64,000 bases of DNA, from the NCBI RefSeq assembly GCF_000152705.1, contig NZ_CH672413.1, forward strand, positions 1,835,978-1,899,977, written 5' to 3'. Numbering within the stretch: position 1 is the stretch's first letter; each line of letters opens with the position of its first letter. Below the pieces are notes generated by a model. That model worked only from the letters and a program-made list of their open reading frames with translations, searched no databases and was not told where the DNA came from. The DNA comes from Janibacter sp. HTCC2649. Lineage in GTDB: Bacteria; Actinomycetota; Actinomycetes; Actinomycetales; Dermatophilaceae. Of this stretch, positions 1 to 64,000 are shown in pieces. The translations under genes were made by a program, and so were the position numbers.

Positions 1-465
1 GTCGGTGGCCTTGCGCAGGGCCTGCTCGATGCGGTCGACGCATTCGGTGACCCAGCCCTGACGCTCGTCGAGGGCGACCTGGTTGTCGTGGTCGTTGCCC
101 GTGTCGATGTCCGGGCCCATGTCGGAGACCGTGCCATCGGCCGAGATGCTCAGCTGGTGCAGCGTGGCGAATTCCTGGGCCGCGTCCACGGCCTGTTCCA
201 CGCCGCGCACTCCGTCCGCGGCGTCACACACTGCGGTGTATGCCGCAGAGACCTCCGCGACCAGGTCCTTGAGGTCTTGGGTGACGTTCGTCAGCCTGGT
301 GCGCGATGCCTGCGACGCGTCACCGTGCCACTGCTTCGGAAGGCCCATCGTTTCGAGCTCGTCGGCGAGGTCGAGCATGGACCGCCGAGCCTCGCGGAGG
401 GTGGTCTCGGCCGTGTCGAGAGTGGCCGGTGACCACTGCTTGATGTTGCCCCAAGTGAGAGCCAC
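1..465 (-). CDS. WXG100-like N-terminal part of a larger protein, cut by window edge
   Basis: The reading frame runs open to the window edge, so only about 155 N-terminal residues are visible. It starts at a GTG one base after the stop of the upstream gene at 467. The sequence is alpha-helical, with a Trp-His-Gly turn (QWHGDAS) between two helices. That is the layout of WXG100/type VII secretion substrates and of the N-terminal domains of actinobacterial alpha/beta hydrolases that carry such a module. The rest of the protein is outside the window, so the catalytic domain, if any, is unknown. Pairing with a small helical protein upstream resembles the gene pair at 37932-39385. The function as a secreted effector is inference. 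Confidence 0.6.
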   Translation of the reverse strand, partial: MALTWGNIKQWSPATLDTAETTLREARRSMLDLADELETMGLPKQWHGDASQASRTRLTNVTQDLKDLVAEVSAAYTAVCDAADGVRGVEQAVDAAQEFATLHQLSISADGTVSDMGPDIDTGNDHDNQVALDERQGWVTECVDRIEQALRKATD

Positions 466-466
466 G

Positions 467-769
467 TCAGTCGTTCTTCTTCGTCGCGGGTGCGAAGGCT
501 GCACGGGCAGCCTCGTCGTCGAGCTCGTACTGCGTGGCGTTGGTGTCGAGGTTTGTGCCGTAGGCCTTGGCGGCCTTGGCCCAGTCGGTCAGCTCGGTGG
601 CCCAACCGCTGCTCACCCGCTGCATCGCGCTCACACTCGAGGCCCCGGGCATGGCGGCCTCGGCCCCCGTGAGGGCGTCACCCGGAGCGACCTTGGCGAT
701 CTGCGTCGCGGCCGACCGCGCGGCTTTCGCGGAGTCGCGCAGGTCCTTGATCTGTACGTCGTACGACAT
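467..769 (-). CDS. small helical WXG100-like / ESX-associated protein
   Basis: A 100-residue, Ala-rich, predicted all-helical protein starting MSYDVQIKDL. The ATG at 769 is preceded by a strong GGGGAGGGG ribosome-binding site, so the longer open frame upstream to 841 is probably not translated. A Trp-Ala-Thr in the middle (SSGWATELTDW) could be the turn of a WXG-type helical hairpin, but the canonical WXG is not exact. It lies one base upstream of the WXG-like gene at 1-465 and the two are surely co-transcribed. Such pairs usually form heterodimers for type VII export; that role is inferred from size, fold and pairing. Confidence 0.6.
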   Translation of the reverse strand: MSYDVQIKDLRDSAKAARSAATQIAKVAPGDALTGAEAAMPGASSVSAMQRVSSGWATELTDWAKAAKAYGTNLDTNATQYELDDEAARAAFAPATKKND

Positions 770-868
770 GAGCACCCCTCCCCTGTGACCGCCCATGCTG
801 TCAGTGACGACAGGGGTTCGCCATGGGGAGGGCTCCCCCACAAAAGGGAGGGTGATCGATGTTGGACA

Positions 869-907
869 CCTCCATAGCCTTGCCTTACCTCGGTCGTACG
901 ATGGAGG
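869..907. promoter_or_regulatory. inverted repeat upstream of korA
   Basis: CCTCCAT at 869-875 and ATGGAGG at 901-907 form a perfect 7-bp inverted repeat with a 25-base spacer. It lies in the divergent region between the WXG-like genes and korA, 56 bases before the korA ATG. It may be an operator or a leader hairpin. No regulator can be named and no convincing -35/-10 pair was found. Confidence 0.3.
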
Positions 908-963
908 GACACGTCGGGGTCACGACGAAGCGTCCCGACTGACAGCTCTCGAGTCAGGTGTTC

Positions 964-2832
964 ATGTCCAGCAAGACCGTCCAGAAGCTCGATCGCGTGG
1001 TCATCCGATTTGCTGGCGACTCCGGCGACGGGATGCAGCTCACCGGAGACCGGTTCACCTCCGAGACGGCCGCGATGGGCAATGACCTCTCTACCCTGCC
1101 CAACTTCCCCGCCGAGATCCGCGCACCCCAGGGGACGCTGCCCGGGGTGTCGAGCTTCCAGCTCCACTTCGCCGACCACGAGGTCCTCACCCCTGGCGAC
1201 GCTCCCGACGTCCTCGTCGCGATGAACCCCGCGGCCCTCATGGCCAACCTCGGGGACGTCCCGCGTGGCGCGACGATCATCATCAACACCGACGAGTTCT
1301 CCAAGCGCGCCCTCGCCAAGGTCGGCTATGCCGAGAACCCGGTCGAGGACGGCTCGCTCGAGTCCTTCCACGTCCACGCGGTGCCGCTCACGTCGATCAC
1401 CGTGGACGCGCTGGCAAAGTTCGAGGGACTCACCCGCAAGGAGAAGGAGCGCGCCAAGAACATGTTCGCGCTCGGCCTGCTGTCGTGGATGTACACGCGT
1501 CCCACGACCGGCACGGAGTCCTTCCTCACCAAGAAGTTCGGCGCTCACCCCGAGATTCTCGAGGCCAACCTCACCGCCCTGCGGGCCGGCTGGAACTACG
1601 GCGAGACGACCGAGGACTTCGCCTCGAGCTACGAGATCGCACCAGCCGTCATGCCGCCGGGCACCTACCGGAACATCACCGGCAACACCGCGCTCGCACA
1701 CGGTCTCGTCGCCGCCGCGCACCAGGCGAAGCTGCCGCTCGTGCTCGGGTCCTACCCGATCACCCCTGCCTCCGACATCCTCCACGCGCTGTCGGCCCTC
1801 AAGCGCCACAACATCACGACGATGCAGGCCGAGGACGAGATCGCCGGCATCGGCATCGCCCTCGGTGCGAGCTTCGGCGGCGCCATCGGCGTGACGACGA
1901 CCTCCGGTCCCGGTGTCGCACTGAAGTCCGAGATGATCGGCCTCGCCGTGTCGCTCGAGCTGCCGCTGATCATCGTCGACGTCCAGCGAGGCGGGCCGTC
2001 GACCGGCCTGCCGACCAAGACCGAGCAGTCCGACCTGCTCCAGGCGATGTTCGGTCGCAACGGCGAGTCGCCCGTCCCGATCATCGCGCCGGCAACCCCG
2101 TCCGACTGCTTCGACGCCGCCTTCGAAGCGGTCCGGATCGCGACGGCATACCGGACTCCCGTCTTCCTGCTGAGCGACGGCTACCTCGCCAACGGCTCCG
2201 AGCCCTGGGCCGTCCCGGAGGTGGCCGACCTGCCCGACCTCACCGTCGAGTTCGCGTCGGCGCCCAATGGTGTCGACGACAAGGGGGAGCCGGTCTTCCA
2301 CCCGTTCCTGCGCGACCCCGAGACGCTCGCCCGCCCGTGGGCGGTCCCCGGTACCCCCGGTCTTGAGCACCGCATCGGTGGCATCGAGAAGGCCGACATC
2401 ACCGGCAACATCTCCTACGACCCCGACAACCACGACAAGATGACCCGCCTGCGCGCCGCCAAGATCGCGGGCATCGCGGGCATCCCCGATGTCGTCGTCG
2501 AGGATCCTTCGGATGATGCCCGATTGCTCGTTCTCGGTTGGGGCTCGACGCAGGGCCCGATTGCCGCTGCTGTCAGGGCTGTTCGCAACGCCGGCCACCA
2601 CGTCGCGTCGGCGCACCTGCGCAACCTCAACCCGTTCCCTGCCAACCTCGGTGAGGTCCTTCGGTCCTACGATCGCGTCGTCGTCCCCGAGATGAACCTC
2701 GGCCAGCTGTCGATGCTGTTGAGGGCCCAGTTCCTCGTCGACGTCCGCCCCCACACGTCGGTGCGTGGTCTGCCGTTCTCCACGGTCGACCTTGCCGACG
2801 TCATCCTCACCCACCTCGAGGAGATCAAGTGA
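964..2832 (+). CDS. korA: 2-oxoglutarate:ferredoxin oxidoreductase, alpha subunit
   Basis: A 622-residue fused gamma-alpha subunit of the 2-oxoacid:acceptor oxidoreductase family. The N-terminal gamma part carries the nucleotide/CoA-side signature FAGDSGDGMQLTG. The alpha part begins around residue 225 (LGSYPITPASDI) and contains TTSGPGVALKSEM, typical of the pyrimidine-binding domain. With KorB it oxidatively decarboxylates 2-oxoglutarate to succinyl-CoA, reducing ferredoxin, as the TCA-cycle route of many actinobacteria. The ATG at 964 is chosen over a GTG at 958 because the AGG at 955-957 is well spaced for it. The stop overlaps the korB start by four bases (GTGA), indicating translational coupling and a stoichiometric complex. 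Substrate choice (2-oxoglutarate rather than pyruvate) rests on overall resemblance. Confidence 0.9.
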   Translation: MSSKTVQKLDRVVIRFAGDSGDGMQLTGDRFTSETAAMGNDLSTLPNFPAEIRAPQGTLPGVSSFQLHFADHEVLTPGDAPDVLVAMNPAALMANLGDVPRGATIIINTDEFSKRALAKVGYAENPVEDGSLESFHVHAVPLTSITVDALAKFEGLTRKEKERAKNMFALGLLSWMYTRPTTGTESFLTKKFGAHPEILEANLTALRAGWNYGETTEDFASSYEIAPAVMPPGTYRNITGNTALAHGLVAAAHQAKLPLVLGSYPITPASDILHALSALKRHNITTMQAEDEIAGIGIALGASFGGAIGVTTTSGPGVALKSEMIGLAVSLELPLIIVDVQRGGPSTGLPTKTEQSDLLQAMFGRNGESPVPIIAPATPSDCFDAAFEAVRIATAYRTPVFLLSDGYLANGSEPWAVPEVADLPDLTVEFASAPNGVDDKGEPVFHPFLRDPETLARPWAVPGTPGLEHRIGGIEKADITGNISYDPDNHDKMTRLRAAKIAGIAGIPDVVVEDPSDDARLLVLGWGSTQGPIAAAVRAVRNAGHHVASAHLRNLNPFPANLGEVLRSYDRVVVPEMNLGQLSMLLRAQFLVDVRPHTSVRGLPFSTVDLADVILTHLEEIK

Positions 2833-3920
2833 CCACCACGAACGGTGCAGCCGCTCGCCCGAGCGGACTGGCCGGCATACCCCTGCTTGCTCCTGACGCT
2901 GCGAAGCAGACGAAGAAGGAGTTCACCTCCGACCAGGAGGTGCGGTGGTGTCCGGGTTGCGGTGACTACGCGATCCTCGCGGCGGTGCAGTCGTTCCTGC
3001 CGGAGCTGGGGCTCAAGCGCGAGAACATCACGTTCGTCTCCGGGATCGGGTGCTCGTCGCGCTTCCCGTACTACCTCGACACCTATGGCATGCACTCGAT
3101 CCACGGCCGTGCGCCGTCCATCGCGACGGGGCTCGCGACGTCGCGACCGGACCAGAACGTGTGGGTCGTGACCGGTGATGGTGACGCGCTGTCGATCGGC
3201 GGCAACCACCTCATCCACGCCCTGCGCCGCAACGTCAACATGACGATCCTGCTGTTCAACAACGAGATCTACGGGTTGACCAAGGGTCAGTACTCCCCCA
3301 CCTCGCGCATCGGTCAGGTCACCAAGTCCACGCCGATGGGGTCGGTTGACCAGCCGTTCAACCCGGTGTCGCTGGCGCTCGGTGCCGAGGCGACCTTCGT
3401 GGCTCGCACGACCGACACCGACCGCAAGCACCTCACGGGCATCCTGCGAGCGGCCGCCGAACACCGCGGCACCTCGCTCGTCGAGATCTACCAGAACTGC
3501 CCGATCTTCAACGACGGCGCGTTCGACCTCATCAAGGACCGCACCCAGCAGGAGGCGCGCCTCGTGCACCTCATCGACGGTGAGCCGGTGCAGGTCGGGC
3601 CCGAGGACGACCGAAAAACGTTGGTGCGTATGCCGGGTGGTCGCCTCGAGTTCGTTCCTGCCGCTGACGCTGTGGGTGCGGATGTGGTGGTGCACGACGC
3701 TGGTGCGGAGGACCCGAGCCAGGCGTTCGCTCTGTCGCGGCTCGACTCGCCCGAGATGACACACGTGCCGATGGGCATCTTCCGTTCGGTGTCGCGTCCG
3801 ACCTACGACGACGGTGTGCGGGCGCAGGTTCAGGCAGCCATCGACACCGCGGGTGGTCCGGCGTCGGACGACGACCTGGGGGCGCTGCTTCGCGGTCGCG
3901 ACACCTGGACCGTCGCGTGA
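2829..3920 (+). CDS. korB: 2-oxoglutarate:ferredoxin oxidoreductase, beta subunit
   Basis: A 363-residue TPP- and iron-sulfur-binding beta subunit. It shows the cluster-binding motif WCPGCGDYAI near residue 40, the TPP/Mg site GDGDALSIGGNHL near residue 118, and FNNEIYGLTKGQ after it. It starts at a GTG overlapping the korA stop. KorB holds the thiamine diphosphate where 2-oxoglutarate is decarboxylated and passes electrons to ferredoxin. The C-terminal 100 residues are more variable and end with an arm (LLRGRDTWTVA) usual for the actinobacterial form. Location beside menaquinone and complex I genes is consistent with central respiratory metabolism. Confidence 0.92.
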   Translation: MTTTNGAAARPSGLAGIPLLAPDAAKQTKKEFTSDQEVRWCPGCGDYAILAAVQSFLPELGLKRENITFVSGIGCSSRFPYYLDTYGMHSIHGRAPSIATGLATSRPDQNVWVVTGDGDALSIGGNHLIHALRRNVNMTILLFNNEIYGLTKGQYSPTSRIGQVTKSTPMGSVDQPFNPVSLALGAEATFVARTTDTDRKHLTGILRAAAEHRGTSLVEIYQNCPIFNDGAFDLIKDRTQQEARLVHLIDGEPVQVGPEDDRKTLVRMPGGRLEFVPAADAVGADVVVHDAGAEDPSQAFALSRLDSPEMTHVPMGIFRSVSRPTYDDGVRAQVQAAIDTAGGPASDDDLGALLRGRDTWTVA

Positions 3921-3924
3921 GTGC

Positions 3925-4884
3925 ATGAGTCCACCCCTCGCGGGTGATGCCGCCGAACTCAGGCGAGGCACCGCGTATGCCTTTGCTGCCTATGGCATCT
4001 GGGGCCTCTTCCCCCTCTACTTCCATGCGCTCGAGCCGTCCGGTGCGTTCGAGATCCTGGCGCACCGGATCCTGTGGACCTTGCTGTTCTGTGTGGTCGT
4101 GCTCGTGGTGCGACGGGACTTCGGGTGGGTGGCCTCGGTCGTCCACCGGCCGAAGCTGCTCGCTGGGCTCACGCTCGCGGCGCTGCTCATCGCGGCGAAC
4201 TGGGTCGTCTATGTGCTCGCCGTCATCACGGGGCGAACGTATGCCGCCGCCCTGGGCTACTTCCTCAACCCGATCGTGACCGTGGGGCTGGGTGTCTTCG
4301 TCCTGCGCGAGCGGCTGCGACCGTTGCAATGGGCCGCGGTGACCGTGGGCGCGGTCGCGGCGGTCTATCTCACGGTGGCGGGCGGCGAGTTCCCGTGGAT
4401 CGCCGTGACGTTGGCGTTCTCTTTCGCGTTCTACGGGTTGGTGAAGAAGAAGGTCGGGGCGTCGCTGGACGCCATGCACTCGTTGACGGTCGAGACGTTG
4501 GTCTTGGCGCCCGTCGCGGTCGGTGTGCTGTTCTGGCTGGCCGCCAAGGGTTCGACGACCTTCGGTGGACACGGCGCGACGCACATGACGTTGCTCGTTG
4601 CTGCAGGTGTCGTGACGGCGATCCCGTTGCTGTTCTTTGCTGCTGCTGCCCGGCGCATCCCGCTCGTGACGATCGGGCTGATCCAGTTCCTCACGCCGAT
4701 GCTGCAACTGCTCATCGGTGTCGTACTCCTCGACGAGCACGTGACCGGCGCCCTGTGGGTCGGCTTCGGGATCGTCTGGATCGCCCTGCTGCTGTTGACC
4801 ATCGACTCGCTGCGCCAGGGCCAAACCAACCGCCGCAACAACCGCGCCGCGCGAGAGGGCGACCCGACCGAACCCTGCCCCTGA
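3925..4884 (+). CDS. rarD: EamA-family permease RarD
   Basis: A 319-residue, ten-helix membrane protein of the drug/metabolite transporter (EamA) superfamily. The opening segment GTAYAFAAYGIWGLFPLYF and the repeat-unit motif AHRILWTLLF are characteristic of RarD. The start at 3925 lies four bases after the korB stop; no clear Shine-Dalgarno is visible, so read-through from korB is likely. The substrate is unknown; RarD of other bacteria is annotated as a chloramphenicol-sensitivity protein without a proven transport reaction. A palindromic element sits 17 bases after the stop and may end the korAB-rarD transcript. Confidence 0.85.
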   Translation: MSPPLAGDAAELRRGTAYAFAAYGIWGLFPLYFHALEPSGAFEILAHRILWTLLFCVVVLVVRRDFGWVASVVHRPKLLAGLTLAALLIAANWVVYVLAVITGRTYAAALGYFLNPIVTVGLGVFVLRERLRPLQWAAVTVGAVAAVYLTVAGGEFPWIAVTLAFSFAFYGLVKKKVGASLDAMHSLTVETLVLAPVAVGVLFWLAAKGSTTFGGHGATHMTLLVAAGVVTAIPLLFFAAAARRIPLVTIGLIQFLTPMLQLLIGVVLLDEHVTGALWVGFGIVWIALLLLTIDSLRQGQTNRRNNRAAREGDPTEPCP

Positions 4885-4901
4885 CTGCCCCTCCTTCGAA
4901 G

Positions 4902-4943
4902 TGTCCAGTCAGACGCGTGCCCTAGCCCGCACTTGGCTGGACA
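4902..4943. repeat. 42-bp CTAG-centred palindromic element, copy A
   Basis: An imperfect palindrome with arms TGTCCAG (4902-4908) and CTGGACA (4937-4943) and a CTAG in the middle. It is related to copies at 62409-62450 and 63452-63493, all exactly 42 bp. The reverse complement of the 63452 copy is identical to this one over the first 16 bases, and this copy shares ACGCGTGCCCTAG with the 62409 copy. It begins 17 bases after the rarD stop, so it could act as a hairpin at the transcript end. Confidence 0.65.
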
Positions 4944-4957
4944 TGGGCGGGACCGGA

Positions 4958-5123
4958 TCAGGAGGCTGCGTAGCGTTGGCGGGCAGCTTCGCCACTGGTC
5001 CCGATGGCCTCGCCGACTTCACGCCAGGACAGGTGCGAAGTCCTCAGGTCGCGGGTCGTTGCTCTCGAACTGGTCTGCAAGCTCGTCGGCGTGCGCGATG
5101 AGGTCTTTCAGCGAGCGTCGCAC
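4958..5123 (-). pseudogene. remnant of a small HTH protein gene, frameshifted
   Basis: Reading from a GTG at 5123, the frame gives VRRSLKDLIAHADELADQFE and then stops. A second frame overlapping the end gives LSWREVGEAIGTSGEAARQR and stops at 4958-4960. Together these look like the first and last parts of a small actinobacterial protein: a helical N-terminus, then a C-terminal helix-turn-helix with the SW-x-x-(I/V)-G-x-x-(I/L)-G-T-S pattern. The middle, normally some tens of residues, seems deleted, with a frameshift at the junction. No intact frame joins them. Assignment rests on motif recognition only. Confidence 0.45.
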
Positions 5124-5193
5124 CTCGCACGGTTACTTGTCACAAGGAACCTTGCCAACGTTGCTGACCTCTTGAAGCCAGCGGGGCAAGACA

Positions 5194-5280
5194 GACCGGC
5201 GGACTATCAGCTCGCGATCCACATGATCTTGCTGAGCACGAACGACGGCCCTGACTGCCTCAGCTGATAGTCCGCCGGTC
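5194..5280. repeat. perfect 19-bp inverted repeat, 49-base spacer
   Basis: GACCGGCGGACTATCAGCT at 5194-5212 returns as its exact reverse complement at 5262-5280. The 49 bases between hold no gene. Arms this long and perfect are unusual in ordinary intergenic DNA. The structure could be a strong hairpin ending the convergent transcripts of rarD and the oxidase gene whose stop is at 5294, or the inverted ends of a tiny non-autonomous element. No transposase or target duplication was recognised. The rest of the gene-free stretch 4885-5293 holds the palindrome at 4902 and the broken HTH gene. Confidence 0.7.
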
Positions 5281-5293
5281 GCTGCCCCTCGGG

Positions 5294-6592
5294 TCAGGGG
5301 CCGAGGATGTGGGTCAGGTGGTCGTTGGTGAAGCGGCGGTCGGGGTCGACGCGGTCGCGGACCTGCAGCGCATCGCCGAATCGCGGATAGAGCCGCGCGA
5401 AGTCGTCCGCGCCGAGCGTGTGCAGCTTGCCCCAGTGCGGCCGGCCCAAATGCTCGCGCACGATCGCCTCGAACGCCGCGAACACTCCCCCGTCGTCCAT
5501 CCGGTGGTACTGATGCACTGCGACGTAGGCGTTTTCGCGTTCGTATGCCGTCGACAGCCACACGTCGTCGGCTCCCGTCGAGCGGACCTCGATGGGGAAG
5601 GGCAGCGTCACGTCGTGCGTGTCGATCCAGGTGCGCAACGCGGAGATGACGGCGGGCAGGGAAGCGCGCGGGACGGCATACTCGCTCTCTCGGAAGCGGA
5701 CATCGCGTGAGCTGCAGAAGACCTTCCACGACGTGTCGGTGTATTCCTTCGCACCGAGCACGCGGGCACTGACCTGGTTGAGGCTGGGGACGATGCCGGG
5801 CCGAAGCGAAGCGGCACGGTTGAGGGCGCCGAAGACCTTGTTGCTGAGGATGTCCTCGTCGAGTCGCTCGCGCCACGCCGGCTGCGGCTGACCGGGGTCG
5901 TCGTCCGAGACTCGTGAATTGCGCTTCAGCAGAACGCGATCCGTGTGCGGGAACCAGTGGAAGTCGACGTGGTCGTACTCTGCCACGAGCTGCTCATAGC
6001 CATCGATGACCTCGCCGAGCCGTCCTGGCGTCTCGAGCGCACGCAACCGGAAAGCGGGCACGCACTGGAGCTCGACCTCGGTGACCACACCGAACGCACC
6101 GAGCCCCACCCGAGCCGCCTGGAACAGCTCGGGGTCATGCGAATCATCCACGGAGACAACGGATCCGTCGGCCAACACCATTGACAGCCCGGTCACCGCA
6201 GCAGCGATGCCCTGGTGGCGCAGGCCGGTGCCATGCGTCCCGGTGGCGATGGCGCCCGCAATGCTCTGCCGGTCGATGTCACCGAGGTTCGGCAGCGCGA
6301 GGCCGATCCCATCGAGAATGGGGTTGAGGACGTGCAGCGGCGTCCCGCCAGCGACGCGCACTCGCTGGCGCGCACAGTCGATGCCCCGGATTCCGGACAG
6401 GTGGGTCAGCCGCAGAAGGGCCCCATCCGTGGCACACAGCGGCGTGAAGGAGTGGCCCGCACCGACGACCCGAACGCGCTCGCCACGGTCCGCCGAACGC
6501 TTCACGACATCAGCGGCCTCGTCGACCGAGCGGGGCTCGAGGACACGAGCCGGCGTCGCACTGACATTGCCGGCCCAGTTGCTCCAGGTCAT
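5294..6592 (-). CDS. FAD-linked aldonolactone oxidase (gulono/arabinono-1,4-lactone oxidase family)
   Basis: A 432-residue flavoprotein with an N-terminal PCMH-type FAD domain: VVGAGHSFTPL at residues 42-52 and ATGTHGTG at 116-123 line the flavin. The C-terminal ALO domain ends in the conserved HWGKLH region. Family members oxidise aldonolactones or sugar alcohols using O2 or another acceptor; the mycobacterial relative uses L-gulono-1,4-lactone with a dehydrogenase-like activity. The exact substrate here cannot be read from sequence. The ATG at 6592 overlaps the stop of the PLP-enzyme gene by four bases (ATGA), so the pair is translationally coupled. Confidence 0.85.
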   Translation of the reverse strand: MTWSNWAGNVSATPARVLEPRSVDEAADVVKRSADRGERVRVVGAGHSFTPLCATDGALLRLTHLSGIRGIDCARQRVRVAGGTPLHVLNPILDGIGLALPNLGDIDRQSIAGAIATGTHGTGLRHQGIAAAVTGLSMVLADGSVVSVDDSHDPELFQAARVGLGAFGVVTEVELQCVPAFRLRALETPGRLGEVIDGYEQLVAEYDHVDFHWFPHTDRVLLKRNSRVSDDDPGQPQPAWRERLDEDILSNKVFGALNRAASLRPGIVPSLNQVSARVLGAKEYTDTSWKVFCSSRDVRFRESEYAVPRASLPAVISALRTWIDTHDVTLPFPIEVRSTGADDVWLSTAYERENAYVAVHQYHRMDDGGVFAAFEAIVREHLGRPHWGKLHTLGADDFARLYPRFGDALQVRDRVDPDRRFTNDHLTHILGP

Positions 6593-7761
6593 CCGAAGTT
6601 CTGCCCTTCTCCGCGATAGCTCGGCACGGTCTCGACGAGCCGACCCTGCTGGACGAGGTGCACGTGGTCGAACCGTTCGAGCAGCTCCCCTGCCTTGGCC
6701 CCGCGCATCCACACGCGATCACCGAGAGCGAGCCCATCAGCGGCCGGCCCCCGCAGTGGAGTCTGCACCTCTCCGGCCGCCTCGGAGCGAATGAGCTTGA
6801 GGGCAGCTCCGATCGGGCTGGGAACCCGGGTCCAGCCCGGCTCGCCGCTGGCGACATAACCACCGCTGTATGCCGTGACGATCCCCTTCGCGGGGCGGCG
6901 CACCACCGGGAGGGCGTAGGTCATCGCGGGTCGGGGGGCGAAGTCGTCGTAGGCGTCGAAGAGGGTGGGCGCGTAGAGGCCGGAGCCGGCCGCGAACTCG
7001 GTGAGGCTGTCGGCGGCGGCGAGCCGTCCGAGGCTCCCGGTGCCGCCACCGTTGACGAAGTCGAGCTCGGTGAGTGCCCGGACCGCCTCGACGAGGGGTC
7101 CACGCCGCTCGGCAAGATCGTCGAGCGAGCGCTTCTTGAGGGTCTTGAGGTGGGGCCCGCGGTCAGGCAGTCCGGCGACCTGGGCGTCGTAGAACATGAT
7201 CCCGACGACGCGCAGTCCGGCATCGAGAGCGGCCCGGGTGACGGCGAGCGCGTCTGCGGGCGTGCGCAGGGGCGAGCGCCGCACGCCGAGGTGAACGCGG
7301 CCGATGCGCAGAGAGCAGTCGACGTCGAGAGCGACGCGCAGACCACTGTGCGGGCCGAGCAGGTCTGCCAGGAAGCGCACCTGCTCGACACTGTCGATGG
7401 CGACGCTGATCTCGTCGCGCAGGTGCTCGTCCGCCACGACCGTTTGCAACCACTCGCGATCCACGCTGGGGTAGGCCACGAAGACGTCCGTGAATCCCTG
7501 GCGCACGAGCCACACGGCCTCGGGCACGGCATACGCCATCACGCCGGCGAAGCCGGGTCGGTCGAGGACGCGACGCAACAGGCTCCGACAACGAACCGAC
7601 TTGCTCGCGACCCGGATGGGCCGACCGGCGGCGCGGCGGACGAGGTCGTCGGCGTTCGCGTCGAAGGCGTCCTGGTCGACGGTGACGAGAGGTGCCGGAA
7701 GCCCGGCGGTCGCCGACTCGAGGGCATCGATGTCGACGAAGGGTTCGTCGCTGCGGCTCAT
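6589..7761 (-). CDS. PLP-dependent fold-III amino acid deaminase/aldolase
   Basis: A 390-residue protein with the alanine racemase N-terminal TIM-barrel fold. The Schiff-base lysine is K54 in RVASKSVR, and the domain arrangement fits the D-threonine aldolase/D-serine dehydratase group. Glycine-rich VNGGGTGSLG binds the PLP phosphate. In mycobacteria a similar protein is encoded next to a gulonolactone oxidase, so the pairing is conserved, but the reaction is not established. It starts at an ATG overlapping the regulator gene stop (ATGA) and ends overlapping the oxidase start. All three genes therefore form one tightly coupled operon. Confidence 0.8.
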   Translation of the reverse strand: MSRSDEPFVDIDALESATAGLPAPLVTVDQDAFDANADDLVRRAAGRPIRVASKSVRCRSLLRRVLDRPGFAGVMAYAVPEAVWLVRQGFTDVFVAYPSVDREWLQTVVADEHLRDEISVAIDSVEQVRFLADLLGPHSGLRVALDVDCSLRIGRVHLGVRRSPLRTPADALAVTRAALDAGLRVVGIMFYDAQVAGLPDRGPHLKTLKKRSLDDLAERRGPLVEAVRALTELDFVNGGGTGSLGRLAAADSLTEFAAGSGLYAPTLFDAYDDFAPRPAMTYALPVVRRPAKGIVTAYSGGYVASGEPGWTRVPSPIGAALKLIRSEAAGEVQTPLRGPAADGLALGDRVWMRGAKAGELLERFDHVHLVQQGRLVETVPSYRGEGQNFG

Positions 7762-8759
7762 GCGATCCTGCTCTCGGTGGCGCCGCGGAAGGTGCGGCGA
7801 TAGGCCTGCGGTGAGACCCCTAGCGTGGCAGCACAGTGCTTGCGCAGGGAGGCACCCGTGCCAAGTCCGGCCCGTGTCGCGATGACGTCGACGGTGAGGT
7901 CGGTGGTCTCGAGGAGGTGCTGGGCGTGGCGCACCCGCTGCTGCGTCACCCACGCCGCCGGAGTCAGGCCGGTCTCGTGGCGGAAGCGCCGGGCAAAAGT
8001 GCGTTCGCTCATGCGAGCACGCCGGGCAAGGTCGGGGACGGAGAGATCGGCGTCGAGGTGCGCCATGGCCCAGGCCCGCGTGCTCGACGTCGAGGCATCG
8101 TCCATGACCGGCACGGGACGATCGATGAACTGTGCCTGGCCACCGTCACGCCACGGCGGAACGACGCAGTAGCGGGCTACCTCATTGGCCACGGTGGCGC
8201 CGTGGTCACGGCGGATGAGGTGCAGACACAGGTCCACTCCCGCGGAGAGGCCCGCCGAGGTGAGGACATCCCCGTCGTCAACAAAGAGCACATCCTCGTC
8301 GAGATCGACCTGCGGGAAGAGGCGGGCAAAGTCCTCCGTGTTCTGCCAGTGGGTCGTGGCCCGGCGGCCATCGAGAAGACCGGCAGCTGCGAGGACGTAG
8401 GCGCCGGTGCAGATCGACACGATGCGCGTCCCCGGACGAATCTGCGACAGGGCCCGCTCGAGAGCATCGTCCAGGACGCCCTCATGGCGTGGCCCCGGGG
8501 CGCGAGTACCGGGCACGATCACCGTGTCGGCCAACGCCAGGAGCGACGAATCGCCGTGTGGCACAACGGCATACCCCGTCGTCGTCTGCACGGGGCCGCC
8601 GTCGAGCGAGGCCATCTCGACGCTGTACAACGGCAGGCCGTCCGTGCCACTGCGGGCGGCGCCCAGGACTGCGGACGGGATGGTCGCGTCGTAGCCGATG
8701 AGTGGCTCGAGCAGCAGGACGACGACCTGGTGGCGGGAGGGGACGCCTGGAGTGCGCAT
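7758..8759 (-). CDS. GlxA-family AraC-type transcriptional regulator
   Basis: A 333-residue regulator with an N-terminal DJ-1/PfpI-like domain (RHQVVVLLLEPLIGYDA; nucleophile-elbow region SICTGAYVLAAAGLLDG) and a C-terminal AraC DNA-binding domain. The first helix-turn-helix is LSVPDLARRARMSERTFARR and the second is TVDVIATRAGLGTGASLRKH. The shortest start (8759) is used since the fold begins nine residues later; ATGs at 8777 and 8801 are possible. Its gene leads the operon with the PLP enzyme and lactone oxidase and is divergent from the MFS gene at 8831, so it probably controls one or both. Confidence 0.8.
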   Translation of the reverse strand: MRTPGVPSRHQVVVLLLEPLIGYDATIPSAVLGAARSGTDGLPLYSVEMASLDGGPVQTTTGYAVVPHGDSSLLALADTVIVPGTRAPGPRHEGVLDDALERALSQIRPGTRIVSICTGAYVLAAAGLLDGRRATTHWQNTEDFARLFPQVDLDEDVLFVDDGDVLTSAGLSAGVDLCLHLIRRDHGATVANEVARYCVVPPWRDGGQAQFIDRPVPVMDDASTSSTRAWAMAHLDADLSVPDLARRARMSERTFARRFRHETGLTPAAWVTQQRVRHAQHLLETTDLTVDVIATRAGLGTGASLRKHCAATLGVSPQAYRRTFRGATESRIA

Positions 8760-8830
8760 GGCTGGATCTTTGCACATTGTGTCGTTTCTGCCACTAGGCA
8801 TGGGGGTCGGCGGCTGACAGGCTCTCCCTC

Positions 8831-10180
8831 ATGACCGACGACCTCGCGGTGAACCCCGCCGACGCCGAGCCCTACGCCGACGACCCGCCGCGTCGCCCCA
8901 TCCACCGGGCCTGGATCGTCGCCGGAATCACCTTGGCCGGGCTCGTCGCGGCCGCCGCCTTCCGCTCGTCGACGGGTGTGCTGCTCGAGCCGGTGGAGCA
9001 GGAATTCGGCTGGTCGCGCGCGACGACGTCAGGTGCTGTGAGCCTCAACCTCATCGTCTACGGCCTCACCGCGCCGTTCGCGGCCGCCCTCATGGAGCGC
9101 TTCGGGGTGCGACGGATCGTCACGATCTCGCTCATCGCCGTCGCGTTGGCCAGCGGGGCCACGACCCTCATGACGTCGGCGTGGCAGCTGTGGGTGCTGT
9201 GGGGCTTCGTCATCGGCATCGGCACGGGCTCGATGGCTCTCGTCTTCGGCGCGATCGTCGCCAATCGCTGGTTCGTCTCGCACCGCGGCCTGGTCATGGG
9301 CATCTTCTCTGCGGCCAACGCCACCGGTCAGCTCATCTTCCTGCCCGCCATCGCATGGGCCGCCACCCAGCACGGGTGGCGCGCGGCCGCGCTCGTGGTC
9401 GCCGGGCTGGCCCTCGTCGTGTCGGTGCTCGTCGGCACCCTCATGGCCGACCGCCCCGCCGCCAAGGGGCTGCTCCCGTTCGGCGCCACCGAGGAATCGG
9501 AGCGCGAGGCCGCTGAGGCGGCCCGGGTCGCCGCCGCCGGACCAGTCGTCTCCCCTGCCCGCACGGCCATCGCCGTGCTCGTCCGAGTGAGTCGCACGTG
9601 GACCTTCTGGGCCCTGATGCTGACCTTCTGGGTGTGTGGCTGGTCGACGAACGGGCTCATCCAGACGCACTTCATCCCCGCTGCCCATGACCACGGCATG
9701 GGGACCCAGACCGCGGCCGGCCTCCTCGCCCTCGTCGGCATCTTCGACATCGCGGGGACCGTCGCCTCGGGGTGGCTCACCGACAAGGTCGACTCGCGCA
9801 TCCTGCTGGCGATCTACTACGGCGGCCGGGGGCTGTCGCTCCTCGCCATCGACGCCGTCCTCGGGCCGAATGTCCAGCCGTCACTGTGGGTGTTCATCGT
9901 CTTCTACGGGCTCGACTGGGTGGCGACCGTCCCGCCCACGGTGGCGCTGTGCCGGCAGCACTTCGGACTGGCCGACTCCGGGATCGTCTTCGGCTGGGTC
10001 TTCGCGTCGCACATGGTCGGCGCCGGTGTGGGTGCCTCGATCGCCGGCTGGGTGCGCGAGTCATCGGGCTCCTACAGCTCAGCGTGGCTGTTCGCCTCCG
10101 GACTCTGCTTCGCCAGTGTCCTCGTGGCCCTGTCCATCCCGCGCCGGCGTGATCTCATCTCGACTGGTGGGGGCACCTGA
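8831..10180 (+). CDS. MFS transporter, oxalate/formate-antiporter-like
   Basis: A 449-residue, twelve-helix major facilitator protein. It has the MFS cytoplasmic loop signature MERFGVRR between helices 2 and 3 and a weaker copy LTDKVDSR between helices 8 and 9. The general look (RSSTGVLLEPVEQEFGWSR near the start) matches the monocarboxylate/OFA group that carries small organic acids. A hydrophilic N-terminal tail of about 25 residues precedes helix 1. It is transcribed away from the GlxA-type regulator with only about 70 bases between, suggesting shared control. The substrate is unknown; a sugar-acid or amino-acid product of the neighbouring enzymes is a guess. Confidence 0.8.
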   Translation: MTDDLAVNPADAEPYADDPPRRPIHRAWIVAGITLAGLVAAAAFRSSTGVLLEPVEQEFGWSRATTSGAVSLNLIVYGLTAPFAAALMERFGVRRIVTISLIAVALASGATTLMTSAWQLWVLWGFVIGIGTGSMALVFGAIVANRWFVSHRGLVMGIFSAANATGQLIFLPAIAWAATQHGWRAAALVVAGLALVVSVLVGTLMADRPAAKGLLPFGATEESEREAAEAARVAAAGPVVSPARTAIAVLVRVSRTWTFWALMLTFWVCGWSTNGLIQTHFIPAAHDHGMGTQTAAGLLALVGIFDIAGTVASGWLTDKVDSRILLAIYYGGRGLSLLAIDAVLGPNVQPSLWVFIVFYGLDWVATVPPTVALCRQHFGLADSGIVFGWVFASHMVGAGVGASIAGWVRESSGSYSSAWLFASGLCFASVLVALSIPRRRDLISTGGGT

Positions 10181-10213
10181 CACGCACGGGACTCTCGCGG
10201 TTTGCTTGACCTC

Positions 10214-11752
10214 ATGTCCTCGGAAGCAGCCACTGCCACGACCAACGGTTCCGAGCACCTGCGAGCCGTCCTGCGAGCCCCGGTCTACGAGGCTGCAGTC
10301 GTCAGCCCGCTCGAGGTCATGGAGTCCCTGTCGCAGCGCCTCGGCAACGTCGTCCAGGTCAAGCGCGAGGACCGTCAGCCGATCCACTCGTTCAAGATCC
10401 GCGGCGCCTACACGCGCATGCGGGCCCTCTCCCCCGAGGAACGCGCCCGCGGCGTCATCACCGCATCTGCCGGCAACCACGCCCAGGGCGTTGCCCTGTC
10501 TGCCTCACTGCTCGGCCTGGGCGCCGTCGTGGTCATGCCCGCGACCACCGCACCCATCAAGGTGGGCGCCGTCCGTGGGCACGGCGCCGAGGTCATCCTC
10601 ATCGGCGACACGTTCGACGTCGCCCAGGCCGAGGCCCTGCGGCTGGCCGACGAACGCGGACTCACCTACATCGCACCCTTCGACGACCCCCTCGTCATCG
10701 CGGGGCAGGGCACGATCGGGCTCGAGCTCATCCAGCAGGACGCACACCTCGACCGCGTCTTCGTCCCGGTCGGCGGTGGCGGGCTCGCGGCCGGAGTCGC
10801 AGGCCTCATCAAGAACCTCATGCCCGGCATCAAGGTCATCGGCGTCGAGCCCGAGGACGCCGCCTGCCTCAGTGCCGCTCTCACCGCCGGGCACCCCGTG
10901 CAGCTTCCCGAGGTGAGTCGGTTCGCCGAAGGTGTCGCCGTCAAGCAGATCGGCAACCAGACCTTCGCCCTGTGCCAGCGCTACCTCGACGAGGTCATCA
11001 CGGTCAGCTCCGACGAGATCTGTGCCGCCGTCAAGGACATCTTCGAGGACGTGCGCGCCGTCGCCGAGCCCGCTGGGGCCGTGGCACTTGCTGGACTGAA
11101 GAAGTACACCGAAGCACACGGCATACGCGGAGAAAGGTTGGCGCACATCCTTTCTGGAGCGAACGTCCCGTTCGACACGCTGCGCTACATCTCCGAGCGC
11201 GCGGAGGTCGGCGAGCACCGCGAGGCGCTGTTCGGTGTGACGATCCCCGACCGCGCGGGGGCATTCCTTGAGTTCGTCGACGTGCTCGCCGGCCGCTCCG
11301 TCACGGAGTTCAACTACCGCGCGGACGGCACCGACCTCGCCCGCATCTTCGTCGGCGTCCAGCTCGCCGGCGGCGCTGCCGAGGGTCGCGAGATCCGCGA
11401 CAACCTCACGGCAGCGGACTACGAGTCCGTCGACCTCTCGCAGGACGACACCGCCAAGACCCACGTGCGCTACATGATTGGCGGTCGGTCACCGGGCGTC
11501 GACGAGGAGGTCTACAGTTTCGAGTTCCCCGAGCACCCGGGCGCGCTCAGCCGCTTCCTCACCGAGCTCGGCACGCGCTGGAACATCACGATGTTCCACT
11601 ACCGCAGCCACGGCACGGACTACGGCCGCGTGCTCTGCGCCTTCGAGGGTGTGCGCGACGACGCCGACTTCGCCGAGCACGTCACGAGCCTGGGCTACCC
11701 GTGCCAGGACGTCTCCACATCACCCGCGCTGGCCTACTTCCTCCTTCGCTGA
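10214..11752 (+). CDS. ilvA: threonine ammonia-lyase, biosynthetic type
   Basis: A 512-residue PLP enzyme that deaminates L-threonine to 2-oxobutanoate, the first step towards isoleucine. The PLP lysine is K61 in SFKIRGAY; the phosphate loop is PVGGGGLAAG. Two C-terminal ACT-like regulatory domains are visible, starting near LFGVTIPDRAGAF and YSFEFPEHPGALSRF, as in the isoleucine-inhibited long form. The ATG at 10214 is preferred over an in-frame TTG at 10202; no clear ribosome-binding site precedes either. It lies 33 bases after the MFS gene and could be co-transcribed, though function gives no link. Confidence 0.93.
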   Translation: MSSEAATATTNGSEHLRAVLRAPVYEAAVVSPLEVMESLSQRLGNVVQVKREDRQPIHSFKIRGAYTRMRALSPEERARGVITASAGNHAQGVALSASLLGLGAVVVMPATTAPIKVGAVRGHGAEVILIGDTFDVAQAEALRLADERGLTYIAPFDDPLVIAGQGTIGLELIQQDAHLDRVFVPVGGGGLAAGVAGLIKNLMPGIKVIGVEPEDAACLSAALTAGHPVQLPEVSRFAEGVAVKQIGNQTFALCQRYLDEVITVSSDEICAAVKDIFEDVRAVAEPAGAVALAGLKKYTEAHGIRGERLAHILSGANVPFDTLRYISERAEVGEHREALFGVTIPDRAGAFLEFVDVLAGRSVTEFNYRADGTDLARIFVGVQLAGGAAEGREIRDNLTAADYESVDLSQDDTAKTHVRYMIGGRSPGVDEEVYSFEFPEHPGALSRFLTELGTRWNITMFHYRSHGTDYGRVLCAFEGVRDDADFAEHVTSLGYPCQDVSTSPALAYFLLR

Positions 11753-11770
11753 CTTACGCCGTGGCGACGT

Positions 11771-11807
11771 GACCACCTGTTGCCCATACGACCAGTTGGA
11801 GGTGGTC
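11771..11807. terminator. hairpin after ilvA
   Basis: GACCACCT (11771-11778) and AGGTGGTC (11800-11807) are perfect 8-base inverted arms with a 21-base loop, 18 bases after the ilvA stop in a convergent junction. No U-tract follows, as is common in high-G+C genomes. Confidence 0.5.
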
Positions 11808-11827
11808 GCCCCACGAAATGGTGGTCG

Positions 11828-11841
11828 CCTCGAGGGCGAGG
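11828..11841. terminator. short hairpin after the polyprenyl synthase gene
   Basis: CCTCG/CGAGG arms with a 4-base loop lie directly against the stop of the minus-strand gene at 11842. It may terminate the long nuo transcript from the right. Confidence 0.35.
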
Positions 11842-12828
11842 TCACGAAGCGCGGTGGGTGACCGACGTGGCCAGGGCCAGCAGCGCGGTCTTGGCCTCGC
11901 TGTCCGGCAGCCCGACCAAGGCGTCCTGGGCCTGCTCGCCGACCGCGCGGGTCTCGTCGCGGGCCCGCACCAGCGCAGGGTGCGCCCGCAGCAGAGTCAG
12001 AGCCTCGGCAAGCTCGGCGTCCCCGGACAGATCCGAGAGCAGCAGCTCCTGAAGCCGCGCATCCTCGGGTGAGGTCGATGCCAGGGCGTGCAGCACGGCA
12101 AGCGTCCGCTTGCCCTCGCGCAGATCCATGCCCGGAAGCTTGCCGAGCTCCTCGGCCGAGGACTCGATGTCGATGAGGTCGTCGGCAAGTTGGAAGGCCA
12201 TACCCAGCCGCTCGCCATAGACGCGCATCGTCTCGATGACATCGTCCTCGCAACCGGCGAACATCGCGCCGTATCGCGCGGCCGTGGCAATGAGCACGCC
12301 AGTCTTGTCCTCGAGGACGCGCAAGTAGTAGGCCCCGGAGTCCTCTCCCGCAGGTGCCTGACGGTCGTCGCGGATCTGGCCGGTGCACAGCCGGATGAAC
12401 GTCTCGGCCTGGATCCGCACGGCCTCCGCTCCCAGCTCGGCGACCAGCGCGGACGCGTGACCGAACAGGAGGTCACCGATGAGGATGGCCGTGGAGTTGC
12501 CGTATGCCGCGTTGGCCGTCGGCGTTCCTCGGCGCAGGTCCGCTTCGTCCATCACGTCGTCGTGGTACAGCGAGGCGAGATGGGTCAGCTCGACCGCCGC
12601 AGCCGCCGTGACGACCGCGTCGTTGACCCCCTCGCCGAGCTCGGCAGCGAGGATCGTGAGCATCGGCCGGAACCGCTTCCCACCGGCACGAAGCAGGTGG
12701 ACGTTGGCCTCGGCGATGAACGGGTCGTCATGGTCAATGCGCTCCTCGATGAGGGCCTCGACCCGAGCCAGCCCGTCGGTGAGCCGCTCCTGCAGCCCAG
12801 CCGACACCTCGGGCAGCGCGAGCGTCAC
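11842..12828 (-). CDS. trans-polyprenyl diphosphate synthase (long chain)
   Basis: A 328-residue all-helical isoprenyl chain elongase. The first Asp-rich motif is DDVMD (within LYHDDVMDEADLRRG) and the second is DDLID. GGKRFRPML and RGTPTANAAYGN are also family hallmarks. It adds isopentenyl diphosphate units to make the side chain later attached to the menaquinone ring by MenA; the mycobacterial GrcC1 gene sits similarly among men genes. Chain length cannot be read with certainty. It starts at a GTG overlapping the nuoN stop by four bases, which makes it effectively the last gene of the nuo operon. Confidence 0.9.
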   Translation of the reverse strand: MTLALPEVSAGLQERLTDGLARVEALIEERIDHDDPFIAEANVHLLRAGGKRFRPMLTILAAELGEGVNDAVVTAAAAVELTHLASLYHDDVMDEADLRRGTPTANAAYGNSTAILIGDLLFGHASALVAELGAEAVRIQAETFIRLCTGQIRDDRQAPAGEDSGAYYLRVLEDKTGVLIATAARYGAMFAGCEDDVIETMRVYGERLGMAFQLADDLIDIESSAEELGKLPGMDLREGKRTLAVLHALASTSPEDARLQELLLSDLSGDAELAEALTLLRAHPALVRARDETRAVGEQAQDALVGLPDSEAKTALLALATSVTHRAS

Positions 12829-14399
12829 TGGATGAACTGCGACACCCGACCGGCGAGGTCGAGGATCGGGCCGGGGACGATGCCGAGCACGACGGTGCCG
12901 ATGGCGCCGACCGTGATGGCGATCGTGGAGGCGATCGACGGAGTCAGGGCAACGACGTCGTCACCCGTCGGCTCGGTGAAGTACATGAGCACGATGAGGC
13001 GGAAGTAGACGAAGGCGGTGACTGCCGAGGCGAGGACACCGACGACGACCATGAGGATGCCCGCCATGCCCCCGTGTGAGATGGCCGGAGCGAACACCGC
13101 GAACTTCGCGGTGAAGCCCGACGTGAGCGGGATGCCCGCGAAGGCCAGGAGCAGTAGCGCGAAGATGCCCGCGATGACCGGGTGCTTCTTGCCCAGGCCC
13201 GCCCACTGCGAGAGGTGGGTCGCCTCGGAGCCGCCGGAGCGGACGAGCGAGACGATGGCGAACGCCGCGATCGTCGCGAGACCGTAGGCCGCGAGGTAGA
13301 ACATCGTGCCGCTCACGCCGGTCTTGTCGAAGGCGAGGACGCCCACGAGGATGAAGCCCGCGTGCGCGATGGACGAGTAGGCGAGCAGTCGCTTGATGTC
13401 GGTCTGGGTCACGGACAGCACCGCGCCGACGACCATCGTGAGGACCGCGATCGCGGCGACGCCGAGGCGCCACTCGAGGCGCGAGGCCTCGACGCCGACG
13501 TAGGCCAGGCGCAGGATCGCGCCGAACGCAGCAAGCTTCGTCGCGGCAGCCATGAAGCCGGTGACCGGCGTCGGGGCACCTTGGTAGGCGTCCGGGGTCC
13601 ACGAGTGGAACGGCACAGCGCCGATCTTGAAGAGCAGACCGATGAGCGCGAGGACGACTCCGGGCAGGAGCAGCCCTTCGTAGGCTCCGTCGGCGGTCGT
13701 GATCGCCTGGGCGATCTTCGACAGATCGGACGACCCGGCATACCCGTAGAGCAGGGCCGCACCGAAGAGGAAGAACGCCGACGAGAAGGCGCCCAACAGG
13801 AAGTACTTCAGCGACGCCTCCTGCGACAGCAGGCGGCGACGACGCGCCAGACCCGTCAACACGTAGAGCGGCAGGGACAGGACCTCGAGCGCGACGAACA
13901 TCGTGATGAGGTCGTTCGCGGAGACGAACATGAGCATGCCGAACACGGCGAACAGCGTCAGCGGGAAGGCCTCCGACGTCGCGAAACCCGCGCGGTCAGC
14001 GGCGGCCTCAGCAGGGGAGCCCGGCGTTGCCGCACCCATCGGGGTGAAGGCGTCGGCGGACCGGCCACCGAAACGCTCCGACATCGTCAGCACACCCAGG
14101 ACCGAGAAGATGAGGAGCGTGCCCTGCATGAACAGGGCCGGGCCGTCAATGACGATGGAACCGCCGGCGGTGACCGTCTGGTTGTCGACCGACACGAGCG
14201 CGAGCACCGCAAAGGACACGACGATCGCAGCCAGCGCGAGGGACACCTGGATGACGTGACGCTGCGCACGGGGCGCGAAGGCCTCGACGAGGACCCCGAC
14301 GAGCGCGGCCGCCACGATGATGAGCATCGGCGCGACGGCGCCGTAGTTGACCTCGACAGCCTGGAAGGCCGTCGGCAACGCAGTGGTCAGGGCGGTCAC
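12825..14399 (-). CDS. nuoN: NADH-quinone oxidoreductase subunit N
   Basis: A 524-residue antiporter-like membrane subunit of complex I with about 14 transmembrane helices. Lysines and a glutamate in mid-membrane positions (for example in FVALEVLSLPLYVL and the GAVPFHSWTPDAYQGAPTP region) belong to the proton-translocation path. An extra loop of about 35 residues rich in Ala, Gly and Pro follows the third helix region. It starts at a GTG overlapping the nuoM stop (GTGA) and its own stop overlaps the prenyl synthase start. Confidence 0.95.
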   Translation of the reverse strand: MTALTTALPTAFQAVEVNYGAVAPMLIIVAAALVGVLVEAFAPRAQRHVIQVSLALAAIVVSFAVLALVSVDNQTVTAGGSIVIDGPALFMQGTLLIFSVLGVLTMSERFGGRSADAFTPMGAATPGSPAEAAADRAGFATSEAFPLTLFAVFGMLMFVSANDLITMFVALEVLSLPLYVLTGLARRRRLLSQEASLKYFLLGAFSSAFFLFGAALLYGYAGSSDLSKIAQAITTADGAYEGLLLPGVVLALIGLLFKIGAVPFHSWTPDAYQGAPTPVTGFMAAATKLAAFGAILRLAYVGVEASRLEWRLGVAAIAVLTMVVGAVLSVTQTDIKRLLAYSSIAHAGFILVGVLAFDKTGVSGTMFYLAAYGLATIAAFAIVSLVRSGGSEATHLSQWAGLGKKHPVIAGIFALLLLAFAGIPLTSGFTAKFAVFAPAISHGGMAGILMVVVGVLASAVTAFVYFRLIVLMYFTEPTGDDVVALTPSIASTIAITVGAIGTVVLGIVPGPILDLAGRVSQFIQ

Positions 14400-15937
14400 T
14401 GGGCACTCCCGGTGGCGTGGGTCGGCGTCGGATCAGTGACACCGACGAGTTGGAGCGTCTGCTTCACGGCGGGGTTGACGAGGTCGAGGACCGGCTTCGG
14501 GTAGAACCCGAGCAGCAGGAACGACGCGATGATCGGTGCCACGACGAGCTTCTCGCGCAGCCCGAGGTCACGCGGCTCGGCACCCTCGACGAACTTCGGA
14601 CGCGGGCCCGTGAAGACGCGCTGATAGGTGAGCAGGATGTAGAGGGCGGCGAGCACGATGCCGATCGTGGCAATGGCAGCGGCCACCTTGTAGCGCTGGA
14701 ACGTCCCCGTGAGCACGAGGAACTCCGACACGTAGGACGACAGACCCGGCAGCGCCAGGGAGGACAGTCCAGCGATGAAGAACGTCCCGGCGAGCACCGG
14801 GGTGACCCGCTGCCAGCCGCCGTAGTCGGCGATGCGCTGCGACCCGTGGCGCGAGATGAGGAACCCGGCGAGCAGGAAGAGTCCGGCCGTCGAGAACCCG
14901 TGGTTGATCATGTAGAGCGCCGAGCCGCCGCCGGCCGTCGTCGTCATCGCGAAGATGCCGAGGACGATGAAACCGAAGTGGCTGATCGAGGTGAACGCGA
15001 TGAGTCGCATGATGTCGCGCGACCCGATGGCGAGTAGCGCGCCGTAGATCACCGAGATGACGGCGAGCGTGATGACGGCCGGGGTCGCCCACTTGGCTGC
15101 CTCCGGGAAGAACCCGAGGCAGAAGCGCAGCATCCCGAAGGTGCCGACCTTGTCGAGCACGCCCACCAACAGCACAGCGGTGGCCGGACGCGACTCGGCG
15201 GCCGCGTCGGGCAGCCACGTGTGGACCGGCCACATCGGGGCCTTGATCGCGAAGGCGATGAAGAAGCCGATGAACAGCCAGCGCTGGGTCGCGGTGGATC
15301 CACCGACGGCACCCTCGAGGGCCTCGTAGAGGAAGCCCTGCTCGCCACCAGGTCCCTGGAAGTACAGGCCGATGACGGCGACGAGCATGATGAGCCCGCC
15401 GACGAGCGAGAAGAGGATGAACTTCACGGCGGCGTACTGGCGTCGCGGTCCACCGAACAGCCCGATGAGGAAGTAGACCGGGATGAGCATGGCCTCGAAG
15501 AAGACGTAGAACAAGAAGACGTCGCGGGCCGCGAAGACCCCCACCATGAAGGTGAGCAGGATCAGCATCAGCGCGAAGTAGGTCTTCTCCCGCGCCGGGT
15601 CCGCATCGTCACCGAGGTCGTTCCACGCAGCCAGCAGGCAGATCGGCGTGAGGATCGCCGCCATGATGATGAGCGAGAGCGCGATCCCGTCGACACCCAG
15701 CGCGTAGGAGACCCCAAACTGCGGGATCCACGAGTGGGTCTCGGTCAGCTGGTAGTGATCACCCGACCCGGTGTCGAACCGACCCCAGGCGACGAGCGCC
15801 AGCAGCAGGGTCAGCAGCGAGACGCCGAGTGCGATCGGCTTGGCCAACCGCGACGAGGCGGACGGCAGCAGCCAGATGACCGCCGCGCCGACGAGCGGCA
15901 CGACCATCATGAGCGTGAGCAAGGGCAGGCCGGACAT
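14396..15937 (-). CDS. nuoM: NADH-quinone oxidoreductase subunit M
   Basis: A 513-residue antiporter-like subunit of complex I. It carries the conserved FYVFFEAMLIPVYFLIGLFG and WPVHTWLPDAAAESRP segments that hold the proton-channel glutamate and lysine. The ATG at 15937 shares one base with the nuoL stop (TGATG), so a longer in-frame GTG start at 15952 inside nuoL is less likely. It sits in the membrane arm between NuoL and NuoN. Confidence 0.95.
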   Translation of the reverse strand: MSGLPLLTLMMVVPLVGAAVIWLLPSASSRLAKPIALGVSLLTLLLALVAWGRFDTGSGDHYQLTETHSWIPQFGVSYALGVDGIALSLIIMAAILTPICLLAAWNDLGDDADPAREKTYFALMLILLTFMVGVFAARDVFLFYVFFEAMLIPVYFLIGLFGGPRRQYAAVKFILFSLVGGLIMLVAVIGLYFQGPGGEQGFLYEALEGAVGGSTATQRWLFIGFFIAFAIKAPMWPVHTWLPDAAAESRPATAVLLVGVLDKVGTFGMLRFCLGFFPEAAKWATPAVITLAVISVIYGALLAIGSRDIMRLIAFTSISHFGFIVLGIFAMTTTAGGGSALYMINHGFSTAGLFLLAGFLISRHGSQRIADYGGWQRVTPVLAGTFFIAGLSSLALPGLSSYVSEFLVLTGTFQRYKVAAAIATIGIVLAALYILLTYQRVFTGPRPKFVEGAEPRDLGLREKLVVAPIIASFLLLGFYPKPVLDLVNPAVKQTLQLVGVTDPTPTHATGSAQ

Positions 15938-17898
15938 CAGTTCATCACCCACAGTGCTCCGAGAATGGCGACGACACCGGTGAGCATCGTCAAGGCATAG
16001 GACCGGGCGTAGCCGGTCTGAAGGCGGCGCAGTCGCGAGGACAGCCCACCGATGGACGCGGCCAACGTGCCGACGAGCCCGTCCACACCCTTGCCGTCAG
16101 TGAAGACGAGCGCGCGGGTGAGGTGCGTGCCGGGCCGCATGAACAGGCCCTCGTTGATGGCGTCCTGGTAGAGGTCGGCGCGGGCGGCCTGGGTGACCAG
16201 CGAGCCTCGCGGCGCCGTCTTCGGCACCGCGTCGCGCCAGTACAACATCCAGGCGTATGCCGCTCCGCCGGCAACCAGCAGCAGCGTCAGGATCATGATG
16301 ACCGGGACCGCGAGGACGGGGTGCTCCTCCCCGTGACCACCGACGACCGGTTCGAGCCAGTGGGTGAACATGCCACCCCACGACAGGATGAGGCCGAGCA
16401 GGCCGGAGCCCACGGCGAGCACCATCATCGGGATGGTCATGAGGAGCGGCGACTCGTGCGGGTGAGCCGCACGCGACCCGAGCTCCTTGGCCTCTGCCTC
16501 GTCGATCCAGCGCTTCTTGCCGTGGAAGGTCATGAAGAACAGGCGCGACATGTAGAAGGCGGTGATCCCGGCGCCGATGAGCGCGATGAACCCGAAGACC
16601 CACGGGCGCCAGCCGTCACCGATGAAGGCGGCCTCGATGATCTTGTCCTTGGACCAGAAGCCCGAGAACGGCGGGACGCCGAGGATGGCGAGCCAGCCCA
16701 GCCCGAAGGTGATCCACGTAATTTTCATCGCACCCGACAGCCCACCGAAGCGGCGCATGTCGACGTTGTCGTTCATGCCGTGCATGACCGATCCGGCGCC
16801 GAGGAACATGCCGGCCTTGAAGAAGCCGTGGGTGATGAGGTGGAAGATCGCGAAGGCGTAACCCACCGGGCCGAGGCCCGCGGCGAGCATCATGTAGCCG
16901 ATCTGCGACATCGTCGAGGCGGCCAGCGCCTTCTTGATGTCGTCCTTGGCGCAACCGACGATCGCACCGTAGAGCAGCGTGATCGCGCCGACGATGGCCA
17001 CGGCGAGCTGCGCGTTGGGTGCGGCGTTGAAGATGTCGTGCGAGCGGACGACGAGGTAGACACCGGCGGTGACCATGGTCGCGGCGTGGATGAGCGCCGA
17101 GACGGGCGTCGGGCCGGCCATCGCGTCACCGAGCCAGGACTGCAGCGGGAACTGCGCCGACTTGGCACAGGCACCGACGAGCAGGAGCAGGCCGAGGGCG
17201 GTCATCGCGGTCGAGCCGGCCTCGCCAGCACCGGCGTGCACCGTGGCGAAGTCCACCGAGCCGAATGTGTAGAACATGAACATGATCGCGATCGACATGC
17301 CGACGTCACCGACGCGGTTGACGAAGAACGCCTTGTTGGCCGCGGTCGCATACGCCGGGTTGTGGTTCCAGAACCCGATGAGCAGGTAGGACGCCAGACC
17401 CACGCCTTCCCAGCCGACGAACAGCAGGAGGTAGGAGTCGGCGAGGACGAGCAGCAGCATCGACGCGACGAAGAGGTTGAGGTAGGCGAAGAACTTGCGC
17501 CGGTTCTCGTCGTGCTCCATGTAGCCGATGGAGTAGACGTGGATGAGCGACCCGACGAACGTGATGAGCAGGACGAAGGCGATCGACAGCTGGTCGATGA
17601 GCAGCCCGGTCTCGAGCTGGAACTGACCAGCGGGGACCCAGTTCCACCCCGACACGTGAGCGGCGCGCTCCTCATGGCCGCGACCGACCATCGCGAGGAG
17701 CAGGACGAAGCCGAGGACGAAGCTGGCCCAGGACAGTGCCGTGGCGAGGAGGTGTCCCCAGGCGTTGGTGGCCTTGCCACCGAGCAGGAGGAGTCCGGCA
17801 CCGAAGAGCGGGAACAACACCAGAAGCCAGGCGTATGCCGTGATGCCGGTGGCCGCGGCCACCTCACCTTCCGAGGCGAGCAGTGCGAGGGAATTCAC
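15937..17898 (-). CDS. nuoL: NADH-quinone oxidoreductase subunit L
   Basis: A 653-residue distal antiporter-like subunit of complex I. It has the family core around [18 protein letters not shown] and [22 protein letters not shown]-terminal amphipathic lateral helix region follows about residue 510, before the last transmembrane segment. The start is a GTG at 17898, 12 bases after the nuoK stop. NuoL is the outermost proton pump and the lateral helix braces the membrane arm. Confidence 0.95.
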
Positions 17899-17910
17899 GA
17901 GTGCGGCCCC

Positions 17911-18210
17911 TTAGAGCTTCAGCAGGTTGGCATCGTCGACCGAAGCCGAACGGCGGGCACGGAAGATCGCCATGATGATGGCGAGGCCGACGACGACTTC
18001 GGCCGCGGCGACCACCATGACGAACAGGGCGATGACCTGCCCGTCGAGGTTGCCGTGCATGCGGGCGAAGGTGACGAACACGAGGTTCGCGGCGTTGAGC
18101 ATGAGCTCGACACCCATGAAGACGACGATCGCGTTGCGTCGGGTGAGCACGACGGCTCCGCCGATGACGAACAGCAGCGTCGCGAGGTAGATGTAGTTGA
18201 TCAGGCTCAT
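17911..18210 (-). CDS. nuoK: NADH-quinone oxidoreductase subunit K
   Basis: A 99-residue, three-helix membrane subunit, normal length for the family. The conserved membrane glutamates are in [13 protein letters not shown] and [11 protein letters not shown]. The start ATG overlaps the nuoJ stop by four bases. Confidence 0.96.
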
Positions 18211-19016
18211 CGCGGGTTCTCCGTCGACTCGTCGGTGGTGCCGGCGTCGCGGTCCTCCGCGAGATCACGCTCGATCTCGCGCTCGGCGTCGACCCAGGGT
18301 GCGGCGGAGCCGACCTGGTCGCGAGCAGTGAGGACACGCGAGATGGACAGCTCGCTCGGCGAGCCGTCGGGCAGCAGGGCCGGGGTGTCGACCGCGTTGT
18401 GGCGGGCGTAGACACCGGGCACGGGCAGGCCGGAGAGGTTCTCTCCGCTGCGGATCCGTCGCTCGCTCCAGGCGCGCTGGTCGGGGCGGGAGCCCAGGCG
18501 CTCGCGGTGGGCGAGGACCATCGCGGCCAGGGCGGCCGTGATGAGCAGCGCCGACGTGGCCTCGAAGACCCAGACGTAGCGGCCGAAGATCAGCTCGGCG
18601 ACGCCGGAGACGTTGCCCTTGTCGGTGTTGATCGCGTCGAGCTTGTTGGCCGGGGCGTCACCGATGGTGATGCGGCCGATGGCTCCCATGAGCAGCGCAC
18701 CGAGGCCGAGCGTGAGCACGGTGGCCGCGGCCCGCTGGCCCTTGAGGGTCTCGACGATGCTGTCGGACGAGTCGACGCCGACGAGCATGACGACGAAGAG
18801 GAAGAGCATCATCACGGCGCCGGTGTAGACGAAGATCTGGATGACGCCGAGGAAGTCCGCACCCTGGGCCAGGTAGAAGACGCCGAGGATGATCATCGTC
18901 AGCGCCATGCCGAGCGCGGCGTGGACAGCCTTGCGGGCGAAGATCAGGCCCAGCGCGCCGACGACGGCAAGCGGCGCGAGGACCCAGAAGAGGATCGCTT
19001 CTCCGGTGCTGGTCAC
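18207..19016 (-). CDS. nuoJ: NADH-quinone oxidoreductase subunit J, with C-terminal extension
   Basis: A 269-residue subunit whose first 170 residues form the usual five membrane helices ([17 protein letters not shown] is the typical helix 3). The last 90 residues are a hydrophilic, charged tail (for example [18 protein letters not shown]) not found in short NuoJ proteins such as that of E. coli, but frequent in actinobacteria. The start is a GTG overlapping the nuoI stop by four bases. The long open frame extending upstream to 19445 is the shadow of nuoI. Confidence 0.93.
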
Positions 19017-19633
19017 TTGGCAGCCTCCTGCGTCGCAGCCTGCGCGGCCTTCGCGTGGTGCTCCTCGACCCATTCCTTCTGGGTGGGAGTGGCCTCCGAG
19101 ACCTTGCCGAGGTAGTAGTCGCGCTCTTCCATGCCGGTCACCATCGGGTGGGGCGCAGGCGCCATGCCGCCCTGGAGCGGAGCCAGCAGCTGCTCCTTGG
19201 TGAAGATGAGGTCGGCGCGGTTGTTGTCGGCGAGCTCGTACTCGTTGGTCATCGTCAGGGCGCGCGTCGGGCAGGCCTCGATGCACAGGCCGCAGAAGAT
19301 GCAGCGCAGGTAGTTGATCTGGTAGACGCGGCCGTAGCGCTCGCCCGGCGAGAACCGCTGCCCGGAAGCGTCGTCGTTGTTGGCGCCCTCGACGAGGATC
19401 GCGTCCGCGGGGCAGGCCCACGCACACAGCTCGCAGCCGACGCACTTCTCGAGACCGTCGGGGTGACGGTTGAGCTGGTGGCGGCCGTGGAAGCGCTGCG
19501 CCGTCGGGCGCTTCACCTCGGGGTACTCGGTCGTGGCGACCTTGCGGAACATCGTCGCGAAGGTCACCCCGAACCCACCCACGGGGGCGAAGATGTCCGA
19601 GAAGAATCCCGCCTTCTTCTTTTCGTCAGCCAC
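19013..19633 (-). CDS. nuoI: NADH-quinone oxidoreductase subunit I
   Basis: A 206-residue peripheral subunit with two ferredoxin-type 4Fe-4S motifs, [12 protein letters not shown] and [12 protein letters not shown]. These form clusters N6a and N6b, which carry electrons to NuoB. The GTG start at 19633 lies inside the end of nuoH, an 8-base overlap. A hydrophilic C-terminal tail of roughly 50 residues follows the second motif. Confidence 0.96.
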
Positions 19634-21089
19634 GAGGGGCCTCCTTGTCGGTGGTCACATCAGGCGTCAGGGGGTCAGCCTCGGGCAGTGCAGGTGCGCC
19701 GACCCGAGCGGTCTCGCGCAGGCGCTGGCCGGGCATCGGCGGCACGGGATAGCCACCGGCATACGGATCGATCTCTTCTGGCTGAGCCACCGCCGCTGCT
19801 GCTTCTTTGGCGATGGCCCGGCTGTCCCACCACCAACCGAACGCCAGGGCGCCAATGGCGACCAGGCCGACGATGGCCAGCGACGAGTAGGGGAAGCGGC
19901 GACCCGCGAGGTCGAGGGCTCCGTCACCGAACCAGCCGTTCTGCGCACCGCGGAAGAACGCGACGAGCACGACCCAGCCGAGCGTGGCAGGGATGAGGAA
20001 CTTCCAGCCGAAGCGCATGAACTGGTCGTAGCGGGTTCGCGGCAGGGAGCCACGCAGCCACACGAAGAAGAACATGAACATCCAGAGCTTGGCGGTGAAC
20101 CAGAGCAGGCCCCACCAGCCCTCGTTGAACATGCCGTCGTTGATCGCGGCGATGCCAGGAGGTGCCTGCCAGCCACCGAGGAACATCGTCGTGGCCAGCG
20201 CGGAGACGGTGAACATGTTGATGTACTCGCCGAGGAAGAACATGGCAAAGCGCATCGAGCCGTACTCGGTGTGGAACCCACCGGTGAGCTCGCCCTCGCC
20301 CTCGGCCAGGTCGAACGGGAGGCGGTTGGTCTCGCCGACCATCGTGATGACGTAGACGAAGAAGCTGAAGAACGCCGGGATGATGTACCAGATGCTGTGC
20401 TGCGAGCTCACGATCTGCGAGGTCGACATCGAGCCGCTGTAGAGGAACACGGCGACCAGCGAGAGGCCCATCGCGATCTCGTAGGAGATCATCTGCGCGG
20501 AGCTGCGCAGACCACCCATGAGCGGGTAGGGCGAGCCCGAGGACCAGCCAGCGAGCACGACGCCGTAGATGCCGATGCCGGCGATCGCCAGGACGAACAG
20601 CACCGAGATCGACGAGTCCGCGAGCTGCAGCGGCGTCGTGTGGCCGAACATCGTGACCTCGCCGCCGAGCGGGATGATCGCGAAGCCGATGAAGCACATC
20701 GTCGCCGTGATGAGCGGGGCGAGCGTGAAGACGAACCGGTCGGCCTTGGCCGGGGTGACGTCCTCCTTGAGCATCGCCTTCATGCCGTCGGCGAGGGTCT
20801 GGAGCAGACCGAACGGACCGTTGCGGTTGGGGCCCGGACGCTGCTGCATGCGACCGATGACGCGTCGCTCGAACCAGATGACCATCAGTGTCGACACGAG
20901 GAGGTAGACGAAGATGATCACTGCCTTGATGAGCGAGATCCACCACGGCGTGTCCGAGAAGTCGGCCTTCGGGTTGTCCTTGCCTTCGGCAACAAGCGTG
21001 TGTATGCCGGTCAGCCCAAGATCCGACATTGCTGTCGCTGCCGTGTTGGTCGCTTCGTGAAGGGTCGCAAGGGTCAACAGCGTGCTCAT
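19626..21089 (-). CDS. nuoH: NADH-quinone oxidoreductase subunit H, with C-terminal extension
   Basis: A 487-residue membrane subunit forming the quinone chamber with NuoB and NuoD. The family core is obvious: [19 protein letters not shown] and [20 protein letters not shown]. The C-terminal 60 residues are a soluble Pro/Glu-rich tail ([17 protein letters not shown]) beyond the usual end. The ATG at 21089 overlaps the nuoG stop by four bases. Confidence 0.95.
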
Positions 21090-23593
21090 TCGGAAACCAC
21101 CTTGTCCTGCTTGGTGACGGAGACGCGGATGGCCGGTGCGTCCGCGAGCGTGCCCCGAAGGTCACACCCGGCGGAGTTGGTCGGGAGCCAGACGACGTGG
21201 TCGGCCATCTGGGTGACCGTGACGGGCACGGTGACGGTCGAGTCGCCGGCGACGACGGTGACCGTGTCGCCATCGATCACGCCGAGCGAGTCGGCGGTCG
21301 TCGCCGAGACCTTGGCAGTCGCCTTGGCTGCGGTGCCCGCGAGGAACGGCTCGCCGTCCTGGAGCTGACCCTTGTCGAGCAGGTGACGCCAGGTCGCGAG
21401 GACCAGGTGACCGTCGACGGCGCTCGGCACCTCACCGGCGTCAACCTGCGGAGGCGCGGGCCTGTTCTCCTGACGTCCGGGGCCGATGCGCTCCATCTCG
21501 GAGCGGACCTCGGCGACGGTGCGGGTTCCGAGGAACTCGCCCATCTCGTCGGCGATCATGTCGAGCGCGCGGTGGTCGCTGACGTAGCCGCTCTCGAGCG
21601 CCTGCTGGAAGGTGCGCACGCGCCCCTCCCAGTCGACGAACATGCCGGCCTTCTCGGCGTGTGCCGCGACGGGCAGGACCACGTCGGCGACTGCGGTGAC
21701 TGCCGACTCACGGATCTCGAGGGAGACGACGAAGGTCGACTCGAACGCCGTGATGGCGTCGGCGCGACCGAAGTCGAGCGGGTCGACACCTCCGACGACG
21801 AGCGCACCGATCTTGCCGGTGCGGGCACCTTCGAGGATCGCAGCGGCGTCACGACCGGGAGCGTCGGGAAGTCCGACGACACCCCAGGCGGAAGCAACCT
21901 CGGCGCGAGCCGATGCGTCGCTGACGGAACGCCCACCGGGGAGCAGCGTCGGGAAGGCACCGGCCTCGAGGGCACCGCGCTCCCCCGCACGACGCGGGAT
22001 CCACGCGAGGCGGGCACCCGTCGTCTCGGCGAGGCGGGCGGCAGCAGTCAGGGCGCCGGGGACGGTGGCGAGGCGTTCACCGACGAGGATGATTGCGCCC
22101 TCGCCGCGCAGCGCTTCGGCGGCGGCCCGGACAGTGTCGGGGCCGTCACCGGCAGCGCCGCTGGCCGAGCCCTTGCCGAGGGCCTCGAGGACCTCGGGCT
22201 CGGTTCCCGGCGCAGCCGGGATGAGGTGACCGGAGACCTTGGTGAGACCGCGGGTCGCGACGGGCGACACGGCATACACGGCGGTCTTGCTCTTGCGCGA
22301 TGCCTTGCGCAGGCGCAGGAAGACGATCGGGCTCTCGTCCTCGGGCTCAAAGCCAGCGAGGACAACGGTTTTCGCGTTCTCGAGGTCCGTGTAGGTGACC
22401 GCCCCGGTCTCGGGTGAGGTCAGGGCGACATTGGACGCGAGGAACTCCGCCTCCTCGGCCGAGTGCGGGCGGGCGCGGAAGTCGACGTCGTTCGTGCCGA
22501 GCACGGTGCGCGCGAACTTGCCGTAGGCGTAGGCATCCTCGGCGCTGACGCGACCGCCGACGAGCACACCAGCGCTGGAGGCCTTCTTGAGACCGGCAGC
22601 GGCGACCTCGAGGGCCTCACGCCAGGAGGCGACACGGAGTTCGCCGTCCTCACGGACCAGCGGGAGCTCGATGCGGTCGGGGAGGGTGGCGTACTGGAAG
22701 GCCCAGCGGCCCTTGTCGCAGTTCCACTCCTCGTTGACCAGCGGCTCGTTGGCGGCCATGCGACGCAGGACGGTGCCACGACGGTGGTCGGTGCGGGTGG
22801 AGCAACCAGCGGCGCAGTGCTCGCAGACGCTGGGTGTGGAGACGAGGTCGAACGGGCGGGCCCGGAAGCGGTAGGCCGCACCCGTGAGCGCTCCGACCGG
22901 GCAGATCTGGACGGTGTTGCCCGAGAAGTAGGACTCGAACGGCTTCTCCTCGTAGATGCCGACCTGCTGGAGGGCGCCACGCTCGACGAGGGCGATGAAC
23001 GGGTCACCGGCGACCTGCTCCGAGAAGCGGGTGCAGCGTGCGCACAGAACACAGCGCTCGCGGTCGAGGAGAACCTGGCTCGAGATGTTGATCGGCTTCG
23101 GGTAGGTGCGCTTGATGTCCTCGAAGCGGCTGACCGGGCGGCCACTGCTCATCGCCTGGTTCTGCAGGGGGCACTCGCCACCCTTGTCGCAGACCGGGCA
23201 GTCGAGCGGGTGGTTGATGAGGAGCAGCTCCATGACACCGTGCTGCGCCTTCTCGGCGACCGGCGAGGTGTGCTGCGTCTTGACCTCCATGCCGGGTGAG
23301 ACCGTCATGGTGCACGAGGCCTGCGGCTTCGGCATCGGGCGGAGCGTTCCGTCCGGGCCGGGGGTCGCCACGTCGACGAGGCACTGGCGGCAGGCGCCGA
23401 CCGGCTCGAGCAACGGGTGGTCGCAGAAGCGCGGGATCTCGATCCCGACCTCTTCGGCCGCCCGGATGACGAGGGTGTTCTTGGGGACGGAGACGTCGAT
23501 GCCGTCGATGGTGAGAGCCACCATCTCGACGGCCGGCTTCTCTCCGGCTTCGCTGCCGGACTTGTCTGCTGCGTTTTTCGAGATCACAGTCAT
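21086..23593 (-). CDS. nuoG: NADH-quinone oxidoreductase subunit G
   Basis: An 835-residue iron-sulfur subunit of the peripheral arm. An N-terminal ferredoxin domain supplies the 2Fe-2S cluster ([15 protein letters not shown]). Next come the HxxxC cluster motif ([17 protein letters not shown]), two CxxCxxC-type groups ([10 protein letters not shown] and ICPVGAL), and a further CEHCAAGC motif at the start of a molybdopterin-oxidoreductase-like domain that makes up the rest. The C-terminal domain resembles formate dehydrogenase but has lost the active site, as is normal in NuoG. Confidence 0.95.
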
Positions 23594-24903
23594 GCCGTCA
23601 CGCGGTCCTTGTGGAAGAGCGTCGACTCGCTGGAGTCGAAGGGGCAGGATCCTTCAGTCAGGTGGGCGATGAATTCCTCGCGGAAGTACTGGATCGAGCT
23701 CGTGATCGGGCTCGTCGCACCGTCACCCAGGGCGCAGAAGCTGCGACCGAGGATGTTGTCGCAGATGTCGAGGAGCTTGTCGAGGTCCTCCTCGGAACCC
23801 TGACCGTGCTCGAGACGACCGAGGATCTGCTTGAGCCACCACGTGCCCTCACGGCACGGGGTGCACTTGCCGCACGACTCATGCTTGTAGAAGTCGGTCC
23901 AGCGGTCGACGGCGCGCACGACACAGGTCGTCTCGTCGAAGATCTGCAGGGCACGGGTTCCGAGCATGGAACCGGCCGCAGCGACCGACTCGAAGTCGAG
24001 CGGGGTGTCGAGGTGCTCGGCCGTGAAGAGCGGGGTCGAGGAGCCACCGGGCGTCCAGAACTTCAGCGCCTTCTCGGGGTCGCGCATGCCACCGGCCATG
24101 TCGAGCAGCTCGCGCAGGGTGATGCCGAGCGGGGCTTCGTACTGGCCCGGGTGCTTGACGTGGCCCGAGAGGCTGAAGATGCCGAAGCCCTGGGACTTCT
24201 CGGTGCCCATGTCGCTGAACCAGTCGGCGCCGTGGAGAAAAATAGGTGGGATGGACGCGATACTTTCCACGTTGTTGACGACGGTCGGGCGCGCGTAGAG
24301 ACCGGCGACGGCCGGGAACGGCGGCTTGAGTCGCGGTTGGCCACGACGACCCTCGAGGCTGTCGAGGAGCGCGGTCTCCTCACCACAGATGTAGGCGCCA
24401 GCGCCGGCGTGGACGGTGATGTCGAGGTCGAAACCCGAGCCGTGGATGTTCTTGCCCAGGTGACCCGCGGCATACGCCTCCTCGACCGCGCGCAGGAGGC
24501 GACGGTAGACGTGGACGACCTCGCCGCGCAGGTAGATGAAGGCGTGGTTGCAGCCGATGGCGTAGGACGTGATGACGCAGCCCTCGATGAGGAACTGCGG
24601 CGCCGCCATCATGAGCGGGATGTCCTTGCAGGTGCCCGGCTCGGACTCGTCGGCGTTGACGACGAGGTAGCGGGGTCCGCCGTCCGGCGGCGGGAGGAAG
24701 CCCCACTTCATGCCGGTGGGGAAGCCTGCACCACCACGACCACGCAGACCGGAGTCCTTGGTCATCTGGACGAGGTCGGCGGGCGGGGTCGCGAGAGCCT
24801 TCTTGAGGGCCTTGTAGCCGTCGTTGTTCTCGTAGGTCTCGAGAGTCCAGCTCTGCGGGTCGTCCCAGAACTTCGTGAGGATCGGCGTCAGCGTGGTGCT
24901 CAT
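23590..24903 (-). CDS. nuoF: NADH-quinone oxidoreductase subunit F
   Basis: A 437-residue NADH- and FMN-binding subunit. The flavin/NADH site is marked by [18 protein letters not shown] and [16 protein letters not shown]; the 4Fe-4S cluster N3 motif is [12 protein letters not shown]. It takes the hydride from NADH at the tip of complex I. Start and stop both overlap neighbours by four bases. Confidence 0.96.
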
Positions 24904-26152
24904 GCGTCTTCGCCCTTCTTCTTGCGGTCGAGCGCGTTGGTGAATCCTGCGGCGGTCGCGGCTTCCTCGTCACGGAACCACACCTCGGCCCTGGTGCGGC
25001 CGTACCAAGGGGACTTCGGCGTGTGGAAGAGCATCGAGTTGGCGTTGCCCTTGATGTCCCAGCCCGCGGGGCCGGAACCATCGGCCGCGGCGTCGGCCGT
25101 GCCGTCCCCGAACGACGAGGTCTTGAACCCGGCCGGAGCCGCGCCGCCGGTCTGCGCGGTGGCGCCCTGGGACGCCGGCGATGCCGGGGTTCCCGTCAGG
25201 GGTGCGTCGCCCTTGGGCTCGGCCTCTGCGGTCGAGGATCCGTCGTCAAAGAGGGTGGCTTCCTCGGCTTGTGGCGCCGGTGAGTCCTTGGCCGGCTTGC
25301 CGCCCGGCTTCTCGTCGGGCTCGTTGGTCGGCGCGTTGACCGAGCTGTGCTTGCCGGCTGCCTTGCCGTCGACCTTCTCGCCCTCAGCGCTGGCCTTGGT
25401 CGAGTCGTCGGCTGCGTCCTTGGTGGAGTCGGAGTCGGTCCCCTTGGCGGCTGCCCAGCCGTTCTCGTGGGCGACCTCGAGGCCACGCAGCGAGGCCGGT
25501 CCGGCGCCGACACCTTCGTCGGCGAGGCCGTCGTTGAAGCCAGCGAGAACGCGCGACATCTGCTTGAAGGAGCAGAGCGAGTTCGGACCGCGAGTCGGCT
25601 TCACCGGGGTGCCAGCGCGCAGGTCGTCGACGAGCTGGTTGGTCGACTCCGGTGTCTGGTTGTCGAAGAACTCCCAGTTCGCCATCACGACGGGTGCGTA
25701 GTCGCACGCGGCGTTGCACTCGATGCGCTCGAGCGTGACCTTGCCGTCGTCGGTCGTCTCGTCGTGACCGATGCCGAGGTGCTCGGAGACCGAGTCCCAG
25801 ATCTCGTCGCCGCCCATGATCGCGCAGAGCGTGTTGGTGCAGACGCCGACGGTGTACTCACCGTTGGGGTGGCGCTTGTACTGGGTGTAGAACGTCGCGA
25901 CGCCCGAGACCTCGGCCCGCGAGAGCTCGAGCACCTCGGCACAGAAGTCGATGCCGCGGCCGGTGACGTAGCCGTCGACCGACTGCACGAGGTGCAGCAG
26001 CGGCAGCAGCGCCGAGCGCTTCTGCGGGTACTTCGCGACGACCAGCTCGGCGTCAGCGTGCAGACCCGCGAGAACGTCTGCGGCATACGCCTCTTTGGAT
26101 TCGGCCGACACCGTGAGGTGCCCGGAGGCCGTCTGCAGTCCGTAGTGCTCCA

Positions 26153-26153
<1 letters not shown>
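24900..26153 (-). CDS. nuoE: NADH-quinone oxidoreductase subunit E with long linker and extra C-terminal domain
   Basis: A 417-residue protein, much longer than the usual 160-250. Residues 20-200 are the thioredoxin-like NuoE fold with the 2Fe-2S cysteines C105, C110, C146 and C150 (VCTNTLC and CNAAC). Residues about 205-362 are a low-complexity, Ala/Asp/Lys/Pro-rich linker. Residues 364-405 form a compact domain with [19 protein letters not shown] followed by RTRAEVWF and EEAATAAGF. That ending resembles a short domain found at the C-termini of several unrelated actinobacterial proteins. Its role in complex I is unknown. The start shares one base with the nuoD stop (TGATG). Confidence 0.93.
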
Positions 26154-27549
<1,396 letters not shown>

Positions 27550-27550
<1 letters not shown>

Positions 27551-28305
27551 CAGTTGTACGACCTCCGCTCGTCGGGCGGGGGTACGACCCCACCCTTGTA
27601 TTCCACGGGGATGCCACCCAGCGGATAGTCCTTGCGCTGGGGGTGTCCCGGCCAGTCGTCCGGCATGAGGATGCGCGTGAGGGCGGGGTGGCCCTCGAAG
27701 ACGATCCCGAACATGTCCCAGGTCTCGCGCTCGTGCCAGTCGGCCGCCGGGTAGGTCTCGACGATCGAGGGGATGCGCGCGTCGTCATCGGGCGCGGTCA
27801 CCTCGAGGCGGACGCGACGGTTGTGGGTGATCGAGAGCAGGTGGTAGACCGCGTGCAGCTCGCGCCCGATCTCGTTCGGGAAGTGGACCCCCGAGACGCC
27901 GGTGCAGATCTCGAAGCGCAGGGCCGGGTCGTCGCGCAGCGCGCGCGCGACGGTCGGCAGGGCTTCGCGGGCCACGTGCAGGGTCAGCTCGCCGCGGTCG
28001 ACCACGACCCGCTCCACTGCCTTTGCGTATGCCGTGTCACCGGACTTCCCGAGTGCACTCTCGAGAGTGCCCGTCAGCTCGTCGAAGTAGCCGCCGTAGG
28101 GCTTCTCGGATGCGCCGGGGAAGAGGATCGGGGTGCGCAGGCCGCCGTAGCCGGTGGTGTCGCCACCGTTGGTCGGGCCGAACATCCCGCGGCGCTCGCC
28201 GATCTGGATGGGGTCGGTGTCGCCGGTGGCCAAAGCCTCGGTAAGGTCGAGGTCCGTCGCGTGCAACTCTTCAGCGGACGTCTTGCCTGCGTCTTCAATA
28301 CTCAT
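27550..28305 (-). CDS. nuoC: NADH-quinone oxidoreductase subunit C, with N-terminal extension
   Basis: A 251-residue subunit. The conserved part spans about residues 80-230, with [19 protein letters not shown] and the signature [18 protein letters not shown]. An extra 75 residues at the N-terminus are hydrophilic and not part of the minimal fold. The ATG at 28305 overlaps the nuoB stop by four bases; the open frame further upstream is a shadow. Confidence 0.95.
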
Positions 28306-28898
28306 GCGAGGAGGTTCCTCCCGGGCGTCGCCGTGAGGGCGTCGTGGTCGTGGGTCGGCTGCATGAGGTGCGTCGGGGTGGCGCGCAGGGCGGCCTCCTC
28401 GGCAGCACGCGCGGCGGCGATCCGGTTGACGCCGAGCTTGGAGTTCTGGATCTGGTCGTGCAGCTCGATGATCGCGTTGAGCAGCATCTCCGGTCGCGGC
28501 GGACAGCCGGGCAGATAGATGTCGACCGGGATGATGTGGTCGACGCCCTGGACGATCGCGTAGTTGTTGAACATGCCGCCCGAGCTGGCGCACACACCCA
28601 TCGAGATGACCCACTTGGGGTTGGGCATCTGGTCGTAGACCTGACGGACGACCGGCGCCATCTTGTTGGACACACGTCCGGCGACGATCATCAGGTCGGC
28701 CTGGCGAGGCGTCGCCGAGAAGCGCTCCATGCCGAAGCGGGCGATGTCGTAGTCGGGCGTACCGACGGCCATCATCTCGATGGCGCAGCAGGCGAGGCCG
28801 AACGTGGCAGGCCAGATCGAGGCCTTGCGCATGTATCCGGCGACACTCTCGAGCGTCGTCAGGACGAAGCCTGCGGGCAGCTTCTCCTCGAGTCCCAT
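28302..28898 (-). CDS. nuoB: NADH-quinone oxidoreductase subunit B
   Basis: A 198-residue subunit binding the terminal 4Fe-4S cluster N2 next to the quinone. Cluster cysteines lie in [17 protein letters not shown] and LPGCPPRPE. The C-terminal 35 residues are a variable tail. It follows nuoA after a 58-base gap, the largest gap inside the nuo operon. Confidence 0.96.
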
Positions 28899-28931
28899 CA
28901 GCGAACCCTTCCAGTCAGATCAAAGTCAGCA

Positions 28932-28956
28932 CACGGCATACACGGCAAGCACGGCA
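28932..28956. repeat. three CACGGCA units in 9-bp register
   Basis: CACGGCA occurs at 28932-28938, 28941-28947 and 28950-28956, an exact 9-bp period, filling much of the nuoA-nuoB gap right after the nuoA stop. The first unit overlaps one of the octamers (28934-28941). Confidence 0.7.
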
Positions 28957-29319
28957 TCAGTCCCACTCCAGCCCGCCGCGCTTCCACACATAGGCGTAGG
29001 CGACGAACACGGTGAGGATGAACAGGACCATCTCGACCAGAGCGAACAGGCCGAGCGAGTCGAAGGCGACGGCGAACGGGTAGAGGAACACCGACTCGAT
29101 GTCGAAGATGATGAAGAGCATCGCGGTGAGGAAGTACTTGATCGGCACGCGACCACCCCCATCGGCGCGAGGTGACGGCTGGATCCCGCACTCGTACGGC
29201 TCGGACTTGGCGCGGTTGTAGCGCTTGGGTCCGACGACGAGGCTGGTGCCCACCGAGCCAGCGGCAAAGACGAAGCCGAGGGCCAGCAGGAAGAGGATCG
29301 GGACGTAGGGGTTGCTCAT
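28957..29319 (-). CDS. nuoA: NADH-quinone oxidoreductase subunit A
   Basis: A 120-residue, three-helix membrane subunit and first gene of the operon. YECGIQPSPRADGGGRVPIK and MLFIIFDIESVFLYP are the family hallmarks. The ATG at 29319 is preceded by GGGGAG at good spacing. The promoter must lie in the 287 bases between the menG stop and this start, where a Rex-like operator is found. Confidence 0.96.
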   Translation of the reverse strand: MSNPYVPILFLLALGFVFAAGSVGTSLVVGPKRYNRAKSEPYECGIQPSPRADGGGRVPIKYFLTAMLFIIFDIESVFLYPFAVAFDSLGLFALVEMVLFILTVFVAYAYVWKRGGLEWD

Positions 29320-29517
29320 CGCTGATCAACTCCCCTTTCGGTGCCTGGGTGTGCGGCGGCTCGGGTCACGCGCCCCATCGTAGAGGGCGTGACGCAGGTC
29401 TCAACTGCAGGATTGGTCGGCGTGGTGAGACAGCACGCAGCATCACCGCGAGCAGAGTCGCGGACGGCACTGGCGGGGCCAGCGGCAGCTTTGGCGAGGG
29501 TCAACGACACACCTTGC

Positions 29518-29535
29518 TTGTGAAAGTCTTCACGA
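29518..29535. promoter_or_regulatory. Rex-like operator upstream of nuoA
   Basis: TTGTGAA-AGTC-TTCACGA matches the known Rex operator TTGTGAA-N4-TTCACAA at all but one position. Rex senses the NADH/NAD+ ratio and in Streptomyces represses respiratory genes including the nuo operon. The site is about 200 bases before the nuoA start. No other gene in the 29320-29606 gap could be the target. Binding here is inference. Confidence 0.6.
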
Positions 29536-29606
29536 ACACCGACCCACTCTATGCAGCCGTTTTTCGGCCGCTCACTAAGGCGAACCTAAGTGGGCGAGGC
29601 GCAGGG

Positions 29607-30302
29607 TCAGGCCGGCTTGACGGCGCGGTGGAGGGCGACGATTCCGGCGCTCAGGTTGCGCCACGCGACGTCACTCCAGCCAGCCTCGGCGACTCGGGTC
29701 GCGAGCGCCTTCTGGTCCGGCCAGGCCTGGATGGACTCGGCGAGGTAGACGTAGGACTCGGGGTTCGAGCTCACCTTGCGGGCCACGCGCGGCAGCGCCT
29801 CCATGAGGTACTCGCTGTAGACCTTGCGGAACGTCCCGTTGACCGGCTGGCTGAACTCGCAGATCACGAGGCGACCGCCCGGCTTGGTGACGCGGGCGAA
29901 CTCGCGCAGTGCAGCATCGGTGTCGGCGACGTTGCGCAGCCCGAACGACATCGTCACCGCGTCGAACGACCCGTCGGCGAACGGCAGCTGCATCGCGTCG
30001 GCCGCGGTGAAGCCGAGGTCGTCGCGACGCTTCTTGCCAACCCGCAACATGCCGAGCGAGAAGTCGGCGGGAACGACGTGGACGCCCTTGTCGGCGAACG
30101 GCTCACTCGAGGTACCCGTGCCGGCGGCGATGTCGAGGACCCGCTCCCCCGGCTTGGCGGCAACGGCCTGGAGGACGGCGCGTCGCCACAGCCGGTCCTG
30201 GCCGAGAGAGAGCACGTCGTTGGTCACGTCGTACCTCTCGGCAACGTCGTCGAACATCGCGGCGACGTCGCGGGGGTCCTTGTCGAGGGAGGCGCGGCTC
30301 AT
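29607..30302 (-). CDS. menG: demethylmenaquinone methyltransferase
   Basis: A 231-residue SAM-dependent class I methyltransferase of the UbiE/MenG family. [20 protein letters not shown] at the start and [15 protein letters not shown] (SAM loop) followed by [10 protein letters not shown] are diagnostic. It adds the C-methyl group to demethylmenaquinone, the last ring step of menaquinone synthesis. It starts 63 bases from the divergent menF gene and lies just upstream of the nuo operon on the same strand, so read-through into nuo is possible. Confidence 0.94.
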
Positions 30303-30365
30303 GTCGCCATCATCTCACCGCGCCCATGCGGAGACCGCCGCCCCTCGGGGTTACGCTCACCGGTG

Positions 30366-31670
30366 ATGACGTCCATGCCCACGTCCGAGCCGGACATCGC
30401 TCCCCTCGCACCCCTCGTCACCCGCACCGTCGCGCTGTCCCCCGCGGACGGCACGGCTCTGCTGGCGCTTCTGCCTGCGACGAATCCGCGCGACACCACC
30501 TCCTGGGTTCGTCGCGGCGAAGGCCTCGTCGGCTGGGGCCGCACGGTCTCGGTGACGGCCCACGGCGCCGATCGTTTTGCGGTCCTGGAGGCGTGGTGGC
30601 GAGACGTCTCGGGGTCGGCAGTGGTGCGTGACGAGGTCGACCTGCCCGGCACCGGTCCTGTCGCCTTCGGCGCGATCTCGTATGCCGCTGACTCACCTTC
30701 CGGTGCCACTCTCGTCGTGCCCTCGGTCGTCGTCGGCCGGCGCGGTGACCAGTGGTGGGTGACGACGACGTCGACGGATGCGTTGCCGGCCAACGTGATT
30801 CCGGTGGCCTCGTCGGATGTGGAGTCGCCGGGCGACGTGTCCTTTGCTGATGGGTCCCTGTCGCCGACCGAGTGGGCGGGCGCCGTCGCTGAGGCGGTGT
30901 CGCGCATCCAGGCTGGCGACCTGGACAAGGTGGTGCTGGCGCGTGACCTGGACGTGCGGACGGCTGCGCCGATCGACGTGCGCTGGTTGCTCGGGCGACT
31001 CGCCGAGAGCTATGAGTCGACGTGGGTCTTCGCCGTCGACGGGTTGGTGGGTGCCACCCCGGAGATGCTGGTCCGTCGCGAGAAGGGCCTCGTGACCTCA
31101 CGGGTCCTCGCGGGGACGATCCGTCGCACCGGGGACGACGAGCACGACCTGGCCCTGGCGGCGTCGCTGGCCCGTTCGTCGAAGGACCTCGAGGAGCACG
31201 AGTACGCCGTCCGCTCGGTCGCCGATGCCCTTGCCCCGCACTGCTCCTCGATGAACGTTCCCGAGGCGCCCTTTGTCCTGCACCTGTCCAACGTCATGCA
31301 CCTGGCGACCGACGTTGCCGGCGTGCTGACCGACGAGACGACCTCTCTGTCGCTGGCGGCGTCGCTGCACCCGAGTGCGGCTGTCTGTGGCACTCCGACC
31401 GCCGTGGCCGACGCGTTGATCTCCGAGCTGGAGCACATGGACCGCGGCCGCTATGCCGGGCCCGTGGGTTGGATGGATGCCAGTGGTGACGGCGAGTGGG
31501 GAATCGCGTTGCGCTCAGGGGCGATTCACCACGACGACAACCAGCGCATGTCGCTGTATGCCGGGTGCGGCATCGTCGCCGGGTCGGTGCCCGAGTCCGA
31601 GGTGGCCGAGTCCGACGCCAAGCTCATCCCCATGCGCGACGCCCTCACCGCCCCCGCCCCGCATCCCTGA
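30366..31670 (+). CDS. menF: isochorismate synthase
   Basis: A 434-residue chorismate-binding enzyme that converts chorismate to isochorismate, the entry step to menaquinone. The active-site lysine lies in LDKVVLARDL, and GDGEWGIALRSGAI and AVCGTPTAVA are the conserved C-terminal segments. A siderophore role is possible for such enzymes, but the men neighbours and absence of siderophore genes favour menaquinone. The ATG at 30366 is used; the frame upstream overlaps menG and is not coding. Confidence 0.88.
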   Translation: MTSMPTSEPDIAPLAPLVTRTVALSPADGTALLALLPATNPRDTTSWVRRGEGLVGWGRTVSVTAHGADRFAVLEAWWRDVSGSAVVRDEVDLPGTGPVAFGAISYAADSPSGATLVVPSVVVGRRGDQWWVTTTSTDALPANVIPVASSDVESPGDVSFADGSLSPTEWAGAVAEAVSRIQAGDLDKVVLARDLDVRTAAPIDVRWLLGRLAESYESTWVFAVDGLVGATPEMLVRREKGLVTSRVLAGTIRRTGDDEHDLALAASLARSSKDLEEHEYAVRSVADALAPHCSSMNVPEAPFVLHLSNVMHLATDVAGVLTDETTSLSLAASLHPSAAVCGTPTAVADALISELEHMDRGRYAGPVGWMDASGDGEWGIALRSGAIHHDDNQRMSLYAGCGIVAGSVPESEVAESDAKLIPMRDALTAPAPHP

Positions 31671-31675
31671 CCCAC

Positions 31676-31741
31676 CCAATAGGACGCTTGGGCACGCGAC
31701 ACGCCACTCTCCCGGCCCGCACAAATCGTCCAATAGGACGC
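31676..31741. repeat. 12-bp direct repeat CCAATAGGACGC
   Basis: CCAATAGGACGC occurs at 31676-31687 and exactly again at 31730-31741, 54 bp apart, in the gap between menF and the SanA-like gene. The second copy is part of GTCC-AATA-GGAC, a small hairpin, and lies 17 bases before the next start. Confidence 0.6.
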
Positions 31742-31758
31742 GTTTGGCGATCGTCTGA

Positions 31759-32454
31759 ATGCAGACTGGGCGCGTGAAGAAGCTGTGGGGGCGACGGGTG
31801 ACTCGGATCCTTGCCGTGCCCGTTGTCCTCGGGCTTCTCGGGGTGCTGCTGCCGTGGGCGTGGGTCATCATTGCGTCGGTGGGGCGCGTGCACGACGCCA
31901 CTGAGGTGGCCGACGCGCCGGAGACCCCCGTGGCGCTGGTCCTCGGCGCCGGGCTTCAGGGCGGCCGGCCGAGCCCCTTTCTGGGAGCGCGTCTCGACGC
32001 GGCCAAGGAGCTGTACGACGGAGGCAAGGTCAAGGTCCTCCTCGTGTCGGGCGACAACCGGACCCACGCCTATGACGAGCCCACTGCCATGCGCGACTAC
32101 CTCGTCGCTGCCGGGGTGCCGACGGAGGCGATCGTCCTCGACTTCGCCGGACGCGACACCTACGACTCCTGCCAGCGCGCTCACCGGATCTTCGGCGTCG
32201 ACAAGGTCACGGTGATCTCGCAGGGCTATCACGTGGGTCGGGCAGTGGCCCTGTGCCGGGCGGCAGGCATGACCACGGACGGTGTCGGGGACACGTCGAT
32301 GCGCGAGCGCTACCCACGCGAGTGGTGGATCGGCTGGACCCGAGAGAAACTTGCCAACATCAAAGCAGTCGGCGACGTCGTCACCGGCCGCGACCCAGTC
32401 CTCGGCCAACCCGAGACCAGCGTCCAGGACGCCCTGGCGAACGGAGCGCGATGA
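31759..32454 (+). CDS. SanA/YdcF-family (DUF218) membrane-anchored protein
   Basis: A 231-residue protein with one N-terminal membrane helix (about residues 15-40) and an external DUF218 domain. Recognisable segments are ALVLGAGLQGGRPSPFLGAR, LLVSGDNR and ISQGYHVGRA. SanA of enteric bacteria affects envelope permeability to vancomycin; the biochemical activity is not known. The stop overlaps the next gene by four bases (ATGA), so the two are coupled. Confidence 0.85.
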   Translation: MQTGRVKKLWGRRVTRILAVPVVLGLLGVLLPWAWVIIASVGRVHDATEVADAPETPVALVLGAGLQGGRPSPFLGARLDAAKELYDGGKVKVLLVSGDNRTHAYDEPTAMRDYLVAAGVPTEAIVLDFAGRDTYDSCQRAHRIFGVDKVTVISQGYHVGRAVALCRAAGMTTDGVGDTSMRERYPREWWIGWTREKLANIKAVGDVVTGRDPVLGQPETSVQDALANGAR

Positions 32455-33167
32455 GCAGCTCGCACGAGCAGACGGCCGAGACCGACTCTGTCGATCAGTG
32501 GGCGCCCCTGCCGGTCGACGCCGTCGTCTTCGACCTGGGCAACGTCCTCATTCGGTGGGACCCGACTCCAGCCGTGGCTGCGGCGGTCGGAGCCGAACGA
32601 GCCCATGCCTTCCTCACGAATGAGGCGTTCGACTTCACCGCGTGGAACGCTGCGAACGACGCGGGTCGCTCTTTCGAGGAGGCCGAGCGCGAGGCCGTCA
32701 GTGCGCATCCGCACCTCGAGCAGGAGATCCGCGGCTACCGGACGCACTTCGGGGCCTCACTCGTCGAGGAGATCGCGGGGACCGTCGAGATCCTGCGTGA
32801 GCTCCACGCCGCCGATATCCCGGTCCTCGCCCTGACGAACTGGGCGGCTGAGACCTTTCCCGTGGCGCTCGACCGCTTCGACTTCCTCGACCTGTTCGAG
32901 GACATCATCGTCTCGGGCGAAGAGGGGGTGGCCAAGCCGGATCCGGAGATCTTCGAGATCCTCGAGGAGCGGATGAGCCACCTTGGCGGACTCGACGACT
33001 GCATCTTCATCGACGACTCCCTGGCCAACGTCGAGGCAGCGCAGGAGGCCGGCCTCGACGCGATCCACTTCACCGATCCCGAAAACCTGCGCCAGGACCT
33101 CGTCGTGCGCGGCCTCCCCCTGCGCAGCACACGACCCTCGACTCCTCAAGTCACCGGTGGCTGGTGA
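32451..33167 (+). CDS. HAD-superfamily hydrolase, YihX-like
   Basis: A 238-residue phosphatase-type HAD protein. Motif I is VVFDLGNVLIRWDP with the nucleophile Asp; motif II is ALTNWA; motif III/IV are KPDPEIFEI and FIDDSLANVEAA. The DLGNV form of motif I is typical of YihX-type sugar-phosphate phosphatases. The substrate cannot be read. Start overlaps the SanA-like gene; the last 17 bases overlap the convergent VOC gene. Confidence 0.82.
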   Translation: MSSSHEQTAETDSVDQWAPLPVDAVVFDLGNVLIRWDPTPAVAAAVGAERAHAFLTNEAFDFTAWNAANDAGRSFEEAEREAVSAHPHLEQEIRGYRTHFGASLVEEIAGTVEILRELHAADIPVLALTNWAAETFPVALDRFDFLDLFEDIIVSGEEGVAKPDPEIFEILEERMSHLGGLDDCIFIDDSLANVEAAQEAGLDAIHFTDPENLRQDLVVRGLPLRSTRPSTPQVTGGW

Positions 33168-33513
33168 ACCGCAGGTAGTAGCCGTCGGGATCGGTCACCC
33201 GGAAGTCGGACAACCCCCACTCACGTTCGACCAGATCCGCCGCAAGCACAACTACACGACCGACGAATTCGTCGCGGCGCTGTTTGACGTCATCGACCTC
33301 GATCACAATCTCCGTCCCGACGGGCAGGGTCCGAGCAGCCGGATCGACGGGCGCTGCTTCGCAGAGCCCGATCCGCACGTCCCCCAACTTCACGGACGCG
33401 TATGCCGGTGGGCCGACACTGCGCCCCGTCACCTCGAAGCCCAGCAGCTCATAGAACGCCACCGACCGATCGACATCGCTCGGGAAGAACTCGATCCGCA
33501 GCCGCTCAGTCAT
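33151..33513 (-). CDS. VOC (glyoxalase/bleomycin-resistance fold) protein
   Basis: A 120-residue single-domain vicinal-oxygen-chelate protein: start IEFFPSDVDRSVAFYELLGF and end VTDPDGYYLRF are classic halves of the paired beta-alpha-beta3 module. It probably acts as a dimer on a small molecule, but neither metal nor substrate is predictable. Its 3' end overlaps the HAD gene by 17 bases in a convergent arrangement. Confidence 0.8.
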   Translation of the reverse strand: MTERLRIEFFPSDVDRSVAFYELLGFEVTGRSVGPPAYASVKLGDVRIGLCEAAPVDPAARTLPVGTEIVIEVDDVKQRRDEFVGRVVVLAADLVEREWGLSDFRVTDPDGYYLRFTSHR

Positions 33514-33568
33514 GCGGCCAACACTGCAACCTCAAGCCCACAAGAGGTCAAACCGCGCCGGGAGGCTC

Positions 33569-33988
33569 CTACAGGTGAGTGCTCAGGTAGCGCTCGCGGC
33601 GGTCGGCTGCCTCGAACGATGCAGCGCACTGCGCGCTCTCAAACGCGAGCACCTCAAGTTCCCACACGCATCCCACCGCGCCAGCACGATGCGGGCGCAA
33701 CTCAGCGGGGAGATCAAGTGGTGAGGTCCAGTACGCCTGGATGAGGTCAACCCCGTCCCACACGTGAGCCAGCGCGAAGTGCGCCGGGCGGGCGCGGTGC
33801 AGCAGGAGATAACCGACACCGCTGCCCGGAGTCGACTCAGCGAACTCCACGGTGAGTGCTTGCGCAGCACGGTCCAACTCATCCGGGCACTCAGAGTCAG
33901 CGACGCTCATCGCGTACACCTTCATCTCGCACGGCCCGAGTTGTGCCACTCCCCGCCACTCCACCGGTCGACTCTCCACGTCCACCAT
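33569..33988 (-). CDS. hypothetical protein
   Basis: A frame of about 139 residues from the ATG at 33988; ATG 33925 (MKVYAMSVADSE) or a TTG at 34084 are alternatives. No ribosome-binding site favours any of them, and the longest would overlap the gene at 34038. The sequence is neither membrane-spanning nor low in complexity (GVGYLLLHRARPAHFALAHV; VWELEVLAFESAQCAAS). It reads as a folded alpha/beta protein but no family was recognised. Confidence 0.5.
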   Translation of the reverse strand: MVDVESRPVEWRGVAQLGPCEMKVYAMSVADSECPDELDRAAQALTVEFAESTPGSGVGYLLLHRARPAHFALAHVWDGVDLIQAYWTSPLDLPAELRPHRAGAVGCVWELEVLAFESAQCAASFEAADRRERYLSTHL

Positions 33989-34037
33989 CGTCGCAGCCGG
34001 CGCGACGTCTACCGCGGGTTGATTAGCCGAACCGGGT

Positions 34038-34502
34038 TCACAGATCCATATCCAGGCGAGATCGTGCCACCGCCACACGGTCAAGTGTCGTGCGCTTTCG
34101 CCCGGTCACTTCTGGAACATCAACGATTCGACCGTTGGACAGTTTCAGGTAGAGCATTCGAAACCTCTTGGAACGCGACCCACGATTGAGGTTGCCCGAG
34201 TAGCTCTGCGAGGCAACGGTCTTCACATCACCCAAGAGGTATGTCCTGGTGCGCACCCACCCTCTGCGCATGACGCGGTCATCTGTGATGCGCAAGCCCA
34301 CAAAGGGGGCACGCAAGAGCAGGCCTGCTAGGGCACCGGCCCAGGCCCAGAACATCCAGTCGGGGTCTCGGGTGTCGTCTAGAGCGGGATCGAGAAACGC
34401 ACCGATCGACACGAGGAGAAACGCAAGTTGCACGCCCACACACAGCGCCAGGTAGCCCGGCGCTCGAATCATGAGGGACCCCGGAGCCCGTTCTGTCAGC
34501 AT
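34038..34502 (-). CDS. two-helix membrane protein with bacterial PH-like domain
   Basis: About 154 residues from the ATG at 34502, which lies four bases after the menJ stop. Two hydrophobic helices (YLALCVGVQLAFLLVSIGAF; MFWAWAGALAGLLLRAPFVG) are followed by a basic beta-rich part (LRITDDRVMRRGWVRTRTYL) that resembles small actinobacterial PH-domain membrane proteins. A later ATG at 34472 is possible. Function is unknown. Position suggests co-transcription with menD and menJ. Confidence 0.6.
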   Translation of the reverse strand: MLTERAPGSLMIRAPGYLALCVGVQLAFLLVSIGAFLDPALDDTRDPDWMFWAWAGALAGLLLRAPFVGLRITDDRVMRRGWVRTRTYLLGDVKTVASQSYSGNLNRGSRSKRFRMLYLKLSNGRIVDVPEVTGRKRTTLDRVAVARSRLDMDL

Positions 34503-34506
34503 CGGA

Positions 34507-35736
34507 TCAGGTGAAGGGTGGGCGGTGCTCGAGGCGGACGGACTGTCGTCCGGCCCAACGCCACACGCGTGCAGCGCCATCGCGGTCCTCGTCGGTGACG
34601 AGGTTGCCCATCCACCGCAGCGCCAACGTCATGAGCCAGTCGGAGCGCATTCCAGCCGGACCCAAAGCAGGCAGAACCCGTGGCACGGTCACGATGCCAG
34701 CGAGGCGACGAGCGATCGAGAACGCCTCGCCGTAGTGCTCCTTGAGCAGCTTCGGCCAGGTCACCGACAGGTCGGTGTCGAGCAGGTCGACGACGAAGCG
34801 GCCCGTCTCGAGGCCGTAGTCGATGCCCTCACCGTTCAAGGGGTTGATGCAGGCGGCCGCGTCACCGATGAGCGCCCAGTTCGGTCCAGCGACACCACTG
34901 ACGGCCCCACCCATGGGCAGCAGGGCACTGGTCGCCATGCGCGCCTCCCCCTGCAGCCCGAACCCGTCCCGGCATTCCTCGACGTAGCGCGCCATGAGCG
35001 GCTTGATCGCCACTTCGGCCGGGCGCTTCGTCGTGGCCAAGGTGCCGGCGCCGACGTTCACCTGACCGCCACCGAGCGGGAAGATCCAGCCGTAGCCCGA
35101 CAGGATCTCGCCCTCCTCGCCACGCAGCTCGAGGTGACTCGAAATCCACGGGTCGTCCGCCTGCGTCGAGTCGACGTAGCAACGCCCGGCCACGGCATAC
35201 ACGGTGTCCTTGTGCCAGACCCGACCGAGCACCTTGCCGAGACCCGACCGCACGCCGTCAGCGACGATGAGCCGCTCGCACTCGATCTCGAACGTCTCGC
35301 CATCACGCTGGAACGTCACCCCGCGGACCCGCCCGCCCTCGATCCGCGCATCGACCGCCTTGGCACCCTCGACCCCGACGGCACCCGACTTCAGTGCGTG
35401 GGTGCGGAGGTGGTCATCGAGTTCGGTGCGCGCCACAGCCGAACCCCAGTCCGGCAGCGATCCACCGGGCCAGCGCAGTTCGAGCACCTGCCCGAAGCCG
35501 TGCGCCTTGAGCCCGTGGTTCACGGTGTGCCCGCGCAGCCAGTCGTCGAGCCCGAGGCGCGTCAGTTCGGCGATCGCCCGCGGGGTCAGTCCGTCACCGC
35601 AGGTCTTGTCACGCGGGAAGACTGCGGCGTCGGCGAGCACCACGTCGCGTCCGGCGCGAGCCGCCCAGGCCGCAGCAGCGGAACCCGAGGGGCCGGCTCC
35701 AACGACGAGGACATCGGTGCGGGTGGGGGTGGTCAC
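34507..35736 (-). CDS. menJ: geranylgeranyl-reductase-family flavoprotein, probable menaquinone side-chain reductase
   Basis: A 409-residue FAD protein with the Rossmann motif VLVVGAGPSGSAAAAWA at the start, followed by RDKTCGDGLTPRAI and the GD motif ALIGDAAACINPLNGEGI, which identify the geranylgeranyl reductase family. In mycobacteria the member in the men cluster (MenJ) saturates one isoprene unit of the menaquinone tail. The men neighbours here favour that role over chlorophyll- or lipid-type functions. The start is a GTG at 35736. It follows menD by 25 bases. Confidence 0.82.
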   Translation of the reverse strand: MTTPTRTDVLVVGAGPSGSAAAAWAARAGRDVVLADAAVFPRDKTCGDGLTPRAIAELTRLGLDDWLRGHTVNHGLKAHGFGQVLELRWPGGSLPDWGSAVARTELDDHLRTHALKSGAVGVEGAKAVDARIEGGRVRGVTFQRDGETFEIECERLIVADGVRSGLGKVLGRVWHKDTVYAVAGRCYVDSTQADDPWISSHLELRGEEGEILSGYGWIFPLGGGQVNVGAGTLATTKRPAEVAIKPLMARYVEECRDGFGLQGEARMATSALLPMGGAVSGVAGPNWALIGDAAACINPLNGEGIDYGLETGRFVVDLLDTDLSVTWPKLLKEHYGEAFSIARRLAGIVTVPRVLPALGPAGMRSDWLMTLALRWMGNLVTDEDRDGAARVWRWAGRQSVRLEHRPPFT

Positions 35737-35761
35737 CGGGTCATTCTCGCAAGTCGCGCGC

Positions 35762-37477
35762 TCACTCCGAAATCGCCAGGGCTTCGCGCGCGATCCGGCG
35801 CAGCCGCTCGTGCGCGCCGCGGTGCGACTCCGCGTCGATCGGCACCTCGACGACGGTGATCCCGTCGGGAGCTGCGGACAGCGCTTCGGCTGCCGCTTCG
35901 CGCGTGGTCGCAAGAACGTGGCGTATGCCGTGTGCCCGGCACAGTGCCCCGAAGTCGGTTCCCGTCGGGGTGGCGAAAATGCGGCCGAAGTCGTCTGCCC
36001 GCTCGGGCGCTCCGTGCTCGAGGGTGCGGAAGATGCCGCCACCTCCGTCGTTGGTGACGAGGATCGTGAGGTTCGGCCGCGGTTCGTCCGGTCCAAACGC
36101 GAGGGCGTTGGAGTCGTGGAGGAAGGTCAGGTCACCCACCCACGCATAGCTCGGTGCATCGGTCGTCAGGGCGAGGCCGATCGCGGTCGACAGGCAGCCG
36201 TCGATCCCGGCCAGGCCACGGTTGGCGACGACGGAGACGGCCGACTCGCGGCTCATGCCGAGGTCGAGGTCGCGCACCGGGTTGGAGGACCCGACGAACA
36301 GCTGAGCATCCTCGGGCAGGGATTCACCCACCACCGAGGCCACTGCCAACCCCGTGCCCCACGGAGATCTCTGGTCCTGAACCGCCTGAGCCACAGCCGA
36401 TCCGGCGCCAGCCCAACCGTTCGACCACTCAGGGTCAGCGGCCTCCGGCGATCTGCCGGCGAACGTCATCAAGGAGTGCACTTCGTGGACGACGTGGCCG
36501 GGGTCGGGCCACTGCGGCGAGCCGGTGAACACCTCGACGCGCAGGCCATCCGTGCGCAGCAGCGACGCCACGGCACGCGACAAGGTGATGCGGCCGACGA
36601 CGAGAACGCGCTCCGGGAGATGGTCGGCGAGCCAGTCTCCGGCGGTGAGGAGCAGCGGCCCGTGGGGCACCACAGCCGTGCGGTCATGCACTCCGAAAGG
36701 CTCTGCGACAACGGGATACCCGCGAGAGACGGCCCAGCTCACGACCTGCGCCGAGGAGACGGGTGATCGCGCGAGGTCACCGAGGACGACGAGCGTCCGC
36801 GGGACGTGCTTGAAGCCAGCGCTGTGACCGGCGAACCATCCGCCCCTTGGGGTGCGAACCCACGGGTCTCCGTCGTCACGCCCGGCATGCACCTCGAAGT
36901 CATCACCGAGATCTGGAGTCAGGGGGTCGCGGAAGGAGACGTTGAGGTGGACCGGGCCAGCATCCGGGCCGGGGTGGCCATCCGCGGCGGTTCCTCGGGC
37001 TGCCACCAGGGCGCGGCACACCGTGGAGCGGTGGAAGGCGCCGACGGACTCCACGAGCTCGGGCGCCGGCACGTCCGCCGACCAGCGGACGGCAGGACCG
37101 AACATGCCCGGCTGGACAGTCGTCTGGTTCGCCCCGGTCCCCCGCAACTCGGCAGGACGATCCGCCGACACGACAACAAGAGGCACGCCCGTGTGGTGCG
37201 CCTCGAGCACGGACGGATGCAGGTTCGCCACGGCAGTGCCCGACGTCGTGATCACGGGAACCGGTGTGTGAGAACCCTTTGCGAGCCCCAACGCAAGGAA
37301 GCCGGCGGTCCGCTCATCCACACGCACGTGCAGACGAAGGCGACCTTCGCGCTCGGCCTGCTGGACGGCATACGCAAGGGGCGCGGAGCGCGAACCGGGA
37401 GCGAGGACGACCTCGCGAACGCCACCACGGATCAGCTCGTCGACGAGGACGCGAGCGAGCGCGGTGGACGGGTTCAT
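35762..37477 (-). CDS. menD: SEPHCHC synthase (MenD)
   Basis: A 571-residue thiamine-diphosphate enzyme joining 2-oxoglutarate and isochorismate. The catalytic glutamate region is HVRVDERTAGFLALGLAKG, followed by TTSGTAVANLHPSVLEA and SADRPAELRGTGANQT. The TPP-binding motif is VGDLTFLHDSNAL. The ATG at 37477 shares one base with the stop of the upstream DUF3817 gene (TGATG). The longer frame further upstream is not coding. Confidence 0.95.
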   Translation of the reverse strand: MNPSTALARVLVDELIRGGVREVVLAPGSRSAPLAYAVQQAEREGRLRLHVRVDERTAGFLALGLAKGSHTPVPVITTSGTAVANLHPSVLEAHHTGVPLVVVSADRPAELRGTGANQTTVQPGMFGPAVRWSADVPAPELVESVGAFHRSTVCRALVAARGTAADGHPGPDAGPVHLNVSFRDPLTPDLGDDFEVHAGRDDGDPWVRTPRGGWFAGHSAGFKHVPRTLVVLGDLARSPVSSAQVVSWAVSRGYPVVAEPFGVHDRTAVVPHGPLLLTAGDWLADHLPERVLVVGRITLSRAVASLLRTDGLRVEVFTGSPQWPDPGHVVHEVHSLMTFAGRSPEAADPEWSNGWAGAGSAVAQAVQDQRSPWGTGLAVASVVGESLPEDAQLFVGSSNPVRDLDLGMSRESAVSVVANRGLAGIDGCLSTAIGLALTTDAPSYAWVGDLTFLHDSNALAFGPDEPRPNLTILVTNDGGGGIFRTLEHGAPERADDFGRIFATPTGTDFGALCRAHGIRHVLATTREAAAEALSAAPDGITVVEVPIDAESHRGAHERLRRIAREALAISE

Positions 37478-37953
37478 CAGCTGCCCGACGCGGGCGGGCC
37501 GACGAACAGTGCAACACCGGTGAGGCCAGCGACAGCAACGACGCCGACCACGGCCGCGAGCGCAGGGTTGCGGGTGAGCCACGCCAGGACGCGCTCCGGC
37601 AGTGACACCGGAGCGTCCCCACCAGAACCGAAGCGCCAGGGCCCCTCGAGCTGACCGGCCGACTCCGCGCTGCGGTCGAAGATGATCGTCGCGAACGGCG
37701 GCACGGCACTCACGAGCGCGAGGAGGCCGGTGCGGAGCGACCACTTCTGGTTGATCCACGTCGCGAGCGCGATGAGGCCATAGGTGATGAAGACGACCCC
37801 GTGCACCATCCCGAAGATCCGCACCCCGAGCTCGGTCGTCTCGGTGACGTACTTGAGGAACATCCCGATGAGGAGCAGGGCCCAGGTGATCGCCTCGGCG
37901 ATGGCTACCCGGCGGAACAGCAGTTTGGGGGTCACGAGTCGCGATTCTGCCAT
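37477..37953 (-). CDS. DUF3817 membrane protein
   Basis: A 158-residue protein with three helices in the first 105 residues (FRRVAIAEAITWALLLIGMF; VHGVVFITYGLIALATW; LRTGLLALVSAVPPFATIIF) as in the DUF3817 family. An extra hydrophilic stretch and a last helix (NPALAAVVGVVAVAGLTGV) follow. The stop/start contact with menD suggests co-translation, but no role in menaquinone synthesis is known. Its start overlaps the end of the hydrolase gene by 22 bases. Confidence 0.75.
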   Translation of the reverse strand: MAESRLVTPKLLFRRVAIAEAITWALLLIGMFLKYVTETTELGVRIFGMVHGVVFITYGLIALATWINQKWSLRTGLLALVSAVPPFATIIFDRSAESAGQLEGPWRFGSGGDAPVSLPERVLAWLTRNPALAAVVGVVAVAGLTGVALFVGPPASGS

Positions 37954-39146
37954 CGCCGCCTGGTGCGGAACTCATGCACCACCGGGGTCGAGCCCGGCGC
38001 GACCGTGAGTGCGGGGGCCAGATCGGCTCGCCACTGCCGAAGGGCGACGTCACCGGACTCCTGCGCTCGAGCGGCGGTCACGCCGTATCCCGTGAGGGAG
38101 TGCGCGAAGACACCAGCGGGGGCGGCGGCCACCACCGTCGTCCAGTTGCGCCGCTCGGGCGGTGGCGAGACGTCGAGCATCGGCACGGCATCGGTGGCGT
38201 GCTGCAGCGACAACACCGACGTCGAGTCCGGGATGGGAAAGGCATCGATCGGCGACCCTGCCGTGAGGACCTGGCTCACGCGGTGGTTCCGGGTGAAGGC
38301 CGGGTCGGACGCCAGAGCGGCTGCGACGATGCCACCCTGGCTGTGCCCCACGATGACGACGTGGTCCCGAGGCCCCGCCCTACCTGCCTGCGCCAGGTCG
38401 AGAGCCTTCGCGGCCGCGACCTTGGAGGCACTCGTCGCCCGGAGCATCAGTGAGACGTTTGCCGGCCAGTCCATGGGAATCTCACCACCCCTGAACAACC
38501 CCTGCAGCAAGGGGCCCTGTGTCCCAGGGACCTGCAGCACCCACGTGGTGGTTCCGTCGGCCGCGGGCACTTCAATGACCCTGACCCGGCCATCGACCCC
38601 GAGCGACTCCACCCCGGCGAGCAGCGAGGCCGTCGAGGTCGGCGGCGGCACCTTCCCCAGGGGCTCCACCGACCTGACGTCGACATCCCATCCCGAACCT
38701 TCGTCGAGCAGTCCGTACGGCTGGCCCATGATCTCGGTGATGAGCCAGGCGCTCGTCATCGCCTGCGCGTGCAGTCCTCCAACGAGTCCACGCACAGCAC
38801 CCTCACCCCACTCGTAGGTCGCCGCCGCGCTCGTCACCGAATGCGCAAGGTCGTGGAGACGCTCGACCGCGCCAGCCACTCCGGCGATCACATCCGTGAG
38901 CTCCCGACGGCAGCGGCCGACCAGCGGCGCGAGATCGACGGGCGACCCGAGGGCACGAGCGCCCAGGCCCCAGTCGACCCCGCCCGCGGGCGCGACCGGA
39001 GTCGGCACCTCAACGGTCGACTCACGAGGGGTGACGTCCTCAACAACTTCGGCGGTGCGGCGCAGAACCACTGCCGCCCGGCGCAGTTCCTCGACGGCGA
39101 CCTCGATGCCTCCCGCTCCCCCCGTGACCCGGAAGTCGTCACTCAC
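37932..39146 (-). CDS. alpha/beta hydrolase with helical N-terminal module
   Basis: A 404-residue protein. Residues 1-130 are Ala/Val-rich helices. Residues about 185-370 form an alpha/beta hydrolase core with the nucleophile elbow GHSQGG (Ser269) in HVVIVGHSQGGIVAAALASD. No signal peptide is present. The upstream WXG100-like gene overlaps by four bases (GTGA), a layout typical of type VII-exported lipase/esterase-like effectors. It is not a good MenH candidate, since the helical module and partner gene are foreign to that family. The substrate is unknown. Confidence 0.7.
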   Translation of the reverse strand: MSDDFRVTGGAGGIEVAVEELRRAAVVLRRTAEVVEDVTPRESTVEVPTPVAPAGGVDWGLGARALGSPVDLAPLVGRCRRELTDVIAGVAGAVERLHDLAHSVTSAAATYEWGEGAVRGLVGGLHAQAMTSAWLITEIMGQPYGLLDEGSGWDVDVRSVEPLGKVPPPTSTASLLAGVESLGVDGRVRVIEVPAADGTTTWVLQVPGTQGPLLQGLFRGGEIPMDWPANVSLMLRATSASKVAAAKALDLAQAGRAGPRDHVVIVGHSQGGIVAAALASDPAFTRNHRVSQVLTAGSPIDAFPIPDSTSVLSLQHATDAVPMLDVSPPPERRNWTTVVAAAPAGVFAHSLTGYGVTAARAQESGDVALRQWRADLAPALTVAPGSTPVVHEFRTRRRWQNRDS

Positions 39147-39385
39147 GCCGCCTGCTCGGCGGAGTCGGCCACGCGATCGAGGAGATCAGCAACGGCATCT
39201 TCGCGCTCGGCGAGTTCGCGCAGCTCGCGCACCCGGGTCGTGATGACCCGCCGGAACTGCTCGGCCGAGGGCGCGCGCCAACTCAGCTCGGCCACCTTGC
39301 GGAGCATGGCGCACTCCGCGCGAGTGTCCTCGGCGGCGATGCGCCATCGTCGTGCACGTTCCCTCAGATCCCCTGTGTTGACCAT
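39143..39385 (-). CDS. WXG100-like small helical protein
   Basis: An 80-residue helical protein with a Trp-Arg-Ala turn (ELSWRAPSAEQFRRVI) in place of WXG, flanked by charged helices. It directly precedes the hydrolase gene and overlaps it by four bases. The ATG at 39385 is chosen; earlier in-frame ATGs (39412, 39460) would add an unlikely basic stretch. It probably forms the export or chaperone partner of the hydrolase. Confidence 0.6.
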   Translation of the reverse strand: MVNTGDLRERARRWRIAAEDTRAECAMLRKVAELSWRAPSAEQFRRVITTRVRELRELAEREDAVADLLDRVADSAEQAA

Positions 39386-39476
39386 GCGAACAGCCAACGC
39401 CCGCAGCGACATTCGCGTCCACGACGCGCGGGCAATCTGTGGAAAACCCGGGCGCCCCAACTCCCCTGTGGACAGT

Positions 39477-40370
39477 TCAGGCGGAGGTCGCGACCCCAGC
39501 CATCAACTCGTCCAGGACACCGAGCATCTCCAACGCCGAGCCGGCTGGATCGGTCACCGGAGCCTGCACGGCCCGCACCACACCCGCCGGATCCACAACG
39601 AGCGTCACGCGCTTGAGCCGGTCGACCCCACCCGCACGGAACGTCGGCAGCCGCAGCGCCCCCGCCAGCGACACGTCCTCGTCCGACAACAACACGTAGG
39701 GCAACGACGCGTGCTCGGCAAACGCCGCCTGCTGATCCGGCCGCTGCGTACTCACCCCGTGCACCACGACACCGCGAGCCGCAAACGCGTCGTGCTGGGC
39801 GGCATACGCCATCGCTTCGACGGTGCACCCAGCGGCACCCGGGATCTCACCCCAACCGGGCGAATAGCCCTGTGCCGCAGGGGCCCAGGCACCCGGCATA
39901 CAGAAGAGAACGGTCCACGAACCAGACGACAACGCGACGCGTATGCCGTCGTGCCCGGTCAGAGTGATCGGTGGCAGTGCGTGCCCCACGAGGTCGCCGA
40001 CGCGGCGCGACTCGGCCGAGTCGGCGGTGATGCCTGCGCTCACTGACCCGTCGCCGAGGACGTGGCGGGCGCCCCAGTCCTGGAGGGCGACGAGCACGGG
40101 GAGCAGGCCTTCGCCCTTGGGCGTGAGGACGTAGTCGTGGCGCGGCGGTCGCTCCGAGTAGGCGCGTTTGTCGAGCACTCCGTCGGCGACGAGACCGGCG
40201 AGCCGCTCGGTGAGGGCGCGGCGGCTGATGCCGAGCTCGCGCTGAAGGGCATCGAAGCGAGTCACTCCCCCGGCGACGTCACGAACGATGAGGAAGGTCC
40301 ACCAGTCCCCGAGCACGCCGAGCGACTGGGCGATGCCGCAGTCCTCGTCGGCCAGGTCCTCTCGTCTCAT
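39477..40370 (-). CDS. HxlR-type regulator fused to a peroxiredoxin-like domain
   Basis: A 297-residue two-domain protein. Residues 1-108 are an HxlR winged helix: a cysteine at position 11 ahead of LGVLGDWWTFLIVRDV, recognition region LGISRRALTERLAGL and the wing RPPRHDYVLTPKG. Residues 124-290 have a peroxiredoxin/redoxin fold with Cys157 (LFCMPG) and Cys182 (IPGAAGCTVEA), the latter in the place of the peroxidatic cysteine. The fusion suggests a redox sensor that reports oxidation straight to its DNA-binding half. It is divergent from an MFS gene with a long palindrome between. The sensing role is inference. Confidence 0.85.
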   Translation of the reverse strand: MRREDLADEDCGIAQSLGVLGDWWTFLIVRDVAGGVTRFDALQRELGISRRALTERLAGLVADGVLDKRAYSERPPRHDYVLTPKGEGLLPVLVALQDWGARHVLGDGSVSAGITADSAESRRVGDLVGHALPPITLTGHDGIRVALSSGSWTVLFCMPGAWAPAAQGYSPGWGEIPGAAGCTVEAMAYAAQHDAFAARGVVVHGVSTQRPDQQAAFAEHASLPYVLLSDEDVSLAGALRLPTFRAGGVDRLKRVTLVVDPAGVVRAVQAPVTDPAGSALEMLGVLDELMAGVATSA

Positions 40371-40373
40371 GGT

Positions 40374-40409
40374 GTGAGTATAGTCCGTTTCAATATGGAA
40401 CTTACTCAC
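40374..40409. promoter_or_regulatory. 36-bp palindromic operator between the HxlR fusion and MFS genes
   Basis: GTGAGTA (40374-40380) mirrors TACTCAC (40403-40409), and the inner TCC (40384-40386) mirrors GGA (40397-40399), all about one centre. It occupies most of the 54-base gap between the divergent starts. TATAGT at 40379-40384 could be the -10 box of the MFS gene, so binding here would block transcription. Confidence 0.65.
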
Positions 40410-40424
40410 TCTGGAGGACGCACG

Positions 40425-41705
40425 ATGACTGGGGATGCACGCTCGTTCTGGACCTACTGGAGCGCGAGCGCCTCGAGCAACCTGGGGTCCGCGGTCGGAG
40501 CGATCGCCCTGCCGCTCACCGCGCTCAAGGTCCTTGATGCCACGCCGTTGCAGATGGGCCTCATCGCCGCGGCCTCGTACGCCGCGTGGCTCGTGATCGG
40601 ACTTCCGGCCGGTGCGCTCGTGGCCCGCCTCCCCCTGCGCGGCACCCAGGTGACGATGGACCTGGCCCGCGCACTGGCGGTCGCGTCGGTGCCGATCGCG
40701 TGGTGGTCGGGTCACCTCACGATCACCCAGCTCGTCGTCGTGGCGCTGGTCATCAGCTTCGCCAACGTGATGTTCGACGTCGCGAACTCGACCTTCCTGC
40801 CGATCGTCGTGCCGCGCGAGCAGCTGCACGAGCGCAACAGCCTCATGTCCGCGACCCACGCCTCGACCCAGCTCGGCGGCCCGTCGATCGGCGGGCTCGC
40901 CATCCAGGCCTTCGGCGCGGTGCCGACGCTGCTCGTGGATGCCGTGAGCTACGTCGTGTCCGCGGCACTCCTGCGGAGCCTGCCCTCGCGCCCGGCCGTT
41001 GCCGATGCCTCCGAGGACCGGCCGCCGATGCGCCAGATGATCGGCGAGGGGTGGCGCTACGTCACGCGCCACCCGGTCATGGCGCCGTGCATGTGGTCGG
41101 CCACGGCGATCAACTTCGTCTGCGGCGCGCAGCTGGCGCTGTTCGCGCTGTACCTCGTGCGCGATCTTGACACTCCCGCAGCCTTCGTCGGGTTCCTCTT
41201 GGCGGCCGAGGGCGTGGGGTCACTCATCGGGGCGGCCTTGTCGCCGCGCGTGGTCCGCAGGCTCGGGTCGGCGCGGGCGTGTGTGGCGTCGTCGATCGTG
41301 TCGTTCGTCGGAGGGCTGCTCATCCCGATCGGCAACGGCTGGGTGGCGTGGCTGTTCTTCGCCTTGGGCAATGTCCTCTTCGCCGGCGGGGTGGTCATCT
41401 TCAGCACCGCGACCCGGACCTATCGCCAGCAGGCGAGCCCGCCGGAGATGTTGTCGCGCGTCATGGCAACCGTGCGGTTCGTGTCCTGGGGAGCCATCCC
41501 GGTCGGCGGGCTGGTCGCTGGCCTCGTCGCGACCTGGGTGGGTGCACGGTGGGCCCTGGTCATCTTTGCCGCGGTCGGCGTCATCGACGTTGCGATCGTG
41601 CTCCTGAGCCGCATCGGCACGCTGCGCGACCTGACGGACCTTGACGAGACCGACTCGCCCGCCCCACTCAACGCGAACGCAGACGCTCCTCGTAGCGCTC
41701 AGTGA
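40425..41705 (+). CDS. MFS exporter
   Basis: A 426-residue, twelve-helix MFS protein of the exporter group related to macrolide/siderophore efflux proteins (start ARSFWTYWSASASSNLGSAV; loop ARLPLRGTQV). The ATG at 40425 has a GGAGG eight bases upstream; an ATG at 40395 would lie inside the operator. Probably repressed by the divergent HxlR-peroxiredoxin protein and released under oxidant or drug stress. Its last 38 bases overlap the convergent marR-type gene. Confidence 0.8.
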   Translation: MTGDARSFWTYWSASASSNLGSAVGAIALPLTALKVLDATPLQMGLIAAASYAAWLVIGLPAGALVARLPLRGTQVTMDLARALAVASVPIAWWSGHLTITQLVVVALVISFANVMFDVANSTFLPIVVPREQLHERNSLMSATHASTQLGGPSIGGLAIQAFGAVPTLLVDAVSYVVSAALLRSLPSRPAVADASEDRPPMRQMIGEGWRYVTRHPVMAPCMWSATAINFVCGAQLALFALYLVRDLDTPAAFVGFLLAAEGVGSLIGAALSPRVVRRLGSARACVASSIVSFVGGLLIPIGNGWVAWLFFALGNVLFAGGVVIFSTATRTYRQQASPPEMLSRVMATVRFVSWGAIPVGGLVAGLVATWVGARWALVIFAAVGVIDVAIVLLSRIGTLRDLTDLDETDSPAPLNANADAPRSAQ

Positions 41706-42129
41706 TCTCGCGGACAGCGGTGAGGTGCTTCATGAGCAACTCGAGTTCAGCCGTCGTGCATCCCTCGAGCAGCGGCATGCCCTCGATGACCATCGGCTCA
41801 TAGAGCTTCCAGGTCTGCTCCTGCCCCTCCTGCGTCATCTCGACGAGGACGCGCCGACGGTCCGCCGGGTCGGCCGTGCGTCGCACGAATCCCTTGCGCT
41901 CCAACCGGTCGATCATCGACGTCGTGGCCGCGGGAGTCAGGCCCACCCGGCGGGCGAGCTCGCTCGCTGACCGCGGCTGGTCGACGAGCCAGTCGAGACA
42001 ACGCAGATCCGCCGGACCCACTCCAAGAGCGCGCCCGACCTCGTCATCGAGGGCCTGCGTGGCGCGCTGGTAGGCCTGCGTGGCAGCGCCCACGTCAGCG
42101 ATGAGTTGACGGCGTGTGACCTTCGGCAT
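41668..42129 (-). CDS. MarR-family transcriptional regulator
   Basis: A 153-residue winged-helix regulator: recognition helix region ASELARRVGLTPAATTSMID, wing DPADRRRVLVEMT. It is divergent from the FAD monooxygenase gene with repeated elements in the 80-base gap, so it most likely represses that gene and itself. Its 3' end overlaps the MFS gene by 38 bases. Confidence 0.85.
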   Translation of the reverse strand: MPKVTRRQLIADVGAATQAYQRATQALDDEVGRALGVGPADLRCLDWLVDQPRSASELARRVGLTPAATTSMIDRLERKGFVRRTADPADRRRVLVEMTQEGQEQTWKLYEPMVIEGMPLLEGCTTAELELLMKHLTAVREITERYEERLRSR

Positions 42130-42137
42130 TATCTTTC

Positions 42138-42184
42138 GATTCTCGAACTATCAGATTCTCGAATAGTCGCATCTGTCGAATAGT
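42138..42184. promoter_or_regulatory. repeated operator-like motifs between marR-type and monooxygenase genes
   Basis: GATTCTCGAA occurs at 42138-42147 and 42154-42163 (16 bp apart), and TCGAATAGT at 42159-42167 and 42176-42184 (17 bp apart). ACTAT/ATAGT also form a small inverted pair. The A+T-rich gap stands out from its surroundings and is the natural site for the MarR protein. Confidence 0.55.
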
Positions 42185-42209
42185 ACTGAGTTCTCACGAA
42201 AGGATAGCC

Positions 42210-43409
42210 ATGAAGGCAATCGTCGTCGGAGCCGGCGTGGCCGGCCCACTCACGGCCATGGCCCTCCAGCGGGCAGGCATCGAAGCCGTTGTCGTCGAGC
42301 GACACGGCCCTCCAGACCCCCGGTCCGGTTCGTGGTTCTCGTTCTCCCCCAACGGTCTCGACGCGATGGATGCGGTCGGTGTCCTCGACCTCGCCAAGGG
42401 CCTCGGCAGCCCGACCCTCCGCAATGTCCTCGTCGGTGCGACCGGTCGCGAGCTCGGCGCCCTGCCCCTGGGCGCTCCGCTCGCCGATGGCACTCCCGCG
42501 CTGACGATGAAGCGCTCCGAGCTCACCGCCGCCCTGGTCCACGAGGCGGTGCGCCGTGGCATCACCTTCCGGTGGAACGCCGGCCTCATCGACGCCCGAC
42601 GAGACGGGGACGAGGTCCACGCGACCCTCGCCGACGGCACGACCCTCACCGGCGACCTGCTCATTGGCACCGATGGCGTCCACTCGCCCACTCGTTGCCT
42701 CATCGATCCGGCAGCACCGGCTGCGCGCTACGTCGGGCTCACCAACTTTGGTGGCGTCATGCCCGGGGGCGCTGCCGTGCTCGACGGCGTGGATGCCGTG
42801 ACGGAGCAGTGGCGCATGGTCTTCGGCAAGCGCGCGTTCTTCGGCCATCACGTCCACCCCAACGGTGACGTCGTCTGGTTCGTCAACGTGCCGGAACCCG
42901 CCATCTCCCCCGAGGAGCGCGCTCGCACCACCGACGACCAGTGGCGCCAGAAGCTCATCACTCTCATGGACGGCGACACCGGACCCGCCACGCGCATCAT
43001 CGAAGGAGGCGTCCTCGAGCTCACCGGAGACAACACCCATGACCTCGGGCACGTACCCACCTGGCATCGCGATCGGATGATCGTCATCGGGGACGCCGCT
43101 CATGCCCCAGCGCCGTCCAGTGGTCAGGGTGCGTCGATGGCCGCTGAGGATGCCGTAGTCCTGGCCCAGTGCCTGCGCGACCTGCCCGACGTCGACTCGG
43201 CGTTCGCGGCCTACGAGTCCCGCCGGCGCGCGCGGGTCGAGAAGATCGTGAAGACCGGCGCCCGCAGCAGCAGCACCAAGTCACCGGGCGCGTTCCAGCA
43301 GGTCATGCTGCGCGCGATCTTCAAGTACGCCGTGACGCCGAAGAACACGGCCTGGATGTACGACCACCGGCTCCATTGGGAGGAGCGTCAGGCAACCAAC
43401 TCGGCGTGA
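42210..43409 (+). CDS. FAD-dependent monooxygenase (PHBH fold)
   Basis: A 399-residue class A flavoprotein hydroxylase. The dinucleotide motif is VVGAGVAGPLTAMALQRAG; the DG motif is IGTDGVHSPTR; the GD motif is IVIGDAAHAPAPSSGQGAS. Such enzymes hydroxylate aromatic or polyketide compounds with NAD(P)H and O2, sometimes giving drug resistance. Control by the divergent MarR protein fits a detoxification role; the substrate is unknown. The last 22 bases overlap the convergent HNH gene. Confidence 0.85.
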   Translation: MKAIVVGAGVAGPLTAMALQRAGIEAVVVERHGPPDPRSGSWFSFSPNGLDAMDAVGVLDLAKGLGSPTLRNVLVGATGRELGALPLGAPLADGTPALTMKRSELTAALVHEAVRRGITFRWNAGLIDARRDGDEVHATLADGTTLTGDLLIGTDGVHSPTRCLIDPAAPAARYVGLTNFGGVMPGGAAVLDGVDAVTEQWRMVFGKRAFFGHHVHPNGDVVWFVNVPEPAISPEERARTTDDQWRQKLITLMDGDTGPATRIIEGGVLELTGDNTHDLGHVPTWHRDRMIVIGDAAHAPAPSSGQGASMAAEDAVVLAQCLRDLPDVDSAFAAYESRRRARVEKIVKTGARSSSTKSPGAFQQVMLRAIFKYAVTPKNTAWMYDHRLHWEERQATNSA

Positions 43410-44917
43410 AGGTAGAACCAGTCGTCTGGCGGGTCCGGAATCCATCCGCCCCAGGGGTCCTCTGGCAGGGGTAGGTCTTGGAGGTGGACGTCGTCCATCC
43501 ACTCGTCGGGTATGCGTTCGGGCGACGACCAGCCCTCACCCAGGATGGGCGGTGCGGTGGAGTCGTGGACTCGACCTGTCGGGGTTTGGATGCGTATGCC
43601 GTGTGGTCTCGTTCCGTCGAGCCCGGTCGACCGCACGGTGAAGTACCAGCCGACCTCTTCCTTGATCTGGTTGTGGCGTTTGCAGAGGCCTCCGGCGTTG
43701 GCTCCCGTCGTGGTGCCGCCGTCGTGGACGGGGTGGACGTGGTCGGCTTCGATGGCTGGGGCGTCGCACCACGGGACCCGGCAGGTGGGGTCGCGCAGTT
43801 GCAGGAACTTCCGTAGCCCGCCGTGGAAGCGGCGTCGGGTGGAGTCGAGGGCGACGAGGTCACGCCCGCTTGGGTCGGTGAACAGCCGACGCAGCCACAC
43901 GAACGCACCGTCGTCGCGAGCCGCACCAGCGTCGTCGCCGCCCGTCGACGCGTCCTTGGCGGCGGTCCGGTGGTTCAAAAGGTCGGCGATGTGGGCGCGA
44001 GCCGCTTCGCCAGAGATCGGGCCCCAGCCGGGGATGACGGCCACGTCATCGGCCGGGGCCTGACCGCCGAACGCTGCCGGGAGCAACACCTTGTCGGTCA
44101 TGACGAGGTTGACCTCGACGGGCTGCGGCTGATCCTTCGCCCGACCTGACAACAGCTCCAGTGCGCGGTCGGCCAGCCAGGCGCCCTTGCCTCGGCTGTC
44201 GGCCTCTGCTGCGGCGGCCGCCCACGCCTGGGGGGACAGGGTGGGGTCGATGATGTGACGTCGCTTCTCTTCAGCGGTCAGGGCGACGTGGGCACCGATG
44301 ACGTCCTTCATCGGACCCAGGATCGACAACCACGCCATCCCATCCACCGCGGGCCGAACGCTCATGCGGCGGGAGGCGACCGCGCGACGGTTCCGCTCAG
44401 CCAACGACTCCGCGTCCAATGCGGCACCGGCACGCCGGGCTGCACCGGCCAGGGCTTTGTCACCCAGTGAGGTCATGGTTGGGGCCAACTGCTTGTCGAC
44501 CTCGGCGCGGTGCTCCGCGCTCAGGCACGCGGTTTCGCGCACCAGGATCCCCGCCCGACGTTCACTGAGCTCACCACTGGTCAGCGCGGCCATCGTTTCG
44601 GGCATCTCCTTGACGAGAGCCTTGGCGACACCGACGTGCTGATCCGCCAGCGTCGGCGAGCACTTCCGCGCCAGCGCGATGTCGGCCCGGACACTGCGCG
44701 AGTCCTCACCCAATGTTTCGCGATCCACCACAGCGGCGGCGGTCAGACGCGCTTGCGCAGCGGCCGCGGCACCCTTCAACGCCTCGAGTGCGGACACTGC
44801 CGCGATCCGCTCCGGCTCGGTCAATCCCTCGGGATCGACGCCACTCAAAGAGGACAGGAAGGAGCAGACCTGAACCTCAGGCCCTGCGAGTGATGGTGTC
44901 CCCTCCATGCTCCTCAT
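43388..44917 (-). CDS. DUF222/13E12-family HNH endonuclease
   Basis: A 509-residue protein of the repeated 13E12 family. The N-terminal 380 residues are the helical DUF222 region (LTEPERIAAVSALEALKGAA; LSERRAGILVRETACLS). The C-terminal HNH nuclease shows CRVPWCDAPAIEADHVHPV and GLCKRHNQIKEE, with the HNH residues and zinc-type cysteines intact. ATG 44917 is favoured by AGGT upstream; ATG 44908 is possible. The family is multi-copy in actinobacteria, with no settled role. Confidence 0.85.
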   Translation of the reverse strand: MRSMEGTPSLAGPEVQVCSFLSSLSGVDPEGLTEPERIAAVSALEALKGAAAAAQARLTAAAVVDRETLGEDSRSVRADIALARKCSPTLADQHVGVAKALVKEMPETMAALTSGELSERRAGILVRETACLSAEHRAEVDKQLAPTMTSLGDKALAGAARRAGAALDAESLAERNRRAVASRRMSVRPAVDGMAWLSILGPMKDVIGAHVALTAEEKRRHIIDPTLSPQAWAAAAAEADSRGKGAWLADRALELLSGRAKDQPQPVEVNLVMTDKVLLPAAFGGQAPADDVAVIPGWGPISGEAARAHIADLLNHRTAAKDASTGGDDAGAARDDGAFVWLRRLFTDPSGRDLVALDSTRRRFHGGLRKFLQLRDPTCRVPWCDAPAIEADHVHPVHDGGTTTGANAGGLCKRHNQIKEEVGWYFTVRSTGLDGTRPHGIRIQTPTGRVHDSTAPPILGEGWSSPERIPDEWMDDVHLQDLPLPEDPWGGWIPDPPDDWFYLHAELVA

Positions 44918-45130
44918 CGTACACCTGTTCGCCGACACTCGGCAGGTTATCCACACTCCAATTCGCCTGCAGCACAGCGGAACTCGTCATCTTTCAGCGT
45001 CCGCAAACATGGCTGAACCGGCCACTCGCCCCACGACTGGCCACCCACACAAAGAGTCCACCAGAAGCCTCTGACACCCGCCGACGGAACGGCCCGCGAG
45101 ACAGGTGACCACACGGCATACGCTGAAGGT

Positions 45131-46549
45131 ATGGCGACCCACCACGACCTGATCATCATCGGCACCGGGTCGGGCAACTCGCTCGTCACACCAGAGCTCG
45201 AAGGCCTCGACATCGCGATCGTCGAGGAGGGGAAGTTCGGTGGCACCTGCCTCAACGTCGGCTGCATCCCGACCAAGATGCTCGTGCTGCCCGCCGACCG
45301 AGTCATCGAGTCGCGCGAGGCCGAGCGCCTCGGCGTGACGTTCAGCCGAGACGTCAGCGTCGACTGGCCGGCCATCCGCGACCGGATCTTCACCGATCGC
45401 ATCGACCAGATCGCCGCGGGTGGTGAGCGCTACCGGCGCAGCCAGGGCAACGTGACCGTGTATGCCGCGACTGCGCGTTTTGTCGGCGAACGTCGCCTTG
45501 CGCTGTCGACCGGCGAGGAGATCACCGCCGATCGTGTCGTCGTCGCCGCTGGTTCGCGCGCCGACCTGCTCGACCTCGACGGGCTCGACCGCGTCGACCC
45601 GGACCGCGGAGTTCACACGAGCGACACCGTCATGCGGATGGACGAGCTGCCGCGACGGATGGCGATCGTCGGCGGCGGGTTCGTGGCGTGCGAGTTCGCC
45701 CATGTCTTCAGTGCCCTGGGAGTCGAGGTCACCCAGATCCAGCGGTCGGGGGCGCTGCTTCGGGCCGAGGACGCCGAGATCTCGCGGCGCTACACCGAGT
45801 TGGCTCGGGGACGGCACGACGTGCGACTCGAGACAGTCGTGTCGTCGGCGACTCGCTCCGACGCCGGCACCTGGACACTCGGGCTCAAGGGCCTCGACGG
45901 CGACACCGACGTCGAGGTGGACGCGGTGCTCATCGCCGTGGGCCGCACGCCCAACGGCGCACGCCTCGAGGTCGAAGCCGGTGGCATCGACGTCGACGCC
46001 CGCGGGGTGGTCGTCGTCGACGCGCAGCAGCACACGTCGGCCGAGGGTGTCTGGGCCCTCGGCGACGTCGCGAACTCCTGGCAGCTCAAGCACGTCGCCA
46101 ACCACGAGGCGCGGGTCGTCGCGCACAACCTCGCCGTCGACGCCGGGCGCTTGGCCGGGGAGCCGATCGAGGCCGACCACCGGTTCGTGCCGCACGCCGT
46201 CTTCGGGCATCCGCAGATCGCGGCCTTCGGGCCGACCAGGGCCGAGCTCGACGAGGCCGGGACGCCCTATGTCAGCAAGACGCAGTCGTTCGGTGACACG
46301 GCCTACGGGTGGGCCCTCGAGGACACGACCGGCATCCTCACGGTCTACGCCGACCCGACGACCGGGCTCATCCACAGCGCCCACTGCCTCGGGCCGAACG
46401 CCTCGACCCTCATCCAGCCACTCATCCAGGCCGCGTCGTTCGGGCAGAACGCGCACGAGGTCGCGCGCGGTCAGTACTGGATTCACCCCGCCCTCGCCGA
46501 GGTCGTCGAGAACGCCCTGCTCGGCCTTGAGCTTGAGCCCGAGAACTGA
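45131..46549 (+). CDS. mtr: mycothione reductase
   Basis: A 472-residue FAD disulfide reductase that uses NADPH to reduce mycothione to mycothiol, the main thiol of actinobacteria. The redox-active cysteines are C40 and C45 in GGTCLNVGCIPTK; the NADPH-binding segment is IVGGGFVACEFAHVFSALG; the C-terminal catalytic histidine is in YWIHPALAEVVENAL. Overall likeness to Mtr, rather than lipoamide dehydrogenase or mercuric reductase, rests on the short SLVTPELEGLDIAIVEEG start. An octamer copy lies 10 bases upstream. Confidence 0.88.
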   Translation: MATHHDLIIIGTGSGNSLVTPELEGLDIAIVEEGKFGGTCLNVGCIPTKMLVLPADRVIESREAERLGVTFSRDVSVDWPAIRDRIFTDRIDQIAAGGERYRRSQGNVTVYAATARFVGERRLALSTGEEITADRVVVAAGSRADLLDLDGLDRVDPDRGVHTSDTVMRMDELPRRMAIVGGGFVACEFAHVFSALGVEVTQIQRSGALLRAEDAEISRRYTELARGRHDVRLETVVSSATRSDAGTWTLGLKGLDGDTDVEVDAVLIAVGRTPNGARLEVEAGGIDVDARGVVVVDAQQHTSAEGVWALGDVANSWQLKHVANHEARVVAHNLAVDAGRLAGEPIEADHRFVPHAVFGHPQIAAFGPTRAELDEAGTPYVSKTQSFGDTAYGWALEDTTGILTVYADPTTGLIHSAHCLGPNASTLIQPLIQAASFGQNAHEVARGQYWIHPALAEVVENALLGLELEPEN

Positions 46550-46552
46550 CGA

Positions 46553-47188
46553 ATGGTCTCCACGACAGCGATCCTCGGCGTAGCGCTCCTCGCGCTCGGC
46601 CTGGTGCTCACCCCCGGCCCCAACATGGTCTACCTCGCCTCACGCTCGATCTCCCAAGGGCGCGCGGCTGGCCTGGTCTCGCTCGCCGGCGTGGCACTTG
46701 GCTTCCTCTGCTACCTCGTGGCTGCCGCCTGCGGACTGTCGGCGCTCTTCGCACAGGTGCCGGCGGCATACACCGTCGTGAAGCTGGCGGGCGCCGCCTA
46801 TCTCGCCCACCTCGCCTGGGGAATGCTTCGCCCGGGCGGCGCCTCGCCGTTCGATGCGCGTGAGCTCGCGCCGCACTCGCGCCCCCGGCTCTTCACGATG
46901 GGGCTGATGACGAACCTGCTCAACCCCAAGATCGCGCTCCTGTATGCCGCGCTGATTCCACAGTTCATCTCCCCTGCGGCAGGTTCGACGTTCACGCAGT
47001 TCGTCCAGCTGGGCGCGGTGCAGATCGCCATCGCCGTTGGGGTCAACGGGCTCATCGTGCTGGGCGCGGCCAAGGTGTCCGGCTACCTGCGTGAGCACCC
47101 ACGGACGATGCGGGCGCAGCGGTTCCTGAGTGGCACGGTGCTCGGCGCGTTCGCCGCGAAGATGGCCCTGAGTCACCGCCCAGCCTGA
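46553..47188 (+). CDS. LysE-family amino acid exporter
   Basis: A 211-residue membrane protein with six helices. LVLTPGPNMVYLASRSISQG near the start and GLMTNLLNPKIALLYAALIP in the middle are typical of LysE/RhtB permeases. It starts three bases after the mtr stop and is probably co-transcribed. The substrate is unknown. Confidence 0.88.
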   Translation: MVSTTAILGVALLALGLVLTPGPNMVYLASRSISQGRAAGLVSLAGVALGFLCYLVAAACGLSALFAQVPAAYTVVKLAGAAYLAHLAWGMLRPGGASPFDARELAPHSRPRLFTMGLMTNLLNPKIALLYAALIPQFISPAAGSTFTQFVQLGAVQIAIAVGVNGLIVLGAAKVSGYLREHPRTMRAQRFLSGTVLGAFAAKMALSHRPA

Positions 47189-47261
47189 CCACCGTCGCAC
47201 GCACCAGGGCAATCTCAGAACTGGTGTGTGACGAATTGACTCGGTGAGTCATGAGCAGGTG

Positions 47262-47849
47262 ATGAACACATCACCGACGGAGCTGGAGCGCCTCGTGGAG
47301 AGGGCGCGCACCGCCGACCCCGATGCGTGGGAGGCGATCTATCGCCGCGCCTACCCGCGACTCTTCGCCTATGCGCGCCGTCGCCTCTCCAGCGATGGCG
47401 CCGCCGAGGACGCCGTGAGCGAGACCATCACGCGCGCCATGCACCGCATCGACGGTTTCGTGTGGGGTGATGTCGGCATCGACGGCTGGCTCTTCGGTAT
47501 CGCCCGCAACGTGGTGCTCGAGACCTATCGGGCAGACGCACGCACGTATGCCGCCGACCCGGCCACGCTTTCGGAGCCGGTTGCCGAGGGGTTGCGTCCG
47601 CACGGTGCGCCGTCGAGTTCCGTCGATCCGGCGGTGCAGGTGGTCGCCATGGTCGAGCACGACATCGTCCGGCGGGCTTTCGCCCGGCTGACTGCCCCCG
47701 AGCAGGAGCTGCTCGAGCTGCGGGTGGTGTCCGGGCTGGGCGCACAGGCGGTCGCAACGCTGACGGGACAGCGGCCGGGCGCGGTGCGCATGGCGCAGAG
47801 CCGGGCCCTGGGGCGGCTGCGCGCGGAGTACGAGGAGTTGAACCGATGA
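47262..47849 (+). CDS. ECF-type RNA polymerase sigma factor
   Basis: About 195 residues with sigma region 2 (WEAIYRRAYPRLFAYARRR; GIDGWLFGIARNVVLE) and region 4 (RLTAPEQELLELRVVSGLGA; RPGAVRMAQSRALGRLR). An in-frame GTG at 47244 is an alternative start. Its stop overlaps the next gene by four bases (ATGA), the usual coupling of an ECF factor to its membrane anti-sigma. It probably drives the operon including the secreted protein at 48531. Confidence 0.88.
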   Translation: MNTSPTELERLVERARTADPDAWEAIYRRAYPRLFAYARRRLSSDGAAEDAVSETITRAMHRIDGFVWGDVGIDGWLFGIARNVVLETYRADARTYAADPATLSEPVAEGLRPHGAPSSSVDPAVQVVAMVEHDIVRRAFARLTAPEQELLELRVVSGLGAQAVATLTGQRPGAVRMAQSRALGRLRAEYEELNR

Positions 47850-48463
47850 CAGATCACCCGAAGGACGACGAGATCAACGACCTGTGGGACCCCCGCGACG
47901 ACGACGACCTGATGGAGGTGGGACGAGCCTTGGGATACGACGACCAGCGAGAGCCGCCGACCGACCGCATTGAGGCCATCCGGAGCGCAGCGGCCCAACT
48001 GCGCGACGAACAAGCAAGTGCCGCAGGCGAATCGCCCGTCACGCGCCTTCCCGGCAACCGACGGACCCTTCTGGTGGGCATCGCGGCGGCGACGGTCGGC
48101 GCCGCCCTCGGTGGCGGGGTCGCGAGCGGAGTCCTGGGAGGCCGCGACGAGGACAAACCAACCGTGCCGACCGAGGCCCTGACCCTCACCGGCGTCCCTG
48201 CTGGCGTGAGCGCCAGCGCCAGACTCATCAACCACACGTGGGGCACCGAGGTGCTGCTCGATGTCCGTGACCTGCCTCCGGGCACCGTCTATCGCGTCGG
48301 TCTGGAGACGACGACGGGCCCGACCGAAGCAGGGTCGTTCCTCTCGGTCGCCGACGTGCTCATGGTCTGCCGCTTCAACGCCGCACCACTACGAGCCGAT
48401 GTGCGGGCCGTGGTCGTCCGCAACCCGAGCAACGAGCAGGTGATGCGCGCCGACCTTACCTGA
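47846..48463 (+). CDS. membrane anti-sigma-like protein
   Basis: A 205-residue protein: about 70 cytoplasmic acidic residues, one membrane helix (TLLVGIAAATVGAALGGGVA) and an external domain with beta-rich segments (LLDVRDLPPGTVYRVGL). The layout, and the overlap with the sigma gene, match RskA-type anti-sigma factors with an external sensor domain. No zinc-binding HxxxCxxC motif is present. Sensing of an extracytoplasmic signal is inference. Confidence 0.7.
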   Translation: MTDHPKDDEINDLWDPRDDDDLMEVGRALGYDDQREPPTDRIEAIRSAAAQLRDEQASAAGESPVTRLPGNRRTLLVGIAAATVGAALGGGVASGVLGGRDEDKPTVPTEALTLTGVPAGVSASARLINHTWGTEVLLDVRDLPPGTVYRVGLETTTGPTEAGSFLSVADVLMVCRFNAAPLRADVRAVVVRNPSNEQVMRADLT

Positions 48464-48480
48464 CCCGCTCGCACCACTCA

Positions 48481-48507
48481 ATCCATGCCATCCATGCCAT
48501 CCATGCA
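48481..48507. repeat. 9-bp tandem repeat ATCCATGCC x3
   Basis: Three head-to-tail copies of ATCCATGCC (the last ending in A) lie 24 bases before the DUF4394 gene start, upstream of its AGGAGA ribosome-binding site. Confidence 0.75.
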
Positions 48508-48530
48508 GCCTCAGACACAGGAGACCCATC

Positions 48531-49370
48531 ATGAAGAAGACCTCCATCGCCCTCGCAGTCACCGGCGCCGTCATCGTCGCCGGACTCGGCACCGTTCCTG
48601 CCGCATCGGCGTTCGGCTCGGCCAAGGCAGTCGGTCTCGCAGGGGGAGGCACGACGCTCGTCGGCTTCGACCCCGAGCGCCCGAGTCGCGCCTCGAGCCC
48701 CCAGACAGTCACGGGCCTCGTCCAGGACACCGCGCTCATCGGCATCGACTACCGCGTGCAGGACGGTGAGCTCTACGGCGTCGGCAACCAGGGCGGTATC
48801 TACGTCCTCGACGCGCGGCGTGGCAAGGCCGTCCTCCAGGACCGTCCCCGCGTCACGCTCGACGGCAGCTCCGCCTACGGCGTGGACTTCAACCCGGCCG
48901 CCAACGCCCTGCGGATCGTCAGCTCCAACGGCACGAACCTGCGCGTCCCCTTCGCCACCGCTGCCGCCGCCATCGTCGACGGACCCCTGACCCGACCGGC
49001 GATCGCACCGGCCACGGGAACGGTCCCGGCCACGGGCGTCACGGCCGCGGCGTACACGAACAACGACCTCGACGCCACCACGGCGACCACGCTCTTCGTC
49101 ATCGACACCGAGCGCGACCAGGTCGCCATCCAGTCACCGGCCAACGCCGGATCAACTGCCGCGACGGGAGCCCTGGGTGCGGACGTGTCTGGCGACATCG
49201 GCTTCGACATCTACAGCGACCTGCGCCGGGGCAAGACGACCAAGATCAAGGCGTATGCCGTCGTCGGCAGCACGGTGCACCGTGTCGACCTGCTCACCGG
49301 TGCCGCCCCGGCCATCGGCAAGCTCCGTGTCGGCGGCGTCACCGACCTCGCTGTCGCCCTCGACGACTGA
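48531..49370 (+). CDS. secreted DUF4394 protein
   Basis: A 279-residue protein with an N-terminal signal peptide (KK, then hydrophobic IALAVTGAVIVAGLGTVPA and an ASA cleavage region). The rest is a repetitive beta structure typical of DUF4394: LIGIDYRVQDGELYGVGNQG and GVDFNPAANALRIVSSNG. Cell-surface exposure is likely; function is not known. AGGAGA precedes the ATG at good spacing. It follows the sigma/anti-sigma pair and is the probable target of that sigma factor. Confidence 0.82.
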   Translation: MKKTSIALAVTGAVIVAGLGTVPAASAFGSAKAVGLAGGGTTLVGFDPERPSRASSPQTVTGLVQDTALIGIDYRVQDGELYGVGNQGGIYVLDARRGKAVLQDRPRVTLDGSSAYGVDFNPAANALRIVSSNGTNLRVPFATAAAAIVDGPLTRPAIAPATGTVPATGVTAAAYTNNDLDATTATTLFVIDTERDQVAIQSPANAGSTAATGALGADVSGDIGFDIYSDLRRGKTTKIKAYAVVGSTVHRVDLLTGAAPAIGKLRVGGVTDLAVALDD

Positions 49371-49377
49371 CTTGCGG

Positions 49378-49411
49378 CCCCACCCCATCCCCTGCCCGTC
49401 AGGGGGTGGGG
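49378..49411. terminator. strong bidirectional hairpin between convergent genes
   Basis: CCCCACCCC (49378-49386) pairs perfectly with GGGGTGGGG (49403-49411). It lies just after the DUF4394 stop and overlaps the last codons of the convergent MFS gene, so it can end both transcripts. Confidence 0.7.
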
Positions 49412-50685
49412 TTGCGGGCGTCGTAGCGCAGGAAGCTCGGCGTCAGCTTGGCCAGGACGACAATCGCTGCGACACAGGCGAATCCGCCGATCACGGCGGT
49501 CAGGCCCTCGCCCACGTTCTCCGCGACGAACCCGCCGAGCAGCTCCCCGAGGCGAGGACCACCCGCCACCACGACGATGAAGACCCCCTGGAGCCGACCG
49601 CGCAGATGGTCAGGTGTCGCCGACTGCAGGATCGTCGTCCGGAAGACCGCACTCACCGAGTCCGACCCGCCGGCGACGGCCATCGCCACGAGCCCGACCC
49701 ACAGGGCCTGCCCGCGGGTGAGGACGTCACCGGCCGCCAGCATCGCCGCGCCGAGACCAGCGATCGCCGCGCCCCAGCCGACGATCGAGATGAGGATGGC
49801 GCGCCCCTGGTGGATCACCGAGCCGAGCCGCCCGGAGAAGAACATCGCGCCGATCCCACCGACAGCTGCCGCCGCCGACAGGGCGCCCACGGTCGTCGCC
49901 CCACCCCCGAAGATCACCGCACCCGCGGCGGGGAAGAGCACGCGCGGTTGAGCCAGAACCATCGCGCAGATGTCGGCGATGAAGGTCATGCGGACGTTGG
50001 GTCGCGTTGCGAGGAACGAGAAACCATCCAGAACGGAGCGTATGCCGGGGCGAGACTTCACGGCCCCGTCGCCGTTGTCGTGCGCGGGTTCGGGTGGGAG
50101 AGAGGGCAATCGGGCCAGTCCCCACAGTGCCGCGGTCGTGATGAGCGCATCGACGGTGTACGCCGTCTTGAAGCCACCCCAGTCGACGAGGAACCCCGCG
50201 AGCAGCGGCCCGACCGTCATCGAGGCATTCATCGCGAATACCGACAGCGCGTTGGCGGCCGGCAACTGATCGCGGCGCAGGATGCGCGGATAGATCGAGG
50301 TGCGCGCCGGTGACGACACGGCAAAGGCGGCGTTCCACGCGGCGACGAGCGCATAGAGAACCCACACCTGGGTGTTGCCCATCCACGCCTGGAGCGCGCA
50401 CAGGATGCTGACCAGGAAGGCGACGGACTGCGCAATGAGCCCGACGATGCGTCGGTCGAAGTGGTCGACGAGGGTCCCGCCGTAGAGCCCCATGATGACC
50501 AGGGGCACGAGGGCGCACAGCCCGACGATGCCGACCGAGCCCGTGGACCGCGTGAGGTCATAGACCTGCAGGCCGATCGCGACCACAGCGAGCTGGGAGC
50601 CGACATTCGACAGGGTGAACCCGGCATACAGGCGCCGGTAGTCCGGATTGCTCCTGAGCGGTTCGAGGTCGAGGAGCAGCGGCAC
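49399..50685 (-). CDS. MFS transporter
   Basis: A 428-residue, twelve-helix MFS protein of the same broad exporter group as the one at 40425 (YRRLYAGFTLSNVGSQLAVV; AAWNAAFAVSSPARTSIYPR; PDHLRGRLQGVFIVVVAGG). It starts at a GTG, nine bases after the DUF779 stop, so it seems part of the aldehyde dehydrogenase operon. The substrate is unknown. Confidence 0.8.
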   Translation of the reverse strand: MPLLLDLEPLRSNPDYRRLYAGFTLSNVGSQLAVVAIGLQVYDLTRSTGSVGIVGLCALVPLVIMGLYGGTLVDHFDRRIVGLIAQSVAFLVSILCALQAWMGNTQVWVLYALVAAWNAAFAVSSPARTSIYPRILRRDQLPAANALSVFAMNASMTVGPLLAGFLVDWGGFKTAYTVDALITTAALWGLARLPSLPPEPAHDNGDGAVKSRPGIRSVLDGFSFLATRPNVRMTFIADICAMVLAQPRVLFPAAGAVIFGGGATTVGALSAAAAVGGIGAMFFSGRLGSVIHQGRAILISIVGWGAAIAGLGAAMLAAGDVLTRGQALWVGLVAMAVAGGSDSVSAVFRTTILQSATPDHLRGRLQGVFIVVVAGGPRLGELLGGFVAENVGEGLTAVIGGFACVAAIVVLAKLTPSFLRYDARNPTP

Positions 50686-50694
50686 CCTGTGACC

Positions 50695-51084
50695 CTAGAG
50701 CAGACCGAACGCGACGAGCTCCTCCTCGGTCATGAGCCGGCTGCGGATGAGGAACCGCACGCCCTCGGGCGCCTCCACCGAGAAGCCCGATCCCCGCCCG
50801 GGGACGACGTCGACGGTGAGGTGGGTGTGCTTCCAGTACTCGTACTGCGTCACGCTCATCCAGAACTCGATCGGCGTCACCCCCTCGGGCGCCAACGTGC
50901 CGAGCAGCACGTCGGCGTCCGAGGTGATGAAGTCGCCGACCGGGAAGCACATCGGCGACGACCCGTCGCAGCACCCGCCGGACTGGTGGAACATCAGCGC
51001 ACCGTGGATGCGCTCGAGTCGGACGAGGAGCTCCGCCGCCGAGGCGGACAGATCCACGCGGGTCATCGCCGGTGCCTCGGTCAT
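50695..51084 (-). CDS. DUF779 protein associated with aldehyde dehydrogenase
   Basis: A 129-residue protein with the family signature FHQSGGCCDGSSPMCFPVGD, including a Cys-Cys pair and a further Cys that might bind a metal. DUF779 genes often follow acetaldehyde-type aldehyde dehydrogenase genes; here the start is one base after that gene's stop. The biochemical role is not known. Confidence 0.85.
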   Translation of the reverse strand: MTEAPAMTRVDLSASAAELLVRLERIHGALMFHQSGGCCDGSSPMCFPVGDFITSDADVLLGTLAPEGVTPIEFWMSVTQYEYWKHTHLTVDVVPGRGSGFSVEAPEGVRFLIRSRLMTEEELVAFGLL

Positions 51085-51085
51085 C

Positions 51086-52603
<1,518 letters not shown>

Positions 52604-52625
52604 GACCGGACCTCCTTGTCCTTGA

Positions 52626-52647
52626 GGTGACGCGCCAGTGCGCCACC
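52626..52647. promoter_or_regulatory. inverted repeat upstream of aldehyde dehydrogenase
   Basis: GGTG-A-CGC (52626-52633) mirrors GCG-C-CACC (52640-52647). It lies in the 76-base gap between the regulator stop and the ALDH start, so it may be the activator's binding site. Confidence 0.45.
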
Positions 52648-52679
52648 GCTTGTCCGGACCGTAGGTCGGCGAAGGTTGG

Positions 52680-53900
52680 TCAGAGGTTGGCCGCGAGCAG
52701 GGCGAGGAGCTCGGCCCGCGCGGTGTGCGGGCGGTCCCCCAGCGCTGCCAGAGCCCGTTCGACGACCTCGGTGTCATAGGGCACCGACCGGGCATATCGC
52801 ACTACGACCTCGGGGCGCGGGTCCGCGAGCAGCGACTCACGCACCGCCACTGCGAGGTAGTCGCCGGTCTGGGTCAGCTCGGGTGAGTCCGTTCCCGGCA
52901 TGAGATCTCCTCCGTATGCCGTGACCGCACCTTCCACGTCTCCGCTCCGGACCGCGCGCATCACCTCGACGGCATCGCAGGCGACGGGGAGGTCGAGCCG
53001 ATAGGGACGAGAGGCCAGCCGACCGCCCAGGGCTTGGCGCAGGTGCGACACCTCGGCCTTGAGGGTGGACGGCGAGACGCGGGCGTCGCCGTAGACCGCG
53101 GCGTGCAGGGCATCGAGGCTGAGCCCCTCGGGGTGGAGGGCGAGGACCGCGAGGATCTCGCTCTGCCGTCGGGTGAGCAGGAGCCGGACACCGTCGACGT
53201 GGGCCTCGGCCGCACCGAGGACCCGCAACGTGAGGCCAGCTCCCGTCCGAATCTCGCTGCCGCCCAGCCCTGCTCGCGGGATCTCACGCTCGAGCAGGGA
53301 CGCGAGGGCCGTGGCCGTGGCGGCGCCGATGGGGTGGGTGCGGTCCCACGTCGTCGACAGGTCGAGGACACCGAGCTGTTCGCCGGTGGCGAGGTCGCGC
53401 ACGGGGGCCGCCCAGCACACCCAGTTGTGGACGATCGGCGCGTAGTGCTCCGCCGAGAAGACCGTCTGCGTCCTGCCCGTCTGCTGGGCGAGCGACAGCG
53501 CGTTCGTGCCGACACTGTCCTCGTCCCAGCGCCCACCGACGACGAAGTTGACGCGTTCGGCCTTGCGGCGCATGACTCGCCCGCCATAGGTCCAGAGCAG
53601 CCGGGTGTCCCGGTCGGTCACGGCGACGACGAGGTCGCCGTCCTCCGCGACTCGGCGCAGCTCGGTCTCGAGCTGGCCCACGGCCACGTGGAGTGGCGAC
53701 TCCTCGAACGCCGCCTGCGTCTGCTCGGGGTCATCCATCGGGGCCTCGGTGACGCTGTCGGCCACGCGGTGGGCGCTGCGGTTCCAGCTGTCGACGATGG
53801 TGTCGGGCACGTCGTCGGTGCCGGTGGCGCGACGTGCGGCCCACTCCTCGCGGGCACGCTCGAGGGCACTGCGTCGCCCCTTGAGGTCCCTGGTCGTCAT
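52680..53900 (-). CDS. GAF-domain regulator with OmpR-like C-terminal DNA-binding domain
   Basis: A 406-residue protein. Residues 30-240 match the N-terminal/GAF part of AcoR-type activators ([40 protein letters not shown]). Instead of the AAA+ and Fis domains of sigma-54 activators, it ends in a winged helix ([38 protein letters not shown]) and a helical tail. Loss of the AAA+ part fits sigma-70 promoters in actinobacteria. The ATG at 53900 has GGAGGG upstream. It precedes the ALDH operon on the same strand and is its probable controller. Confidence 0.8.
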
Positions 53901-53967
53901 CGACCCTCCATCCACACCGGTTGCCCGCCACGCTAACCGCGCGCGCTGTGCACGGGGAGGCGAACGG

Positions 53968-54693
53968 TCAGGGCAGGCGGTGAGTGAGGCAGTAGATGCG
54001 CCCGACGGGGTCGCGCAGGACCGTCCAGAACTCGTGCTCGGAGACGACGCTCGCGCCGGCGCTGACATGGGCGGCCCGACTCGCCTCGCGGTCATGGCAG
54101 GCAAAGTCGAGGTGCCCCTCCACCGGGCCGGTCGGCTCGCCGAGCTGCTGGAACAACAACCGGACGGGTATGCCGTCCGGTCGCGTCAGCGATGTGAACT
54201 CCGGGAGCGCTCCGGCGCGCCTCGGCCAGCCGGTGAGGCGCTCCCAGAAGTCCAGCTCCGCGGCATACAAATCGCTCGGAACGTCGAGGCAGACCTGGTC
54301 GAGGAGGTCGGGTTCGCCGTCCCGGATCTGGGTCGTCGGCGAGCCGGTGGTGGCCCACGAAGTGAGGCAGAAGGTGAACCCGCCGGGTGACTGCAGGACG
54401 ATGACGTCGTCGTGACGTGCGACCTCGGTGGCGCCGAGCCGGATGGCCTCGGCGGCCGCCTCGGGGAGCGGCTGGTCGACGTCGAGATCGAGGTGCACGC
54501 CTCCGGCCTCGAGGGCACGCTGGACCTTGACCCAGGCGTCGCCGCGCTCCGGGAGCAGGGTGGCGAACTCACCTTGCTCACCGCGTCGAGGAGAGACCTC
54601 CGTGCGAGTCACGCTGCGCCAGAACGCTTCCGAGGCCTCGGCATGGCCCTCAACAGTGTCGAGAAACGCCCACATCCACCGAACGGTCAACAC
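53968..54693 (-). CDS. two-module VOC-superfamily protein
   Basis: A 241-residue protein with two tandem glyoxalase-fold modules: the first ends in VIVLQSPGGFTFCLTSW, the second runs from QVCLDVPSDLYAAELDFWER to RDPVGRIYCLTHRLP. The GTG at 54693 has AAGGAG at ideal spacing. No metal or substrate can be given. It follows vapC by ten bases, which may be chance proximity. Confidence 0.75.
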   Translation of the reverse strand: MLTVRWMWAFLDTVEGHAEASEAFWRSVTRTEVSPRRGEQGEFATLLPERGDAWVKVQRALEAGGVHLDLDVDQPLPEAAAEAIRLGATEVARHDDVIVLQSPGGFTFCLTSWATTGSPTTQIRDGEPDLLDQVCLDVPSDLYAAELDFWERLTGWPRRAGALPEFTSLTRPDGIPVRLLFQQLGEPTGPVEGHLDFACHDREASRAAHVSAGASVVSEHEFWTVLRDPVGRIYCLTHRLP

Positions 54694-54703
54694 GAACGCT
54701 CCT

Positions 54704-55099
54704 TCAATCTGAACTGACGGTGATGACAGAGATGCCCGTGGCACCCCGCGCGAGCTTCTGGTCGGTGGTCAGCAGCGGCCAACGGAGTTGGCGTGCGAGG
54801 GCCACGTAGTAGGCATCAGAGATACGCAGAGAATGCCGCATGGCCCACGCATCCGCAGTGAGGTCCAGCATGGGAACGCGCTCAATTGCCAGCCTCCCCG
54901 CCTGCGTCAGACACGATGCCGACTCCTCGCTGGTGATCGTGCCCGCACACTCCAGCCGCCACAGCGTCGACGACACCTCGAGGCTCAGGAGGTCAGGTGC
55001 GGCGAGTTGGACGTCACCGGCGATGTGGCCTCGGATCTGTTCCCACCCCGGACTGAGCAACAGGAAGTCAACAAGAGCACTCGCATCCAGGACGATCAC
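54704..55099 (-). CDS. vapC: VapC-type PIN-domain toxin ribonuclease
   Basis: A 131-residue PIN protein with all four acidic residues visible: D5 (VLDASALVDF), E41 (LSLEVSSTLW), D95 (RISDAYYVALAR) and D113 (LLTTDQKLA). Such toxins cleave specific RNAs, often tRNAs, when the antitoxin is lost. It starts at a GTG overlapping the vapB stop by four bases, the normal order antitoxin then toxin. Confidence 0.88.
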   Translation of the reverse strand: MIVLDASALVDFLLLSPGWEQIRGHIAGDVQLAAPDLLSLEVSSTLWRLECAGTITSEESASCLTQAGRLAIERVPMLDLTADAWAMRHSLRISDAYYVALARQLRWPLLTTDQKLARGATGISVITVSSD

Positions 55100-55332
55100 T
55101 CGAACTCGGCCCGCACCTCGTCCACCACCGACTGCACGTCGATGCGTCGGCCACGCACAGTCTCGGCTCGTTCCGTGACCTCGGCGATCCACTCATTGCG
55201 TGAAGGAAGGGCGACCTCGCGGCGGAGGTTGCGCAGGACGAGGTCGCTCACGGTCAGGTGTTCGCGGACAGCGCGTGCCTTGACCGCGGCGTAGAGGTCG
55301 TCCGGAACGTTCTTCACCTGCAGGGTCGCCAT
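55096..55332 (-). CDS. vapB: VapB-type ribbon-helix-helix antitoxin
   Basis: A 78-residue protein with an N-terminal ribbon-helix-helix (LQVKNVPDDLYAAVKARAVR, LTVSDLVLRNLRREV) of the FitA/VapB kind and a C-terminal toxin-neutralising tail (DVQSVVDEVRAEFE). The ATG at 55332 is almost touched by the first of three TCATGA boxes, so self-repression by the toxin-antitoxin complex is likely. Confidence 0.85.
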   Translation of the reverse strand: MATLQVKNVPDDLYAAVKARAVREHLTVSDLVLRNLRREVALPSRNEWIAEVTERAETVRGRRIDVQSVVDEVRAEFE

Positions 55333-55333
55333 G

Positions 55334-55361
55334 TCATGAAACTATCATGACGACGTCATGA
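55334..55361. promoter_or_regulatory. three TCATGA palindromes at 11-bp spacing
   Basis: TCATGA occurs at 55334-55339, 55345-55350 and 55356-55361, spaced exactly 11 bp, close to one helical turn. They lie directly upstream of vapB and run into the last codons of menC. This spacing suits cooperative binding of ribbon-helix-helix dimers on one face of the DNA. Confidence 0.75.
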
Positions 55362-56349
55362 TGGGCCAGCAGGACCTGACCCGCTCACGCCACCACTGGA
55401 CGCGTTCAGGTGTCGCAGCACATCGGTCCAGGAGGTCGGGGTCTGCGGTGACCCGCCGCACCTGCAGGGCGCCACCCACCGGAGTCAACGAGTCGGTCGT
55501 GACGTCGCCGTCGAGCAGCGCCACGGTGCCCAGGCCGCAGGCGTGGTCGAGCCGCGGCAACGCGGCGGCAAGGGCCACGCCGGCGGCCATGCCCACGCTC
55601 GTGTCGAGGGCGGACGACACCACCGCCGGCAGTCCGCACTCGGCGACGACCTCGAGGGCGCGGCGCACTCCCCCGAGGGGCGCCGCCTTGATGACGATGA
55701 GGTCGGCTGCCTCGAGATCGCGTACGCGCATCGGGTCCTCTGCCTTGCGAATCGACTCATCGGCCGCGACCGGGATGCCGATTCCCCTGCGCGCCAAGGC
55801 AATTCGCAGATCTCGCAGCTCCTCGACGCTCGCGCACGGCTGCTCGGCGTATTCGATGTCGTATGCCGCGAGCCGACCGAGCACGTCCGTCGCAGTGGCG
55901 ACGTCCCAGGCCCCGTTGGCGTCGATCCTGACCCGAGCGGAAGGTCCCATGGCATCGCGAACCGCAGCGACGCGGCATACGTCATCGTCTGTTGTCTGTC
56001 CGCGTTCGGCGACCTTGACCTTGGCAGTCGTGGTGCCCGGGAAGCGTTGCAGCACACCGGGAACGGCGTCGGGGGTGACGGCTGGCACGGTGGCGTTGAC
56101 GGGTACGGAGTTCCGGACCGCCACCGGCCAGCCGTGCCATGCAGCCTCGACCGCAGCCGCCAACCACCGACTGGCCTCGGGCGGCGTGTACTCGAGGAAG
56201 GGGCCGAACTCGCCCCACCCCGCGGGTCCTTCGATGAGCGCTACCTCCCGCTCGGTCACTCCGCGGAACTTCACCCGCATGGGGATCGACACGACACGCA
56301 ACGTGGCGAGGACGTCGTCGAGCGAGGGCTCGGTCAGCGGTGGGGCCAT
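55345..56349 (-). CDS. menC: o-succinylbenzoate synthase
   Basis: A 334-residue enolase-superfamily enzyme that dehydrates SHCHC to o-succinylbenzoate. The catalytic lysine pair and metal ligands can be placed in TTAKVKVAERG, VRIDANGAWDV, IEYAEQPC and PVAADESIRKAED, with LIVIKAAPLGGVRRAL holding the second lysine. The final codons overlap the vapB operator. The start is at an ATG about 95 bases from the divergent RHH gene. Confidence 0.93.
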   Translation of the reverse strand: MAPPLTEPSLDDVLATLRVVSIPMRVKFRGVTEREVALIEGPAGWGEFGPFLEYTPPEASRWLAAAVEAAWHGWPVAVRNSVPVNATVPAVTPDAVPGVLQRFPGTTTAKVKVAERGQTTDDDVCRVAAVRDAMGPSARVRIDANGAWDVATATDVLGRLAAYDIEYAEQPCASVEELRDLRIALARRGIGIPVAADESIRKAEDPMRVRDLEAADLIVIKAAPLGGVRRALEVVAECGLPAVVSSALDTSVGMAAGVALAAALPRLDHACGLGTVALLDGDVTTDSLTPVGGALQVRRVTADPDLLDRCAATPERVQWWRERVRSCWPIMTSS

Positions 56350-56443
56350 GGGCCAAACCTAGTCGTGCCCGAAGGAGAGACCACCCGCGATTTCGGGCGC
56401 TCCCGCCATTGCCATCGGTGGCCACATGGGGTGCCATGGAGGC

Positions 56444-56680
56444 ATGCAAACCACGATCAGCATCGACTCGGCACTCCTCAAGCAGGCCCGCGGCTACGCC
56501 AAGGGTGCCGGCCTGACGTGGAACGACTTCGCGGAGCAGGCCCTGCGCGCCCACCTCGAGACGGTCGACCCGGGCGGCGCCGTCGTCGTCGAGGCGTCGG
56601 GCGAGGTGACCCACTTCGTGGTGGTGTCCGACGAACTGGCTCAGGCCGAGGACTCCCACAACTACACCTGGCAGCGCTGA
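56444..56680 (+). CDS. solitary ribbon-helix-helix protein, antitoxin-like
   Basis: A 78-residue protein beginning MQTTISIDSALLKQARGYAK, with a helix WNDFAEQALRAHLETV, the ribbon-helix-helix pattern of small repressors and antitoxins. A short acidic tail ends at NYTWQR. No toxin gene adjoins it; menB starts 26 bases after its stop. It may be an orphan antitoxin or a local repressor of menB and menC. The GGAGG lies too close to the ATG to be certain of the start. Confidence 0.65.
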   Translation: MQTTISIDSALLKQARGYAKGAGLTWNDFAEQALRAHLETVDPGGAVVVEASGEVTHFVVVSDELAQAEDSHNYTWQR

Positions 56681-56706
56681 GCAGGCCCGACGCTAGGCTC
56701 CGACGC

Positions 56707-57657
56707 GTGACTGCGATCGATGGCGTGAGTGAGACGTTCGACCCGACGGCGTGGGATGAGGTCGAGGGCTTCGACTTCACCGACATCACCTATCACCGGG
56801 CCAAGGGCCTGGGTGCGGTGCGCATCGCGTTCGACCGGCCCGAGGTGCTCAACGCCTTCCGGCCGCACACCGTCGACGAGCTCTATCGCGCCCTCGACCA
56901 CGCCCGTCGCAGCTCGGACGTCGGTGTCGTCCTCCTCACCGGCAACGGCCCGGGACCCAGCGGCACCGGCAGCGAGGGCAAGTGGGCGTTCTGCTCCGGC
57001 GGCGACCAGCGCATCCGCGGGCGCTCGGGCTACCAGTACGCCGCGGAGGGCACGGACGATGTCACCGCTGCTGGCGTCGACGAGCGCCGGGTCAAGGCCG
57101 AAGGCGGGCGCCTCCACATCCTGGAGGTGCAACGCCTCATCCGCACGATGCCCAAGGTGGTCATCTCCCTCGTCAACGGTTGGGCGGCCGGCGGCGGTCA
57201 CTCACTCCACGTCGTCTGCGACCTGACGATGGCGTCACGGGAGCACGCCCGCTTCAAGCAGACGGACGCCGATGTGGGCTCCTTCGACGGCGGCTACGGG
57301 TCGGCCTACCTCGCCAAGATGGTCGGGCAGAAGTTCGCCCGCGAGATCTTCTTCCTCGGCCGCACCTACACGGCCGACGACATGCACCGCATGGGTGCGG
57401 TCAACATCGTGTCGGCCCACGCCGAGCTCGAGGCCGATGCGCTCCAGGTCGCTCGCGAGATCATGTCGAAGTCGCCGCAGGCGCAGCGCATGCTCAAGTT
57501 CTCGTTCAACCTCGTCGACGACGGGCTCATGGGCCAGCAGGTCTTCGCGGGCGAGGCGACGCGCCTGGCCTACATGACCGACGAGGCCGTCGAGGGGCGC
57601 GACCAGTTCCTCGAGAAGCGCGACCCCGACTGGTCCCCCTTCCCCTGGTACTTCTGA
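56707..57657 (+). CDS. menB: 1,4-dihydroxy-2-naphthoyl-CoA synthase
   Basis: A 316-residue crotonase-fold enzyme that closes the second ring of the naphthoquinone. Oxyanion-hole segments WAFCSGGDQRIRG and NGWAAGGGHSLHVVCDLTMA are present, as is the active-site aspartate in DVGSFDGGYGSAYLA. The C-terminal REKR-like anchoring DQFLEKRDPDW is typical. The start is a GTG at 56707. The stop is only six bases from the convergent HEAT gene. Confidence 0.95.
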   Translation: MTAIDGVSETFDPTAWDEVEGFDFTDITYHRAKGLGAVRIAFDRPEVLNAFRPHTVDELYRALDHARRSSDVGVVLLTGNGPGPSGTGSEGKWAFCSGGDQRIRGRSGYQYAAEGTDDVTAAGVDERRVKAEGGRLHILEVQRLIRTMPKVVISLVNGWAAGGGHSLHVVCDLTMASREHARFKQTDADVGSFDGGYGSAYLAKMVGQKFAREIFFLGRTYTADDMHRMGAVNIVSAHAELEADALQVAREIMSKSPQAQRMLKFSFNLVDDGLMGQQVFAGEATRLAYMTDEAVEGRDQFLEKRDPDWSPFPWYF

Positions 57658-57663
57658 CGGACC

Positions 57664-59544
57664 TCAGGCCAGGCGTCGGAGCGTGGCCAGGAGCTCTTCG
57701 TCGCGCTCAACGTCACTCGTCGACCAACCCCCGCCACGCGACGTCAGTCGCAGGGGATTCTCCAGCTCCTCCTGCACCAGGTCCGCGAGGGCATGCCCGG
57801 ACGGGCCCATCTCGACGAGGAGCTGCGCGACATCAAGGCGGATGGACTCGTTGTTCACCCAGCACGTTCGCAGGGCGCTGGCCAGTCGGGGCGCGAGCGC
57901 AGGCTCTGGGTCGATGCGCCACAGTGCGCGTGCCGAGTGCAGCTGCGGCCAGCCGTGGCGGTCATCACCCTCCATCCCGACCAGAAGTGCCGGGATCGCC
58001 TCTTCGACGCGCATCTCACCGGCAGCATCCGCCGCCGCGCGGTAGGTGAAGCCGTTTGTGGGCGCGTCGAGCTCGTGCAGGACCACAGAGAGGCCGCTCC
58101 GGTTTGCGTCCACCGACCACAGGGCGTGGGCGGCCGCGACAGCAACCTTCGGTTCAGCCCCCAGGAGATCCTGGAGCTGCGGCACGACTCGCCGCGCTGG
58201 TGGGCCGAGAAGCCTGAGCGCACGAATCGCGAAGGGGTCCGGCAGCACGCGCAGAACCTCAGGCACCGCCTCGGCAAGGCCCAGCTGCGCGACGGCCTGC
58301 AGCAGCCCGTAGGTAGCCTCGCCACCCGCCCTCAGGGCCCGAACCACGTCGTCGGCGAGCGCCGAGGAGACAGGGCCCAGGCGCGCAACCTGGAAGCCGA
58401 CACTGCTGCTGGGGTGCGCACGCCGCAGCTCCGTCCTGAGGTGCGGCACGGCGTGGGGGTCCTGCACGTTGACGAGGGCAGCAAGCACGCTCTCGTCCAC
58501 GGGGGCCTTGACCAGTTCAGGTCGGGCTGGCGCCGCGAGCGGTCCGGCCACCATCAACGCGCGACCCACCTCTTTTGGCGCCTCGTCCATCCTGGCGGCG
58601 ATGAGGCGCACCAGGGACGCATGGTCGCCGCGGACCTTCCGGATGTGCTCGCTGGCAGGGCTGATGGCGTCGAGAGCGATCTCCCAGTCCGACGAGGTCA
58701 GCAGGGCCATGAGCAGCGGTGCAGGATCAGGGACTGCCTCGCAGACTCGGGCGATGACTCGCTCCTCCGCTTCGGCGCGACGCTCACGCTGTGGCGCCCG
58801 GCGGGACAGCCTGCGTCGAGTCGAAGTGGGGAGCGCCGGCCCGTGCTGGTCGTAGGCGGCCTCGACCGTGGCCACCAGGGTCGGCGTCGCGATGGGCTCA
58901 CCGGCTCGGGCTGCTTCGATGAGCGCAGCGATGCGCACGCCGGGGTCAGGGCTCTCCCGCTGCCCCCGCACCCAGTCGTCGAGCTCGCTCAGTCCCTGTC
59001 GGCTCAACCAGCCCAGTGCTGCGTGAGCCGTCGTCCGGGTTCGAGGGTCTCGCTCCCGCTCGAAGAGGGCGAGAAGCGCCTCGGCCACTCGCCCGTCGGG
59101 TGGCCCTGCGAGGCTCGCCACGATTGCCGAGTCGCGCACTCGCGCGTCGCTGGAGGCGAGCTGATCGAGGAAGACCTGACGAGCGTCGGCGATCAGTCTC
59201 CGGGCGTCTTCGTACGTCCCACCGGGTGCCAGCCAGGGCCGAGCCTCGCCGAGCTCCACCAGCGAAGCTGTGTCGATGCCGCCATAGCTCCCGAGCAGGT
59301 CGAACGCTGTCGCCTGCGAGGGGCCCGGGCGCTGGGCGATCTCCAGGAGGAACGGGATGGTCGCGAGCGTCGAGTCGTACACGTCGCCCTGGTGGTGGAC
59401 CGCACCCCAGAGCCCCTCCTCCGACTCGGACCGCAGCTCCGCGTCGGCCGCGACAAGGCCGCGCAACATCGCGGGCACGTCCCCTGCCGGCCCGTAGGCG
59501 TGTTGCATGGCCGTCCAGTCGAGGTCGTCGATCCCGTCGAGCAC
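57664..59544 (-). CDS. HEAT-repeat protein
   Basis: A 626-residue soluble protein built of helical HEAT-type repeats (for example SSDARVRDSAIVASLAGPPD and DPGVRIAALIEAARAGEPIA; LGAEPKVAVAAAHALWSVDA). It starts at a GTG. No catalytic motif was seen. Proteins of this form serve as scaffolds or as immunity-like partners in actinobacteria; the neighbour at 59559 lies 14 bases upstream and may be co-transcribed. Function is unknown. Confidence 0.8.
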   Translation of the reverse strand: MLDGIDDLDWTAMQHAYGPAGDVPAMLRGLVAADAELRSESEEGLWGAVHHQGDVYDSTLATIPFLLEIAQRPGPSQATAFDLLGSYGGIDTASLVELGEARPWLAPGGTYEDARRLIADARQVFLDQLASSDARVRDSAIVASLAGPPDGRVAEALLALFERERDPRTRTTAHAALGWLSRQGLSELDDWVRGQRESPDPGVRIAALIEAARAGEPIATPTLVATVEAAYDQHGPALPTSTRRRLSRRAPQRERRAEAEERVIARVCEAVPDPAPLLMALLTSSDWEIALDAISPASEHIRKVRGDHASLVRLIAARMDEAPKEVGRALMVAGPLAAPARPELVKAPVDESVLAALVNVQDPHAVPHLRTELRRAHPSSSVGFQVARLGPVSSALADDVVRALRAGGEATYGLLQAVAQLGLAEAVPEVLRVLPDPFAIRALRLLGPPARRVVPQLQDLLGAEPKVAVAAAHALWSVDANRSGLSVVLHELDAPTNGFTYRAAADAAGEMRVEEAIPALLVGMEGDDRHGWPQLHSARALWRIDPEPALAPRLASALRTCWVNNESIRLDVAQLLVEMGPSGHALADLVQEELENPLRLTSRGGGWSTSDVERDEELLATLRRLA

Positions 59545-59558
59545 GACACCAATCTAGG

Positions 59559-60014
59559 TCAGCCGGACCCGCCGATGTCGACCTCGTAGGCCTCATAGAT
59601 GAGGTCGGCACCGCGCTGGCGGTGACGGATGATGCGTCCGACCAGCTCGGTGGCCGTTTCCCGGTGCGCCGCAACGGCTTCCGCGCTCTCGAGCCCTTCG
59701 TCGCGTTCCCCCAACAGTCGCTGGACGATCTCGACGAAGTCGAGGTGCTCGTCCATCTGGACCTTGGAGACGGAGGCGAGGCGAGGCGCTCGAGCCACGG
59801 CATCGGCATACAGACCGCCGGGCTCCTCCGTGATGGCGCGGTGGTCGCGCAGGTCGTGCGCGAGCTCGGTCAGGGCCGCCCGGACCCGCCGCCGCCACAG
59901 CACCCCCAATCCCAGAGGCAGGGCCAGCGCAGCATCGAGCGCGGCCAGTGACTCACCCAGCTCGGCTCGGTGCGCCCGGACACGTTCGAGGTATGCCGCG
60001 AACTCAGGGTCCAT
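59559..60014 (-). CDS. hypothetical helical protein
   Basis: A 151-residue, mostly helical protein from the ATG at 60014. Several His and Glu residues spaced along the helices (AHDLRDHRAITE; EHLDFVEIVQ; RIIRHRQRGADLIYEAYEVD) might suggest a hemerythrin-like bundle, but the full metal pattern is not clear. No family is claimed. It is divergent from menE, with 46 bases between. Confidence 0.65.
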   Translation of the reverse strand: MDPEFAAYLERVRAHRAELGESLAALDAALALPLGLGVLWRRRVRAALTELAHDLRDHRAITEEPGGLYADAVARAPRLASVSKVQMDEHLDFVEIVQRLLGERDEGLESAEAVAAHRETATELVGRIIRHRQRGADLIYEAYEVDIGGSG

Positions 60015-60060
60015 CCGCCCATCATCCTCACGATGGCGTGCGCTGCCTAGAGTGAGCCAC

Positions 60061-61239
60061 ATGAGGATCGAGCCGCTCGCCGTGCCCGCGGGCGCCGGCG
60101 TGCTCGACGTCCTGCCGCGTCTCGCGCGTGCTCTCGAGGGCGGTCACCCCATTGCCCCGTATGCCGCGGGCTCACCTCCGCCAGTCCTCCCACCTCACGA
60201 TGTGGCCGGCCTCCCGCGCGACCTCGCCGTCGTCGTGGGGACGTCAGGGTCGACCGGCACTCCGAAGCTGGCCATGCTCGGGACGCGAGCACTGCGCGCC
60301 AGCATCGAGTCCACTCACGCCCGGCTCAGTGGCCCGGGTCAGTGGTTGCTGACCATGCCGGGCCACCACATCGCTGGCCTCCAGGTCCTCCTCCGATCAC
60401 TCGTCGCAGGCACCACCCCCCACGCCATGGACCTCAGCGGAGGCTTCACCCCGACAACCTGGACCAGCAGTGTCGACGCGCTGCCCACGACGGACGCCCC
60501 CACCTACGTCTCCCTCGTCCCCACCCAGCTCACTCGCCTCCTCGCCGACGAAGCCGCCACGGAGCGGCTCGCGAGGTTCGCTGCGGTCCTCATCGGAGGC
60601 GCCGCGACCCACCCTGACCTTCTCGCACGGGCAGCAGATGCAGGCGTCACCGCGGTCACGACCTATGGCATGAGCGAGACCGCCGGAGGCTGCGTCTATG
60701 ACGGCCTACCCCTCGATGGCACCGAGGTCCTGCTCGACCAGGACGGCCGCATCCACCTCGCCGGCGACACCCTCGCCCACGGCTACCTCGGCGACCCCGC
60801 CCGCACTGCCGCTGCCTTCCCGGCCCTTCCCGGCCGAGGGCACGTCTTTCGCACCGACGACATCGGACACCTCGGCGACGACGGGCGGCTCCACGTCGAC
60901 GGCCGCATCGACGACCTCGTGAACACCGGCGGCCTCAAGGTCTCGCCGCGTCTCGTCGAAGAAGCCGTGGCCCGGCTCGACGGCGTCGCCGAGGCCGTCG
61001 CTGTCGGGATCCCCGACCCCGAGTGGGGCGAGGCCGTCGCCGTCGCCATCACCCGGGACGCGAACTGCCCACCCGGCCACCCCACAACGGTGAGCGCACT
61101 GCGCGAGCAGCTGCGCGGCATACTCCCGGATCACGCTCTGCCACGAGCGGTTCGAGAGGTCCCCGCGGTCCCCGTTCGAGGCCCCGGCAAGCCCGATCGT
61201 GCGGCCATCCGAGCACTGTTCGAGAGCGTGGGAGAATAG
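60061..61239 (+). CDS. menE: o-succinylbenzoate-CoA ligase
   Basis: A 392-residue short-form AMP-forming ligase. The ATP-binding P-loop is GTSGSTGTPKLAML; TYGMSETAGGCVYDGLP and TDDIGHLGDDGRLHVDGR are the adenylate motifs; the C-terminal catalytic lysine lies in GPGKPDRAAI. It activates o-succinylbenzoate to its CoA thioester before MenB. The short N-terminal domain is normal for actinobacterial MenE. The next gene follows after four bases. Confidence 0.92.
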   Translation: MRIEPLAVPAGAGVLDVLPRLARALEGGHPIAPYAAGSPPPVLPPHDVAGLPRDLAVVVGTSGSTGTPKLAMLGTRALRASIESTHARLSGPGQWLLTMPGHHIAGLQVLLRSLVAGTTPHAMDLSGGFTPTTWTSSVDALPTTDAPTYVSLVPTQLTRLLADEAATERLARFAAVLIGGAATHPDLLARAADAGVTAVTTYGMSETAGGCVYDGLPLDGTEVLLDQDGRIHLAGDTLAHGYLGDPARTAAAFPALPGRGHVFRTDDIGHLGDDGRLHVDGRIDDLVNTGGLKVSPRLVEEAVARLDGVAEAVAVGIPDPEWGEAVAVAITRDANCPPGHPTTVSALREQLRGILPDHALPRAVREVPAVPVRGPGKPDRAAIRALFESVGE

Positions 61240-61243
61240 GGGC

Positions 61244-61492
61244 GTGCTCCGCTTCCTGCCTCTGCTCATCGCTCTCGCGTTGTCGATCTACTGCGTCGTC
61301 GACTGCATCCAGAGCGATGACCACCAGGTGCGTGGCCTCCCCAAGCTCATCTGGGTTTTCGTCATCCTGCTGTTCCCGTTCGCCGGCTCGATCGCGTGGC
61401 TCGTGGCTGGTCGCCCCAAGGTGACTCCGCCGCCGCGTCGACAGATGCCTCGCGGGCCGGACGACGACCCCGACTTCCTCAAAGGACTCTAG
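61244..61492 (+). CDS. PLDc_N-domain small membrane protein
   Basis: An 82-residue protein with two helices (FLPLLIALALSIYCVVDCIQ; LIWVFVILLFPFAGSIAWLV) flanking a short loop, the PLDc_N (phospholipase D nuclease N-terminal) module, and a Pro/Arg-rich tail. It starts at a GTG with AGGGG upstream and is sandwiched between menE and menA. Function unknown; a similar small protein is often found in this spot in actinobacteria, by recollection only. Confidence 0.75.
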   Translation: MLRFLPLLIALALSIYCVVDCIQSDDHQVRGLPKLIWVFVILLFPFAGSIAWLVAGRPKVTPPPRRQMPRGPDDDPDFLKGL

Positions 61493-61501
61493 GCAACTCG
61501 C

Positions 61502-62386
61502 ATGGCCACGTTTCAACAGTGGGTCGCCGGTGCGCGCCCTCGCACCCTCTTTGCTGCCATTGCTCCCGTCGTCATCGGCACGGCCGCCGCTGCCCAGCAC
61601 TCGGAGCCGAGCTACGCGATCGCGATCCTCGCGGCCGTCGTCTCGCTGGCTCTCCAGGTCGGCGTGAACTACGCCAACGACTACTCCGACGGCATCCGGG
61701 GCACCGATGACGCGCGCGTCGGGCCGGTGCGCCTCGTCGGGCAGAAGCTCGCCCGCCCCGAGAGCGTCAAGGCCGCGGCGTTCCTGACGTTCGGGTTCGC
61801 GGCGATCACCGGGCTCGCGCTCGTCGCCATCGCCGAGGCGTGGTGGCTCCTGCCTCTCGGCGGCGCGTCGATCATCGCCGCGTGGAAGTACACCGGCGGC
61901 GACAAGCCCTACGGCTACCGCGGCCTCGGCGAGGTGTTCGTCTTCGTCTTCTTCGGGCTCGTCGCCACGCTCGGCACCATGTATGCGCAGGTCGGCACCC
62001 TCTCGTGGTTCGGCCTCGCTGCGGCGGTCGGCGTCGGCGCCATCGCGTCCGCGATCCTCGTCGTCAACAACCTGCGCGACATCCCCAGCGACACCGAGTC
62101 GGGCAAGAACACCCTCGCGGTGCGGCTCGGTGACCGTGGCACCCGTCGCCTCTGGCTCGGCCTCATCCTCGTCAGCGTGATCGCTGTCGGCGCCATGGCG
62201 GTCTGGGACATCTGGGCGCTGCTCGGCCTGCTCGCTGTCGCGGCCATCGCGGGCGCCGTCAAGGTCGTCATGGGTGGTGCGCAGGGTCGTAGCCTCGTGC
62301 CCGTGCTGGGCTCCACCGGCAAGTACGAGCTCGTGTATGCCGTGGCCGTCTTCGTCGGCATCCTCACCTCCCGCGCCCTCAACTGA
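61502..62386 (+). CDS. menA: 1,4-dihydroxy-2-naphthoate polyprenyltransferase
   Basis: A 294-residue, eight- to nine-helix prenyltransferase that attaches the long isoprenoid tail to the naphthoate ring in the membrane. The first Asp-rich motif is NYANDYSDGIRGTD; the second is NNLRDIPSDTESGK. It follows the small membrane protein by nine bases and completes the menE-menA operon. A 42-bp palindrome begins 22 bases after the stop. Confidence 0.94.
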   Translation: MATFQQWVAGARPRTLFAAIAPVVIGTAAAAQHSEPSYAIAILAAVVSLALQVGVNYANDYSDGIRGTDDARVGPVRLVGQKLARPESVKAAAFLTFGFAAITGLALVAIAEAWWLLPLGGASIIAAWKYTGGDKPYGYRGLGEVFVFVFFGLVATLGTMYAQVGTLSWFGLAAAVGVGAIASAILVVNNLRDIPSDTESGKNTLAVRLGDRGTRRLWLGLILVSVIAVGAMAVWDIWALLGLLAVAAIAGAVKVVMGGAQGRSLVPVLGSTGKYELVYAVAVFVGILTSRALN

Positions 62387-62408
62387 CGCTTCCCCTTTTC
62401 GCCGACTA

Positions 62409-62450
62409 TGTCCCGCGGAACGCGTGCCCTAGGCCGCGTCCGACAGGACA
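62409..62450. repeat. 42-bp CTAG-centred palindromic element, copy C
   Basis: TGTCC at 62409 and GGACA ending at 62450 bound a 42-bp copy of the palindrome family; flanking TA/TA extends the arms. It shares ACGCGTGCCCTAG with the 4902 copy. The central CTAG supplies the TAG stop of the convergent DUF559 gene (62429-62431). Confidence 0.6.
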
Positions 62451-63349
62451 TAGAGCTCAACCGCTCGCTTGACCTGCGCCATGAAGGCGTCAGGCTGGAG
62501 CCTGAGTCCCAGTACGGGCAGGCGGAGCACTGGGGATCCGTCGAGGACCACCTCGTTGGAGCGCAAGGCATCATCAATGGGGTTGAGCCCGGCGAGATGG
62601 TGTCCACCGTCGATCTCGATGACCAGCCCTTCCCACTCGACATCCAGGTAGACCCGCCCCGACGAGGACGTCCGCACGGACTGCCTTTGCGGAGTCGGCA
62701 GCCCGTAGGCACGGCACCACCGCCCGAAGTCCAACTCCCCCAGCGAGTGGGCGCCGTCGCACACATCGCCGATCACCGCCTGAAGGAACTCCCTCCGCGG
62801 GGATCGCTGAACTCCCGCCCACGCCGCCAGGACGTCTGCCGGTCGCACGAGTCGTTGCTGCACTGGCAGGCAGATCAAGAGCGCCGCTTGCCTGTCCGTG
62901 CGCGCCCACTGCGCCGCACGGATCAGTGCCACCTCCGGGCGGGTGCGTGGCAGTCCCGAGCCCATGACCGGTCCGATCTCCCGCCGCTCGTGCGGAGTCA
63001 CACCCTCACGCCTGTGGATTCCGGCACCCTTGGGCAGCGCCACATCGATGGTCGAGAGGTCGAAGCCCGTCATCCCCTGCGCGACGAGAGCGGCCACGCC
63101 ATCGAGGACTGCACCCCAGCCGCTCTCCCACACCGCTGTCCAGAGCTCCGCACGCGGATTCACCTCGACCGAGAGCACTCGGACCGTGTTGCGGCCAAGG
63201 CTCATCCACCTCCCGGCCTCGAGCTCGACCCGTACCTCGTGCCTCGTGATACCCAGACGCCGCAGGCCTGCCCGGTGCGCGACACCATCGTGTTCGTTGG
63301 CGAGATCCGCGGCGAGGCGCTGGCGGTCGGCAGCAGATCTTCGAGGCAT
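62429..63349 (-). CDS. DUF559 (Vsr/endonuclease-like) protein
   Basis: A 306-residue protein. The C-terminal part is the DUF559 restriction-endonuclease-like fold: VYLDVEWEGLVIEIDGGHH followed by DDALRSNEVVLDG gives the acidic catalytic residues. The N-terminal part resembles an AbiEi-like winged helix (HRAGLRRLGITRHEVRVEL), a pairing known from actinobacterial proteins of unknown role. The ATG at 63349 has GAGG upstream. Its last seven codons and stop lie in the palindromic element at 62409. Confidence 0.75.
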   Translation of the reverse strand: MPRRSAADRQRLAADLANEHDGVAHRAGLRRLGITRHEVRVELEAGRWMSLGRNTVRVLSVEVNPRAELWTAVWESGWGAVLDGVAALVAQGMTGFDLSTIDVALPKGAGIHRREGVTPHERREIGPVMGSGLPRTRPEVALIRAAQWARTDRQAALLICLPVQQRLVRPADVLAAWAGVQRSPRREFLQAVIGDVCDGAHSLGELDFGRWCRAYGLPTPQRQSVRTSSSGRVYLDVEWEGLVIEIDGGHHLAGLNPIDDALRSNEVVLDGSPVLRLPVLGLRLQPDAFMAQVKRAVELYVLSDAA

Positions 63350-63451
63350 GGCGTGAGCCTCGCTCGAGCGCTCACTTGTCGCCAGACGCGCACGCGAATC
63401 TGTGGACCACCAGTCCCAGTCAGAAGCCCTGTGGACGATGAGAAACTGCTC

Positions 63452-63493
63452 TGTCCAGCCAAACGAGCGCTCTAGCCCGCGTCTGACTGGACA
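63452..63493. repeat. 42-bp CTAG-centred palindromic element, copy B
   Basis: Arms TGTCCAG (63452-63458) and CTGGACA (63487-63493) with a CTAG inside. In reverse complement it matches the 4902 copy over its first 16 bases. It begins 25 bases after the stop of the DUF4229 gene, read on that gene's strand. Confidence 0.65.
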
Positions 63494-63518
63494 TACCTGG
63501 CGGCAGCCCCAAGGGGCG

Positions 63519-63824
63519 TCAGCGGAAGTCGGAGTCGGAGCTCGTGTTGCGGTGGGGGGTCTCGATCTCGGTGTCCTCGGCGAGCTCGTCGCCACTGGAC
63601 TCGCGCTTGCGCACGATGCGCTGGTCGACGCGCTCGGCGATGGCGGCCGAGGCCTTCTGACGGAACGGCTTGAGCACGACCGCCGAGATGGCCATCGATG
63701 CGACGGCAGCGATCACCACGGCCAGCAACTGCTCCTCGCCGTCACGCAGGCCGAGCAGCCAGGCCGCCGACAGGCAGCCGATGAAGATCATCGTCCTCAG
63801 GATGAGGTAGCGCACCATGGCCAT
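63519..63824 (-). CDS. DUF4229 membrane protein
   Basis: A 101-residue protein with two N-terminal helices (YLILRTMIFIGCLSAAWLLG; LLAVVIAAVASMAISAVVLK) and a charged, disordered C-terminal tail, matching DUF4229. It starts one base after the ccsB stop and is surely co-transcribed. Function unknown. Confidence 0.75.
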   Translation of the reverse strand: MAMVRYLILRTMIFIGCLSAAWLLGLRDGEEQLLAVVIAAVASMAISAVVLKPFRQKASAAIAERVDQRIVRKRESSGDELAEDTEIETPHRNTSSDSDFR

Positions 63825-63825
63825 G

Positions 63826-64000
63826 TCAGAGGCCCGAGTAGGAGTGCTGGCCGACGAAGTACACGTTGACGACGGCGTAGTTGATGATGATGCAGGCGAA
63901 CCCGGCCACCGCGACCCACGACGCCGACTGACGGCGCCAACCGCGAGTCACCCGGGCGTGCAGGTATGCCGCATAGACGACCCAGATGATGAACGTCCAG
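63826..64000 (-). CDS. ccsB: cytochrome c biogenesis protein CcsB, C-terminal end
   Basis: Only the last 57 residues are inside the window. They read WTFIIWVVYAAYLHARV and, after a loop, GFACIIINYAVVNVYFVGQH, then HSYSGL and stop. A tryptophan-rich helix followed by a final helix and the HSY-x-GL ending are typical of CcsB/ResC, the heme-handling subunit of system II cytochrome c maturation. The start lies outside the window. Confidence 0.75.
   Translation of the reverse strand, partial: WTFIIWVVYAAYLHARVTRGWRRQSASWVAVAGFACIIINYAVVNVYFVGQHSYSGL

What the first reader, a model, noticed from the sequence alone, without database searches (positions are those of the whole stretch)
238..63971. 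Octamer GTATGCCG/CGGCATAC is strongly over-represented, independent of strand and reading frame
I count 52 copies, about one per 1.2 kb, against two to three expected from base composition alone (rough estimate at about 68% G+C). All but two lie in genes (exceptions 28934, 45114). The word is used in different phases: Tyr-Ala as TAT-GCC (7527, 60159), Ala-Tyr as GCA-TAC (2144, 6868), Gly-Ile as GGC-ATA (11119, 21002, 35923, 39941, 43594, 50040, 54168, 61116), Arg-Met-Pro (3628), Cys-Met-Pro (39894) and Val-Cys-Arg (55973). It thus repeatedly uses codons that are rare here (ATA, GTA, TGT, TAT, GCA). The eighth base is nearly fixed: one GTATGCCT at about 3975. Orientation is 29 to 23, so it is not a strongly polar KOPS/Chi-type word. 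Density resembles DNA-uptake or methylation/recognition words. I know of no described function for it.
Basis: seen in the sequence. Interest (0 to 1): 0.8.

Follow-up and report, generated by a model that had tools for sequence, protein, structure and literature searches.

The report
Strand-read DNA word across Knoellia genomes
A soil bacterium carries one eight-letter DNA word about three thousand times, kept at regular intervals on each DNA strand separately and replaced by one-letter variants in some related genera, which looks like a "self-DNA" label similar to the DNA-uptake words of Haemophilus and Neisseria but in a bacterial group where I found none described.

Summary
The window has 52 GTATGCCG/CGGCATAC (29+/23-); the 4.24-Mb genome has 2,982, against 59 for the word read backwards. 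The organism is a Knoellia or close kin. The word is rich in 9 of 9 genus genomes and 12 of 27 other family genera sampled, and in none of 241 class members outside the family. Three relatives without it carry 2,216 to 3,949 copies of a one-letter variant, and a fourth 1,359. Codon choice bends to the word. Between congeners 39 of 48 copies stay in place, against 36% of control octamers. A one-sided flank reaches about +40 to +53, and close inverted pairs form terminator-like hairpins. Same-strand copies avoid each other over about 1.5 kb while opposite-strand copies do not. Two more genomes repeat this; dialect genome G030 and E. coli Chi do not. Best reading: a strand-specifically read self-DNA word, most likely a DNA-uptake sequence served by Tad pili and ComEA/ComEC. 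The reader protein is not identified.

The parts
238..245 (+). GTATGCCG
   Evidence: exact match
2144..2151 (-). GTATGCCG
   Evidence: exact match; Ala-Tyr phase in ORF 958-2832
2873..2880 (-). GTATGCCG
   Evidence: exact match
3628..3635 (+). GTATGCCG
   Evidence: exact match; Arg-Met-Pro phase
4239..4246 (+). GTATGCCG
   Evidence: exact match
5543..5550 (+). GTATGCCG
   Evidence: exact match
5674..5681 (-). GTATGCCG
   Evidence: exact match
6868..6875 (+). GTATGCCG
   Evidence: exact match
7527..7534 (-). GTATGCCG
   Evidence: exact match
8567..8574 (-). GTATGCCG
   Evidence: exact match
11119..11126 (-). GTATGCCG
   Evidence: exact match; Gly-Ile phase in ilvA
12502..12509 (+). GTATGCCG
   Evidence: exact match
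13736..13743 (-). GTATGCCG
   Evidence: exact match
16255..16262 (+). GTATGCCG
   Evidence: exact match
17833..17840 (+). GTATGCCG
   Evidence: exact match
19757..19764 (-). GTATGCCG
   Evidence: exact match
21002..21009 (+). GTATGCCG
   Evidence: exact match; Gly-Ile phase
22270..22277 (-). GTATGCCG
   Evidence: exact match; inside nuoG
24468..24475 (-). GTATGCCG
   Evidence: exact match; inside nuoF
26081..26088 (-). GTATGCCG
   Evidence: exact match; inside nuoE
28027..28034 (+). GTATGCCG
   Evidence: exact match
28934..28941 (-). GTATGCCG
   Evidence: exact match; outside called genes
30680..30687 (+). GTATGCCG
   Evidence: exact match
31556..31563 (+). GTATGCCG
   Evidence: exact match
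33400..33407 (+). GTATGCCG
   Evidence: exact match
35193..35200 (-). GTATGCCG
   Evidence: exact match
35923..35930 (+). GTATGCCG
   Evidence: exact match
37366..37373 (-). GTATGCCG
   Evidence: exact match
39800..39807 (-). GTATGCCG
   Evidence: exact match
39894..39901 (-). GTATGCCG
   Evidence: exact match; divergent pair with 39941
39941..39948 (+). GTATGCCG
   Evidence: exact match; divergent pair with 39894
43594..43601 (+). GTATGCCG
   Evidence: exact match; Gly-Ile phase
45114..45121 (-). GTATGCCG
   Evidence: exact match; outside called genes
45460..45467 (+). GTATGCCG
   Evidence: exact match
46764..46771 (-). GTATGCCG
   Evidence: exact match
46942..46949 (+). GTATGCCG
   Evidence: exact match
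47546..47553 (+). GTATGCCG
   Evidence: exact match
49253..49260 (+). GTATGCCG
   Evidence: exact match
50040..50047 (+). GTATGCCG
   Evidence: exact match; Gly-Ile phase
50622..50629 (-). GTATGCCG
   Evidence: exact match
51278..51285 (+). GTATGCCG
   Evidence: exact match
52914..52921 (+). GTATGCCG
   Evidence: exact match
54168..54175 (+). GTATGCCG
   Evidence: exact match; Gly-Ile phase
54261..54268 (-). GTATGCCG
   Evidence: exact match
55861..55868 (+). GTATGCCG
   Evidence: exact match
55973..55980 (-). GTATGCCG
   Evidence: exact match; Val-Cys-Arg phase
59804..59811 (-). GTATGCCG
   Evidence: exact match
59991..59998 (+). GTATGCCG
   Evidence: exact match
60159..60166 (+). GTATGCCG
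   Evidence: exact match; Tyr-Ala phase in menE-like gene
61116..61123 (-). GTATGCCG
   Evidence: exact match; Gly-Ile phase
62335..62342 (+). GTATGCCG
   Evidence: exact match
63964..63971 (+). GTATGCCG
   Evidence: exact match

Best explanation
GTATGCCG is the core of a roughly 60-base self-DNA element (A-rich from about -12 to -5; core 0 to 7; T/C-patterned flank, mostly G-poor from +13 on, to about +40 to +53) that a DNA-reading machine recognises strand-specifically. The most likely machine is natural transformation. By this reading a pilus-borne or ComEA-linked receptor, working with the Tad/Flp pilus and the ComEA/ComEC channel that the genome encodes, prefers DNA carrying the word. Incoming kin DNA with the word is imported and recombined, so the word spreads and is kept by uptake bias; genera whose receptor changed specificity carry a one-letter dialect. 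SHOWN: genome-wide enrichment, family restriction in the genomes searched, dialects, codon bending, conservation in place, extended context, hairpin pairs, island depletion, and same-strand exclusion independent of the other strand. INFERRED: that a protein reads it, that the process is DNA uptake, and that reading happens on one strand (for example on the imported strand).
For: Density (2,982 in 4.24 Mb, 0.7/kb) is like known uptake words (1,465 USS cores, average spacing ~1,000 bp, in H. influenzae; PMC7811141, passages). Orientations are equal. One-letter dialects: GGATGCCG 3,816 and 3,949 copies in G024 and G033 against 260-976 in 33 other family genomes (G009, 1,336, is between); GTACGCCG 2,216 in G030 and 1,359 in G031 against 93-590 in 33 others (G026, 752, is between), like DUS dialects in Neisseriaceae (PMC3630211, passages). 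AT-type flank, as USS has AT-rich flanking segments (PMC7811141). Opposite close pairs form terminator-like hairpins (-43 to -50 kcal/mol in the 4 folded), as USS pairs do (PMC7811141). Depletion in a probable acquired island (5, 0 and 2 copies per 20 kb against a mean of 14.6). Conservation in place 39/48 against 36%. ComEA next to ComEC, a full Tad cluster and a second T2SSE locus in this genome; Tad pili and ComEC serve transformation in the actinobacterium Micrococcus luteus (PMC4322843, passages). Post hoc: 3 of the 9 family genomes with none of the three words show a doubtful uptake part (G017 ComEA with an internal stop, G022 ComEA in two pieces; G014 no T2SSE over the cut-off); I saw no such fault listed for the other 27.
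Against: (1) Same-strand copies exclude each other (196 pairs under 1.5 kb, 324 expected) but opposite-strand copies do not (375 seen, 354 expected). A receptor indifferent to orientation, as reported for H. influenzae (PMC1939737, passages), should make both kinds exclude. (2) Uptake genes do not separate word carriers from others: ComEC and ComEA matches in all 9 word-free family genomes, T2SSE over the cut-off in 8 of 9. (3) PilM of type IVa pili is absent from this genus (0 of 9). (4) Two narrow searches found no report of transformation: Intrasporangiaceae + natural transformation, Knoellia + natural competence. (5) Near-miss words are barely enriched (884 against 818), unlike kingDUS, where one-mismatch copies add 21% (PMC3630211). 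(6) G030 shows no same-strand exclusion (73 seen, 69 expected), and G033 no clear excess of close inverted pairs (15 seen, 11 expected). (7) The GTACGCCG dialect is the weaker case: two genomes of another family in the order have 834 and 900 copies. (8) Whole-genome strand balance of GGATGCCG in G024 is not tight (1,966/1,850).
Confidence: 0.5

Rival explanations
1. Chi-like regulatory word of a helicase-nuclease, most likely AdnAB: the enzyme entering at a break reads one strand and changes behaviour at a correctly oriented word, so each strand needs its own regularly spaced copies.
For: It predicts independent even spacing on the two strands, which is what is seen. Two neighbouring PDDEXK_1 open frames of 1,137 and 1,051 aa lie 3 kb apart in this genome; that they are AdnA/AdnB is my inference. 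[quoted passage not shown]
Against: RecC (PF04257) is absent from all 9 genomes of the genus, so it is not the RecBCD/Chi pair. E. coli Chi, the known case, shows no same-strand exclusion (36 pairs under 1.5 kb seen, 32.1 expected; 147 sites in 600 kb, limited power) and is strongly oriented along the chromosome; this word is not (Spearman with GC skew 0.05, p=0.78). PDDEXK_1 matches occur in the word-free relatives too. A 40-50-base flank and hairpin pairs are not features I know of Chi (recall).
Confidence: 0.22
2. Another polar self-DNA marker: an unidentified DNA-scanning nuclease, translocase or single-strand factor (defence, repair or segregation) that spares or licenses DNA carrying the word on the strand it tracks.
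For: Strand independence, patchy presence and dialects within one family, and a sharp core with almost no near-miss enrichment.
Against: No candidate gene was found. Flank architecture and hairpin pairs are better known from uptake words.
Confidence: 0.18
3. HIP1-like or methylation-linked word kept by a methyltransferase or a mutation/repair bias rather than by a reader of self DNA.
For: Density and use in all codon phases resemble HIP1 of cyanobacteria (from memory). Each strand of the word contains adenine.
Against: The word is not palindromic (HIP1 is, from memory). A mutational bias would not give same-strand exclusion over 1.5 kb nor a 60-base flank, and two control words in the same DNA show no exclusion. 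Methylation itself was not tested.
Confidence: 0.06
4. By-product of codon usage, composition or repeats.
For: G+C-rich genomes have many frequent octamers; CGTCGTCG is as common in the window (56 against 52).
Against: A factor of 83 over an order-4 model with the word masked. Codon bias reverses at the word: TAT 187/210, ATA 57/127, GCA 136/200 in context, against 532/3,922, 48/9,023 and 5/313 out of context.
Confidence: 0.01

Closest known systems
USS of Pasteurellaceae (AAGTGCGGT and the Apl variant)
   Same: Short sharp core, ~1 per kb, both orientations, AT-rich flanks, inverted pairs as terminators, a genomic island with few words (PMC7811141, passages; PMC2346458, part 1 of 3 read).
   Different: Different word and phylum; strand-independent exclusion (not checked in USS); near-misses barely enriched; no PilM-type type IV pilus in the genus; no uptake experiment.
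DUS and its dialects in Neisseriaceae, read by ComP
   Same: Thousands of copies, dialects differing by single bases between genera, relatives that lack any word (PMC3630211, passages).
   Different: Word unrelated; reader unknown; host has Tad/Flp instead of type IVa pili; extended 3' flank.
Chi of RecBCD/AddAB
   Same: Non-palindromic octamer-size word; reading on one strand is implied by the spacing.
   Different: No replication polarity, no RecC in the genus, long flank, hairpin pairs; E. coli Chi lacks the same-strand exclusion.
HIP1 (GCGATCGC) of cyanobacteria (recalled)
   Same: Very frequent word in genes, patchy among relatives, function open.
   Different: HIP1 is palindromic; here the word is asymmetric and strands behave independently.
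KOPS/SRS words of FtsK/SpoIIIE (recalled)
   Same: Non-palindromic octamers.
   Different: Those are oriented along the replichore; here orientation is balanced overall (285/299 in 40 samples) and unrelated to GC skew.

Membership tests
DNA uptake sequence (DUS/USS) | Short word strongly over-represented genome-wide in both orientations | tested here: met
   2,982 copies, 1,486/1,496, control 59
DNA uptake sequence (DUS/USS) | Presence of the word enhances DNA uptake or transformation of that species | not testable with these tools
   needs an uptake or transformation assay
DNA uptake sequence (DUS/USS) | Host encodes a DNA uptake system | tested here: met
   ComEA and ComEC adjacent, one full Tad cluster and a second T2SSE locus; but also present in word-free relatives
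DNA uptake sequence (DUS/USS) | Cognate receptor (ComP-like pilin) identified | not tested
   no candidate could be singled out; PilM-type pili absent from the genus
DNA uptake sequence (DUS/USS) | Dialects among relatives | tested here: met
   GGATGCCG in G024 and G033, GTACGCCG in G030 and, more weakly, G031
DNA uptake sequence (DUS/USS) | Close inverted pairs acting as terminators | tested here: inconclusive
   pairs and hairpins present here, excess not clear in G033; termination itself not tested
DNA uptake sequence (DUS/USS) | Orientation-indifferent action | tested here: inconclusive
   uptake was not assayed; spacing here shows exclusion only between same-strand copies, and whether USS/DUS share this could not be checked
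Chi (RecBCD) | Host has RecBCD | tested here: not met
   PF04257 absent in 9 of 9 genus genomes
Chi (RecBCD) | Bias towards replication direction | tested here: not met
   no correlation with GC skew, 285/299 in 40 samples
Chi-like word of AdnAB | Enzyme changes activity at the word | not testable with these tools
   biochemistry needed; candidate frames present
KOPS/SRS | Replichore-oriented | tested here: not met
   origin and terminus were not located, GC skew used as proxy
HIP1 | Palindromic GCGATCGC | tested here: not met
   the word is asymmetric (sequence itself)
Methylated recognition word | Base modification at the word | not testable with these tools
   no methylome data

The most novel reading that the evidence does not exclude
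[quoted passage not shown] It would be neither a DUS/USS (orientation-indifferent, as far as reported) nor a Chi or KOPS (replication-oriented).
Probability: 0.35. Interest if true: 0.92.

Novelty: new variant of a known kind. Interest (0 to 1): 0.82.

Why it matters
Sequence-labelled self-DNA recognition in transformation is described, in the papers I saw, only for Pasteurellaceae and Neisseriaceae. A third, independent origin in Actinomycetota, with genera that kept, changed or lack the word, would let the old question of whether such words arise by selection or by uptake drive be tested comparatively.

Tried and rejected
Composition, codon and repeat artefact: rejected. Replication-polar word: rejected. 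RecBCD/Chi: rejected for this genus. Type IVa pilus (PilM) as a marker of word-carriers: only 2 of 36 family genomes match. ComEC (57 of 58), ComEA (56 of 58), T2SSE (57 of 58 over the cut-off) and PDDEXK_1 (57 of 58) as discriminators: near-universal. Exclusion caused by selection against direct repeats: not supported, because the control octamer CGAGGTCG in the same DNA shows none (447 same-strand pairs under 1.5 kb seen, about 418 expected), nor does GGATGCCG in this genome (130 sites). Exclusion acting per gene or transcript: rejected, since it holds within genes (69 seen, 146 expected) and between genes (192 seen, 272 expected; 100-1,500 bases). Exclusion as a general property of Chi: not seen in E. 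coli, 147 sites, limited power. A test on a Haemophilus or Neisseria genome failed for lack of access. Dialect search: of 8 word-poor genomes sampled at 100 kb each, G033 and G030 gave a clear one-letter dialect, G009 and G031 a weaker signal, and G010, G016, G018 and G021 none that I would call one. Whole-genome dialect counts were taken only for GGATGCCG and GTACGCCG. Literature: 643 papers hold the bare octamer; the 20 listed titles are unrelated. 0 papers for DNA uptake sequence + Actinobacteria + natural transformation + overrepresented; 0 for Intrasporangiaceae + natural transformation; 1 unrelated for Knoellia + natural competence. Searches (377 papers, 15 listed; 164 papers, 12 listed) listed no title on an actinobacterial uptake word. 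Karlin et al. 1996 on USS spacing is not held, so I cannot say whether strand-wise spacing was reported there.
Full report
WHAT WAS CLAIMED AND WHAT IS THERE. One search finds exactly these (29 and 23). Markov orders 1-3 expect 0.9-2.1 and order 4 expects 9.3. The window lies at C1:1835978-1899977 of a 4,235,068-base assembly that carries 1,486 + 1,496 copies; the word read backwards occurs 35 + 24 times. NuoD of the window is 93% identical to that of Knoellia locipacati and 90% to K. aerolata, so this is a Knoellia or very close kin (Actinomycetota).

A SHARP CORE THAT OVERRIDES CODON USAGE. Over 1.38 Mb of this genome (964 kb) and of a congener, G003 (420 kb), 930 copies are seen where 11.2 are expected with the word masked. 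The 24 one-letter variants together stand at 884 seen against 818 expected; some of them (GTAGGCCG, CTATGCCG, GTACGCCG, GGATGCCG) carry the flank described below more than random positions do, so a part of them may be decayed or weak sites. At synonymous positions the rare codon is chosen when it completes the word: Tyr TAT 187 of 210 in G_GCCG against 532 of 3,922 elsewhere; Ile ATA 57 of 127 in CGGC_C against 48 of 9,023 elsewhere and 0 of 345 in two one-letter-off contexts; Ala GCA 136 of 200 in CG_TAC against 5 of 313 in non-CG_TAC. Between this genome and G003 (64 kb aligned, 84.4% identity), 39 of 48 words stay in place, against 36% of 1,357 random octamers with five G/C; against K. locipacati 10 of 14 and against K. 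aerolata 9 of 14 (controls 37% and 36%).

WHO HAS IT. Of 58 relatives including the window's genome, all 9 of the genus are rich (1,971-3,277 copies). Of the 27 other genera sampled in the family, one genome each, 12 are rich (939-4,724), 3 intermediate (196-293) and 12 poor (11-95). None of 22 genomes of other families in the order is rich (maximum 167, control 184). In a class-wide draw of 246 genomes, 3 of 5 family members are rich and none of 241 others (maximum 386 in 7.5 Mb, control 176). Named genomes (38 tested, in part the same genomes as) that are rich include Knoellia, Humibacillus xanthopallidus, Terrabacter, Pedococcus, Flexivirga, Intrasporangium, Segeticoccus, Tetrasphaera, Ornithinimicrobium, Serinicoccus and Arsenicicoccus; Phycicoccus (2 genomes), Agilicoccus, Ornithinicoccus, Kineosporia, Streptomyces, Cellulomonas and Nocardioides are not.

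DIALECTS. In 100-kb samples of 8 word-poor relatives, G033 is full of GGATGCCG and G030 of GTACGCCG. Whole-genome counts: GGATGCCG 3,949 in G033 and 3,816 in G024, 1,336 in G009, 260-976 in the 33 other family genomes; GTACGCCG 2,216 in G030, 1,359 in G031, 752 in G026, 93-590 in the 33 others. In the 22 genomes of other families GGATGCCG ranges from 253 to 933 apart from G055 (1,548), and GTACGCCG from 65 to 900, so G031 and above all G026 are weak cases. Nine family genomes (G010, G014, G016, G017, G018, G021, G022, G027, G035) have none of the three at clear excess; I call them word-free. This is the pattern of DUS dialects in Neisseriaceae (PMC3630211, passages read).

A LONG ONE-SIDED FLANK. 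With a codon-phase-matched control and excluding copies with a neighbour within 80 bases (551 of 636 kept), base composition departs from background from -12 to about +42, with weaker signals at +46 to +53: A at -12 to -5, G at -2, T at +8, A and T depleted at +12, T at +13, +18/19, +24/25, +30-32 and +36/37, C at +16, +21, +27 and +33, G mostly depleted from +13 on. Profiles correlate between this genome and G003 at 0.93 (+8 to +30) and 0.83 (+30 to +60), and with 14 loci (2 of congeners, 12 of other genera) at 0.64 and 0.63. The baseline is not zero: the same correlation in regions taken to be outside the element is 0.35-0.50. T has its strongest period at 5.8 bases, 31% of the variance; no significance was computed. 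The GGATGCCG dialect shares A at -10 and -8, G at +12 and T at +8 and +18; the GTACGCCG dialect shares T at +18 and C at +33 but has A at +8.

HAIRPIN PAIRS. Opposite copies closer than 50 bases are in excess (29 seen, 12 expected). Of 31 opposite pairs under 60 bases, 19 lie outside called genes, 14 of them convergent, and several are perfect hairpins in which the word is part of the stem; four that I folded give -43 to -50 kcal/mol. G003 shows the excess too (10 seen, 4 expected), G033 not clearly (15 seen, 11 expected). USS pairs form terminators (PMC7811141, passages).

STRAND-INDEPENDENT EVEN SPACING. In 40 samples of 20 kb the density is uniform (variance/mean 1.07), weakly related to G+C (Spearman 0.32, p = 0.04) and unrelated to GC skew (0.05, p = 0.78). 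But strand balance is tighter than binomial: sum of (f-r)^2/n is 170/584 = 0.29. Over the 21 rich genomes, which are related and so not independent, the mean is 0.43 (p = 0.01); of the dialect genomes G024 is not tight (3.5), G033 is (0.006), G030 1.3, G031 0.17. The cause is visible in pair counts under 1.5 kb: same-strand 196 against 324 expected, convergent 185 against 177, divergent 190 against 177; of 595 neighbours 203 are same-strand and 392 opposite. G033 with its own dialect repeats this (196 against 305; opposite 326 against 327; neighbours 154/293), and so does G003 (70 against 110; opposite 136 against 121). The 14 short loci show a weaker trend (59 against 82; opposite 88 against 86). 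G030 (194 sites of GTACGCCG) does not show it (73 against 69), perhaps because many of its sites are background. Two control words in the same DNA show none. The effect acts within genes (69 against 146) and between genes (192 against 272). E. coli Chi (147 sites, 600 kb of K-12) shows none (36 against 32). So the two orientations behave as two separate, evenly spaced sets, which implies a reader that works on one strand or with polarity, in both directions along the chromosome.

FOREIGN DNA. A stretch at C1 ~140-220 kb with TadE/T2SSF/LysM/M23-SLT-NlpC genes and a copper/cation resistance block (10 proteins scanned, 3 without a match) carries 5, 0 and 2 copies in three 20-kb samples (L245, L246, L011), against a mean of 14.6. 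I call it a probable acquired island by gene content; its ends were not mapped.

WHICH MACHINE. ComEC (57 of 58), ComEA (56 of 58) and T2SSE ATPases (57 of 58 over the cut-off) are near-universal, so presence does not discriminate. Among the nine word-free genomes ComEA has an internal stop in G017 and lies in two pieces in G022, and G014 has only a T2SSE match below the cut-off; this was seen post hoc and may reflect assembly errors. PilM is missing from the genus. RecC is missing from the genus and present in 10 of the 36 family genomes, both word-rich and word-free. PDDEXK_1 proteins, among them frames of AdnAB length, are near-universal (57 of 58). In Micrococcus luteus, Tad/Flp pili and ComEC are needed for transformation (PMC4322843, passages). 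I therefore rank DNA uptake first (0.5). The strand-wise spacing is not what an orientation-indifferent receptor (H. influenzae, PMC1939737, passages) should produce, which keeps a Chi-like AdnAB word (0.22) and an unknown polar reader (0.18) alive.

LIMITS. Gene calls were a home-made codon model covering 83% of the DNA. All spacing work rests on samples (20-23% of this genome, 12% of G033, about 10% of G003 and G030). The expected pair counts assume uniform placement. Pooled flank scores treat sites as independent. Uptake, methylation, binding and termination were not testable. Papers were seen as passages, listings or part text, as stated.

Noticed in passing
24900-26153: NuoE in the window carries a C-terminal 'sunset' domain (NF051437), a domain that NCBIfam also knows on ribosomal proteins.
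   Followed up: no
G055 (another family of the order), whole genome: GGATGCCG occurs 1,548 times (774/774) against 184 for its reversed control; the other 21 genomes outside the family have 253-933: possibly an independent or distant dialect.
   Followed up: no
L047 and L050 (Actinomycetales and Intrasporangiaceae MAGs): GTATGCGG is over-represented (8 in 21 kb and 4 in 15 kb), a possible further dialect.
   Followed up: no
L042 (Flexivirga), L051 (Tetrasphaera australiensis): GTATGACG/GTATGGCG (and in L051 GTATGTCG, GTATGCGG) are enriched beside the word, suggesting a relaxed sixth position (counting G as first) there.
   Followed up: no
L043 (Tetrasphaera MAG), L037 (Humibacillus sp. 41_S55): L043 holds both GGATGCCG (12) and GTATGCCG (9); L037 has GGATGCCG 9 in 11 kb: a mixed genome and a further GGATGCCG carrier, from single loci only.
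   Followed up: no
G030, 100-kb sample (L160-L164): About 25-27 copies of each 10-mer of a longer repeat around CAGTTCGACGGTCACGG, unrelated to the word.
   Followed up: no
L245-L246-L011 (own genome C1 ~140-220 kb): Probable acquired island with pilus-like and cell-wall-hydrolase genes and copper/cation resistance, nearly free of the word.
   Followed up: partly
G017 and G022 comEA; G014 T2SSE: ComEA reads with an internal stop in G017 and in two pieces in G022, and G014 has only a sub-cut-off T2SSE match; all three are word-free. Sequencing or assembly error not excluded.
   Followed up: no
own genome C1, replication: Cumulative GC skew over the samples is weak and irregular, so origin and terminus were not located.
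   Followed up: no
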